From Tragulus kanchil (Eukaryota > Chordata > Mammalia > Artiodactyla > Tragulidae), in the NCBI GenBank assembly GCA_022376925.1, contig JAIOJX010000025.1:138467301-138531300 (forward strand): a stretch of 64,000 nt of DNA, given 5' to 3'. The translations under genes were made by a program, and so were the position numbers. This document shows, in pieces, positions 1 to 64,000 of the stretch; the stretch's first letter is position 1; every line of letters begins with the position of its first letter. The notes below the pieces were generated by a model, which was given only the letters and a program-made list of their open reading frames with translations, had not been told where the DNA came from and searched no databases.

Positions 1-180
1 AGACTTCATGAATGGGATGAGAGCCTTGTAGATGTGACTCTAGAGAGCTCTCTGGCCCCTTTGTCGTGTAAGAATACAAGCCTGCAGCCCCGAAGAGGGC
101 CCTCACCTGGGCACGCTGGCACTCTCATCTGACTTCCAGCCTCCAGAACTGAGAAGCACATTTTTTATAAATTCCCCCAA

Positions 181-391
181 GGTGGCGCTAGTGGTAAAGA
201 ACTGGCCTGCTGCTGCAAGAGATATAAGAGATACAGGTTCTAACACTGGGTCAGGAAGATCCCCTGGAGAAGGAAATGGCAGCCCACTCCAGTATTCTTG
301 CCTGGAGAATCCCATGGACTGAGGAGTCTGTTGGGCTACAGTCCATGGAGTCATAGAGTCAGACACGACTGAAGCGACTTTGCACACAGAC
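181..391 (+). mobile_element. Bov-tA SINE
   Basis: A tRNA-like head (gctagtggtaaagaac, box-B-like caggttctaac) followed by the BovA body (cccactccagtattcttgcc, then gtcagacacgactgaagcga). Confidence 0.9.
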
Positions 392-1348
392 AGCAGCAAG
401 CTGCCCCAACCCTGTATGTGGTCCTTTGTTATACCAACCCAAGCAGACTGACACAGACCATCCCAGGGACATTTTTTTTTTTAATGTAAGAATTTTGGCA
501 TGAAATTGGTGGTTGATTTAGATTACCTTCCAATCCTGGTATCCAATGCAGGATGACTTTTGAGAATAAAGGAAGGAGAAAAGCAGATACAATAACTATG
601 AAGTCAGTCGTCTTGACTCTTTTTTGTTAACGCAGTTAACCTCCCTTCCTTGGTGGCCTCAGAGAGCCACAGTGTAACAAATTTCATTATGATGAGTCTG
701 ACTCGGCAAAAAAAAGATTAACTTAATGTTTTCTCTGCTCTGCTGTTTAGAGAAAGTTATCAAAAAAATGTTCTGACTGTTCATGAACTTTCTCTTTTCT
801 ATTTAGATTTTGTTTACTGTCATCAGAAAATATAATAAGTACATGACATGAGCCCTAAAAGAAACTATTAGGCTTTCTCAGCTAGCATTGGATGAGCAAA
901 ATAGCAAAATGTGAAGCTATGAGAAATGAGGCCTTCTTAATCCAGATTCATTCTTAGGAGAACATTGGGCTTTCTTCCAGAGCTGGAATCTTATGCTCCC
1001 TAAGGGCAGAAACCATGTCTTAATTATCTTTGAATTGAAGACTATGCCTGAGGAGGCATATTATAAATATTTAATGATTTGGTGGATTAGACTGGATGGG
1101 CATCCTAATGCCCAGTGTGATGTTATTAGGAAGTGGGACCTTTGGGTAGTGCTGAGTCATGAGGGCAAAGACTTCATGAATGGGATGAGAGCCTTGTAGA
1201 TGTGACTCTAGAGAGCTCTCTGGCCCCTTTGTCGTGTAAGAATACAAGCCTGCAGCCCGAAGAGGGCCCTCACCTGGGCACGCTGGCACTCTCATCTGAC
1301 TTCCAGCCTCCAGAACTGAGAAGCACATTTTTTATAAATTCCCCCAAG

Positions 1349-1559
1349 GTGGCGCTAGTGGTAAAGAACTGGCCTGCTGCTGCAAGAGATATAAGAGATA
1401 CAGGTTCTAACACTGGGTCAGGAAGATCCCCTGGAGAAGGAAATGGCAGCCCACTCCAGTATTCTTGCCTGGAGAATCCCATGGACTGAGGAGTCTGTTG
1501 GGCTACAGTCCATGGAGTCATAGAGTCAGACACGACTGAAGCGACTTTGCACACAGACA
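1349..1559 (+). mobile_element. Bov-tA SINE (D1 second copy)
   Basis: Near-identical to the element at 181-391, as part of duplication D1. Confidence 0.9.
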
Positions 1560-1994
1560 GCACGCAAGCTGCCCCAACCCTGTATGTGGTCCTTTGTTAT
1601 ACCAACCCAAGCAGACTGACACAGACCATCCCAGGGACATTTTTTTTTTTAATGTAAGAATTTTGGCATGAAATTGGTGGTTGATTTAGATTACCTTCCA
1701 ATCCTGGTATCCAATGCAGGATGACTTTTGAGAATAAAGGAAGGAGAAAAGCAGATACAATAACTATGAAGTCAGTCGTCTTGACTCTTTTTTGTTAACG
1801 CAGTTAACCTCCCTTCCTTGGTGGCCTCAGAGAGCCACAGTGTAACAAATTTCATTATGATGAGTCTGACTCGGCAAAAAAAAGATTAACTTAATGTTTT
1901 CTCTGCTCTGCTGTTTAGAGAAAGTTATCAAAATCATTTACAAAGGGATTTCATGAAAAGTGGCCAACGTAATGTGAGGGTATACTTTTGTTAG

Positions 1995-2178
1995 GGCTTC
2001 CCCAATGGCACAGTCGGTAAAAAATCTGCCTGCACTGCAGGAGACCTGGGTTTGATCCCTTGGAAATGGCAACCCACTCCAGTATTCTTGCCTGAGAAAT
2101 CCCATCGACATAGAAGCCTGGAGGGCTATATAGTTCATGGGGTCGCAGACTCATACATGACTCAGCGACTAAACCACC
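1995..2178 (+). mobile_element. Bov-tA SINE with internal deletion
   Basis: Complete head with the ttccccaatggcacag start and box B ggtttgatccc. About 25 bp are missing between box B and the cccactccag body. It ends in a diverged gactcagcgact. Confidence 0.85.
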
Positions 2179-2561
2179 ACTGTACTTCCATTAACTCAAA
2201 AAATCTGCTGCTTTCTAATGGTCAGATAAAGCCAGTTTTTTGCAAGAACTGCTTCTACTGACTGTCATATGAACAACGCATTCTTGTCTGCCCTAATCTT
2301 TCATATAATATGAACATTAGGGAATAGTCATAGTTAGACACAGCATACACGTGCTGGAAAAATTCAGGTCCAAGACGGAAGAGTGGAAAGAATAACCTTA
2401 GGTTCACAAATGGAGTAAGACAAAGTGGCCAAGCAATGGGGTCACAGACCAGAGTGAAGGATCATAAGGAAGAAAACTTTCTGGCCTTTTTGAATCTACT
2501 GACAGCTTCTGGGTCTCCCTTGCAAAAAACTGTTGTATGATCTCCTTATAAAAAGCAGACC

Positions 2562-2673
2562 CAGGACTTCAGTGGTCGTCCAGTGGTTAAGACTCTATGC
2601 TTCTGCTGCAGAGGGGTGGGTTAGATCCCTGGTCAAGATCCCTCATGCTGCGTGGTGCCACCAAAAAATAAAA
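2562..2673 (+). mobile_element. Short tRNA-derived SINE
   Basis: Head (cagtggttaagactc, box B ggttagatccctgg) joined directly to an A-rich tail near 2665. A truncated element abutting the next SINE. Copied at about 3701-3811 by D2. Confidence 0.65.
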
Positions 2674-2685
2674 TTAGAAAAAGTA

Positions 2686-2960
2686 GGGCTTCCCTGGTGG
2701 GCCAGTGGGTGGAGAGTCTGCCTTGGAGTGCCAGGGGCACCTGTTTGATCCCTGGCCAGGGAGGATCCCGCGTGCTGCGGAGTGGCTGGACCAGTGTGTC
2801 CAGTTGCAAGCCGGCTGTCTGGAGTGCATGCTCCCAGAGCCAGTGCTCTATGGTGAGAGGGGCCACTGCAATGGGAAGCCCACACAGGCCAAATAATAAA
2901 AGATGGATGGAAATAAATATAAAAATAAAAAGAGAGGCATGATTGGGAATAAAAAATAAA
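2686..2960 (+). mobile_element. tRNA-derived ruminant SINE (no BovA body)
   Basis: Begins gggcttccctggtgg, box B gtttgatccctgg, body ending caggccaaataataaa, with a long A-rich tail. Copied at 3824-4098 by D2. Confidence 0.8.
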
Positions 2961-2995
2961 AAAATAAAGAAGAAAAAGCAGGAGCAGATTTTGCA

Positions 2996-3112
2996 CCAGA
3001 GGTCGGCAAACATTCTGTACAGGGCCAGATGGAAAATATTTTAAGCTCTGTTGCACCACCTCAGTGCAAAAGAAGCTGTGTTCCAGTAAAACTTTACTTA
3101 CCAAACCAGGTG
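2996..3112. mobile_element. MER5A-like DNA transposon fragment
   Basis: Matches the hAT/MER5A landmarks aggtcggcaaac, agggccagatgg and ttccagtaaaactt, with an internal deletion. Copied at about 4133-4249. Confidence 0.65.
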
Positions 3113-3142
3113 TGGGCTGAACCTTGTTTTAGAGAATTACCT

Positions 3143-3420
3143 GGATTTTTTAAAACTGAGGTGTAGTTGATGTACAGTCTTGTGCCGATCTCTGCTGTAC
3201 AGCAGTGTGAGTCAGTTACATACCTACATACATTCTTGTTTCAGATTCTTCTCCATTATGGTTTAATCACACAATCTTGAATATAGTCCCTGGTGCTATA
3301 CGTTTGGACCTTGCTGTTTATCCATTCTAATGAAATGGATAGCTTGCATCTACCAACCCCAGACTCCCAGGTCATCCTCTTCTTCCCTCTCCACCCCATT
3401 GGCAACCACAGTCTGTTTAG
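3143..3420. mobile_element. L1 fragment (artiodactyl type)
   Basis: Contains the common artiodactyl L1-end blocks gtgtagttgatgtacag, ctccattatggttta and ttggcaaccacag. Copied at about 4280-4557 by D2. Confidence 0.6.
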
Positions 3421-3823
3421 AGAATTACCTGGATTTTTGAAATTGTATGCCACTTCCCGTGGTCAGCAGCAAGTATGTTAGTTACATATCTTTCAGACTA
3501 ACAGAGGATAACTATTTTCTGTACCTTGTCACCTTTCCCTTTTTCTGTCTTCCTCTTCTCTGTCTCTTAGGAGCTGCCCAATATCTACCCGTAGTTCAGT
3601 CCTGGCCCAGTATGGAAATCAATTTTCTTTATTAAGCAGGAGATATATAAGGAGCATCAAGTCAGCCTTGTTGCTGGGTCTTCTTTCACTGTGTCAGACC
3701 CAGGACTTCAGTGGTCGCCAGTGGTTAAGACTCTATGCTTCTGCTGCAGAGGGGTGGGTTAGATCCCTGGTCAAGATCCCTCATGCTGCGTGGTGCCACC
3801 AAAAAATAAAATTAGAAAAAGTA

Positions 3824-4098
3824 GGGCTTCCCTGGTGGGCCAGTGGGTGGAGAGTCTGCCTTGGAGTGCCAGGGGCACCTGTTTGATCCCTGGCCAGGGA
3901 GGATCCCGCGTGCTGCGGAGTGGCTGGACCAGTGTGTCCAGTTGCAAGCCGGCTGTCTGGAGTGCATGCTCCCAGAGCCAGTGCTCTATGGTGAGAGGGG
4001 CCACTGCAATGGGAAGCCCACACAGGCCAAATAATAAAAGATGGATGGAAATAAATATAAAAATAAAAGAGAGGCATGATTGGGAATAAAAAATAAAA
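3824..4098 (+). mobile_element. tRNA-derived SINE (D2 second copy)
   Basis: Repeat of 2686-2960 with one A fewer in the tail. It is followed by the second MER5A-like (4133-4249) and L1 (4280-4557) pieces. Confidence 0.8.
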
Positions 4099-4627
4099 AA
4101 ATAAAGAAGAAAAAGCAGGAGCAGATTTTGCACCAGAGGTCGGCAAACATTCTGTACAGGGCCAGATGGAAAATATTTTAAGCTCTGTTGCACCACCTCA
4201 GTGCAAAAGAAGCTGTGTTCCAGTAAAACTTTACTTACCAAACCAGGTGTGGGCTGAACCTTGTTTTAGAGAATTACCTGGATTTTTTAAAACTGAGGTG
4301 TAGTTGATGTACAGTCTTGTGCCGATCTCTGCTGTACAGCAGTGTGAGTCAGTTACATACCTACATACATTCTTGTTTCAGATTCTTCTCCATTATGGTT
4401 TAATCACACAATCTTGAATATAGTCCCTGGTGCTATACGTTTGGACCTTGCTGTTTATCCATTCTAATGAAATGGATAGCTTGCATCTACCAACCCCAGA
4501 CTCCCAGGTCATCCTCTTCTTCCCTCTCCACCCCATTGGCAACCACAGTCTGTTTAGAGAATTACCTGGATTTTTGAAATTGTATGCCACTTCCCGTGGT
4601 CAGCAGCAAGTATGTTAGTTACATATC

Positions 4628-6778
4628 TTTCAGACTAACAGAGGATAACTATTTTCTGTACCTTGTCACCTTTCCCTTTTTCTGTCTTCCTCTTCTCTGT
4701 CTCTTAGGAGCTGCCCAATATCTACCCGTAGTTCAGTCCTGGCCCAGTATGGAAATCAATTTTCTTTATTAAGCAGGAGATATATAAGGAGCATCAAGTC
4801 AGCCTTGTTGCTGGGTCTTCTTTCACTGTGTACTTAGTTTCAGGGCTTGGATGCCTACCTTGGAGTCCTCCGGGTGCCCTACATCCTCCAAGATTGGCAT
4901 TCTGCCAACCCCAGCCATTGGTGTAACTCTAGCCTCATACAACATTGGGCACTTTATTGAAACAAAACCAAGATAATCAACTTTTGTTGTTGAGAGCCTT
5001 CCATGTGCTAGACACTGGTATATGTCCATGAATCAGAGCATATGATAGCTCCCTTTGTTGGCAAAGTACTGTGTTACGTGTGCACTGTGCTATGTGTGGA
5101 TTACTGATGGAGAAATAACTCAAACACAATTTTAAGAATCCACAGTAAAACTTAATTGAACCTATAGCCTGATGCTTCTTTGTTACAAATGCCGCCTCAT
5201 GATCATCATTATAAACTTCGGTTCTAAAAATATGGTGTGCTATTTTCTAAATAAAGGGAAACCTTTCATCAAGTCAGCTAGGGGAAGGCACATACCAGAA
5301 TTCGGGGACTTGTTTTCACCCCATTGCTTCTATGGATGTCTCACTCTTCATTGTCTCTCCAGGTGTGTAATTCCCTCTCCCCAGTACTCAGTTCCTTTAT
5401 GGATGCAGAAACAACTAATAGGATAAAACTTGGAGCAAATAAAGTCATAAAAATGAATATAGCAATGTAAGTATTTCTTGGACAAAGAAAGGCATGCCCT
5501 CATGTTTGCTCCTGCACTATACAGTGTACTGATTGTCTTTCTTAGTGTCTTTTATCTTCCCTTTAAAGCTTGAAAATAGTCTACTTCCTTCCCATCTGTT
5601 CACCACGTTGATTGCTCTGGGCTGGTAGGAGTTTCTTCAACATAAGGCTTTTTCCTGCTCTTGATTTAAATAGTCCCTTACATAATCCCAGCTGATTTAT
5701 TGTTTCAGACTAACAGAGGATAACTATTTTCTGTACCTTGTCACCTTTCCCTTTTTCTGTCTTCCTCTTCTCTGTCTCTTAGGAGCTGCCCAATATCTAC
5801 CCGTAGTTCAGTCCTGGCCCAGTATGGAAATCAATTTTCTTTATTAAGCAGGAGATATATAAGGAGCATCAAGTCAGCCTTGTTGCTGGGTCTTCTTTCA
5901 CTGTGTACTTAGTTTCAGGGCTTGGATGCCTACCTTGGAGTCCTCCGGGTGCCCTACATCCTCCAAGATTGGCATTCTGCCAACCCCAGCCATTGGTGTA
6001 ACTCTAGCCTCATACAACATTGGGCACTTTATTGAAACAAAACCAAGATAATCAACTTTTGTTGTTGAGAGCCTTCCATGTGCTAGACACTGGTATATGT
6101 CCATGAATCAGAGCATATGATAGCTCCCTTTGTTGGCAAAGTACTGTGTTACGTGTGCACTGTGCTATGTGTGGATTACTGATGGAGAAATAACTCAAAC
6201 ACAATTTTAAGAATCCACAGTAAAACTTAATTGAACCTATAGCCTGATGCTTCTTTGTTACAAATGCCGCCTCATGATCATCATTATAAACTTCGGTTCT
6301 AAAAATATGGTGTGCTATTTTCTAAATAAAGGGAAACCTTTCATCAAGTCAGCTAGGGGAAGGCACATACCAGAATTCGGGGACTTGTTTTCACCCCATT
6401 GCTTCTATGGATGTCTCACTCTTCATTGTCTCTCCAGGTGTGTAATTCCCTCTCCCCAGTACTCAGTTCCTTTATGGATGCAGAAACAACTAATAGGATA
6501 AAACTTGGAGCAAATAAAGTCATAAAAATGAATATAGCAATGTAAGTATTTCTTGGACAAAGAAAGGCATGCCCTCATGTTTGCTCCTGCACTATACAGT
6601 GTACTGATTGTCTTTCTTAGTGTCTTTTATCTTCCCTTTAAAGCTTGAAAATAGTCTACTTCCCTTCCCATCTGTTCACCACGTTGATTGCTCTGGGCTG
6701 GTAGGAGTTTCTTCAACATAAGGCTTTTTCCTGCTCTTGATTTAAATAGTCCCTTACATAATCCCAGCTGATTTATTG
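4628..6778 (+). repeat. Duplication D3 (copies 4628-5702 and 5703-6778)
   Basis: Offset 1075-1076, with one visible 1-bp indel (cttcc/cttccc near 6660). Its left copy starts inside the right copy of D2, so about 204 bp are present three times (3491-3694, 4628-4831, 5703-5906). No recognised repeat or gene lies in the unit. Confidence 0.95.
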
Positions 6779-7720
6779 TTTTAACTTCTTAATCCTCTTC
6801 TTATTGGTATTGGTAAATGTCCTTGATGCCACTGAGCAGTTTAGGTATGGAGACTGAAATGGCCCCTAGCTCCTTTATAAAAAGCATGTGTAGCCTTTTT
6901 TGTATATACTTCACCTTGAATGGTGATCTGGCCTTTTCCAGTTGAATAGCAAGTGTATATCAATTGTTTGATTAGAAAAGATGTTCTGAGCACTGTAATT
7001 GGAGAGAGTAGAGTCCACTTGAAATGTGTTGCTGTGTCGGAAAAGGAATAGACTCCAAGTCAAAAGATCTGCAGCCATCTTGCTTTATGACCTTGTTTGG
7101 GCTGGGTTGTTTTTTTTTTCCCCTAGAAAATGAATGGACTGAATTGAAGATGCTTAGGACCACCTACCTTAGAGAGTTAAGCAGGTGCAGTCTGGTTCCC
7201 AAGATCTCTACAAATGCTCCAAATTTCTCACTTTTTTGTATTAGATTTCTATATAAAATGTTTTAGAAAAAGGTTTGCCGATCTAGAAGTATTTGAAAGC
7301 ACCTCTAAGCACCTCTTCCAGTTGTGATTTTTGTGAGCCAAAGACTTTGGAACAAAATGTAAGAAGATATATAAGCACAAGCTAAGTATATGACATAGAA
7401 TCTCCATCAGTCATTCAACTTTCATTAGTTTCCTTGCAGATTGGAGAATATTACAGCTCCTGAACACTGTCTTATCTTCAGTTAGGTATGCCGTGGATTT
7501 CGATCAAAGCTTATGTGAAAGTTTATATGCTGGTAATCATAGAAGACATAAGACTTACTGTTGCTAAGCATTGCTAATAGAATTCCATTTAATAAAGATA
7601 GTCATTCTTATGTTGCTGACTTATTTTATTTCCAGGTTGTTTTCCTATATACCATGATATTTTAACATAGTTTTTAACACACACACAGATTTATATTCTG
7701 GCTTTTTATTTAATCTTAGA
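4832..7720. other. Non-coding stretch, D3 plus unique sequence
   Basis: Apart from the D3 copies, no gene, splice-supported exon or confident repeat is visible. The 84-residue frames at 5172-5426 and 6247-6501 are the same duplicated chance ORF. Confidence 0.6.
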
Positions 7721-7721
7721 G

Positions 7722-7815
7722 CAGAGATGTTTCCCTGAGGATTGTGAGGTGAAAGCCAGTGTATAACCAACACATAGCACAATGCCTGGTCAACAGAGGT
7801 GCTCAAGAAATAATA
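7722..7815 (+). mobile_element. MIR-like 3' end
   Basis: A cacatagcacaatgcctgg-like stretch followed by gctcaagaaataa resembles the 3' part of MIR. Short and diverged. Confidence 0.4.
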
Positions 7816-7915
7816 ATTAATCAAATTACTTATTAAGTTAATCCCAAGCAAATCTGGAAGTTATATTTCTTCCTATTCTGTGATATTAAAAGCTCCTGTT
7901 GCCTGTTTTCTAAAA

Positions 7916-8400
7916 TTGAATGTACACACACTGTAGGATCCAGCAGCCCCACTCCTAAATGAATGTCAAACAGAAACATGTACAGTATTTACCAGAAGAT
8001 GTGTTTTAGAATGTTTTAGGAGCAACACTAATAACAGCCCTAAGCTTGAAATTACTCAGCTGTCTGTCAACACATGTTGAGAGAAAGTTGTGGATTCACA
8101 TTGGGAATACAAAACAGCAAGGATAATGTACAGCCCACAACTAGACACAAATCCAGAGACAGAAGAGTTCATGCTACATGATTCCATTTAAAAGCTCAGG
8201 AAAAAACAGTCTGTGCTTTTAGAAGCCAGTTTTAAAGAGCACAGGACGACTTCTGGATGTTGGCACTGTTTGGTTGCTTTGCCTGGGGTGCTTACATGGT
8301 TGTATCCATTTGCAAAGGCTCATCATGCTGTATACTTCGAGTGCTGTATGTATATTATACTTAAATATAATTTAATTTTGAAAGAACCTGTAGTTTTCTA
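7916..8400 (+). mobile_element. Old L1 fragment
   Basis: Diverged L1 3'-region landmarks: ccagcagccccactcct, a tgtcaacacatgttga block, and catgattccattta. No intact coding. Confidence 0.5.
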
Positions 8401-9042
8401 AATTACAGATGATCCAAGGTAATAATAAAGCACTATTAAGTACTTAAAGGATTTGATCATATTCCATTTAAAAAGATAGAATGGAATCTCCTATGCATCT
8501 ATTTATTAAGGTATTCCATGGGTATACCCTGCTGTCACTCTGTAATTCCCTGTTATAAAGCACTTATAAGACTATATGATAATTGTCTGTCTGTTTTCCT
8601 CTTCTCCACAGTAGATGTTAACTTTCCTGGGTCAGGAAGACTGTCTAGTTTAATCACTCATATCGTCAGCTCCTGGTGGGACTCAAGTACTTGCTGAGTG
8701 GCTAGAATGAATAGGCCACACAAGGGAGAGAACGAATGGGGCACTGTCCTGGGCTCCTGATGGTCTCATTCTGGTGTCCTGTATATGACTTTCTGCAAAG
8801 TTGATGCCTTATCCTGACTTTCCACACATTTTATACAGGAGAAAACCTCAGATAAAAGAAAATGCTCTAAATCCTTTAGAAATAGTACTGCAAGAATCAC
8901 AGTTGGAATCATATCAGACTAACACTATATCCTCTGCTTTGATAATCTTTTATGTTTTGACTCAAATCATACAGTAATTACATATAACTAGACTAGATAA
9001 TCTACTTTTATGTTGGTAGGGTATAATTAGTATCGTCCCTAT

Positions 9043-9243
9043 GGGCTTCCCTGTGGCTCAGAAGGTAAAGAATCTGCTTGCAATGTGAGAGACCTGAGTT
9101 GGAAAGGTCCCCTGGAGGAGGGAATGGCAAGCCACTCCAGTATTCTTGCCTGGAGAATCCCATGGACAAAGGAGCCTAGTAGGCTACAGTCCATAGCGTC
9201 TCAGAGTCAGACATGACTGAGTGACTAACGCTTACTTACTTAC
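9043..9243 (+). mobile_element. Bov-tA SINE
   Basis: Head gggcttccctgtggctcag, BovA body with ccactccagtattcttg and gtcagacatgactgag. D4 repeats it at 10179-10379. Confidence 0.9.
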
Positions 9244-10178
9244 AGGGTTCGAAGTGTGCCTTATAGAGTGGGTCAGATTATATAAAAACATGGTGTTGGG
9301 AGGTGGGGCAGTGAGGTTATTTCAGGTGACAAAAGAGTATGAGAAAAGGAAAACAGAATGACTGGAGCCAAGGTTTGGTGCCAGGAAGTTATAGAAAATA
9401 AAGAGTATAGATAGATCAAAGGCAAATAATGAAGGGTCTTAAATGCCAAGTACAGATGTATGCATAGATACTAGGAAGCAGTATAAATCTTTAATACGAT
9501 GAATGATGTAATAAATGTGATGTCTTAGGGATATCTATCTATAGCAATATGTAGGCTGTATTAAAATGTGGAGAGTTTGTGAGAGGAATATCAGCCAGGA
9601 GGCAGTTGTGACATATTTGTAAGATGACTAGTAAAAGTGGAAAAGGAGGCAGGTGATAGTAAGTGCTCACATAGACTGTAATTCCCTGTTATAAAGCACT
9701 TATAAGACTATATGATAATTGTCTGTCTGTTTTCCTCTTCTCCACAGTAGATGTTAACTTTCCTGGGTCAGGAAGACTGTCTAGTTTAATCACTCATATC
9801 GTCAGCTCCTGGTGGGACTCAAGTACTTGCTGAGTGGCTAGAATGAATAGGCCACACAAGGGAGAGAACGAATGGGGCACTGTCCTGGGCTCCTGATGGT
9901 CTCATTCTGGTGTCCTGTATATGACTTTCTGCAAAGTTGATGCCTTATCCTGACTTTCCACACATTTTATACAGGAGAAAACCTCAGATAAAAGAAAATG
10001 CTCTAAATCCTTTAGAAATAGTACTGCAAGAATCACAGTTGGAATCATATCAGACTAACACTATATCCTCTGCTTTGATAATCTTTTATGTTTTGACTCA
10101 AATCATACAGTAATTACATATAACTAGACTAGATAATCTACTTTTATGTTGGTAGGGTATAATTAGTATCGTCCCTAT

Positions 10179-10379
10179 GGGCTTCCCTGTGGCTCAGAAG
10201 GTAAAGAATCTGCTTGCAATGTGAGAGACCTGAGTTGGAAAGGTCCCCTGGAGGAGGGAATGGCAAGCCACTCCAGTATTCTTGCCTGGAGAATCCCATG
10301 GACAAAGGAGCCTAGTAGGCTACAGTCCATAGCGTCTCAGAGTCAGACATGACTGAGTGACTAACGCTTACTTACTTAC
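10179..10379 (+). mobile_element. Bov-tA SINE (D4 second copy)
   Basis: Same as 9043-9243 at offset 1136, with no visible differences. Confidence 0.9.
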
Positions 10380-11089
10380 AGGGTTCGAAGTGTGCCTTAT
10401 AGAGTGGGTCAGATTATATAAAAACATGGTGTTGGGAGGTGGGGCAGTGAGGTTATTTCAGGTGACAAAAGAGTATGAGAAAAGGAAAACAGAATGACTG
10501 GAGCCAAGGTTTGGTGCCAGGAAGTTATAGAAAATAAAGAGTATAGATAGATCAAAGGCAAATAATGAAGGGTCTTAAATGCCAAGTACAGATGTATGCA
10601 TAGATACTAGGAAGCAGTATAAATCTTTAATACGATGAATGATGTAATAAATGTGATGTCTTAGGGATATCTATCTATAGCAATATGTAGGCTGTATTAA
10701 AATGTGGAGAGTTTGTGAGAGGAATATCAGCCAGGAGGCAGTTGTGACATATTTGTAAGATGACTAGTAAAAGTGGAAAGAAAGGAGTAAATACAAGGAA
10801 CACAACCTTAAGGTGATAGATGTGCAGCCTCAATAATTTGTTTTTTTTTTTGAGAAAACAGAAAATCCAGCCTAAAATTCATGTAGCATCTCAAGAGACT
10901 AATCTGAATAGCCAAAACAATCTTGAAAAAGAACAAAGTTGGAGGTCTTACACTTCCTGATTTTAAAAGTTCCTACAGAGTTACAGTAATCATGACCCTG
11001 TGGTCCTGGCGCAAAGACAGACAGAGAGAGCAATGAATGTGATGGAGAGCCCAGAAACAGGCCCTCACATATATGGTCAGGTGATTTTT

Positions 11090-11349
11090 TTTGTGGGCGG
11101 GGCACTTCTATTGGTCTTTCATTTACTTATCTTTGTTCTTTGGCCTGTGTAGGCTTCCCATCGCAGTGGCCTCTCTTGCTGCAGAGCACCGGCTCTGGGC
11201 GCATGCACTCCAGAGCTCCAACTCGGTAGTGGGACACATCGGTCCAGCTGATGTGCAATACGTGGGATCTTCCCAGGCCAGGGATCAAACCAGCACCCCT
11301 TGCACCACAAGGCGGTGTCCTTACCCACTGGACCACCAGGGAAACCCTA
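11090..11349 (-). mobile_element. tRNA-derived SINE nested in L1
   Basis: Reverse-oriented SINE ending ccaccagggaaaccc. Flanked by gtcaggtgattttt (11076-11089) and gtcagatgattttt (11350-11363), a target-site duplication with one mismatch. Confidence 0.9.
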
Positions 11350-11509
11350 GTCAGATGATTTTTAACAGTGCTGCCAAGACCATTCAGTGGGGAAAGGAGT
11401 CTTTCCACAATAGGGAGAAAAGTAAATATCCACATGCAAAAAATGAAGGACTCACACCATTGATAGACAAATAGATAAATAAAATGTGAGCTATACAAAC
11501 AACAGCATT

Positions 11510-11794
11510 TTTTTTTCTATTTTTTTAAAAATTTCTGGCCTCTTCTCATTGACTTTCCATCCATTCATTTTCATCCATCATTATTCTTTGGCCTGTGTGG
11601 GCTTCCCATTGCAGTGGCCTTTCCCGTTGCAGAGCATTGGTTCTGGATACATGCACTCCAGAGTGCTGGCTCCTAATTGGACACACCAGTCTGGCACTCC
11701 TCAGCATATGGGATCTTCCTGAGCCAGGGATGGAACTAGTGCCCCTTGCACTACAAGGCGGTCTCTTTACCCACTGGGCCACTAGGGAAGCCCC
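11510..11794 (-). mobile_element. Second tRNA-derived SINE nested in the same L1
   Basis: Reverse-oriented SINE flanked by perfect 11-bp repeats acaacagcatt (11499-11509 and 11795-11805). Confidence 0.9.
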
Positions 11795-12160
11795 ACAACA
11801 GCATTATTATTCAGTCTTTAAAAGTAATGACGTTCTGACACACATATGAATGAACCTTGAAACATGATGTTACATGAAAGAAGCCACTCATGAAAGAAGA
11901 AAAGCTATATAATGCCTCCTATATGGTGTACCTAGAGGGTTCAAATTCCTAAGGACAGAAAGAATGGTGGTTGCCAGGGCCCAGGGATGGGAGAAGCAGG
12001 GAGTTACTGTTTAATGGTTACAGATTTCAATTTGGGGAAATGAAACAATTCTGAAGATGGATGGTAGTTTTGGTTGCACAACAGTAAATGTATTTAATGC
12101 CAGTGAACTATATATTTAGAAATTATTAAAATGGTAAATTTATGCTATGTATATTTTGGT

Positions 12161-12371
12161 GGGCTTTCTTGGTTGCTCAGTAGTAAAGAACCCATCTACT
12201 AGTGCAGGAGATGCAGGTTCGATCCCTGAGTCAGAAAGATCCCTGGAGAAGTAAATGGCAACCCACTCTAGTATTTTTGCCTGGGAAATCCTTTGGACAG
12301 GGGAGGCTGGTAGGCTACAGTCCATGAGGTCGCCAAAGAGTCAGATACAACTCAGCGACAAAGCAACAACA
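12161..12371 (+). mobile_element. Bov-tA SINE
   Basis: Head gctttcttggttgctcag, box B ggttcgatccctg, BovA body, end actcagcgacaaagc. It lies just beyond the L1 3' end. Confidence 0.88.
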
Positions 12372-15245
12372 TTTTACTACAATAAAAAAGAGTAGATGTA
12401 CACAAAGATGTTTATGAATTTGAATTTGATGGTGTCAAGGAAAGAGCAAAAGTGACTACAACATTTCAAGTATGGTGGTACCACTGACAGAAGTTGGAAA
12501 ATGGTAGGTTGATTTGCTTTGACTTGACATCGTTATATACAACATGAGAAGTGGAAAAGTTCTGGTGTAGAGTTAGAACTTAGGGGAGGATTATAGCTGA
12601 AAATATAGCAGCCATTACCATAGCAGTACAATTAAAGCCAAGGGGACTCTCTGATTTTCCCCAAACATTAATAAGAAATTAATGCCCCCTCCCCCACTTT
12701 CTGATCTTGTTCAGAAGATAGCATCCTATTGTGTTTTAAATCATGTTTTCAACAATTCATTGGCATCTATAGACTTAAGGTAAAATTGAATTTTAAGGTG
12801 TCTTCATACTGTGGATTTTAAAATAATCAGTATACCTCAGCTGATTTTCACTTGATAGATAAAAATGCAAGATTATGTGCTTGAAGAGATACAGTGGGAG
12901 TAGGGGAGGAATTATAAAATCTCTTTTGAACTCATATCTGACCAGATGCCATAAAACAATAACTCTTATGGTATTTGTCCAGTCAAGGCTCTCATCGAAA
13001 GTAGATAAAGACATCTAAAGCTGGAGCTGCCTGGATTTGCATAAACCACTGAAAGATTCTGTTTAGGAACACTGAAAAATTGTAGAACTTAGAAACTTGC
13101 ATTTTGTGAAATGCCCATGGAAAGGTTATTTTGAAGGTTATTTTTATTTCCTTGGAACAAGAAACACATTAGTATGGTTTGGAGTGTCTATATAGACTCA
13201 TTAAATACCAGCTCACATCCCCATCAGTAAAACGAAGTTTATTGATGAATGGAATTACTCTCTTCTGAACAAAAGTTATCAGACAAACGACTGTCTAGAA
13301 CTCAGAATCACACAAGTATACAGTCTCCCTGATCAGTGGCAGCGAAGCATTAGCTGACGGTCAGACTTCAGTGCTCTGTGTAGAAAGGCCCGTCCTGTCC
13401 AGATGAGCCTGCAGTATCTCCCACACCCACTAATGCTAATCATTAGCAGTGTCTTTAGCATTTAAAACAAAGGTCTGAGCAACCCTGAAGGAAAGGCTTC
13501 TAACCATATTATAGCATCTGTGCTACAAAAACATGCCATGAAAACAGTTTATTAAAAGCAGACAGGAAAAATATTTGCAGCATGTGACAAGAGGTTTATA
13601 TCCTAGATATATAAAAAATGCATAGCACTGACTGTTTCCTGCCCATAAGAGAGAGAGGGGGAAAGAGGGATGGTTAGTGGCTGGTGAGGGTACAGGCAAA
13701 TATCCTTTAATATCTTTGTATGAATAAAAATAGCAGTACAATTAAAGCCAAGGGACTCTCTGTTTTCCAATAATAAGAAATTAATGCCCCTCCCCCACTT
13801 TCTGATCTTGTTCAGAAGATAGCATCCTATTGTGTTTTAAATCATGTTTTCAACAATTCATTGGCATCTATAGACTTAAGGTAAAATTGAATTTTAAGGT
13901 GTCTTCATACTGTGGATTTTAAAATAATCAGTATACCTCAGCTGATTTTCACTTGATAGATAAAAATGCAAGATTATGTGCTTGAAGAGATACAGTGGGA
14001 GTAGGGGAGGAATTATAAAATCTCTTTTGAACTCATATCTGACCAGATGCCATAAAACAATAACTCTTATGGTATTTGTCCAGTCAAGGCTCTCATCGAA
14101 AGTAGATAAAGACATCTAAAGCTGGAGCTGCCTGGATTTGCATAAACCACTGAAAGATTCTGTTTAGGAACACTGAAAAATTGTAGAACTTAGAAACTTG
14201 CATTTTGTGAAATGCCCATGGAAAGGTTATTTTGAAGGTTATTTTTATTTCCTTGGAACAAGAAACACATTAGTATGGTTTGGAGTGTCTATATAGACTC
14301 ATTAAATACCAGCTCACATCCCCATCAGTAAAACGAAGTTTATTGATGAATGGAATTACTCTCTTCTGAACAAAAGTTATCAGACAAACGACTGTCTAGA
14401 ACTCAGAATCACACAAGTATACAGTCTCCCTGATCAGTGGCAGCGAAGCATTAGCTGACGGTCAGACTTCAGTGCTCTGTGTAGAAAGGCCCGTCCTGTC
14501 CAGATGAGCCTGCAGTATCTCCCACACCCACTAATGCTAATCATTAGCAGTGTCTTTAGCATTTAAAACAAAGGTCTGAGCAACCCTGAAGGAAAGGCTT
14601 CTAACCATATTATAGCATCTGTGCTACAAAAACATGCCATGAAAACAGTTTATTAAAAGCAGACAGGAAAAATATTTGCAGCATGTGACAAGAGGTTTAT
14701 ATCCTAGATATATAAAAAATGCATAGCACTGACTGTTTCCTGCCCATAAGAGAGAGAGGGGGAAAGAGGGATGGTTAGTGGCTGGTGAGGGTACAGGCAA
14801 ATATCCTTTAATATCTTTGTATGAATAAAAAATTTAAAAAGAGCCAGGCATGAGCCACTGATGAATATGATTAATCTTGTGTTTCCACACCTATGGTCCA
14901 TTTATTTGCACATAAGCCCTATAAAAAACTGGTAAGAGAAATGGACCTTAGGCACAAAGAATTTGATTAATTATAATTTTTGATTCATGCCTCACTATCT
15001 TGTCAGCAACTACAGCTTCACATCATCACTTTCTGGTAGCTGCTTAGTAATTGATTATATGAATATAAAGAGAGAGATTTTTCAGTTGCATATTGCTGAA
15101 CATTTTAGATGGTTTCAAAATATTTGGTTTTATAAATATTGCTACAGAGTCATTTTCATATATTTTCCAAGTTTTAAGTTTTTCTTAACATAAATCCTTA
15201 GAATTGAAATTGCTACGTTTAAAGACATCTATATGTATGTGTGTT
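12372..15245. other. Non-coding stretch with D5 and the start of D6
   Basis: AT-rich. Includes duplicated copies but no recognised gene, RNA gene or confident mobile element. Confidence 0.6.
12621..14831 (+). repeat. Duplication D5 (12621-13730 and 13731-14831)
   Basis: The offset falls from 1110 to 1101 because several bases are missing in the first ~60 bp of copy 2 (13755-13800). The rest is near-identical. The unit has no recognised gene or repeat. Confidence 0.95.
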
Positions 15246-15362
15246 CAGGTGCCCCGGTTGTCTCTGACTCTTTGGGACTCTATGGACCACAGCCTGCCAG
15301 GCTCCTACATCCATGGGATTCTCTAGGCAAGAATACTGGAGTGGGTCAAATACTGGAGTGGG
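15246..15362 (-). mobile_element. BovA-type SINE fragment
   Basis: Reverse BovA landmarks: tctctgactctttgggac, ccaggctcctacatcc, caagaatactggagtggg (the last partly repeated). Copied at about 16310-16426. Confidence 0.8.
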
Positions 15363-15424
15363 TTGAAACTCTTTGGATTTGAATCCTTATATAATTAAAT
15401 TGATTCATATCCATAAACACGGAC

Positions 15425-15545
15425 CAAGAATCTGCAGTGTCCTGGGCAGGCACTGTGTTTACCTGACATCATCTCATTTATCCTTCACCGTGGCCTTGGG
15501 AGAAGAATGTCCCCATGTTCAATTTACCGATTTGGAAAAGGACAT
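15425..15545 (-). mobile_element. MIR-like fragment
   Basis: A reversed MIR-like pattern (catctcatttatcc, ttcaatttaccgatttgg), diverged. Repeated at about 16489-16609 by D6. Confidence 0.35.
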
Positions 15546-16309
15546 TTTTTTTTTGGTAAAACATGAACATCCAAGAATAACAGAACCATCAAGGTCTCCC
15601 TTTCCCCCACATTTATCTGAAACGAGTAATGGCCTACATGCCATCTAGATTGCATTTAAGCCAGAATCTAAAAGGTTTTAGAAGGGCTAAAAAAGTGGCA
15701 AAAAATATGAAAACAGTTTATTAAAAGCAGACAGGAAAAATATTTGCAGCATGTGACAAGAGGTTTATATCCTAGATATATAAAAATGCATAGCACTGAC
15801 TGTTTCCTGCCCATAAGAGAGAGGGGAAAGAGGGATGGTTAGTGGCTGGTGAGGGTACAGGCAAATATCCTTTAATATCTTTGTATGAATAAAAAATTTA
15901 AAAAGAGCCAGGCATGAGCCACTGATGAATATGATTAATCTTGTGTTTCCACACCTATGGTCCATTTATTTGCACATAAGCCCTATAAAAAACTGGTAAG
16001 AGAAATGGACCTTAGGCACAAAGAATTTGATTAATTATAATTTTTGATTCATGCCTCACTATCTTGTCAGCAACTACAGCTTCACATCATCACTTTCTGG
16101 TAGCTGCTTAGTAATTGATTATATGAATATAAAGAGAGAGATTTTTCAGTTGCATATTGCTGAACATTTTAGATGGTTTCAAAATATTTGGTTTTATAAA
16201 TATTGCTACAGAGTCATTTTCATATATTTTCCAAGTTTTAAGTTTTTCTTAACATAAATCCTTAGAATTGAAATTGCTACGTTTAAAGACATCTATATGT
16301 ATGTGTGTT

Positions 16310-16426
16310 CAGGTGCCCCGGTTGTCTCTGACTCTTTGGGACTCTATGGACCACAGCCTGCCAGGCTCCTACATCCATGGGATTCTCTAGGCAAGAATAC
16401 TGGAGTGGGTCAAATACTGGAGTGGG
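16310..16426 (-). mobile_element. BovA-type SINE fragment (D6 second copy)
   Basis: Repeat of 15246-15362 by D6. Confidence 0.8.
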
Positions 16427-17210
16427 TTGAAACTCTTTGGATTTGAATCCTTATATAATTAAATTGATTCATATCCATAAACACGGACCAAGAATCTGCA
16501 GTGTCCTGGGCAGGCACTGTGTTTACCTGACATCATCTCATTTATCCTTCACCGTGGCCTTGGGAGAAGAATGTCCCCATGTTCAATTTACCGATTTGGA
16601 AAAGGACATTTTTTTTTTGGTAAAACATGAACATCCAAGAATAACAGAACCATCAAGGTCTCCCTTTCCCCCACATTTATCTGAAACGAGTAATGGCCTA
16701 CATGCCATCTAGATGCATTTAAGCAGAACTGAACTGGCAGCAAATTCAGGTCATCTTTGCACCTGGAAAAAAAATGTCTAAATCTAGAAATAGGATGATT
16801 ATTGTCAGGTTAAATCGGCCATTGTGAAAGCAAAATCAGCCACCCTTAGAGTTGATTAGTCCTCAGCTTCGGGATGTTATGGATCCCACCCAGACTCCCT
16901 GTGCACTAGTATCCTCTGTACTCGGAACACCGACCATAATAAAGTTCTGTCTTATAACTACCTCAGAACTTAAGGACTGCTGGAAGACAAATACTTTTTA
17001 AAGGACAGATGGACATCTGCCCTGCTGATATTAACGTATGAAATCAGATGAAGGTCATGAGAAAATATTAAACCTATGGAACTTTTAAAAGCAATTAATT
17101 TCCAGATGTTTTGATTTTATTCCTGATTTTTTAAATTGCTCTTTCATCCAACGTGATCCGGGTATACACTAGGCTCCAAGAATACAGAGCTCATGTTGTA
17201 ATATTTGCTT

Positions 17211-17342
17211 ATTAAAAGACTCAAGGGAGGGAGGCTGAAGAAGGAGGGAATACATATATGACTGATTTGCTTTGATATATGGCAGAGACCACCACAACAT
17301 TGTAAAGCGATTATTCTCCGGTAAAAAAAAATAATATATATA
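17211..17342 (+). mobile_element. Ruminant L1 3' tail, first
   Basis: The block gactgatttgctttgatata ... cattgtaaagcgattattctcc with an A/T tail resembles the 3' end of ruminant L1 copies. Confidence 0.5.
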
Positions 17343-17392
17343 GACCCTGTTCACACCACAAGGTATATGGTATCATCCCCAACCTCAAGAAG

Positions 17393-17520
17393 TCGGGAGG
17401 GAGGCGTCGGAGGAAGGGGACTTAGGTGTACCTATGACTGATTCATGCCGATGTTTGGCAGAAACCAGTACAAGTCTGTAAAGCAATTATCCTTCAGTTA
17501 AAAATAATTAAAAAAAAAGA
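17393..17520 (+). mobile_element. Ruminant L1 3' tail, second
   Basis: A diverged relative of 17211-17342 (gactgattcatgccgatg, gtaaagcaattatccttc, A-rich tail). Two separate insertions or an old duplication. Too different to belong to the ~1.1-kb duplication class. Confidence 0.5.
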
Positions 17521-18062
17521 TTGACAAGGATGCATATGATAAATACCCTGGGAGAGATAAAAGCCAAAGATCTGCCAAAGCACAGGGTGCCTGGGGGCGG
17601 AGCACCTGACACCGGCTGGAGTCCCGGAGTCACCCCCATGGGAGAGTCCATGGAGGAATGAATAAACTACACAAAAACTGGTGCAATCTTAATGAGTGTA
17701 TGTGCTTCACATGTTGCTCTATTTGCATCTCTCCTGGCTTGCTTGGTCCTGGGAGACCAACCACGACTTTAAGCTGGGGCAGGGGAGGGTGGGAGTAGTG
17801 CGGCTAGGCTTGGTCACAGAGATGCTCTTGCATTTAGCTAGTTGCATGCCTGATTTTCTTTTTTTTTCTTTGACGATAGCCGCCACATTGCCAGTTTTAT
17901 TTGTAGAAACATCAGGCCCTAGAGTGCCAGGTTAAAATACAGGAGTTATCTGTTATAATTGCCCAGGAAGTTACAATTGGAATTCCCCATAGAAATGGTA
18001 TTTTGGTTTAATATTAGAAAGAACTAAAATCAAAAATGACATTTGTTTTATGTTGGTTGATT

Positions 18063-18180
18063 GTTTAGTTGGTCACTCTTGTCCAACTCTTTTGTGACCC
18101 CATGAAGTGTGGCCTGCCAGACTGCTCTGGGATTTCCCAGGTAAGGATACTGGATCGAGCTGCCGCTTCCTTCTCCATGC
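18063..18180 (-). mobile_element. BovA-type SINE fragment
   Basis: Reverse BovA: tcttgtccaactctttt, ggcctgccagactgctc, ggtaaggatactgga. Confidence 0.75.
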
Positions 18181-18257
18181 CTGATTGTTTAAAAGATTTG
18201 TAGGCTGTGTCTCCTATTTCTTCAACCCATTCCTCTATACCTCAGAAACTTATTCTT

Positions 18258-18523
18258 TTTTTTTTTTTTTAATTTTGATCTCTTTTATTATTTCTTTATT
18301 TATTTTCATCCATCTTTATTCTTTGGCCTGAGTGGGCCTCCCATTGCCGTGACCTCTCCTTGCAGTGCACCGGCTCTGGGTGCATGTGTTCCAGAGCTCT
18401 GGCTCCTAATTGGACACTGGCCTCAGCCACTCTATCGCACATGGGATCTTCCCAGGCCAGGGATTGAATCAGTGCCCCTTGCACTGCAAGGCAGACTCTT
18501 CCCACTGAAACACCAAGGAATCC
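18258..18523 (-). mobile_element. tRNA-derived SINE with target-site duplication
   Basis: Flanked by cagaaacttattctt (18243-18257) and cagaaatttattctt (18524-18538). T-rich tail at 18258-18272. The D7 junction point lies within its 5' end. Confidence 0.9.
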
Positions 18524-20764
18524 CAGAAATTTATTCTTATGTTGCCCTCCTACCCCCAAGAATTCCATTGGTACAGCTGTGATTAAGTTCGTCTGCATAT
18601 CCCCCTGGTCTTGGGAGATATCCCACGTGACAGATGGGCCCACATCGTGGCAACTGCAGTGGATGAAGGCAGTAGAGAAGCTCAAACCTTGCAGTCAGCT
18701 CTTGAGTCTAGGAGTCAAAGTCCATGCTAGGGCAGTTTCCATTTTCTTCCATGTGTCTGGTTGACATATGAAAAGGGGCAGACTATAACCCAAAGTGCTC
18801 ATGAAGTTTTCCTATCCTCTATGGCGCTTCTCTCCAATACAGCTGCACATTATAGGACTTTTGTGTTTTCTGAGTCCTTTCATTCTACGCCCCGCTTTTT
18901 ATCCTGGATGAGTTTCTGTCCTGCAATCAAAGTGTCTTAAGTAAGGCAGATACTCAAAGCGTACCTTTATGCATTGTTTTATCTAACCAGCAATCCAGTG
19001 GTTTAATTTTCCAAGGTGAATTTCTCTTCCTGAAGTGTCATTGAATTGAGCCTTAGCAGAGATGTTTTCTGTGCTTGGCTCAGATAATACTGAACCATTG
19101 AGGAAATGAGCAAATGGAAGTAACCAGAGTGAACGACCCCTCTTGATTCCTCTGCCCCTCATTTCATCAAGGGAGTTTTATTTCAGTTGGAAGCCAGGAT
19201 TTCTTTTATTCCTTTGATATGTAAATATATAACCAGCAAGTGCTATGTTCCAGGCATGGTTAATAGGCACTTGGAATGTGAAGATTAGAGAAGGCATGGA
19301 CCTTGTCCTCCACGAGCTCACAGTTTAGTGGAGGAAAATGACAAACCAGGGATTACAATACAGTAAATGCTATTTAGGGAAGCACTGAGTGATACAGAAA
19401 CAGACGGGCAGCACCTCAGCAGCTTTTGGAAGACCTCTGGGAGGCAGTCAAGTCAGGCTTCTGGTAAGAGGTGACACCTGAAATGAGTCTTGAAGGATGA
19501 GGATGAATTGGCCAGAGAAAGAAGCTGAAGAGGGTGTACAATGTACATAATCAAACACGGGCGAAAATGGGGAAGACATGCCGTATTATAAAGTTACTCT
19601 ATAAAGTTTTGTTCCCCAGAACTATCTTTCAGGATGAAACACCAAGGAATCCCAGAAATTTATTCTTATGTTGCCCTCCTACCCCCAAGAATTCCATTGG
19701 TACAGCTGTGATTAAGTTCGTCTGCACATCCCCCTGGTTTTGGGAGATATCCCACGTGACAGATGGGCCCACATCATGGCAACTGCAGTGGATGAAGGCA
19801 GTAGAGAAGCTCAAACCTTGCAGTCAGCTCTTGAGTCTAGGAGTCAAAGTCCATGCTAGGGCAGTTTCCATTTTCTTCCATGTGTCTGGTTGACATATGA
19901 AAAGGGGCAGACTATAACCCAAAGTGCTCATGAAGTTTTCCTATCCTCTATGGCGCTTCTCTCCAATACAGCTGCACATTATAGGACTTTTGTGTTTTCT
20001 GAGTCCTTTCATTCTACGCCCCGCTTTTTATCCTGGATGAGTTTCTGTCCTGCAATCAAAGTGTCTTAAGTAAGGCAGATACTCAAAGCGTACATTTATG
20101 CATTGTTTTATCTAACCAGCAATCCAGTGGCTTAATTTTCCAAGGTGAATTTCTCTTCCTGAAGTGTCATTGAATTGAGCCTTAGCAGAGATGTTTTCTG
20201 TGCTTGGCTCAGATAATACTGAACCATTGAGGAAATGAGCAAATGGAAGTAACCAGAGTGAACGACCCCTCTTGATTCCTCTGCCCCTCATTTCATCAAG
20301 GGATTTTTATTTCAGTTGGAAGCCAGGATTTCTTTTATTCCTTTGATATATAAATATATAACCAGCAAGTGCTATGTTCCAGGCATGGTTTATAGGCACT
20401 TGGAATGTGAAGATTAAAGAAGGCATGGACCTTGTCCTCCAGGAGCTCACAGTTTAGTGGAGGAAAATGACAAACCAGGGATTACAATACAGTAAATGCT
20501 ATTTAGGGAAGCACTGAGTGATACAGAAACAGACGGGCAGCACCTCAGCAGCTTTTGGAAGACCTCTGGGAGGCAGTCAAGTCAGGCTTCTGGTAAGAGG
20601 TGACACCTGAAATGAGTCTTGAAGGATGAGGATGAATTGGCCAGAGAAAGAAGCTGAAGAGGGTGTACAATGTACATAATCAAACACGGGCGAAAATGGG
20701 GAAGACATGCCGTATTATAAAGTTACTCTATAAAGTTTTGTTCCCCAGAACTATCTTTCAGGAT
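18507..20764 (+). repeat. Duplication D7 (18507-19635 and 19636-20764)
   Basis: Constant offset 1129 with a handful of substitutions (for example gcatatcc/gcacatcc and ggttaatagg/ggtttatagg). It starts inside the 5' end of a SINE, so copy 2 begins with an orphan 17-bp SINE end. Confidence 0.95.
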
Positions 20765-21390
20765 AAAGACAGTTGCATTATACTCAGGTCTTTATAATCT
20801 TTTACACTATAGGGCACTCTGTCAATTACTTTGAGTCACTAAGAATTGTTTAGGAAAGGCACAATGGCCTGGAACTACCTATGTCAGCTGCTGGTTTGTA
20901 TGCGTATAGGAGTCATTTGAAAAAGGAAGCAAAGAAATTCAATACAGATCTAATAAGTATCTCGGGGCCAAGTGGGGAATGACTTCGCTCTTGCTAGTCT
21001 TGGATATCATTGCAAATAAGCCTTTTAAAGATCACTTTAAAATGAAATACAATTAGTGGTTACTTTGTGGAGATCATGAGCATACATCCACAGGATGAGC
21101 GGAAAAAATAAAACTGGTCTTATTTTAAGCAAATGGATATTTGTGGCTTGAGATAAAATTTCCAGTGATAACATTATGTACAGATGAAAAAAAAAAAACT
21201 ATTTCCATTCTCAAGATGGAGAAGAAAAGCCATTTTCACACCCTTCTTTTTCAATTTCCAGAAATCATAAAGTGAACAAGAAATAGACATTCAGATTTTA
21301 ACTTTGATGACACTAGGTCATATAGGTAACCTTAAACTAGAATTTTTTAAGACTGAAAAGTGGCAGAAGGATGATAAGAATGGTAAGGAG
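18765..21390. other. Non-coding stretch with D7 and D8 copies
   Basis: Contains diverged interspersed-repeat-like sequence (ggaatgtgaagatta ... gaaggatgaggatgaattgg) that I cannot assign securely. No gene seen. Confidence 0.5.
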
Positions 21391-22674
21391 GGCTTCCCTG
21401 GTGGTCCAGTGGGTAAAGAGTCTGCCTTGCAGTGCAAGGCGCACTTGTTCGATCCCTGGCACCAGAAGATCCCATCAGTGGGGTCCAATTACAAGCCAGC
21501 ACTCTAGAACGCATGTGCCCAGAGCCAGTGCTTGCGATTAAAGAAGGCATGGACCTTGTCCTCCAGGAGCTCACAGTTTAGTGGAGGAAAATGACAAACC
21601 AGGGATTACAATACAGTAAATGCTATTTAGGGAAGCACTGAGTGATACAGAAACAGACGGGCAGCACCTCAGCAGCTTTTGGAAGACCTCTGGGAGGCAG
21701 TCAAGTCAGGCTTCTGGTAAGAGGTGACACCTGAAATGAGTCTTGAAGGATGAGGATGAATTGGCCAGAGAAAGAAGCTGAAGAGGGTGTACAATGTACA
21801 TAATCAAACACGGGCGAAAATGGGGAAGACATGCCGTATTATAAAGTTATTCTATAAAGTTTTGTTCCCCAGAACTATCTTTCAGGATAAAGACAGTTGC
21901 ATTATACTCAGGTCTTTATAATCTTTTACACTATAGGGCACTCTGTCAATTACTTTGAGTCACTAAGAATTGTTTAGGAAAGGCACAATGGCGTGGAACT
22001 ACCTATGTCAGCTGCTGGTTTGTATGCGTATAGGAGTCATTTGAAAAAGGAAGCAAAGAAATTCAATACAGATCTAATAAGTATCTCGGGGCCAAGTGGG
22101 GAATGACTTCGCTCTTGCTAGTCTTGGATATCATTGCAAATAAGCCTTTTAAAGATCACTTTAAAATGAAATATAATTAGTGGTTACTTTGTGGAGATCA
22201 TGAGCATACATCCACAGGATGAGCGGAAAAAATAAAACTGGTCTTATTTTAAGCAAATGGATATTTGTGGCTTGAGATAAAATTTCCAGTGATAACATTA
22301 TGTACAGATGAAAAAAAAAAACTATTTCCATTCTCAAGATGGAGAAGAAAAGCCATTTTCACACCCTTCTTTTTCAATTTCCAGAAATAATAAAGTGAAC
22401 AAGAAATAGACATTCAGACTTTACCTTTGATGACACTAGGTCATATAGGTAACCTTGAATTAGAATTTTTTAAGACTGAAAAGTGGCAGAAGGATGATAA
22501 GAATGGTAAGGAGGACTTCCCTGGTGGTTCAGTGGGTAAAGAGTCTGCCTTGCAGTGCAAGGCGCACTTGTTCGATCCCTGGCACCAGAAGATCCCACAT
22601 GCAAAGGAATGGCTAGGCCAGTGTGTCCAATTACAAGCCAGCACTCTAGAACGCATGTGCCCAGAGCCAGTGCT
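20412..22674 (+). repeat. Duplication D8 (20412-21535 and 21536-22674)
   Basis: Offset 1124, then larger because copy 1's SINE lacks about 18 bp near 21475. It overlaps D7, so about 353 bp are present three times (19283-19635, 20412-20764, 21536-21888). The junction falls inside a SINE: copy 1's SINE stops at 21532, while copy 2's runs to its tail. Confidence 0.95.
21391..21532 (+). mobile_element. tRNA-derived SINE, 3'-truncated
   Basis: Head ggcttccctggtggtccag. It lacks about 18 bp around 21475 and is cut at 21532 by the D8 junction. The full version is at 22513. Confidence 0.85.
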
Positions 22675-22786
22675 CTGCAACAAGAGGGACCCCTGCGATA
22701 GGAGGCCCACACAGGCCAAAGAATAAAGATAGATGAAAATAAATAAATGAAAAACCAATAAAAGAGGCCAAATTTTAGAAAAAAGA
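22513..22786 (+). mobile_element. tRNA-derived SINE, full length
   Basis: Head to A-rich tail, flanked by gaatggtaagga (22501-22512) and gaatgttaagga (22787-22798), a target-site duplication with one mismatch. Confidence 0.88.
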
Positions 22787-23098
22787 GAATGTTAAGGAAA
22801 GTCCAACTTGAGTTCCTGCAGTACAGGCATTCAAGCACCTGAAAAACTCAGCCATAAAGGCATTGGAGACCACAGGAGATGGGTGGGATAGGAGGCTGAG
22901 AAGTAGGAATGTCTGTCCAAGGAGTCATTGCACGCCAGATCCCCACCCCCATTCCCCTTGGACAGGAAACCAGGCCTCCTGCCTTTCCCCCTTCACATAA
23001 AATCAGAAGTTTATCCTCTGGAAGAAGTAAACCAGAGAACTGCCAGACTCAGATATAAGGCACACAGGAGGTGAGAGGGAGGAGCCCTGGTTTCTTCC

Positions 23099-23317
23099 AT
23101 GTGCATGCGTGCTCAGTCGTGTTGGACTATTTGAAATCCCATGTGCTGTGGCCCACCAGGCTCCTCTATCCATGGAATTTTCCAGGCAAAAGTACTGGTG
23201 TGGGTTGCCATTTCCTTCTCTAGGGGATCTTCCCAACCTAGGGATCAAACCTGTGTCTCCTACGTCTCTTGCATTGGCAGGCAGATTCTTTACCTCTATA
23301 CCACTTGGGAAACCCCC
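23099..23317 (-). mobile_element. Bov-tA SINE
   Basis: Full reverse Bov-tA: gctcagtcgtgttggac ... ccatttccttctctagggg ... cacttgggaaacccc. D9 repeats it at 24182-24400. Confidence 0.9.
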
Positions 23318-24181
23318 TAGTTTGTACACTTGCCAGTGAATGCCTGCAGACTGGATATTGCAAGGGAAGAAGTTAGATGATCCACCTCTTAAAAAAAAAA
23401 AAAAACCCAGAGATCCTGGCATTTGGGAGTCCCTAATTTGGAGAAGGCTCTAATGCGCCCCCCACACTGCTGCCCCCATATCTATTCTCTCTTTTATCCT
23501 TTTTACTGATAGAATACCTCCAAGTTTTAGCAAGGAACATGGCTGTCAGAGTTGAGATTACATTTACCAGACTCCTTTGCAGGGAGGAATGACCACTGAC
23601 CAAACTCTTCTGAGCCCTGTGAGCAGTTTCTGCTTCATTCCCTTAAAAGAAGCTTGCTTGTCCTCCTGTTTCTCTCACTCCCTTCTAGAGTAGGATGTGG
23701 TTGTGGTGCTGGTAGGGAAGGACAAGATCCTGGGGGACATGGGAGCGGCAGAATAGAGTAGAAGGAGCAGCAGCAGCCTGTCCAATACCAGGCATCAACT
23801 GTGAAATGTTAAAAGAGAAAGAAGTGAGCTCCTAACTTGAAGGGGCCACTGTACTTGGGGACCTCTTTGTTGTAGCACCTTAGCATGTAACCTAATACAC
23901 TATGAATTAAAAAAAAAGGGAGGGAGGCTTCCCCTGGTGGTCCAAGACTACTAGAAGTGACCAAAAAAAAAAAAGAAGAAGAAGAAAAGGACACTGCCTA
24001 TGTGTAAAAAGCGTAGGATCCTACTCATTCAGAGAATAAGAAAGAACTCTTGGAAGTTAATCATTTATGAAGTAGATCAATAAAAGATTTGGAAGATGAA
24101 GCTGTAGAAATTTTCAGAAAGTAAAAAAAATAAAGATGAGCAATGGTGATAAAAAGAGAGGGAGGAGCCCTGGTTTCTTCC

Positions 24182-24400
24182 ATGTGCATGCGTGCTCAGT
24201 CGTGTTGGACTATTTGAAATCCCATGTGCTGTGGCCCACCAGGCTCCTCTATCCATGGAATTTTCCAGGCAAAAGTACTGGTGTGGGTTGCCATTTCCTT
24301 CTCTAGGGGATCTTCCCAACCTAGGGATCAAACCTGTGTCTCCTACGTCTCTTGCATTGGCAGGCAGATTCTTTACCTCTATACCACTTGGGAAACCCCC
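24182..24400 (-). mobile_element. Bov-tA SINE (D9 second copy)
   Basis: Copy of 23099-23317 at offset 1083. Confidence 0.9.
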
Positions 24401-25452
24401 TAGTTTGTACACTTGCCAGTGAATGCCTGCAGACTGGATATTGCAAGGGAAGAAGTTAGATGATCCACCTCTTAAAAAAAAAAAAAAAACCCAGAGATCC
24501 TGGCATTTGGGAGTCCCTAATTTGGAGAAGGCTCTAATGCACCCCCCACACTGCTGCCCCCATATCTATTCTCTCTTTTATCCTTTTTACTGATAGAATA
24601 CCTCCAAGTTTTAGCAAGGAACACGGCTGCCAGAGTTGAGATTACATTTACCAGACTCCTTTGCAGGGAGGTATGACCACTGACTAAACTCTTCTGAGCC
24701 CTGTGAGCAGTTTCTGCTTCATTCCCTTAAAAGAAGCTTGCTTGTCCTCCTGTTTCTCTCACTCCCTTCTAGAGTGGGATGTGGTTGTGGTGCTGGTAGG
24801 GAAGGACAAGATCCTGGGGGACATGGGAGCGGCAGAATAGAGTAGAAGGAGCAGCAGCAGCCTGTCCAATACCAGGCATCAGCTATGAAATGTTAAAAGA
24901 GAAAGAAGTAAGCTCTTAACTTGAAGGGGCCACTGTACTTGGGGACCTCTTTGTTGTAGCACCTTAGCGTGTAACCTAATACACTATGAATTAAAAAAAA
25001 AGGGAGGGGGGCTTCCCCTGGTGGTCCAAGACTACTAGAAGTGACCAAAAAAAAAAAAAGAAGAAGAAGAAGAAGAAAAGGACACTGCCTATGTGTAAAA
25101 AGCGTAGGATCCTACTCATTCAGAGAATAAGAAAGAACTCTTGGAAGTTAATCATTTATGAAGTAGATCAATAAAAGATTTGGAAGATGAAGCTGTAGAA
25201 ATTTTCAGAAAGTAAAAAAAATAAAGATGAGCAATGGTGATAAAAAAGAGAGAACTGGAGAATATTCCAGTAAGTCCAGCATATTATTCAGATGAGTTCC
25301 AGAAACAGCAAGAAGAGAAATACTGAGGGTTCTTAAATAAAAATTATCAAAAACAATTTATTATTTATTTATAAAATATCAGAGTTGAATAATAGAGTAT
25401 TTCCAGATTAATATGTTTCTTAATAATTAATATACTTTAAGAACATGTTTGA

Positions 25453-25767
25453 GGGCTTCCCCTGGTGGTCCAGTGGATAAGGACACCGCCTTGCAGTGCA
25501 AGGGGCGCCGGTTCATCCCTGGCCTGGGAAGATCCCACGTGCCGCGGAGCGGCTGGACCGATGTGTCCAATCACCGAGCCGGAGCTCTGGAGCGCATGCG
25601 CCCAGAACCGGTGCTCTGCAACAACAGAGGCCGCCGCGATGGGAGGCCCACAGGAGCCAAAGAACAAAGACGGATGAAAACAGAGAAATGAAAGACCAAT
25701 GGAAGTGGCCCGCCCGCTCCCCTCCCTCCCCAACCCGACCCCCGCCCAAAATTAAAAAAAAAAAAAA
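25453..25767 (+). mobile_element. Young tRNA-derived SINE with perfect target-site duplication
   Basis: Complete element with head gggcttcccctggtgg, CpG-rich body, a C/G-rich 3' part and an A tail. Flanked by identical gaacatgtttga (25441-25452 and 25768-25779). The number of CpGs kept suggests a recent insertion. Confidence 0.93.
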
Positions 25768-25879
25768 GAACATGTTTGACAGCATTTCAACTGTATTCCT
25801 AAAATATTATGTACGTAAGGTGATCTAAAAGGGGAGAGAAAGATGGTCTTACTGGAAAAATGCAAGAGTGCCTGAGATT

Positions 25880-26095
25880 GGGGCTTTCCAGGGGGCGCTA
25901 GTGGTAAAGAACCAACCTGCAGCAGATGCGGGAGACTGAGGTTTGATTCCTGGATTGGGAAGATCCCCTGGAGGAGGAAATAGCAACCCACTCCAGTCTT
26001 CTTGCCTGGAGAATGCTATGGACAGAGGAGCCTGGCAGGTATCCACCGGGTCACAAAGGGCTAGACACGACTGAAGTGACTTAACACAAACACAA
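25880..26095 (+). mobile_element. Bov-tA SINE with target-site duplication
   Basis: Head ggcgctagtggtaaagaac plus BovA body. Flanked by identical gcctgagatt (25870-25879 and 26096-26105). Confidence 0.9.
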
Positions 26096-26105
26096 GCCTG
26101 AGATT

Positions 26106-27312
26106 CAAGACTTATAGTATATATGTTCTGGAAATTTTAGAAGGTCCTGAAGGCAGACATGTAGAATGTGAAAGAGAAAGTAGCCCTGACTGCCATCAAA
26201 ATTCACACAGTGGTGGTTACCCCCAGTGAGGAAGCGGGTTCACGTGCTGGCAGTGCTGTTCTAGGCCTGGTGATGATTCCTGTGACATGGATGCCTCAGG
26301 AGTTTGTAACACCGCTCCCTGAAGTGACAGAATACAATATTTAGGACAGAGTACAATGGGTTAGTTTTAGACCTGCTGAATTTGAGGTATCTGTGGGATT
26401 TCCAAGTAGAGATCCAGTCAACAGATCTGAAAAATAGAAGCTGTAGTAAGCTTTCGGCATGTATTTATTCCTTTGTCTCTCTCTTAAATAGTTGTTTAGT
26501 CTTAGAAGTGAGATTCAGCTAGCATACCTTGGTCTGGTTGTATTCGTTGCCAGGATTCTAAGATACCCTGTGCTCACTAGCAAGTGGTCACCATTCTCAC
26601 AGCCCTCAAGGCCACCCCGCCCCACATCCTACAGCTGTCCTGACCTTTCCAATCCTAATCCATTCAATCCTTTGCAGCAAGGAAAGGGTTAAATCTGGCT
26701 CAGAAGTGGGCGGTCCCAGCCCTGTAGCTGTCCTGTCTGCTCTCATTGTTACAGGTTTTATTTAACTCCTGCTTACAGCTAGTGAAGGCCGAACCCATTT
26801 CCTGCATACCCGTGTGCTTAACCTGTGTCAGGACCCTCCACGAACCTGCTCTCTAAATCTGCTGGCTCTCCTCTCTAGATCTCCTCTGCCTCTGGCAGCT
26901 GAACGACTCACCACTGCTGGACTGCCTACACTTTCTCACCTTCATTTCTGTGCTCGTGACAGAAAGCTTCTCCCTGACTTCTCCCTGACTTCTGAACATT
27001 CCATGAACATTCCATGTTTTATTTACCTCTTAAGGTTAGCTTATTGTCTCATTCTACCAGAAAGCCTTCCTTATCTAGAAATGATCATCCCCACCTTGAA
27101 ATAACCATCTCCTTCTGATGTAGCATATTGTCTCCTATCTTATATTGGTGATATCTTAGTCCTTTCTTTAAAGAATTTTTCATAGTGGATAGGCAATAGT
27201 AATTGTTAGGTAAATAAGAATATGAATCTAAATTTAAGGTCTCCCTATCAGTTGTCACTGGTATAGGATTGCTAGCAATTTCGTCATTTCTTTAGAATAT
27301 CCATATAGTATA
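26106..27312. other. Non-coding unique stretch
   Basis: No duplication here. The pyrimidine-rich frames at 26492-26692 and 26814-27104 have no recognised protein similarity. Nothing assignable. Confidence 0.5.
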
Positions 27313-28075
27313 ATCTCAGTTCAGTTCAGTCTCTAAGTCCTGCCTGAGTCTTTGCAACCCCATGGACTGCAGCACGCCAGGCTTCCCTCTCCTTTACCAT
27401 CTCCCACAGCTTGCTCAAACTCGTGTCTTTTGAGTCAGTGATGCCATCCAACCGTTTTGTCCTCTGTCGTCCCCTTTTCCTTCTGGTTCTTTTTTCCCAA
27501 TATCAGGGTCTTTTCCAATAACTTGTCTCTTCTCATCAGGTGGCCAAAGTATTGGAGCTTCAGCATCAGTCTTTCCAATGAATTCTCAGGGTTGATTTCT
27601 TTTAGGACTGACTGGTTTGATCTCCTTGCAGTCCAAGGAACTCTCAAGAATTTTTTTTTACAACACCACAGTTTAAAGGCATCAGTTCTTCGAAACTCAG
27701 CATTCTGGGTTTGTTTGTTTGTTTGTTTGTTTTTGGCTTCTTTTATTGTTTCTTTATTTATTCTCATCCATCTTTATTCTTTGGCACATGTGGGCCTCCC
27801 ATCGCAGTGGCCTCTCTCATTGCATAGCACTGGCTCTGGGTGCATGCGCTCCAGAGCGCTGGCTTATAATTGGACGCACCAGTCCAGCTGCTCCATGGCA
27901 TGTGGAATCTTCCCAGGCCAGGGATCAAACCGGTGCCCCCTGCATTGCAAGGCGGACTCTTTACCCACTGAACCACCAGGGAAGCTCAAGCTCAGCATTC
28001 TTTATGGTCCAAATCCACATTGATACATGACTACTGGGAAAACCATAGCTTTGACTATACAGCCTTTTGCCAGTA
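27313..28075 (-). mobile_element. BovB LINE fragment split by a SINE
   Basis: Reverse BovB sequence: ggtggccaaagtattgga, ctccttgcagtccaagga and ggaaaaccatagctttgac. The two parts (27313-27706 and 27988-28075) are interrupted by a SINE. BovB is an RTE-type LINE abundant in ruminants. No intact ORF. Confidence 0.9.
27707..27987 (-). mobile_element. tRNA-derived SINE nested in BovB
   Basis: Flanked by aaactcagcattct (27693-27706) and aagctcagcattct (27988-28001). A (gttt)n tail at 27708-27735. BovB homology resumes without loss. Confidence 0.93.
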
Positions 28076-28984
28076 AAGTATTATCTCAGCTTCTCCCCCG
28101 ATCTCCCTGGGCTTGATTTCTGTAATATCATATTTCATTACATGCCAAAAAAAAATAATAATAAAGACAAAACAATCAAAACAGATGCAAAAATTTCACT
28201 GATATTCAGAACTAAGGCTTTCGGTAGTTTCAAGTTGTGTTGTGGTCATCTCTCTTTAACGTGAAAGGGGTGGTGGTGTTTTTCCATTTCTGCAGACTTT
28301 AATTCATCTTTCAGAAATGCTAGAGCAGAGCTTTTCTTCCAGGGAGCATATGTTCTGTTTGTGCTGCTGCAGCACGTCAGGTTCCTATTGTGACACTGGC
28401 GGTGGTGGATGAGTCATTGCTTTGGCTGGGACAGTGTTTCCTCAAGTCAGAGACAAGAGTGGAATACCTAATGGAATCACGCTACCTGTAATCGATCTCA
28501 AATGCTCCCTCTCCTATTGCCCTGTGTGGAGGTGAAGTGAAGATCAAACTTCCAGTGTTTGCTTGAGGTAGCAAATCATTTGTACTTAAGGTCACTGGTA
28601 TATTAGATAGGTCGAATTTCCTTTCTTCCTCTCTTCTTTTAAATAAGATTCAGGCCAAGGGTAGACTGTGATGTGTTTCTCACGTGATACCTCCATCTGT
28701 TTTGCTGAGAGGCGATACCTGGCATTTACTCTCAGTAGATGTGATGGAGAGGAAGACTGGCAGAGACCTGCGGGTACAGAAGGCTATGAAGTCCAGGCCC
28801 AGCCTGCCGGCCCCAGTGCCTGCCCACATCTCGTGTCTGCAATGCTCAAATCTCTGTTTTGCCAGGTAGAGGGGAAAAGGAACTTCCTTGATACCCATTT
28901 TCCTATCTTCCAACACTATGGAACCAAATGAATGGAACCAAAGTATTTCATCGCCTCCTGCTCAACCCCTTTATCATTTTATTC
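28076..28984. other. Non-coding unique stretch
   Basis: No duplication and no named repeat. The overlapping short frames near 28668-28931 on both strands have no recognised similarity. Confidence 0.45.
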
Positions 28985-29097
28985 TTGGCCACAATGCCTA
29001 TCATGTGAGATCTTAAGTTCCCTGACCAGGGGTCAAACCTGAACCCCCTGCGTTGGGAGCACAGAGTATTAATGACTGGACTGCCAGGGAAGTCCCC
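28985..29097 (-). mobile_element. tRNA-derived SINE, truncated
   Basis: Reverse head: agttccctgaccaggggtc ... ggactgccagggaagtccc, with the body mostly absent. Confidence 0.75.
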
Positions 29098-29123
29098 ATC
29101 TCCCTTATTTTAATGAAAAGATT

Positions 29124-29163
29124 ATGTGTGTGTGTGTATGTGTAGAGTGTGTGTATGTGAATG
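29124..29163 (+). repeat. (TG)n microsatellite, imperfect
   Basis: A run of TG with interruptions (gtatg, gtagag). Confidence 0.8.
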
Positions 29164-29519
29164 TATCCCTTTGCTGGGGGCCATGTGTGGAGTGAAGCTA
29201 AGTGAAGCTAAGTGAAGTCAGTTGATGCAGAAATAGCTAAAGCAGGCACAGTAGCATTGTGTCACACAGCATTTCTTAGAGTAATTTGTCAGGGGCAGAA
29301 TCCTGAGTTGAATACTCCATTGGCCGTTTTCTCCTTACTGGAATTACTGGAATTAGAGCCATGTCAGAAGCCAGCCCAACAGTGCCTAGACTGAACCTGA
29401 GTTGTGCTGTGTAAGGTTTTCTCTAATACACCATGCATCCCCCCATATTGCAGTGTCTCTGACTGGAATAACTTACCAGCTGGGACGGTCTTGATAGGTA
29501 ATAGATGACAGTAGGTTAC

Positions 29520-29800
29520 TGTGAACGGTGTCGGATTCTTAATCTCCAGTGGAGAAGAATTCACAATGGGATCAAAGGACTCAGCGATGGTCAGTCAGAG
29601 CTCCGTGCAGTGAAAAGTTTATTAAAGTAAAAAAGGATAGGGAAAAGCTTCCAGCATAGACACTGGAAGGGTGAATAGAAGAGAATCCCCCTTTGCCAGT
29701 TGAAGCATGAAAATTTGTATCTTCCAGTCAGTTACCAAAACAACAAATCAAAAGAATATCTTGAGGTTGAAAAGGCCCTGTAGGCCCACACCCACAACGT
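29520..29800 (-). mobile_element. Possible ruminant ERV LTR fragment
   Basis: The block gtgcagtgaaaagtttatt (reverse AATAAA) followed by aaaaggatagggaaaagctt and agcatagacactggaag resembles bovine BTLTR-type LTRs in reverse orientation. Ends not defined and no coding remnants seen. Confidence 0.35.
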
Positions 29801-30367
29801 TAACATGGGATTAGCTAGGACAGTCTCCAGGCCTCAGGGCTGGGTGACACATTCTAATGTAAATGCACAGATTAACATAAGACTAGAAGTTTTTAGTTTC
29901 GACATTGAAGATCTTTGCCTTTATTTCTTCTTGTCCTTCCTCTTCTCCTCCTCGTCCTTGGAATGGCCTGGCCTCCTTGCCAAGTCTGCCCTTTCAGTCT
30001 TGTGTGTCTGATTGGGAAACTGCAGGCTATAGTTAGCCCAGAAGATAAGTGTGTGAACTGTGAAGAAAAGGCCTTGGACTTGCCCTCAGAAATTGGAAAA
30101 TGGGGGAAAAATAGGCAACAAATGTCAACTCTTAATGGCATCAGAGCGTGGTCTCCATGGCAACAGTTTTCTACAATGGTGTATCCCCTAAACAGTATTG
30201 TTTTTTATAAGAGACCTAAGTTCTCAAAAAGTTCAAGTGCATTCCTAGTTAGCCCTCTGCAAATCCTCCCTACTTAACCTTTATTTTAATACACTGTTGT
30301 GTGTGAGAGAAAAGGGTGCCAGAACAGGGAGCCGCTCATCATCCAGACTTTGTGCTCCGTGACTGTC

Positions 30368-32516
30368 GCCTGTCATGGGGGTTGTGGGAACGGCTGAAAA
30401 CCACTGTGACCTGAGACCCTCTCGCAAACTATTCTTCTCTTTCCATCTCCGTAGCTGAGAGTCAAGACCCAGGTGTAGTCAGTATCTTTTGAAGCTCTTA
30501 GTCTCTCTTGCTAGATCCATTCTGTACAGTGAGGCACTGTTCTCTTCATGGCCTTTTCTCACCTGGCCTTATTTCTGTGTTGGGAGTGAGTGATAAGATA
30601 TCAGCCACTTTTCCAGCTGTGTGATCTGGCCGATGTTGGGTGGCAACTGAGGGTAACTCAGGCATTTACAGAAAAGCCCATTTTGGTTTGCAGAGTTACA
30701 TGAGGCATCTCAACCTCTTTCCTCTTTCTCTGTGGCTGGGAGCCTTCCAGTTCATAACTGGGAGAGGAACTCACCAGAGAGTTCTGTGGTGAAATTTGGG
30801 AGGGGATTTTGCATGAGATGCCTTATTCTTACTGCATCTCTCAGTATGTGTTCAGGCTAAATAAAGTGGGGGAGTGGATTCTGTGAGGCTGAGGAGAATT
30901 CTTTAGGTACCCCCCAGATAACTAAGTAAATGAATAAAGCATCCCATCAGCCTCAGATGTGGAATTAATCTTCCAAGTGACAGGGCTGTGGGATCCCATT
31001 AAACAATACTCAGCTTATGGCCTTCATGCAGGCTTTTCTTGCAAACAGCCCAGGAGCTTGATTTGTTTCTCACTCAAAAGGCAGAAGCATTGCAGAGGGC
31101 AGCACAGTGTGATTTGTTTTCAGAGCTTCTTTCACTCAAGTTATTAGAAAAATATTTCTCGAAATAACTTATCCTGAGTCAGAGCTGATGTCTTACTAGG
31201 CAAAATGCACATATGAGGGACCTGGTGTTGCTCGTACATGAAAGACTGTGTTTTAAACTTTTGATAATTAACCTGCTTGGTTTCAGGGATCTAGAAGCAC
31301 TGTTCAGCCAGGAAATACTTGTCAAGTGCCTCGCTCTCCTACCACAGTTAGGTGCAAGGAAGCAGAGAGCACTGCCCTCATGAAACTTGAAATCCTCTTG
31401 GAGATAGACCATTAGCATGGATTTTTAGAATTAAGATGCAGAAGCCTGTCATGGGGGTTGTGGGAACGGCTGAAAACCACTGTGACCTGAGACTCTCTCG
31501 CGAACTATTCTTCTCTTTCCATCTCTGTAGCTGAGAGTCAAGACCCAGGTGTAGTCAGTATCTTTTGAAGCTCTTAGTCTCTCTTGCTAGATCCATTCTG
31601 TACAATGAGGCACGGTTCTCTTCATGGCCTTTTCTCACCTGGCCTTATTTCTGTGTTGGGAGTGAGTGATAAGGTATCAGCCACTTTTCCAGCTGTGTGA
31701 TCTGGCCAATGTTGAGTGGCAACTGATGGTAACTCAGGCATTTACAGAAAAGCCCATTTTGGTTTGCAGAGTTACATGAGGCATCTCAACCTCTTTCCTC
31801 TTTCTCTGTGGCTGGGAGCCTTCCAGTTCATAACTGGGAGAGGAACTCACTAGAGAGTTCTGTGGTGAAATTTGGGAGGGGATTTTGCATGAGATGCCTT
31901 ATTCTTACTGCATCTCCCAGTGTGTGTTCAGGCTAAATAAAGTGGGGGAGTGGATTCTGTGAGGCTGAGGAGAATTCTTTAGGTACCCCCCAGATAACTA
32001 AGTAAATGAATAAAGCATCCAATCAGCCTCAGATGTGGAATTAATCTTCCAAGTGACAGGGCTGTGGGATCCCATTAAACAATACTCAGCTTATGGCCTT
32101 CATGCAGGTTTTTCTTGCAAACAGCCCAGGAGCTTGATTTGTTTCTCACTCAAAAGGTGGAAGCATTGCAGAGGGCAGCACAGTGTGATTTGTTTTCAGA
32201 GCTTCTTTCACTCAAGTTATTAGAAAAATATTTCTCGAAATAATTTATCCTGAGTCAGAGCTGATGTCTTACTAGGCAAAATGCACATATGAGGGACCTG
32301 GTGTTGCTCGTACATGAAAGACTGTGTTTTAAACTTTTGATAATTAACCTGCTTGGTTTCAGGGATCTAGAAGCACTGTTCAGCCAGGAAATACTTGTTA
32401 AGTGCCTCGCTCTCCTACCACAGTTAGGTACAAGGAAGCAGAGAGCACTGCCCTCATGGAACTTGAAATCCTCTTGGAGATAGACCATTAGCATGGATTT
32501 TTAGAATTAAGATGCA
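30368..32516 (+). repeat. Duplication D10 (30368-31440 and 31444-32516)
   Basis: Constant offset 1076 with perhaps 15-20 substitutions and no large indel, among the most diverged pairs here. A 3-bp filler (31441-31443) sits at the junction. No known repeat or gene in the unit. Confidence 0.95.
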
Positions 32517-33284
32517 ACCAAGGCTCAGTGCATTATTTAGAGACACTGAATTTCACTGAAAACACAAGGTCCCTACCTTGACAGCTGTCTTTCAGAGTCT
32601 GCTAAAGCCTCCATTTCCACCAAGTCCTCTTAGGCTGTGTTGGAGGAAGGAGGAGGGCTCCTCTTGGAACGTGTCTGTTTGCCTTTTATCCCAGAGCCTG
32701 GCAGTGACCTGCAGAATTAGTGCAATTATTAGGAGGTAGGTTGGTTTCTAGCTCTCCTAGAGAAAAAGAGGATGTCTCATCTCATGGTTATTTGAACTCT
32801 AATTTTAAATCGTGTATGTGTCTGTCATTGCCTGTGTATCTGATATATTATGAACATTACTTGTTTGTGTGTTTGTCTAGAACTGTAGGCAACTTGAAAG
32901 AGGGTTAGCATTACTTTCTCACTATTTGGAACACTACTATGTGCCAGTGAGATTTAATATATTTGGGGATTGGGGTGAGAGAGAATCAAGAAGCCTTTCT
33001 TTCATCTTCTGAGTAAGTCTGAATTACTCTGAAAAATATCTAAAACGAAATTTTTTTCTCATTAGGTATATCCTAACATTCCTTGTTTTCCTCTTTATTC
33101 TCTTCTTTCTCCCATTTTTACTCCTGTATTTCCCACTCATTTCCTTTCTTTTCCTCATTTGTTTTCTCTTTTTAGTAATAACTAAGAAATGGCACTTAAA
33201 GGTCAAGACACATCCATTCATCAATTCAATGAATTTCTGTACTATTATTATAATTGCTAATTTTTTAGTCCTGTCTAGATGCTG
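32517..33284. other. Non-coding unique stretch
   Basis: Between D10 and the MIR pair. No gene, RNA gene or repeat recognised. Confidence 0.5.
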
Positions 33285-33475
33285 ACATTCTGCTAAATGC
33301 TTTATATGCAGTATTTAACTTAACCCTTATAAGTCAGTAAGCTTTGTATTATTATTATTCACGGTTTACAGACAAGAGAACAGAAACTTAGGAGACTTGA
33401 AAACTTGCCTAGAGACTTACAGCCAGTAAGTAAGTGAATGGAGACTCAAACTCAGTATCAGATTCCAGAGCTCAT
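33285..33475 (-). mobile_element. MIR SINE
   Basis: Reverse MIR pattern: ttattattattcacggtttacag ... cagccagtaagtaagtg ... agattccagagctc, well diverged. Confidence 0.6.
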
Positions 33476-33544
33476 GTATGCCTCACACTATAGACTGAGT
33501 GTTCAGTCAAGTAGCATCACCAAGACAGATGTTCGGAATGCAGC

Positions 33545-33675
33545 AGAGCAGTGAAGACCATAGTGTTTGAAATTAGACTTGGTTTGAATCTCAGCCCTGC
33601 CACTTGTTAGCTGTTGTAACATTGGAAAAATCATTTCACCTCGTTGAGCCTCAGTTTCCTCACCTATAAAATGTG
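33545..33675 (+). mobile_element. MIR SINE
   Basis: Forward MIR: gaatctcagccctgccactt, ttagctgttgtaac, gagcctcagtttcctcacc, tataaaatg. Confidence 0.7.
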
Positions 33676-33678
33676 AGG

Positions 33679-35868
33679 TTTTATACATAAAACTTCAAGC
33701 CTGACACACAGCCAAAGTTTAACAAAGTTTACTAGTATTATTCTCTATGGTAAAAAAGAGAAGAAAAATACTGTTTATCGCCTCTGTTAGCAACTTCATT
33801 TGATTACAGACATATTTTGAAATATCTTTTAAGCATCCTCCATAACCACTGGGAATTTAACATTATTAAGTGTATCTAAAGATTCCTTGAATCCATTCAT
33901 ATCTCTACCCAGTGTGGTTCTGGGTATTAGTGACAAATTCTGAAATTTTCCCACCTGATTTGTGGTGTCTAATACTGTACTCTGTTCAACACTTGTAGAA
34001 TGACCTCCTTCAGTCTTTTGCCTAATATCCTGGTGCTTCATCAATACTGTGGATATTGGTTTAGGAGAGGAATCCTGGAGACAGTGATGGAGAAGAATAG
34101 AATATTGCTCAGTTTCTGATCTTAGTCCCTCCCTGGCTAGATGGCTGGAGATCAGGCTCAGAGTCCAGAGAGCTGATTTCTTCACTTACTTGGTATCTGA
34201 CCTCATTCAGCTAACTTCTCAAGTAGTGACTTAATCGTCACTCCCAACTCCTTGGAATTGTTCTTTGAAAGACATTTGAGAAATAAAGTGATGTGATTCA
34301 GCAGAAATGAATTTGGTGCCAGTAGATTGGATTTCCTGCATGAAATTTTATATTGAAAGAATGTTATATTGTGGCTCAAGCCTGTACAAAAGGTAAGGCA
34401 TAATACTTTTTTTTTAAAGTTGTGCCCCAAATTAGTAGTCTTTAAGTTATGTTCCAAAACCAAGCTCAGCAGCCACAAAGGCGTGAGTTTAGTAAAGCTT
34501 TCCTTCTTTTTAAATTCAGCAATGGAAGATTTTGTAGAATGATCAAAGCCAGACTGGAGTGCAGTATGAACATCAGCTTTGGCTTTGGCAGCGTCAGGGA
34601 GCTTATTTAATCACTTTGGCAGCTCTTAGCTTGTTTTTGCATGCATTACTTTCTCTTACTTAGCCAGCATGCCTGCCACATAGGCAATGGCTTGGGTCGA
34701 TAAACAGTTGTTGACTATTGCATTGAAATGCTTGCCTAGCTTACTGCAAAGTGTGCTCATTCTTTTATTAGCATTTTTCAAGTATTTTATACATAAAACT
34801 TCAAGCTGAAAGCAAATTACGCTAGTTATTCTCTATGGTAAAAAGAAGAAATACTGTTTATCGCCTCTGTTAGCAACTTCATTTGATTACAGACATATTT
34901 TGAAATATCTTTTAAGCATCCTCCATAACCACTGGGAATTTAACATTATTAAGTGTATCTAAAGATTCCTTGAATCTATTCATATCTCTACCCAGTGTGG
35001 TTCTGGGTATTAGTGACAAATTCTGAAATTTTCCCACTTGATTTGTGGTGTCTAATACTGTACTCTGTTCAACACTTGTAGAATGACCTCCTTCAGTCTT
35101 TTGCCTAATATCCTGGTGCTTCATCAATACTGTGGATATTGGTTTAGGAGAGGAATCCTGGAGAGAGTGATGGAGAAGAATAGAATATTGCTCAGTTTCT
35201 GATCTTAGTGCCTCCCTGGCTAGATGGCTGGAGATCAGGCTCAGAGTCCCGAGAGCTGATTTCTTCACTCACTTGGTATCTGACCTCATTCAGCTAACTT
35301 CTCAAGTAGTGACTTAATCGTCACTCCCAACTCCTTGGAATTGTTCTTTGAAAGACATTTGAGAAATAACGTGATGTGATTCAGCAGAAATGAATTTGGT
35401 GCCAGTAGATTGGATTTCCTGCATGAAATTTTATATTGAAAGAATGTTATATTGTGGCTCAAGCCTGTACAAAAGGTAAGGCATAATACTTTTTTTAAAG
35501 TTGTGCCCCAAATTAGGAGTCTTTAGGTTATGTTCCAAAACCAAGCTCAGCAGCCACAAAGGCGTGAGTTTAGTAAAGCTTTCCTTCTTTTTAAATTCAG
35601 CAATGGAAGATTTTGTAGAATGATCAAAGCCAGACTGGAGTGCAGTATGAACATCAGCTTTGGCTTTGGCAGCGTCAGGGAGCTTATTTAATCACTTTGG
35701 CAGCTCTTAGCTTGTTTTTGCATGCATTACTTTCTCTTACTTAGCCAGCATGCCTGCCACATAGGCAATGGCTTGGGTCGATAAACAGTTGTTGACTATT
35801 GCATTGAAATGCTTGCCTAGCTTACTGCAAAGTGTGCTCATTCTTTTATTAGCATTTTTCAAGTATTT
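33679..35868 (+). repeat. Duplication D11 (33679-34784 and 34785-35868)
   Basis: Offset 1106 drops to 1083 within the first ~80 bp of copy 2 (34805-34860), which is shorter and scrambled relative to 33699-33770. After that the copies agree closely. Confidence 0.94.
33829..34185 (-). other. Unassigned 118-codon open frame (duplicated by D11)
   Basis: An open minus-strand frame of 118 codons, repeated with a few amino-acid changes at 34912-35268 by D11. Reading leftwards from about 35970, other minus-strand stretches (35737-35973, 34203-34478) also look vaguely protein-like but carry stops between them. I recognise no family, splice sites or poly(A) tail. It may be an old processed pseudogene or chance. 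Confidence 0.2.
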
Positions 35869-36243
35869 TTGACTTGATCTGGAGCAAGAAATGTGTCTTA
35901 TGTCAGACCATATGTGTGTATAAAATTGTATATACCCATAGACACAAATACACATACATAAACTAGAAACCAAGAATTTTCTGAAATCGTACTCATTCTG
36001 TCTTGTATTTCACTCCATTCTCTTCTTTTCTACTTAGTTCTAATGATTTCTAAATTCTACTAAACTGAATGCAGGGCTATCACTCACTATTTGCAGAACA
36101 CTGGTCTTAGGATTCACTTCATGCAAACTTCCCTGGCTTCCCAGCCCTCGAGGAAGACTTAAATCTTTTCAGCTCACCCGCAGTGTACACATACCACCAT
36201 CACTCCTACCACTGAAACCTTTGGACTGTCATCAGTTAGAGAA

Positions 36244-36448
36244 GTGTTAGTTGTTCAGTGTTGTCCGATTCTTTGGGACCCCAGCATGGTAGCTAACCAG
36301 GCCCCTCTGTTTATAGAATTCTCCAGGCAGGAATATTGGAGTGGGTTGCTATTCCCTTCTTCAGGGGATCTTCCTGACCCAGGGACTGAACCCAGGTCTC
36401 CTGCATTGTAGGTGAGTGCTTTACCATCTGAGCCAACAGGGAAGCCCA
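36244..36448 (-). mobile_element. Bov-tA SINE
   Basis: Reverse Bov-tA: ttgttcagtgttgtccgat ... ggagtgggttgctattccc ... gccaacagggaagccc. Confidence 0.88.
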
Positions 36449-37469
36449 GTAGAGAGAGCCCTATCAACCATTACCAGGGAGTTTTCTCCTAGCAGGACTC
36501 TACCTTTTCTCATAGGAGGCCAGAATTTTGAAAACTTTGTGAATTTTGAAAAACAGTTTATTTTTCTCTTAAATGTTGAGATCGTAGGACTCCTATGATA
36601 TACCAATGCCAGCTCAGTGTTCTGTACTCAATAGGGCTGTAGTCATTAATTTGTTGATCAATCGACATCCCAGATCTGTACTCTTCACCATGGAAACAGG
36701 GCTCTTGCAGAGGTAGCATGGACTTGTGCTAGATTGAGTAACGCTGCTTTTCCATAGATGGACTGAGTTTGGTAGGCAGGACATAAATTGTAGGATTATT
36801 AGGTAGAGTAAGAATCCAGATAGGGTGTATGTTCCTTAATACACAACTAAGAAAAGCAGACAGCAAATACAAGGCCAGCAGAGTATGAATATACTGGGGC
36901 AGAACTGGTCAGCGACTTAAGCTGTTTCCATTTGTTATCATTGGCCCACAAATCTGAGGTTGTCTGGGACCCATCAGACTTTGTCCTTCAGGACTCATTA
37001 GGAAGCCTGAGTGGCTAATGTAATCCCTGAGGTCTTAGAAGTGTGTCTAAAGGCAGGTCCACATGTTTTGTCCAGAGTAGAGGCTCACATTAGTCAGCTT
37101 TCTTAGAAAACCTCACTGAGTCAGACCCCAGGATGGCACTGGGGTGATGAGGGTTGGGGATTCAGATTCTGGGACTGTGACACTGTTCCTTCTCCATCGG
37201 CATTGACATTCCCAGGAATGGGAACCTGGATCCTGACACAATGAAATGGAATGACTTGGTACTCTTAGCCAGCTTGCCGACTATGTTATTGCCGCTTCCA
37301 AACCTCGAAGGTCCTTAATTTTGCAAAATAAGTATGACGGTAACAAAACCAGTGTAGTTAGGAGACAAGCCAGGAATGGAGAAAATGCAATGAATATAAT
37401 TAACAGATCATATATGAATGGAGTGTTAGGTTTTATGAGCCAGAATGTATTCCAATTGCACTAGCTTTT
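36449..37469. other. Non-coding unique stretch
   Basis: No duplication, gene or named repeat visible. Confidence 0.5.
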
Positions 37470-37724
37470 TAAAAAGATTTATTTATATATTTTATTTTTA
37501 GCTGTCCTATGTCTTCCTTGCTACACATAGGCTTTCTCTAGAGGTGTGTAGGAGACTACTGTTCATTGCGATGCATGGGCTTTTCATTGCAGTGGCTTCT
37601 TTTATTGCCGAGCACAGACTCTAGAGCTGGGGCTCAGCAGTTATGGTGCATGGGCTCCGTTGCTGTACGGCATGTGGGGTCTTCCCAGACTAGGGATTGA
37701 ACCAATGTCCTTAGCATTATAAGG

Positions 37725-37733
<9 letters not shown>
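37470..37733 (-). mobile_element. tRNA-derived ruminant SINE, host of the HMGN2 insertion (main part)
   Basis: Minus-strand SINE: an A-rich tail seen as T-rich at 37473-37500, then the body, then the tRNA-like promoter segment near 37680-37720. It is interrupted at the aaggcagattctt site by the HMGN2 retrocopy. The element's remaining 5' end resumes at 40075-40100 (ending ccagggaagcccc). Confidence 0.8.
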
Positions 37734-40072
<2,339 letters not shown>

Positions 40073-40074
40073 TT

Positions 40075-40100
40075 AACCACTGGACCACCAGGGAAGCCCC
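40075..40100 (-). mobile_element. 5' end of the split SINE beyond the HMGN2 insertion
   Basis: Completes the head of the SINE begun at 37470. The characteristic cctggtggtccagtgg start is seen in reverse complement. Confidence 0.8.
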
Positions 40101-40115
40101 TAAACGTCACTGACT

Positions 40116-40390
40116 TTTTTTTTTTTTTTTGGCCTCTTTTATTGGTCCTTCACTTACTTATTTTCATCCGTCTTAATTCTTTGGCCTGTGTGGGCCTCCA
40201 ATCACGGTGGCCTCTCTTGTTGCAGAGCACTGACTCTGAGCGCACGCGCTCCAGAGTGCTGGCTCGTAATTGGACACACCGGTCCAGCCGCTCCGCAGCG
40301 TAGGGGATCTTCCCATGCCAGGGATTGAACCAGTGCCTCTTACAACTGCAAGGCAGACTCTTTACCCACTGGGCCACCAGGAAAGCCCTA
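40116..40390 (-). mobile_element. tRNA-derived SINE
   Basis: Reverse SINE with a T tail at 40116-40131 and head ccaccaggaaagccc. Flanked by tcactgac (40107 onward) and tcactgat (40391 onward), a probable target-site duplication with one difference. Confidence 0.88.
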
Positions 40391-40447
40391 TCACTGATTT
40401 TTTAAAGAAATGATGCTTAGAGTTTTAGAACACGGAGGGACTTTAGT

Positions 40448-40530
40448 TAGTGTAAGGCTTAGCTACTTCCTTTTACAGACATGGAAACTGAGGTCCCAAG
40501 AAGCTAGAAAATGGCAGCAGTGACTAAATA
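40448..40530 (-). mobile_element. MIR-like fragment
   Basis: ccttttacagacatggaaac followed by tgaggtcccaagaagc resembles reversed MIR core sequence. Confidence 0.4.
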
Positions 40531-40748
40531 AACCCAGACCGTCAAGATTTGGGAGCTTGTTTCCTCACGTTTCAACAGCCTATTGAGATGAAGAGCATCT
40601 CTTTATTATTGAGAAATGATACACACACAAAAATCACAGGTTTCGCCATTGTTAGACTTGGTGATGCTAAAACACACAAATCAGAAAGCAGAAATATTTG
40701 CCCAGAGGGGTGCATTTAGGTAATATAATGTGAGCCATAATGTTTGCA

Positions 40749-42902
40749 GTTCAGGAGTGACCTTTGTTCACTCTAGAACTCCTGTGACTCTCCTGGAAGG
40801 CTGTGGACAGCAAGTCATGTGGCAAACATTTGGTTTCTAAGACGTTCACCCCAGAACCTAGATTGCCTCGCAGAAATGATGCCCAACTGTAAAAGGACAA
40901 AGGACAGCTTTGGGGCTTTTCTCCAGCTTCCACATCACATGAACCAGTGATTACTAGTCACAGAGGTGGCACATCTGACACTGGAGGAAATGTACATCCC
41001 CTTCCCTTGCTATCTCAGGATTGGGTTGTGCTTTATTCTACCAGTATCTGGTCCACAAACTAATGGAAAGGTTCTACAAAACATAGTGGCTGTGTCTTCC
41101 TTGTCTCTCCAGAATAGGATGTTGCTGGAGTGAATCTATTACCTGTCTGAGCTATTGTCCAAGATTTAGTCTGGACATGAGAAGCCTGCTGAGAGGATAG
41201 TGATTCTCAAAAGACCACTTCATCCCCACAAAATGCTTGCCAGGGAGAACAGAGTAAGGAGTGAAAAGAAATAAATGTGGTTATTAGTGCAAAAGAATGG
41301 GATTTGGATCAAAGAAGAAGAGCCTGACAGGACTGACACAGACCGACTGTATGCTTTCATTTGAAAATCTTTTAAAACAGTATTTTTTTCTCTTTTTGGA
41401 AATGATTTCAGAGTCGCTCTATTCATAGGTGGGCACAGAGGACCCAGTGAGGTGGTATTGCTTTCCTAGACCTGCTGAACACTAGCAATTTCATTCTGCT
41501 ACCACTTGGGATTGTTTTGTGGGTCATCTACTCAATAAGCCACAAGCACTTTGCCCAATGACTTCAGACCCATGACTATCACTTTGACCTTGGTCCATTT
41601 CCCGCTAGGACCATCAAGAATTCCTGCTAAATTTGTCAAAAATTGATACTCACATAGTAGAACTTAAGTGGCTTCTTTCTTACATCTCTAAGAATTTTAC
41701 ATACTCAGGCATGGCTGGAGAATTTGACCCCCGAGTCACCTTTTAGCCAGTGGGAACTCAAACTGCACCTGCCCCTAAGTTTAAAATTATTGGTCAATCA
41801 AATCATTCTGAGGTGTACCAATCAAAATGTTTGTTCAGGAGTGACCTTTGTTCACTCTAGAACTCCTGTGACTCTCCTGGAAGGCTGTGGACAGCAAGTC
41901 ATGTGGCAAACATTTGGTTTCTAAGACGTTCACCCCAGAACCTAGATTGCCTCGCAGAAATGATGCCCAACTGTAAAAGGACAAAGGACAGCTTTGGGGC
42001 TTTTCTCCAGCTTCCACATCACACGAACCAGTGATTACTAGTCACAGAGGTGGCACATCTGACACTGGAGGAAATGTACATCCCCTTCCCTTGCTATCTC
42101 AGGATTGGGTTGTGCTTTATTCTACCAGTATCTGGTCCACAAACTAATGGAAAGGTTCTACAAAACGTAGTGGCTGTGTCTTCCTTGTCTCTCCAGAATA
42201 GGATGTTGCTGGAGTGAATCTATTACCTGTCTGAGCTATTGTCCAACATTTAGTCTGGACATGAGAAGCCTGCTGAGAGGATGGTGATTCTCAAAAGACC
42301 ACTTCATCCCCACAAAATGCTTGCCAGGGAGAACAGAGTAAGGAGTGAAAAGAAATAAATGCGGTTATTAGTGCAAAAGAATGGGATTTGGATCAAAGAA
42401 GAAGAGCCTGACAGGACTGACACAGACCGACTGTATGCTTTCATTTGAAAATCTTTTAAAACAGTATTTTCTCTTTTTGGAAATGATTTCAGAGACGCTC
42501 TATTCATAGGTGGGCACAGAGGACCCAGTGAGGTGGTATTGCTTTCCTAGACCTGCTGAACACTAGCAATTTCATTCTGCTACCACTTGGGATTGTTTTG
42601 TGGGTCATCTACTCAATAAGCCACAAGCACTTTGCCCAATGACTTCAGACCCATGACTATCACTTTGACCTTGGTCCATTTCCCGCTAGGACCATCAAGA
42701 ATTCCTGCTAAATTTGTCAAAAATTGATACTCACATAGTAGAACTTAAGTGGCTTCTTTTTTACATCTCTAAGAATTTTACATACTCAGGCATGGCTGGA
42801 GATTTTGACCCCCGAGTCACCTTTTAGCCAGTGGGAACTCAAACTGCACCTGCCCCTAAGTTTAAAAAATTATTGGTCAATCAAATCATTCTGAGGTGTA
42901 CC
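40749..42902 (+). repeat. Duplication D13 (40749-41819 and 41833-42902)
   Basis: Offset 1084 with small homopolymer indels, and 13 bp of unmatched filler at 41820-41832. Contains no recognised gene or repeat. Confidence 0.94.
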
Positions 42903-43263
42903 TAATTATTTAGCTAACTTTCAGTCAAATCTCCGTATTGTCAGTAATTCTACAGTTTTTGCTCAGAATCTTCAGCTGTCTAACCATTTAACTTCATTTC
43001 CAGTTAAACCTATTATAGTCACACAAGTTACTGAATATCCTCCACTCACCAATCCTCAATAAATGTTATTTGTCAGGGGACTTTTCTGGTTTATCAGGAC
43101 CACTTATCTCTCAATTTAATGAAGGTGCCAATGTAAAGACATCAAGATTTTGAACCTGAACTGTTAACAGCTCAATATTGAAAGAATACTAACCTGAGAC
43201 CACTGAATCATTTAAAATCTGCTTTTTAAAAAAGAAATAAGTGATGCATAATAAAATTGCAGA
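40749..43263. other. Non-coding stretch with D13 and the start of D14
   Basis: Upstream of the recognisable ERVL pol remnant. Part may belong to the same old provirus, but I see no clear gag or LTR. Confidence 0.4.
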
Positions 43264-45018
43264 GGTTACAACCTTGCAAACATGATGACTGAACACGGTG
43301 AGCAGAAGGTAGCAATTACTCTCGACATATTGGTAAGACATTTTTGTGCCAGAGGATGGGAAATAAATTCCGCTGAAATTCAGAGAATTGGCACATTAAT
43401 AAAATTTCTAGAGGTCTGGTGATCTGGGGCATGTCACAACCTCCCTTTTAAGGTAAAGGATAAGTTGTTGCTTCTGGCCCCTCCCACCACGGGGGGACCA
43501 GAGAAAGAGGTCCTATACCGGCTTGGCTTCTTTGAATGTTGACAGCAGCCTATCTTCATTTAGGTCAGCTACTCTTGCCCGTTTACCAAGTGACCCAAAA
43601 GGCTGTTCATTTTGAGTAGTCCTTGAACAAGGGAGGGCTCTGCAGTGCATCCAGGCTGCTGGGCAAGCCGCTCTGCCCTGTGGGCCATGTAATTCAGCAG
43701 ATGCAAGAGCGCTTAAAGTATCTGTGCAGATTACGGATGCTGTTCAGAGCCTTTGGAGGACCCTAATAGGTGAACCAATGCACACACCCTTAGGATTTAG
43801 GAGCAAAACCCTACTATCCTCTATAGGTAACACTCTCTCCCATGCTAAATTTGTTCCATTTCCGCTAGGACCATCAAGAATTCCTGCTAAATTTGTCAAA
43901 ATTGATACTCACATAGTAGAACTTAAGTGGCTTCTTTCTTACATCTCTAAGAATTTTACATACTCAGGCATGGCTGGAGAATTTGACCCCCGAGTCACCT
44001 TTTAGCCAGTGGGAACTCAAACTGCACCTGCCCCTAAGTTTAAAAAATTATTGGTCAATCAAATCATTCTGAGGTGTACCTAATTATTTAGCTAACTTTC
44101 AGTCAAATCTCCGTATTGTCAGTAATTCTACAGTTTTTGCTCAGAATCTTCAGCTGTCTAACCATTTAACTTCATTTCCAGTTAAACCTATTATAGTCAC
44201 ACAAGTTACTGAATATCCTCCACTCACCAATCCTCAATAAATGTTATTTGTCAGGGGACTTTTCTGGTTTATCAGGACCACTTATCTCTCAGTTTAATGA
44301 AGGTGCCAATGTAAAGACATCAAGATTTTGAACCTGAACTGTTAACAGCTCAATATTGAAAGAATACTAACCTGAGACCACTGAATCATTTAAAAATCTG
44401 CTTTTTAAAAAAGAAATAAGTGATGCATAATAAAATTGCAGAGGTTACAACCTTGCAAACATGATGACTGAACACGGTGAGCAGAAGGTAGCAATTACTC
44501 TCGACATATTGGTAAGACATTTTTGTGCCAGAGGATGGGAAATAAATTCCGCTGAAATTCAGAGAATTGGCACATTAATAAAATTTCTAGAGGTCTGGTG
44601 ATCTGGGGCATGTCACAACCTCCCTTTTAAGGTAAAGGATAAGTTGTTGCTTCTGGCCCCTCCCACCACGGGGGGGACCAGAGAAAGAGGTCCTATACCG
44701 GCTTGGCTTCTTTGAATGTTGACAGCAGCCTATCCTCATTTAGGTCAGCTACTCTTGCCCGTTTACCAAGTGACCCAAAAGGCTGTTCATTTTGAGTAGT
44801 CCTTGAACAAGGGAGGGCTCTGCAGTGCATCCAGGCTGCTGGGCAAGCCGCTCTGCCCTGTGGGCCATGTAATTCAGCAGATGCAAGAGTGCTTAAAGTA
44901 TCTGTGCAGATTACGGATGCTGTTCAGAGCCTTTGGAGGACCCTAATAGGTGAACCAATGCACACACCCTTAGGATTTAGGAGCAAAACCCTACTATCCT
45001 CTATAGGTAACACTCTCT
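42675..45018 (+). repeat. Duplication D14 (42675-43838 and 43855-45018)
   Basis: Offset about 1180 with 16 bp of filler (43839-43854). It overlaps D13, giving three copies of about 228 bp (41591-41819, 42675-42902, 43855-44081). It doubles the reverse-transcriptase part of the ERVL remnant. Confidence 0.94.
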
Positions 45019-47000
45019 TGAGAAACAGCTTTTTGCTTGCCCATGGGTGTTACCAGAGGCTGAACCCTTAAACCTGGGCCACCAAGTTATCATATGACCC
45101 GAGCTGCCCTTCATGACCTGGGTGTTGTCTGACCCACCAAGCTGTAAAGCTGGGCATGCATGGCTCTGTCATGAAAAGGAAGCGGTATATATGAAACCAG
45201 GCTCAGGTGGGCCCTAAAGGCACACATAAGTTACATGCAGTGACCTGAGTGTCCATGTGCCCACCCCTGCTCACTGCCTTCTTGCTCCCAGCCTGCATCT
45301 GTGGCCTCATGGGGAGTTCCCTATGACCATTTGACTGAGAAAGAAACAACTAAGGCCTGGTTGTTGATGATTTATCGTGATATTCAGGGACCACTCGAAG
45401 GCTGTCATGCTCTAGCCTCATCCTAGGACAACCCCAAGGGACAGTGGTGAAGGGAAATCCTTCCCATGGGCAGAACTTCAGTCAGCGCACATGATTTGTT
45501 CATATTTTTCTAAGCAGAAAGAGCTGAAGGTATAGGTCTGTAACGGTTTATAAGTTGCAACCAGTGGTTTGGCAGGATGGTCAGGGACCTGGATTGAAAA
45601 ATTGGGGACAAAGAAGTCTGGGCAAGAGGCATGTTAATAGATGATGTCTCTGAACAGGAAGAGGGTTTTGTGATATTTTTGTCTCATATGTATGCTCTTG
45701 AAAGAATGACCTGAGGGGATTTTAATAATCAAAGGTAGGATGATCAATTTTGTGGATAGTTGTCAGCCTCTTTCCCCAGCCAACCCTGTCATTGGTCAGT
45801 GGGATCATGAATAAAATGGTCATGATGTCAGGGATGGAGGTTATGGATGAGCTTAGCCGCATTATTGACTTCCACTCACCAGGGCCAGAGACCAACACTG
45901 TGCCTCCAGTATGACACCATTCACTGGGGTGATCAGCTAGCTACCTGGTATAAGCTCAATTGAATTGGACTGCTTCCATCATGCAAGGGGCAGCACTTTG
46001 TTCTTACTAGAACAGACATTCTGGATACAGATTTGTCTTTTTTGCAGGTAGAGTATCTGTCAAGACTTATCATCCATGCACTTACAGACTGTCGTATCTA
46101 CTATGAAGGTAGTTCACACAGCATCATTTCTGATCGAGGAACTTGATGGGCCAGGCTTATGGAATTCTCTTGCTGAGTTCTCCCTCATCCTGTAGCAGCT
46201 GGCTTGATATAAGGGTGCATTTGTGTTTAATCAAACATAAATGTTTAATGAAGCTGTTGCTGGGGAGATATTTTGTATGGAATCAAAGCCCATAATCAGT
46301 TTGGCTTTTGAAGACTCAGGTATATAATGCCAGCCAGGTAGCAGTGCTTTGTGGGGCCCTGTGGGGCTGGGATAGTCCCCTAAGGTGCAGTCTGTGTTCT
46401 AAGTCTGTCCAGTATATGATGCTGTCTCTCCTCTCACCAGGCTTCTTTGGCCCAGGAATCAATGGGTGGAAATGGGAGTGGCTCCATTTTCTGTGATCCG
46501 CTAGGAAACATTTTCTTCCTGTCCCCTTGACCTCACGTTCTGCTTGTCTAGAGTTCTTAGTTCGAGTAGGAGGAATACTTCCACCAGCAGACCCAGCAGT
46601 GATTCCAGGAGACAACACAGTGAGTTGTTGAGACTCACATGGTCCCTGTGGGCTCCTCATGCTTCTCAATCAATGGGCAAGGAAGACAGTTACTCTGTGG
46701 GCTGGAGTGATTGACTCTGATTGCCAAGGGAAAACTGCTGCTACTCTATAATGGAATCAAAGAAGAGGAGGTCTGGACTCCAGGAGACCCCTTAGGGCAT
46801 ACTCGTATTTCCATGTCGTGCCGGGTAATCAAAAACTATTACGACAACCCAGTTCAGGACAGGTAATGGACCAGGTTCTTCAGGAGTGCAGGTTTGAGAC
46901 GACTCACCAGGCAAAGAACCACAACCATGCGAGGTCCTTGCTGAATGCAAAAGGAATGGGTAGAGGAAGAAGACAGCTATGAAGCCCAGCTTCACCCCAT
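43264..47000 (+). mobile_element. Decayed ERVL-type endogenous retrovirus, pol remnant
   Basis: Translating all three plus frames with shifts shows old pol similarity in retroviral order: reverse transcriptase thumb/connection (43264-43838, repeated at about 44442-45090), RNase H-like (about 45300-45700), integrase-like (about 45880-46160) and a dUTPase-like downstream part (about 46540-47000). Stops and frameshifts are everywhere and no intact protein is possible. A dUTPase-like segment after integrase, followed by an MLT2-like LTR, is typical of class III ERVL elements. The doubling of the RT part comes from duplication D14, not from the element's structure. A short MLT2-like piece interrupts it at 46205-46320. 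No gag and no 5' LTR were recognised. Confidence 0.65.
46205..46320 (+). mobile_element. Partial MLT2-like LTR fragment inside the pol remnant
   Basis: Similar, with many mismatches, to 47370-47475 (shared gagatattttgtatg-like and cataatcagt blocks). It may be a fragment of another ERVL LTR or a rearranged piece of the same element. Confidence 0.45.
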
Positions 47001-47334
47001 GACATTGCAGAATCAACCCACACTAGTTATGGGTATTTCTTCCTTATTTTGTTATGAATATGTTTCTCTCTATATTAACCAAATGTTTTCTTATCTCCTT
47101 CTCATCTAATGTAAGATGTTTTAATAACAACTTTATATCTCAGTATGTATTACAGACGTGTGAGCATTACCCAAGGACTTGGACTTTGATCTTTTTCTGC
47201 AGAATGGGTGTTTTCAGATGGACGTGGGATAGTTGTATTATGTCAGTGGAAGTATGACTTTGTTACTGGCTTTATTCAGAATGAAGTGGGGTTTGAGTGT
47301 GCATGAGAGCCAAGCTGACAGAGGGTGGAGTGTG

Positions 47335-47795
47335 ATGATCATTTTGTTGCTGTGTCAACTTGGCTAGGCTATACTCCCCAATTGCTTAATCAGTCACAAA
47401 TGTTGAGTTGAGGTGTTGCTGTGAAGATATTTTGTATGTAGTTAAAGTCCATAATCAGTTGACTTTAAGCAAGGGAGATTATTCGGTATGATCTGGGCGA
47501 GCCTGATTCTATACATTGAAAGGCCTTACAAAGGGCTGAGGCTTCTCTGAGAAAAGAAATTCTACCTGTGAACCAGCAGCAGAGTCAAGCGCGCCCTTCC
47601 TGAGGACTTGCCCTGTGGGTTCAAACTTGCTTAGCCAGCTCCCACTTGGCATAAGCCTATTCTTTGCGATAAATCTTTTAATGGCCCTTACACACATACA
47701 CACACATGTGCACACACATTCTCATGCATATGCACACATGCCCATGTAAAAATACCTCCTGCTGGTTCTGTTTCTCTGGTTAAACCTTGACGGAG
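47335..47795 (+). mobile_element. MLT2-like LTR (ERVL), downstream of the pol remnant
   Basis: It contains diverged MLT2-type landmarks: ccaattgcttaatcagtcac-like and ttgctgtgaagatattttg blocks, an aaggcctta block, a late AATAAA-like gataaatc region, a (CA)-rich stretch and the terminal gttctgtttctctgg motif. Its orientation matches the pol remnant, so it is probably the 3' LTR of the same ancient insertion. Confidence 0.6.
47692..47745 (+). repeat. (CA)n-rich microsatellite, imperfect
   Basis: Interrupted CA repeats inside the MLT2-like LTR, at the place where MLT2 elements carry an A/T- and CA-rich tract. Confidence 0.7.
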
Positions 47796-47799
47796 ACAG

Positions 47800-48930
47800 C
47801 CTCAGCAACTTTTCTTTTTACCCATTATTGCTGCCAGCTGGGCCCCATGCCAATCCTACAGGTGTTGGCTGTTCAATTAAGTTAATATGTGCTGAACTGA
47901 ACTGAATTTCAGGTGTTCAGCCCTTGGGTGTGGTATCCTTTGTTGAGATAGTTTGCTACTGCATTAAGTATGCAGAGCAAGGCAGCAGGCAGCTCCCCCA
48001 CTAGTATTTCCCTCTCAGAGTCAGGCGTTGATTCCCAGCCTCCTCTGAAACGCAAGAGATAGAAATTGGCAGTGAAAAGAACCACCACCCACACGTCTTC
48101 TAGTATGTAGGAGAAATGTGGCCAAACACTGAGACTGCACATTAAAAATTATGTCTGCCTCTGTAACGATTTCTCAATATTATTTGGCTTCTCCTGTGAA
48201 TTATTGTGAAACATGTAAAAGGGGGTTCTGAGAGAGTCCAAAGGGAAAAACTAGAAAAATGAAAAATTGGTTTTGAGAAACAAAGGACCCAAGAAATGGC
48301 CAAGGAGTTACCATTTTCATTGCTTGTTCTTGCGTACATCTAATAAGTACAGTACAAACCTGTTTCAGTATGGTTTGCTTAGTATATGCAGTTGGTTCTA
48401 CTATCATGTGAAATGTTGCTAAAAATCAGTGAGCTATACAGTAGAGTCACAAAGTGACAACCAGAGGCTCATAGGAAAAGGGGAGAGCAGCACAGCATAA
48501 AAAATTACCAGTGACAGATTTAAAAGGGTAGGCACCTCATAAAAAAATGTAGCAGAGTTTTACACATGTTAAATGGGTAATGAAATAAACCTGTACTATA
48601 ATATAGGTGGTACTCTACCTTGGAAAAGGTCTAGAGTTTTCTTGTGGACTGGAGTATCAGAGGGTTGCAACTTGTGAGTTACTGTGAGGCTACAGAAGGG
48701 GGGGGTTTCCAAAATTGGAGAGAAAACTGAAACACCAAATGTGCATGTGTTTATCTCATAGCACAGGTGCCAGTCTAGAGGAACTGATAGACATTTGAGG
48801 TGCATGTGTGTGGAGGTTTTGTGTGTTCATACACACCTCTAGTTCAGCAGAGTGTGATTTTACAAGCGCTCACTGTTTGTCATGGATGAGATAGCATGGA
48901 TCCTTCACATTGGAACAAATTTGCGTTTTC
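47800..48930. other. Non-coding unique stretch
   Basis: No gene, duplication or named repeat recognised. Short frames on the minus strand only. Confidence 0.5.
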
Positions 48931-48942
48931 AAAACAAGTGTG

Positions 48943-49200
48943 GGGCTTCCCTGGTGGTCCAGTGGGTAAGGACACCACCTTGCAGTGCAAGGGGCGCCGG
49001 TTCAATCCCTGGCCTGGGAAGATCCCACGTGCCGCAGAGCGGCTGGACTGATGTGTCCAACTACCGAGCCAGAGGTCTGGAACGCATGCGCCCAGGGCAG
49101 GTGCTCTGCAGCGACAGAGGCCACTGTGATGGGAGACCCACACAGGCCAAAGAACAAAGATGGAAATAAATGAAAGGCCAATAGAAGTGGCCAAAAAAAA
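48943..49200 (+). mobile_element. tRNA-derived SINE with perfect target-site duplication
   Basis: Flanked by identical aaaacaagtgtg (48931-48942 and 49201-49212). Complete head, body and A tail. Confidence 0.93.
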
Positions 49201-51332
49201 AAAACAAGTGTGATTGCGAGACTGATTGTACTGCCTGAAGAGATCACCATCCTTTATTTGTAGTTTCAAACTCCCAATGATTCTTTGTAAGTTTGGTGCA
49301 AATTCATTTGTTAGCATTAAAATGAATATAAATGTTTTCTAGAAATACTGCATTTGATTGTAAAGTGCTGTTGCACACACCCCTGGGGTTTTAATATGCC
49401 TCTTTACAATCTGAAAACCTCTGATTTCTAAAGCACATCTGACTCTAAGGGAACAGTCGATTTGTATATCGAGTGTCTGTTTTGTGTCAGGCATCGTGTG
49501 CAGAGCAATTGCCTGAATCTTGTAATTTTACTAATTTAAGAGGAATTCTATAGTGCTTTCCTTAGCACTGGAACAGCAGAATACTTTTGAGAAGAAGCTG
49601 TTTAGTTGACTAGAACTACACTCTGGTAATGTAAACTCATGCTTACTGAGCAGCGTGCTCCAGAATTTAGAGGAGAAATTTAAAGTGTATAAAAATGTGG
49701 TACCTAAAGAAACCTCACAACATTTGAAAGAGATAGTAAAGGCATTGTTTCCCAAAGTGTTCAGAGGAGCATTAGTCATGATGGATATTCAGAAAGTCAA
49801 GTTTGGCCACACTGTGTATTCTCAGCTCTTTTGGAGCACAATACTGGTATCAGCGTATTAAAAAACTCTGAAAGGTCCCATAGTGAAGAAGCAAGTTTAA
49901 CTTTGTTTTCCATGGATTGTCAGGTGGACTGGTCTTTGAATAAGAACTTGGCACTGACCCCCTGAGAGCACAATCTCAGAAACTCCAGACTAAGACATGA
50001 TGCTCTGAATGAACTATGAGAGGAAATTCTGTTTCTTATTTGGGAATGTACTCTATAAATCTAATGCAGAGAAATTGTATGCTTTGATTATTTTAGGTTT
50101 AAAAATGAGAATGTAAGAGTTGCATCCTCTTGACAAATGGAAAAAATGAGTTTTTTTGAGTCTTCTGTATCCCTGGCCTGGGAAGATCCCACGTGCCATG
50201 GAGTGGCTGGACCGATGTGTCCAACTACCGAGCTAGAGGTCTGGAACGCATGCGCCCAGGGCAGGTGCTCTGCAGCGACAGAGGCCACTGTGATGGGAGA
50301 CCCACACAGGCCAAAGAACAAAGATGGAAATAAATGAAAGGCCAATAGAAGTGGCCAAAAAAAAAAAAACAAGTGTGATTGCGAGACTGATTGTACTGCC
50401 TGAAGAGATCACCATCCTTTATTTGTAGTTTCAAACTCCCAATGATTCTTTGTAAGTTTGGTGCAAATTCATTTGTTAGCATTAAAATGAATATAAATGT
50501 TTTCTAGAAATACTGCATTTGATTGTAAAGTGCTGTTGCACACACCCCTGGGGTTTTAATATACCTCTTTACAATCTGAAAACCTCTGATTTCTAAAGCA
50601 CATCTGACTCTAAGGGAACAGTCGATTTGTATATCGAGTGTCTGTTTTGTGTCAGGCATTGTGTGCAGAGCAATTGCCTGAATCTTGTAATTTTACTAAT
50701 TTAAGAGGAATTCTATAGTGCTTTCCTTAGCACTGGAACAGCAGAATACTTTTGAGAAGAAGCTGTTTAGTTGACTAGAACTACACTCTGGTAATGTAAA
50801 CTCATGCTTAAATTTAAAGTGTATAAAAATGTGGTACCTAAAGAAACCTCACAACATTTGAAAGAGATAGTAAAGGCATTGTTTCCCAAAGTGTTCAGAG
50901 GAGCATTAGTCATGATGGATATTCAGAAAGTCAAGTTTGGCCACACTGTGTATTCTCAGCTCTTTTGGAGCACAATACTGGTATCAGCGTATTAAAAAAC
51001 TCTGAAAGGTCCCATAGTGAAGAAGCAAGTTTAACTTTGTTTTCCATGGATTGTCAGGTGGACTGGTCTTTGAATAAGAACTTGGCACTGACCCCCTGAG
51101 AGCACAATCTCAGAAACTCCAGACTAAGACATGATGCTCTGAATGAACTATGAGAGGAAATTCTGTTTCTTATTTGGGAATGTACTCTATAAATCTAATG
51201 CAGAGAAATTGTATGCTTTGATTATTTTAGGTTTAAAAATGAGAATGTAAGAGTTGCATCCTCTTGACAAATGGAAAATGAATCAGATTTGCTTGACTTG
51301 CACAGTGATTTTTAATTTTTAGAGTCTTCTGT
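49005..51332 (+). repeat. Duplication D15 (49005-50168 and 50169-51332)
   Basis: Offset 1164. Copy 1 lacks about 35 bp near 50145 that copy 2 has (51270-51320). Copy 2 lacks about 31 bp after 50808 that copy 1 has (49648-49678). Copy 2 starts in the middle of a SINE. Confidence 0.93.
50169..50365 (+). mobile_element. Same SINE lacking its head (D15 second copy)
   Basis: Matches 49005-49200 but begins abruptly within box B (atccctggcctgggaag), with no left-hand target-site duplication. The right-hand acaagtgtg is present. Confidence 0.9.
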
Positions 51333-53314
51333 ATAAACCAGCAATTATGATGATGTAGCCATCAAATGATTATGTAATTATATCCATGAAATAATGGATA
51401 GTGAGCTTTTTCTAAATGAAAAAAAAATTCCCTAAAGTAATTATTGGATGACAAAAATAAATTAATTCAATTCAGTACTTAAAGAATGAAAATTATTGTG
51501 ATCCCTCAAGCAGTGTACATGCAGATATAGGTTTTATCACATGAAAATTATGGCACAAAGATGCTGAAACATAAATAAGATGTAATACCCACTGCTGTTT
51601 TTCCTATAAACTCAGCGTAACCATTTAAGATGGTAAATATCCACAGAGGTGGGTAAGCAGTTGTTTCATAGCAATTAAGACACAGAATCAGGATTCGGGC
51701 CAGCTGCTCTTGTCCCTGGGGCCCACACATTTAACCCCTAACTAGTAGAGCTGCAGTCAGTAAAACAAAATAAATAAATTTAGCAGAAATAACATTTCTT
51801 TCTTCTCCTTTCCCTCTTCTCCCCACTGCCCCAGCCATCCAACAAGAGTAGATTTCTGTTGGAAAATTGTAAAGTGCCATCCTAAATATCCTAATGTTAG
51901 AGAATACCTTGCCAAGACCTGCTCCTTCTACATGACTGTTGTGTTTTGGAATATTTCAGATTAGCACTGCAGAAGTGCTGTCTTACTATGTCGTAAAAAT
52001 TGCTTTGATCTTTTTGACCCCATCTATGCAAAAATAGTCACAATAACAGTGTCATTATTGGTTAAGAAAATAGCTGCTGGTGATGACCATGTACTTAATC
52101 CAGTTGATTCTGTGGAGACACGTGTTAATTCAGCTGCCAAATCATAAATTGATCATAAAGTAGTTTACTGAATGGTATTGTCAGACATATGCTCAGGTTT
52201 TCATAATGGTTGTTTAGAAACTCCAGACTAAGACATGATGCTCTGAATGAACTATGAGAGGAAATTCTGTTTCTTATTTGGGAATGTACTCTATAAATCT
52301 AATGCAGAGAAATTGTATGCTTTGATTATTTTAGGTTTAAAAATGAGAATGTAAGAGTTGCATCCTCTTGACAAATGGAAAATGAATCAGATTTGCTTGA
52401 CTTGCACAGTGATTTTTAATTTTTAGAGTCTTCTGTATAAACCAGCAATTATGATGATGTAGCCATCAAATGATTATGTAATTATATCCATGAATTAATG
52501 GATAGTGAGCTTTTCTAAATGAAAAAATTCCCTAAAGTAATTATTGGATGACAAAAATAAATTAATTCAATTCAGTACTTAAAGAATGAAAATTATTGTG
52601 ATCCCTCAAGCAGTGTACATGCAGATATAGGTTTTATCACATGAAAATTATGGCACAAAGATGCTGAAACATAAATAAGATGTAATACCCACTGCTGTTT
52701 TTCCTATAAACTCAGCGTAACCATTTAAGATGGTAAATATCCACAGAGGTGGGTAAGCAGTTGTTTCATAGCAATTAAGACACAGAATCAGGATTCGGGC
52801 CAGCTGCTCTTGTCCCTGGGGCCCACACATTTAACCCCTAACTAGTAGAGCTGCAGTCAGTAAAACAAAATAAATAAATTTAGCAGAAATAACATTTCTT
52901 TCTTCTCCTTTCCCTCTTCTCCCCACTGCCCCAGCCATCCAACAAGAGTAGATTTCTGTTGGAAAATTGTAAAGTGCCATCCTAAATATCCTAATGTTAG
53001 AGAATACCTTGCCAAGACCTGCTCCTTCTACATGACTGTTGTGTTTTGGAATATTTCAGATTAGCACTGCAGAAGTGCTGTCTTACTATGTCGTAAAAAT
53101 TGCTTTGATCTTTTTGACCCCATCTATGCAAAAATAGTCACAATAACAGTGTCATTATTGGTTAAGAAAATAGCTGCTGGTGATGACCATGTACTTAATC
53201 CAGTTGATTCTGTGGAGACACGTGTTAATTCAGCTGCCAAATCATAAATTGATCATAAAGTAGTTTACTGAATGGTATGGTCAGACATATGCTCAGGTTT
53301 TCATAATGGTTGTT
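51112..53314 (+). repeat. Duplication D16 (51112-52215 and 52216-53314)
   Basis: Offset 1104 falling to 1100 through A- and T-run length changes near 51415/52515. It overlaps D15, so the segment starting agaaactccagac is present at 49976, 51112 and 52216. Confidence 0.95.
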
Positions 53315-53536
53315 ATGGCATAGTATTGCACATGCTTCATAAAATGTAGGTACTTGCTGTTTTGATATGAAAGATCTTAGACCTAAACATTGAGAATAAA
53401 GCTGGGAAGTCAAGTAAATAAGTGTATAAGTCCTTACCTGATTTATAAAATTTTATTGCCTATTAAGGTTTCTTAGTCACAGTTTGCTATCTGAATATTG
53501 GGTGGGCCTAATTGCTAGTTGCAGTTATTGAGGTTT

Positions 53537-53752
53537 TTTTTTTTCTTTTTAGTGTTTTTTTTTTTTGGACACTTCTAATGATCTTTCATTTATTTATCTT
53601 TGTTCTTTGGTCTGTGTGGGCCTTGGCTTGGTAGTTGGACACATCGGTCCAGCCGCTCAGCAGCACATAGGATCTTCCCAGGCCAGGGATCAAACCAGCA
53701 CCCCTTGCACTGCAAGGTGGTGTCCTTACCCACTGGACCACCAGGGAAGCCC
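53537..53752 (-). mobile_element. tRNA-derived SINE with internal deletion
   Basis: Reverse SINE with a T tail at 53557-53568 and head ccaccagggaagcccc. About 60 bp are missing near 53625. Flanked by tgaggttt on both sides. Confidence 0.85.
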
Positions 53753-53766
53753 CTGAGGTTTGTTCT

Positions 53767-55950
53767 AAAGTTAATCTTGGGAAATTAATTAACTGCCACA
53801 GTCAATAATAAAATAATCATAAAAATAAACTTTTGAATTTTATTTAAAATTTAAAAATATTTCCAGGAACATTAATTAATTCTGGAAATGAGGATGAGGG
53901 AAATTTTGTTTTATAATTGAAACATCACCAAACACTAAGACTTAAAAGCAGGCTTCTGTGTTATAATTCCTCCTCCAAAGAAAGATTGATGTTCCTAGAA
54001 TTTAGATTTTTTTTTTTTTCCATAGTCAGAGGAATGGTTATTGGTTGGAGAGTTTAGGTAGGTTTTGCTGTTCTTTTACCTTCCTGGTAATACATAAGGC
54101 ATAGATGAAATAGCTTTTCCCAAGTAATTTATGAGAAGGGTGTTATCTGACATCTGGACTTTGATATGTCTTCTAGGATGATGTGTGTGAACTTATGCCA
54201 GGTGATTGCCCATATAATGTGCAGCACAAAGTGCTAGCCTAGTTGGTTTACAAGCAATTCACAAATAGTCAGCTCTGCTAACAGGTTGCCTTGAAGGAGG
54301 CCATTCTGTGCTTGCATGAAGCCCCCCAAGTTCTCCAAGCTGAGACTTTCATACCCTGGGGTCCTACCCCACTCTAATCACTTTCTGCCTCCCCATCCAT
54401 ATGGATCAGTGCAGCAAATGTTTTACACAATGGCTAATACCATTCACGACACTGCGGCATTACAAAGGCCCTCATCAGCCTTCTTGGCTGACCATGTAGA
54501 CTGAGTCACCCATCAGTTAAATATTAATTTGCCTTCAGTTATGGTTAACTATGTTGGTTCCAGCTCACCTGAACCCCATCAAATCCACTTTAATTTTAGA
54601 GAAAGGGATGACTTTTTTCCCTATCAATAAACTCTAACAATCTGAAATTCCCTACTTAGTTTAAAAGCTATATTTGAGGACCCAGGCTGGAGGTAATGAT
54701 GTAATTGTAATTGATATTTTTGGAATTTTACTATGGTCTTTTAGAATATTTCCAATTAGAAAAGTTGGGGTATTTCTACAGTGGGAAGAAAAGCAACTGA
54801 TATAAATTTTACCTCTGAAATAAGTGCAATGTAGCATAAGTTGCTGTTTGACCATTTAAAGTTAATCTTGGGAAATTAATTAACTGCCACAGTCAATAAT
54901 AAAATAATCATAAAAATAAACTTTTGAATTTTATTTAAAATTTAAAAATATTTCCAGGAACATTAATTAATTCTGGAAATGAGGATGAGGGAAATTTTGT
55001 TTTATAATTGAAACATCACCAAACACTAAGACTTAAAAGCAGGCTTCTGTGTTATAATTCCTCCTCCAAAGAAAGATTGATGTTCCTAGAATTTAGATTT
55101 TTTTTTTTTTTTCCATAGTCAGAGGAATGGTTATTGGTTGGAGAGTTTAGGTAGGTTTTACTGTTCTTTTACCTTCCTGGTAATACATAAGGCATAGATG
55201 AAATAGCTTTTCCCAAGTAATTTATGAGAAGGGTGTTATCTGACATCTGGACTTTGATATGTCTTCTAGGATGATATGTGTGAACTTATGCCAGGTGATT
55301 GCCCATATAATGTGCAGCACAAAGTGCTAGCCTAGTTGGTTTACAAGCAATTCACAAATAGTCAGCTCTGCTAACAGGTTGCCTTGAAGGAGGCCATTCT
55401 GTGCTTGCATGAAGCCCCCCAAGTTCTCCAAGCTGAGACTTTCATACCCTGGGGTCCTACCCCACTCTAATCACTTTCTGCCTCCCCATCCATATGGATC
55501 AGTGCAGCAAATGTTTTACACAATGGCTAATACCATTCACGACACTGCGGCATTACAAAGGCCCTCATCAGCCTTCTTGGCTGACCATGTAGACTGAGTC
55601 ACCCATCAGTTAAATATTAATTTGCCTTCAGTTATGGTTAACTATGTTGGTTCCAGCTCACCTGAACCCCATCAAATCCACTTTAATTTTAGAGAAAGGG
55701 ATGACTTTTTTCCCTATCAATAAACTCTAACAATCTGAAATTCCCTACTTAGTTTAAAAGCTATATTTGAGGACCCAGGCTGGAGGTAATGATGTAATCG
55801 TAATTGATATTTTTGGAATTTTACTATGGTCTTTTAGAATATTTCCAATTAGAAAAGTTGGGGTATTTCTACAGTGGGAAGAAAAGCAACTGATATAAAT
55901 TTTACCTCTGAAATAAGTGCAATGTAGCATAAGTTGCTGTTTGACCATTT
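53767..55950 (+). repeat. Duplication D17 (53767-54857 and 54858-55950)
   Basis: Offset 1091-1093, differing by a T-run length change and very few substitutions. No gene recognised in the unit. Confidence 0.95.
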
Positions 55951-56130
55951 ACTATGATGCCATCAGGCCTAGAAATTAGATGACACTATTTTGAGCCTTG
56001 GACAGATATTTATTTCATCAGACAATGCCAACGATCAGTTATACAATAATGCAGTTATGTTTGTGGTACCTTACAGAATGTTTTTAGTTTCAGTTTTTAA
56101 ATTGACTCACTTTATATAAAGTCAATCCTT

Positions 56131-56352
56131 TCAAAAAAAATATATATATATATTTGTTTATTTATTTTTGGCTGTGCTGGGTCTTGGTTGTGGTACGTGG
56201 GATCTCTTGTGTCGCAGGCTTCTCTCTGGTTGTGGTAAGGGAGCTTAGTTGCCCCGTGGCATGTGGGATCTTAGTTCCCTGACCAGGGATCCCACTCAAG
56301 TCCCCTGCTTTGGAAGGTAGATTCTTAACCACTGGACCCCCAGGGAAGTCCC
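56131..56352 (-). mobile_element. tRNA-derived SINE with target-site duplication
   Basis: (AT)n-containing tail, body gtgctgggtcttggttgtgg, head ccagggaagtccc. Flanked by ataaagtcaatcctt (56116-56130) and ataaagtcaattctt (56353-56367). Confidence 0.9.
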
Positions 56353-57259
56353 ATAAAGTCAATTCTTCTAACACTTCCCAAATGTTCTGTAATGGTCTTC
56401 AAAGACTACTGATTATGATTTTTAAATTAGCCGTTGGAGACTTTACTGATGGGAATCAAAAGTAGGTTTTGTGAAAATCTCTGGCCTATACTCCTGAATA
56501 AATAATCACTGAAAACATACATTTTGAAATTGAACCCTTCAATTTTGTTGGGTTTTTTACCATTTTTAAATAATGTGATCTCAAATATACTGCACATTTC
56601 CTTGTCTCTTAAGTAATTTAACTCTTTTTTGAGGACTCCATGCCTAGCACAGTGCTTTATTTGCTATGTTATCAATCTCCTTTCCTTTTATGGGGGATAT
56701 AATATGTTGTTTTAGGGATAAATGAAGTTCAAAGGTGTGTTTGCATCTACACTAAGGATCCCAGACTGTTATCTTTTTGAAATTGTTTGTGTATTATCCA
56801 CTCCTGAAATCAATCCCTTTTAGAGAAAGGGATGACTTTTCCCTATCAATAAACTCTAACAATCTGAAATTCCCTACTTAGTTTAAAAGCTATATTTGAG
56901 GACCCAGGCTGGAGGTAATGATGTAATTGTAATTGATATTTTTGGAATTTTACTATGGTCTTTTAGAATATTTCCAATTAGAAAAGTTGGGGTATTTCTA
57001 CAGTGGGAAGAAAAGCAACTGATATAAATTTTACCTCTGAAATAAGTGCAATGTAGCATAAGTTGCTGTTTGACCATTTACTATGATGCCATCAGGCCTA
57101 GAAATTAGATGACACTATTTTGAGCCTTGGACAGACATTTATTTCATCAGACAATGCCAACGATCAGTTATACAATAATGCAGTTATGTTTGTGGTACCT
57201 TACAGAATGTTTTTAGTTTCAGTTTTTAAATTGACTCACTTTATATAAAGTCAATCCTT

Positions 57260-57481
57260 TCAAAAAATATATATATATATATTTGTTTATTTATTTTTGG
57301 CTGTGCTGGGTCTTAGTTGTGGTACGTGGGATCTCTTGTGTCGCAGGCTTCTCTCTGGTTGTGGTAAGGGAGCTTAGTTGCCCCGTGGCATGTGGGATCT
57401 TAGTTCCCTGACCAGGGATCCCACTCAAGTCCCCTGCTTTGGAAGGTAGATTCTTAACCACTGGACCCCCAGGGAAGTCCC
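57260..57481 (-). mobile_element. tRNA-derived SINE (D18 second copy)
   Basis: Copy of 56131-56352 including both target-site repeats (57245-57259 and 57482-57496). The (AT)n tail length differs slightly. Confidence 0.9.
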
Positions 57482-58234
57482 ATAAAGTCAATTCTTCTAA
57501 CACTTCCCAAATGTTCTGTAATGGTCTTCAAAGACTACTGATTATGATTTTTAAATTAGCCGTTGGAGACTTTACTGATGGGAATCAAAAGTAGGTTTTG
57601 TGAAAATCTCTGGCCTATACTCCTGAATAAATAATCACTGAAAACATACATTTTGAAATTGAACCCTTCAATTTTGTTGGGTTTTTTACCATTTTTAAAT
57701 AATGTGATCTCAAATATACTGCACATTTCTTTGTCTCTTAAGTAATTTAACTCTTTTTTGAGGACTCCATGCCTAGCACAGTGCTTTATTTGCTATGTTA
57801 TCAATCTCCTTTCCTTTTATGGGGGATATAATATGTTGTTTTAGGGATAAATGAAGTTCAAAGGTGTGTTTGCATCTACACTAAGGATCCCAGACTGTTA
57901 TCTTTTTGAAATTGGTTTGTGTAATTATATTATTTCTGCTTCCTCACTCTCTCTCACCACTGCTTAGGGGAAAATAGCTCAAACCACTTCTTCCTCACAT
58001 CAGATTTTCTGCAAACTCTTAGTAAGGCCAGAACTGCAGACCACCAGAGGAGATGAGATGACTGCCCTGAACACCATTAGCCTTTATTTCAATACGCATA
58101 TCTCTCTGTGGATCTCTGACCAGCAGAGATCTGGGGGCTTGACACTCGGTTGAGGGCTCATATCTGTGTGTTCTCAGCATTCATCTCTCCTTTCCTCCCA
58201 AAGCTCCTGACTCCAACTTCCAGGATACGTTTTT

Positions 58235-58375
58235 CATAACATGGACAAGTAATTTCATCTCTCTGGGGTCAGATTTCTCATCCACAAAACAGGGATGTTG
58301 GTAGTATCTACCTCCCAGGTAGTTTTGAGTATAAGTGAGGTTATATCTGTAAAGTTCTTAGAGCAGTCATACATA
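58235..58375 (+). mobile_element. MIR SINE, 3' half
   Basis: catggacaagtaatttcatc, tctcatccacaaaacaggg and gtaaagttcttagagcagtc match the MIR core and 3' part. Confidence 0.65.
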
Positions 58376-58619
58376 AGTCACGATATATGTATAAAAAAAA
58401 AAAAAGATATGTGTGTGCTTTGTCACTCCGTCACATCTGACTCTTTGTGACCTATTGGATGATAGCCCACCAGGCTCTCCTCTGTCCATGGGATTCTCCA
58501 GGCAAGAATACTGGAGTGGGTTGCCATTCCCTTCTCCGGGGGATCTTCCAGACCCAAGGTTCCAACCACGCTCCCATGTCTCTGTCTTGTAGGCAGATTC
58601 TTCTTTACCTTGCTGAGCC
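58376..58619 (-). mobile_element. Bov-tA SINE with target-site duplication, inserted in a MIR end
   Basis: Flanked by agcagtcatacata (58362-58375 and 58620-58633). Reverse Bov-tA body with caagaatactggagtgggtt and ggcagattcttctttacc. Confidence 0.9.
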
Positions 58620-58639
58620 AGCAGTCATACATAGTAAGG

Positions 58640-58640
<1 letters not shown>

Positions 58641-58665
<25 letters not shown>
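58641..58665 (+). repeat. T25 homopolymer
   Basis: Uninterrupted T run just beyond the Bov-tA insertion. Confidence 0.95.
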
Positions 58666-58672
<7 letters not shown>

Positions 58673-59126
58673 CTGACCTCTGGAGAAACGACTTTTGAAG
58701 CTTTTGAAAGGAAGGCTCTGCCAAGATGCTTCTCCTAGCAGAGGCTGATTTACACTGTCTATTCTTGGGTAGGAATGGAGTAATTTAGAGGAATTGGTAT
58801 CTGAAGGAGCAGAACTGAAAGGTATTACCTAAAATATCTGTAGAAAGTGCTGGCAGTGAGCCTGGGTCCTGACTGAATCCAGTAATACATGGAAAGATGT
58901 TCATAACAGCTCCGCTGGGGCTCTTCATGGTACGTCTTAAAAGGAGACGAGAGGAATAAACTGGAAATATATGGGAATGGAGGGAATTGGGGGCAAAGCT
59001 TATGCCAAGAGTTAGCAATTATCGTATTACCTAATAAAGGCTGAAAGGGAGTGATTCTCAGGGAAGATGATATATATTGTATAAGTTATATGTGTATATA
59101 TGTGCTATGTATTTATTTATATGCTA

Positions 59127-59159
<33 letters not shown>

Positions 59160-59181
59160 TTTGTTGTTGTTGTTGTTGTTG
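59127..59181 (+). repeat. (GT)n then (TTG)n microsatellites
   Basis: About 13 GT units (59127-59153), then seven TTG units (59161-59181), separated by atatatt. Confidence 0.95.
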
Positions 59182-59269
59182 TTTTTTAACCACCTGACAA
59201 GTATTTTTCTCAGTACCTTCCATAGAATGGGACTCTGGGTATCTGCTTTGTTAAAGAAAGCAGGCACCT

Positions 59270-59480
59270 GCTTCGTGTGGCATGGGATGCCCTGCGGGCC
59301 AGCCTGAAGCTTGGAAGGGCTGCGGGGTGCCCGCAGGTGCTTGCTGCGCCCTGCCCGGGGCGCCTCGCCCACGGCGGCTGTGCGGACCCGCTGCCCGAGG
59401 ACGGCGCTGGCCGGGGGCCTGGTGGCTCTTGGCTCCGACTGCCGCCCTTTGCCCCGGCTCACAGCCGGGTCGTAATTCGC
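59270..59480. promoter_or_regulatory. CpG-rich block upstream of the CRACD-like exon
   Basis: About 210 bp with many CG dinucleotides and high GC, in a window that is otherwise AT-rich and CpG-poor. It ends about 60 bp before the exon acceptor. It could be a small CpG island with an alternative promoter or first exon, or only a GC-rich exon flank. No TATA box or clear first-exon donor is identifiable. The open frames across it on both strands look like GC-driven chance ORFs. Confidence 0.4.
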
Positions 59481-59538
59481 TCTAGGCTCAGAGGTGCAGC
59501 CCTGTCAAACTGCAGCGTGTTTATCTTGTAATCCACAG

Positions 59539-59710
59539 ACAAGAAGAAGGGAGGCAAATTTCAGCCTTTTAAGAAGTTGTTTGGCAAAAGGAAAAAGAAA
59601 GGCACGTCCGTGTCCCGGGAGGCGTCTGGGGGACTCAAGTGTCGCTCTCCCCCGAGGGTCAGCAATGGGACCTTCTCTTCGGACGAGGAGACTCTGGAGG
59701 AGAGCCTGAG
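59539..59710 (+). CDS. CRACD: Internal coding exon, CRACD (KIAA1211)-family N-terminal region
   Basis: A 172-bp exon preceded by a pyrimidine-containing tract ending in cacag and followed by a gtaatc donor. In the frame that starts with two bases of a split codon it encodes 56 complete codons with no stop and ends with two bases of a split Arg/Ser codon. The peptide starts with the very basic stretch KKKGGKFQPFKKLFGKRKKK, continues through a Ser-rich linker and ends in an acidic stretch (SSDEETLEES). A basic KFxxFKKxFGKKKKK-like block followed by an acidic DSEEE-like block is what I recall of the N-termini of CRACD, CRACDL and KIAA1210. CRACD inhibits F-actin capping protein in the cytoplasm. 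CRACD seems the best fit from the wording of the acidic end, but CRACDL is possible. No other exon of the gene is recognised, so the flanks are probably intron. The exon is single-copy and lies outside the artefact-like duplications. Confidence 0.55.
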
Positions 59711-60194
59711 GTAATCACTCGCACTTCTTCCCCACTCTGCCCCTACCCAGACCTTCGGCGGAGTTCCAGGTGGGGAGTGGGGTGTCAGAGGAGGCAGAGC
59801 CACCTGGGCATGGGTTCCATCTCCAATGGGAAGGTGCAGGATCAGGGTGCGTGGGGCGCTTTACCCTGAGACAGGCGCCTGGGGGAGCTGGCACACTGAT
59901 CTGCCCTCATTTGTTGGGAGAACACAGAAATCCGCGCCCTCCTCTTTCCACACTTCCTGGAGGAGGAAGGCGGCAGCTCACTGCCTTGGCTCAACCAGCT
60001 TCCTTGGATTGAAGGAGACAGTGTGGCCCGTCCAACTGCCTGGCAAGGAGAAAGGGTGCTGGTTCCTTATATTAGGGTTCACACCAAGTTCAGGATGCAG
60101 ACTGCTGGGGCACAAGGTGTCGATCTTCATACCGCTGGCCATCTCTAGCATCTTAAAAAGCTGCCTACCATGAGCCTTCAATTTCTGCTCCATG

Positions 60195-60342
60195 TTCTCT
60201 CTCTCTCCACCCCTCCCCTCTCCTCTGCTCTCCCACTCTCCCTTGCCCTCCCGTCTCCTTCCTCTCCCTCTCCTCCTCCTCCTTTCTCTCCCTGCCTCTA
60301 CTCTCTCCTCTTCTCTCTCTCTCTCTCTCTCCTCCTCCTAGA
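60195..60342 (+). repeat. Polypyrimidine (CT/CTCC) tract
   Basis: About 150 bp almost purely C and T on the plus strand, including (TC)n at 60306-60330. D19 repeats it at about 61287-61432 with small length changes. Confidence 0.9.
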
Positions 60343-61286
60343 GCACAGGCACGAAGTCTGCCTGTGACAGCGTCAAGTCCTTAGATAAGCAAGGTCAGGA
60401 GGTACTTTCTCACCTGAGTGCTTGGAACTGAAGTCAGAGATGGTTAAGCTGTGCTCCTGACAACTCTGCCGTCAGCTCCCCAAGAAGCTCTTTCCACCAC
60501 CCGCTCTGGTGTGTTTACCCTTGCGCGTTGCCCCAACATCGGGAGCCTGGCTCCGGCAAAGAGCTTGTCGCCTTCGGTGGACGTGATTGATTGGCTTGTC
60601 TGTCTCGCTCACTCAGCTGCCAGTTCCCTGAAGTCAGGAACTAGATTTTATGCAGCCTCATCTTAGGCTTTTGAAAAGTGTTTCCCATGAATGCCTGGCA
60701 AGGCATTAAGTTGCCCTAGTACATGTTGATGGCATAGATGATGTAATCTGCGGTATTCTTACTGTGTTTCAAGGACAAAGACAAAAACGTCCTCGGTGGT
60801 CTGTCTGCAAGTGTCGTGTCAGTTGCAGTTGAGCCCTGGTTACAGAATCCTGCACACGAACCTTTACGGGGCCCATGACAGCATGTGTTAGTTCTAAGTG
60901 ATGCCAGCTCTTTTCCTTCACAGGCATGCATTTGTCTTCCATTGTCTTTACTACGGAAACCATTGAATTTAATGACGGGAACGATTTTGCTGGAAAGCAG
61001 AAACCCGCTAGCAGGGGCTAACAAAAGCTGGAATGTCAGTACCGGAACACAGCGCTCCCCAGGAGGAGCAGTCACTGCCTTGGCTCAACCAGCTTCCTTG
61101 GATTGAAGGAGACAGTGTGGCCCGTCCAACTGCCTGGCAAGGAGAAAGGGTGCTGGTTCCTTATATTAGGGTTCACACCAAGTTCAGGATGCAGACTGCT
61201 GGGGCACAAGGTGTCGATCTTCATACCGCTGGCCATCTCTAGCATCTTAAAAAGCTGCCTACCATGAGCCTTCAATTTCTGCTCCA

Positions 61287-61432
61287 TGTTCTCTCTCTCC
61301 ACCCGTCCCCCCTCCTCTGCTCTCCCACTCTCCCTTGCCCTCCCGTCTCCTTCCTCTCCCTCTCCTCCTCCTCCTTTCTCTCCCTGCCTCTACTCTCTCC
61401 TCTTCTCTCTCTCTCTCTCTCTCCTCCTCCTA
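61287..61432 (+). repeat. Polypyrimidine tract (D19 second copy)
   Basis: Second copy of the CT-rich tract, lacking a few bases at its start (ctctctccaccc against ctctctctccaccc). Confidence 0.9.
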
Positions 61433-62532
61433 GAGCACAGGCACGAAGTCTGCCTGTGACAGCGTCAAGTCCTTAGATAAGCAAGGTCAGGAGGTACTTT
61501 CTCACCTGAGTGCTTGGAACTGAAGTCAGAGATGGTTAAGCTGTGCTCCTGACAACTCTGCCGTCAGCTCCCCAAGAAGCTCTTTCCACCACCCGCTCTG
61601 GTGTGTTTACCCGCGCGTTGCCCCAACATCGGGAGCCTGGCTCCGGCAAAGAGCTTGTCGCCCGGTGGACGTGATTGATTGGCTTGTCTGTCTCGCTCAC
61701 TCAGCTGCCATTTCCCCTGAAGTCAGGAACTAGATTTTATGCAGCCTCATCTTAGGCTTTTGAAAAGTGTTTCCCATGAATGCCTGGCAAGGCATTAAGT
61801 TGCCCTAGTACATGTTGATGGCATAGATGATGTAATCTGCGGTATTCTTACTGTGTTTCAAGGACAAAGACAAAAACGTCCTCGGTGGTCTGTCTGCAAG
61901 TGTCGTGTCAGTTGCAGTTGAGCCCTGGTTACAGAATCCTGCACACGAACCTTTACGGGGCCCATGACAGCATGTGTTAGTTCTAAGTGATGCCAGCTCT
62001 TTTCCTTCACAGGCATGCATTTGTCTTCCATTGTCTTTACTAAGGAAACCATTGAATTTAATGACGGGAACGATTTTGCTGAAAGCAGAAACAGCTAGCA
62101 CCGAACTAACCCAGTTGCTGGAATGTCAGTACTGAGGTAGAACTGAGTATTGTTCAGCATGAAATCAGGTTTGATTTTGCTTCGGCTTCTTCCCTTGCAA
62201 AATAAGAACGTGAATGTTTTTGCTTCATAGCATCAGAATGAGGTACAGATACCAAAATCTAACCAAGTAGCGATTTAATGCAAAGTCTGAGATCAGGTCT
62301 GGAAAGTTCTCCTTTGGAAGGACTGTCCCATAAAAACACTTGACTTGGTCAAGTCTCTGATTTCTTACTGAATTATATTAGACTCTTAGAAGACCCTAGA
62401 CCGTGGTCCTCTTCCCACATACGTGGCATTCCAATGACTCCTTGATGTTTTCCTTAAGGTTTTAAGTTTTATACAGCCTTGGGAAAATCTCTATATAGAT
62501 ATAACAGCTACATTTCCATTAAATATAAGTAA

Positions 62533-62746
62533 TGTTGCTGCTTAGTTACTTCAGTTGTGTCCAACTCTGTGCAACCCCATGGACTGCAGCCCGTCAGGCT
62601 CCTCCATCCATGGAATTCTCCAGGCAAGAACACTGGAATGGGTTGCCATGCCCTTCTCCAGAAGAGGGATCTTCTCAACCCAGGGATGGAACCTGAGTGT
62701 CCTGCGTTGCAGGCAGATTCCTCCCCACTAAGCCATCAGGGAAGCC
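62533..62746 (-). mobile_element. Bov-tA SINE
   Basis: Reverse Bov-tA: tcagttgtgtccaactctgt ... ggaatgggttgccatgcc ... ccatcagggaagccc. Confidence 0.9.
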
Positions 62747-62756
62747 CTATATATAT

Positions 62757-62762
62757 GCGTGC

Positions 62763-62804
<42 letters not shown>
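62757..62804 (+). repeat. (GT)n-(AT)n microsatellite
   Basis: gcgtgtgtgtg followed by about 16 AT units, between two BovA-related SINE pieces. Confidence 0.95.
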
Positions 62805-62805
<1 letters not shown>

Positions 62806-62807
<2 letters not shown>

Positions 62808-62875
62808 CAATCCCATGGACTGTAGCTCGCCGGGCTTCTCCATCCATGGTATTTTCCAGGCAAGAATAAGTAGCA
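62806..62875 (-). mobile_element. BovA fragment
   Basis: Reverse BovA piece: atcccatggactgtagctcg, attttccaggcaagaata. It is separated from the preceding SINE by the (AT)n run. Confidence 0.75.
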
Positions 62876-63081
62876 TTGCCTGTTCATATAAATTAACCTA
62901 TATTTATGAGCAGCTATATTTTAATTATTTAGCACTTGTTTGTATAATACAGGAAACTAGAAGGGTAAAGTTTGGGCAATGAGTTTAAAATGGCTCTTTA
63001 AATATTTTTAAAATTAAAAAAATAGAAAAATAGTTGTTTAAAATATATATTCCCTTTTTTTCGCAGAAATTTCTTTTAAAA

Positions 63082-63363
63082 TAATTATGTGTATATTTAT
63101 GGCTGCACTGGATCTTCACCGCTGCGGACAAGCTTTTTGTAGTTGTGGCGAGTGGGGGCTACCCTTTGTTGTCGTACATGGGCTTCTCTTTGCGGTGACT
63201 TCTCTTGTCATGGAGCACAGGCTCTAGGCATTGAGGCTTCGGTCGTGGTGGCACATGGACTTAGTTGCTCTGAGGCATGTAGAGTCTTGCTGGACCAGGG
63301 ATCAAGCTCACGTCCCTTGCATTGGCAGGCAGATTCTTATCCACTGTCCCACTGGGGAAGTCC
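63082..63363 (-). mobile_element. tRNA-derived SINE, older long form
   Basis: Reverse SINE: tatttatggctgcactgg ... gagcacaggctctaggc ... actggggaagtcc. Possible target-site similarity between flanking ttttaaaataatt and ctaaaaatttt, not convincing. Confidence 0.8.
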
Positions 63364-64000
63364 TAAAAATTTTCCAATTGAAAAACACTTCCACCCATGA
63401 AGTAAATATTACATGTATCGCTTACAGTATAGGTGAACTTCCAAGTATTTGTCTTGTATAGAGATGGAGAAAATGAAAAATGTTGCTTCCAACAATTCTT
63501 ATTTTCAGTTCACTGCTCAACGAACAGATATGTTACTTCACATTGTGTAGGAGTCAAAAAACATTCTGTGGTGCATTTTATCTGCTCATCTCCCAAATGG
63601 GCAATGGCTACTAACATACAAAACTCAAAATTCTGTGAACATGATCTCAAGTGGAGGCTCCAAGGAGGCAGACTGTAGCCTAACGTGAAGAAGAATTTCC
63701 TAATTACTAGAGCTGATTAAAAATGGACAGGCTGGGTGTGTACCAGAGGGACTGGGACTGCTGAAGGGCAATTTCTGCATTGGGTGGAAATTTAAAGGAG
63801 ATGAACTTTAACATGCTGTCTAACTCCAAGAATCTGTAATTCTAGAAATGTCTCCATGGCCAGAAATAGCTTATTATTGATCTGCTCCTTCTGCCTGAAA
63901 TTTCTCATTTCCTTTGGGTTTTAAAGCATTCTGTTCTTTCTCTAGGTTAGAAGCCTTTATGTCTTCTAAGCTGCTTCTCTTAAATTATACATGCCTGTGG
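63364..64000. other. Non-coding unique stretch to the window end
   Basis: No duplication, gene or named repeat recognised. Confidence 0.5.

Follow-up and report, generated by a model that had tools for sequence, protein, structure and literature searches.

The window, which is the whole stretch of 64,000 nucleotides that was analysed, carries doublings of about 1.1 kb, and these are truly present in the assembly sequence. With a probability of about 0.93, the doublings are an assembly artefact, in which overlapping pieces were joined end to end with the overlap kept, and not a biological feature. Unmerged assembly overlaps had already been proposed in an earlier note on this DNA, and the tiling of the window, the spread of the pairs through the assembly and the placement of the indels all speak for that proposal.

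The earlier note had claimed 19 consecutive head-to-tail pairs. Self-BLAST of the window recovered all of them (19 of 19) as same-strand tandem matches where they had been placed. As shown in Table 1, the offsets in the window are 1068-1180 bp, each within 22 bp of the value claimed before, and the copies are 96-100% identical (96.2-100% across about 1.02-1.17 kb for all window pairs except pair 1). Just 765 bases of copy 1 of pair 1 lie inside the window; this pair was completed by adding 3 kb of upstream sequence, which gave a full-length copy 1. The redundant bases amount to 20,650 of 64,000, in agreement with the previous estimate of about 21 kb. The units were also said to have nothing in common except their length. 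The common length stands, but successive units overlap by 179-356 bp at six places, and ordinary interspersed repeats are common to several units in the self-BLAST. Because of these overlaps, the pairs are chained (for example, pairs 2 and 3).

Table 1 Tandem pairs in the window. Coordinates are in window numbering; offsets and identities are from our own alignments. Pair 20 was absent from the earlier note.
Pair	Copy 1	Copy 2	Offset (bp)	Identity (%)	Remarks
1	(-403)-765	766-1933	1168 or 1169	99.5 (full length)	Junction 765/766; 1168 in own alignment
2	2556-3694	3695-4831	1139	99.8	0 substitutions, 2 gaps
3	4628-5705	5703-6781	1075	99.9	204 bp overlap with pair 2
4	8540-9643	9676-10779	1136	100	32 unmatched bases at junction
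5	12620-13730	13730-14831	1110	99.1	Differences all within first ~70 bp
6	14639-15666	15707-16728	1068	99.4	40 unmatched bases at junction; 193 bp overlap with pair 5
7	18506-19638	19635-20767	1129	99.0	
8	20412-21532	21536-22674	1124	97.0	356 bp overlap with pair 7
9	23073-24160	24156-25252	1083	98.1	
10	30368-31440	31444-32516	1076	98.1	20 substitutions, 0 gaps
11	33679-34788	34785-35869	1106	96.6	Most indels within first ~90 bp
12	37725-38845	38846-39965	1121	99.0	
13	40736-41819	41823-42902	1087	98.4	
14	42671-43838	43851-45018	1180	99.1	232 bp overlap with pair 13
15	49005-50154	50169-51290	1164	96.2	One 31-bp gap included
16	51112-52214	52216-53314	1104	99.5	179 bp overlap with pair 15
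17	53766-54858	54857-55951	1091	99.5	
18	55687-56797	56818-57928	1131	99.2	265 bp overlap with pair 17
19	59973-61042	61068-62132	1095	97.8	
20	63197-64253	64304-65361	1107	99.1	Copy 1 crosses window end

Every stretch between junctions opens with a copy of the final ~1.1 kb of the preceding stretch (19 of 19 window pairs), and these pieces are 1898-7285 bp long. The window is composed of A, C, G and T only, with zero Ns. Therefore, the junctions are not scaffold-gap seams. The window would be a string of consensus pieces, each computed by itself and about 1.9 to 7.3 kb long, in which neighbouring pieces would cover ~1.1 kb of one genomic locus and the shared part would be kept twice, unmerged. 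The unmatched junction bases gave no clear match to the (degraded) flanks expected beside them: all seven junctions scored were above the null mean, but only one reached 1 in 60, which counts against the artefact reading. Fixed-size polishing chunks with 1-kb overlaps were also considered; the range of piece lengths rules them out.

The doublings are not peculiar to the window. Pairs of this kind occur in all but one of 20 stretches of 10 kb, which were placed arbitrarily on 15 of the 32 contigs of the assembly; the sampled contigs measure 73-297 Mb, which points to few chromosomes. In total, these 200 kb contain 42 pairs; one stretch has none. Fourteen of the 15 sampled contigs show pairs in this way, and the remaining contig (C4) has a twin among the matches to a SINE-carrying window query. 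That query gave at least 40 matches. Among the matches listed, 37 lie outside the window, and 18 of these pair up as nine same-strand twins, which are spread over eight other contigs and have spacings of 1004-1157 bp. In the 53 complete pairs, the unit length is 1114.5 bp on average (SD 35.2, range 1046-1212 bp). The redundancy is ~21% in the 20 stretches alone and ~24% in all 263 kb examined, window included; subtraction of 21-24% from the assembly size of 3.167 Gb would leave about 2.4-2.5 Gb.

The alternative given in the earlier note was an unknown kind of genome-wide templated tandem duplication. Such a process would truly double about 1.1 kb of neighbouring DNA, in tandem, at intervals of 3 to 5 kb. 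The letters are indeed in the assembly and the window junctions are free of N, as such a process would have it. However, the pairs stand at arbitrary places on nearly every contig sampled, C4 included, and the genome would have grown by about a fifth. We regard this process as next to impossible, and our results do not support it.

The differences between copies are informative as to how the pieces were made. In the 53 complete pairs, 124 of 174 indels fall within the outer 20% of the unit, and the missing bases are mostly in the copy that lies at a piece end: the indel events are divided 44:12 at the start of the unit, 13:53 at its end and 29:23 in the middle. As several events often come from one and the same pair, the p values computed from single events (5e-48 and 5e-11) overstate the effect. 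Counted per pair, the polarity is 18:3 at the start (32 ties, p=0.0015), 4:21 at the end (28 ties, p=0.0009) and 15:11 in the middle (27 ties, p=0.56). In the 18 complete pairs of the window alone, the start polarity is 8:0 and the end polarity is weak (3:5); in the 20 stretches alone, the values are 10:3 (p=0.09) and 1:16, respectively. The same outer 20% is enriched in substitutions as well (57 of 161). Indels that are piled at, and polarised to, the unit ends point to pieces whose consensus was computed independently and is rich in errors at the ends, and not to duplication of DNA; we know of no biological explanation for such a polarity. Tiling and indels together lead us to infer that the seams are boundaries of assembly pieces.

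Could the two copies be the parental alleles, placed in succession as in haplotype (heterotype) false duplication? In the window, each of pairs 7 to 19 has 2-20 substitutions, as mixed alleles would. Nevertheless, 16 of the 53 complete pairs are without any substitution and five are fully identical, so that in these pairs the difference expected between alleles is absent. Moreover, the pooled ratio of transitions to transversions (93:68) is low for mammalian alleles, and neither a constant unit length nor a concentration of indels at the ends of pieces is produced by allelic duplication. This explanation is therefore very improbable. The copies appear to differ by consensus errors and not as alleles, and allele differences may add to the substitutions in pairs 7 to 19.

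The fixed length, which was left without explanation before, is likely due to a fixed-length graph vertex of the wtdbg type. Assemblers of the wtdbg type build the consensus one edge at a time. The bin is 256 bp and, by default, adjacent vertices overlap by at most 256 bp; normal wtdbg2 output should have overlaps through a shared vertex merged, unlike the overlaps seen here. The vertices of the wtdbg2 fuzzy Bruijn graph are described as 1024-bp read segments (PMC10989838, PMC7506008). Such a graph supplies a fixed ~1-kb segment shared by neighbouring consensus pieces. Because our unit is close to this vertex, edge-wise consensus pieces were probably concatenated with the shared vertex unmerged. 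Each edge consensus would begin and finish with a whole vertex and, if the edge consensuses were not joined by overlap, the vertex at each seam would appear twice. A wtdbg/wtdbg2-type long-read assembly is the most likely source; the pairs, their tiling and fixed length, their occurrence in nearly all stretches sampled and the indels at the piece ends are observed, and the program and the cause of the failed merging are inferred.

Several observations bear on this assignment. The match to the vertex is loose: the mean unit is 1.09 x 1024 bp, i.e. 9% above, so that a wtdbg origin would need a net excess of deletions in the reads or a consensus that runs past the vertex edges. Among 35 start-to-start steps, the smallest is 777 bp, and a lack of shorter steps would be expected from the 256-bp bound on vertex overlap; but the overlaps in the seven shortest pieces are 74-356 bp, and one exceeds this bound even when it is scaled by 1.09. 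The short steps average 0.80 unit and not 0.75, and quantisation of the steps was not significant (Rayleigh p of about 0.16 when tested against a quarter unit and 0.36 against 256 bp). Users choose the vertex length, and 1536-2560 is given for other projects. In one benchmark, wtdbg2 seemed to yield fewer artefactual duplications (PMC8178825), which counts against a wtdbg origin. A narrow search of the literature did not find this exact fault, unmerged fixed-length seams, described.

Gap patching would likewise leave pieces unmerged, so that it is a rival of the wtdbg origin and not of the artefact itself. If short contigs were bridged by patches carrying about 1 kb of each flank, and these were inserted with the flanks untrimmed, ~1.1 kb would likewise be duplicated on either side of each patch. 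When the pieces are numbered along the window, starting at 1169, the six shortest (1898-2046 bp) include five of one parity, which is suggestive only. Patching on this scale would, however, imply that much of the assembly had gaps at intervals of a few kb, given 42 pairs in 200 kb, and one set flank length would be expected as opposed to the 1046-1212 bp seen. We therefore consider gap patching unlikely.

A fixed overlap is also a property of de Bruijn unitigs, and it might be supposed that exact k-mer overlaps were left untrimmed in such a graph, whether this was raw or homopolymer-compressed. The overlaps are inexact (48 of 53 pairs differ) and their length is variable; this origin is hardly credible. 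As a source of the fixed length, the homopolymer-compressed k-mer overlap was rejected, since compression raises the coefficient of variation of the length (4.1% versus 3.1%).

Among known false duplications, the homotype (overlap) type of the Vertebrate Genomes Project (VGP) assemblies consists of a locus present twice in tandem, where overlapping sequences at piece boundaries were left unmerged (PMC8081667). Our pairs are similar in that tandem copies of one locus stand at piece boundaries and differ by consensus quality. The VGP copies are described as lying at contig boundaries, often with the length of a corrected read and with a scaffolding gap between them (PMC8081667), whereas the window pairs have a fixed ~1.1-kb length, recur every few kb and have no gap between copies. 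Thus, the window pairs work like the homotype kind but, because there is no N in the window, they are a gap-free form and not a textbook member. In six vertebrate assemblies, false duplications were reported to make up 0.3-15.9%, the homotype at most 2.7% (PMC9516828); the redundancy here is ~24% of 263 kb, or 21% without the window.

The doublings have no biological meaning, and their importance is practical. If the sampled density holds, this chromosome-scale assembly of 3.17 Gb would have several hundred thousand seams, and about one in five of its bases would be false. Exon duplications, tandem repeats and gene-family gains taken from it would then be wrong, and so would its repeat content and the genome size. 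Same-strand self-matches at 1.05-1.21 kb together with end-polarised indels provide a simple test, which is applicable to other assemblies. As for the content of the window, short words from BovB/Bov-tA, CHR-type and MIR elements are matched in it with 1-8 mismatches, in keeping with a ruminant source. None of the 10 open frames submitted to Pfam matched (the window has 38 frames of at least 110 codons), and Rfam gave no window match at the gathering score.

When the window was compared with itself, the 19 head-to-tail duplications claimed in the earlier note were all recovered as same-strand tandem pairs. Their copies are offset by 1068-1180 bp and are 96.2-100% identical. The estimate of about 21 kb of redundancy also held (20,650 of the 64,000 bases), and no N letters were found across these 64,000 bases. 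With 3 kb of flank added to each side, pair 1 became complete and a 20th pair was seen to straddle the window end. The pairs are not independent events set in a background: each stretch between junctions (the seams between copy 1 and copy 2) opens by repeating the final ~1.1 kb of the preceding one. Because of this copying from piece to piece, the window can be read as pieces laid end to end, with the shared ~1.1 kb written twice. At six sites in the window, the copy at the piece start and the unit at the piece end overlap by 179-356 bp, and thus six pieces are 1898-2046 bp in length. The longest pieces reach 7285 bp.

The window lies at C8:138467301-138531300 (C8 is a contig label) in an assembly of 3,167,203,957 bases and 32 contigs. 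As the assembly query, we used one 601-base window segment carrying a SINE, and the best 40 of 2,656 candidates were scored. Among the 37 listed matches outside the window, 18 make nine same-strand twins 1004-1157 bp apart; among the matches listed, these twins are spread over eight other contigs. Furthermore, 20 stretches of 10 kb with round coordinates, picked before inspection, were sampled on 15 of the 32 contigs, all taken from those matched by the SINE-bearing query, with the other 17 left out. In this sample, 19 of the 20 stretches contained at least one ~1.1-kb tandem pair (42 pairs in total), and 42,501 of 199,072 readable bases (21%) were redundant; with the window added, the redundancy was 24%. 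The sole sampled stretch of the 20 without such a pair, L012 (C4:15000001-15010000), may be a single long piece. N letters accounted for 928 of the 200,000 sampled bases. Stretches L009, L010, L017, L021 and L023 had 65-274 N each, and these letters may be tool masking or assembly gaps. Excluding pairs truncated by a stretch end left 53 complete ones, 18 of them within the window and 35 outside; their unit offset averaged 1114.5 bp (SD 35.2, range 1046-1212).

Alignment of these 53 pairs gave 161 substitutions (93 transitions and 68 transversions) and 174 indel events, of which 81 were in homopolymers. The copies were identical in five pairs, and 16 pairs had zero substitutions. The indels were concentrated at the unit ends: 124 of 174 fell in the outer 20% of unit length. 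Moreover, 37 of the 44 indel-bearing pairs held more than 20% of their own indels there, and the substitutions were likewise end-enriched (57 of 161). The local alignments cut off the worst ends and left up to 52 unmatched bases at junctions. In the first 110 bp of the unit, bases were absent from copy 2, the piece start, 44 times versus 12. Over the final 110 bp, it was copy 1, the piece end, that lacked bases, 53 times versus 13. The mid-unit counts were 29 versus 23. With each event counted separately, the tests returned p = 5e-48 and 5e-11. Because indel events cluster within pairs (22 in one pair), the polarity was recounted per pair: 18 versus 3 at the unit start (32 ties, p = 0.0015), 4 versus 21 at the unit end (28 ties, p = 0.0009) and 15 versus 11 in the middle (27 ties, p = 0.56). 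The window by itself gave 8 versus 0 at the start and just 3 versus 5 at the end; the 20 stretches gave 10 versus 3 (p = 0.09) and 1 versus 16. For duplicated DNA, we know of no cause of base loss in opposite copies at opposite ends. Consensus pieces thinly covered by reads at their ends do lose bases in this way. We put the probability that the tandem pairs are an assembly artefact at about 0.93 or more. Window pairs 2-6 have no substitutions and pairs 7-19 have 2-20 each; the latter may be allele differences between pieces, possibly reflecting a homozygous to heterozygous switch near 17-18 kb of the window.

In the parts of the sources consulted, the Vertebrate Genomes Project attributes homotype false duplications to overlaps at contig boundaries (PMC8081667), a mode of origin that the present pairs would share, and false duplications of 0.3-15.9% are given for six assemblies (PMC9516828). 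Unlike the false duplications described in those parts, the present ones have a fixed unit length, are gap-free between copies in the window and occupy a larger fraction of the examined sequence. No prior account of this exact fault was found among the papers listed in a narrow title-and-abstract literature search.

In wtdbg2, a long-read assembler, the edge consensus spans vertex to vertex, and adjacent vertices overlap by at most 256 bp by default. If such pieces were left unmerged, one vertex would be repeated per seam, and the shortest step between units would be about three quarters of a vertex. According to the parts consulted, reads are split into 1024-bp segments that serve as graph vertices (PMC10989838, PMC7506008), and users may choose another vertex length (1536 or 1536-2560 in two projects; PMC11931762, PMC11087460). 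The mean unit is 1.09 x 1024 bp and the smallest of 35 steps is 777 bp. The model agrees with the unit length and the minimum step to first order and departs in detail: 256-bp quantisation of the steps gave no significant signal, the mean of the short steps is 0.80 of a unit versus about three quarters in the model, and one piece overlap of 356 bp exceeds the 256-bp bound. Because the fit is first-order and artefactual duplications seemed fewer with wtdbg2 in the part consulted of a benchmark (PMC8178825), we grade a wtdbg2-type program below the artefact itself, as its probable source. The main rival lies within the same class of artefact and holds that gap patches were inserted with their flanks untrimmed.

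The window self-comparison also revealed a family of tRNA-like SINEs in both orientations, with members of ~240-290 bp and mutual identities of ~74-85%. These resemble CHR-type elements of even-toed ungulates. Short words of known repeat elements matched in the sequence are likewise consistent with a ruminant.

Members of the tRNA-like SINE family in the window
Feature	Position	Basis
tRNA-like SINE	2683-2918	window self-comparison
tRNA-like SINE	11085-11363	window self-comparison
tRNA-like SINE	11509-11808	window self-comparison
tRNA-like SINE	18253-18539	window self-comparison
tRNA-like SINE	22499-22772	window self-comparison
tRNA-like SINE	25436-25710	window self-comparison
tRNA-like SINE	27719-28002	window self-comparison
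tRNA-like SINE	40113-40402	window self-comparison
tRNA-like SINE	48927-49207	window self-comparison
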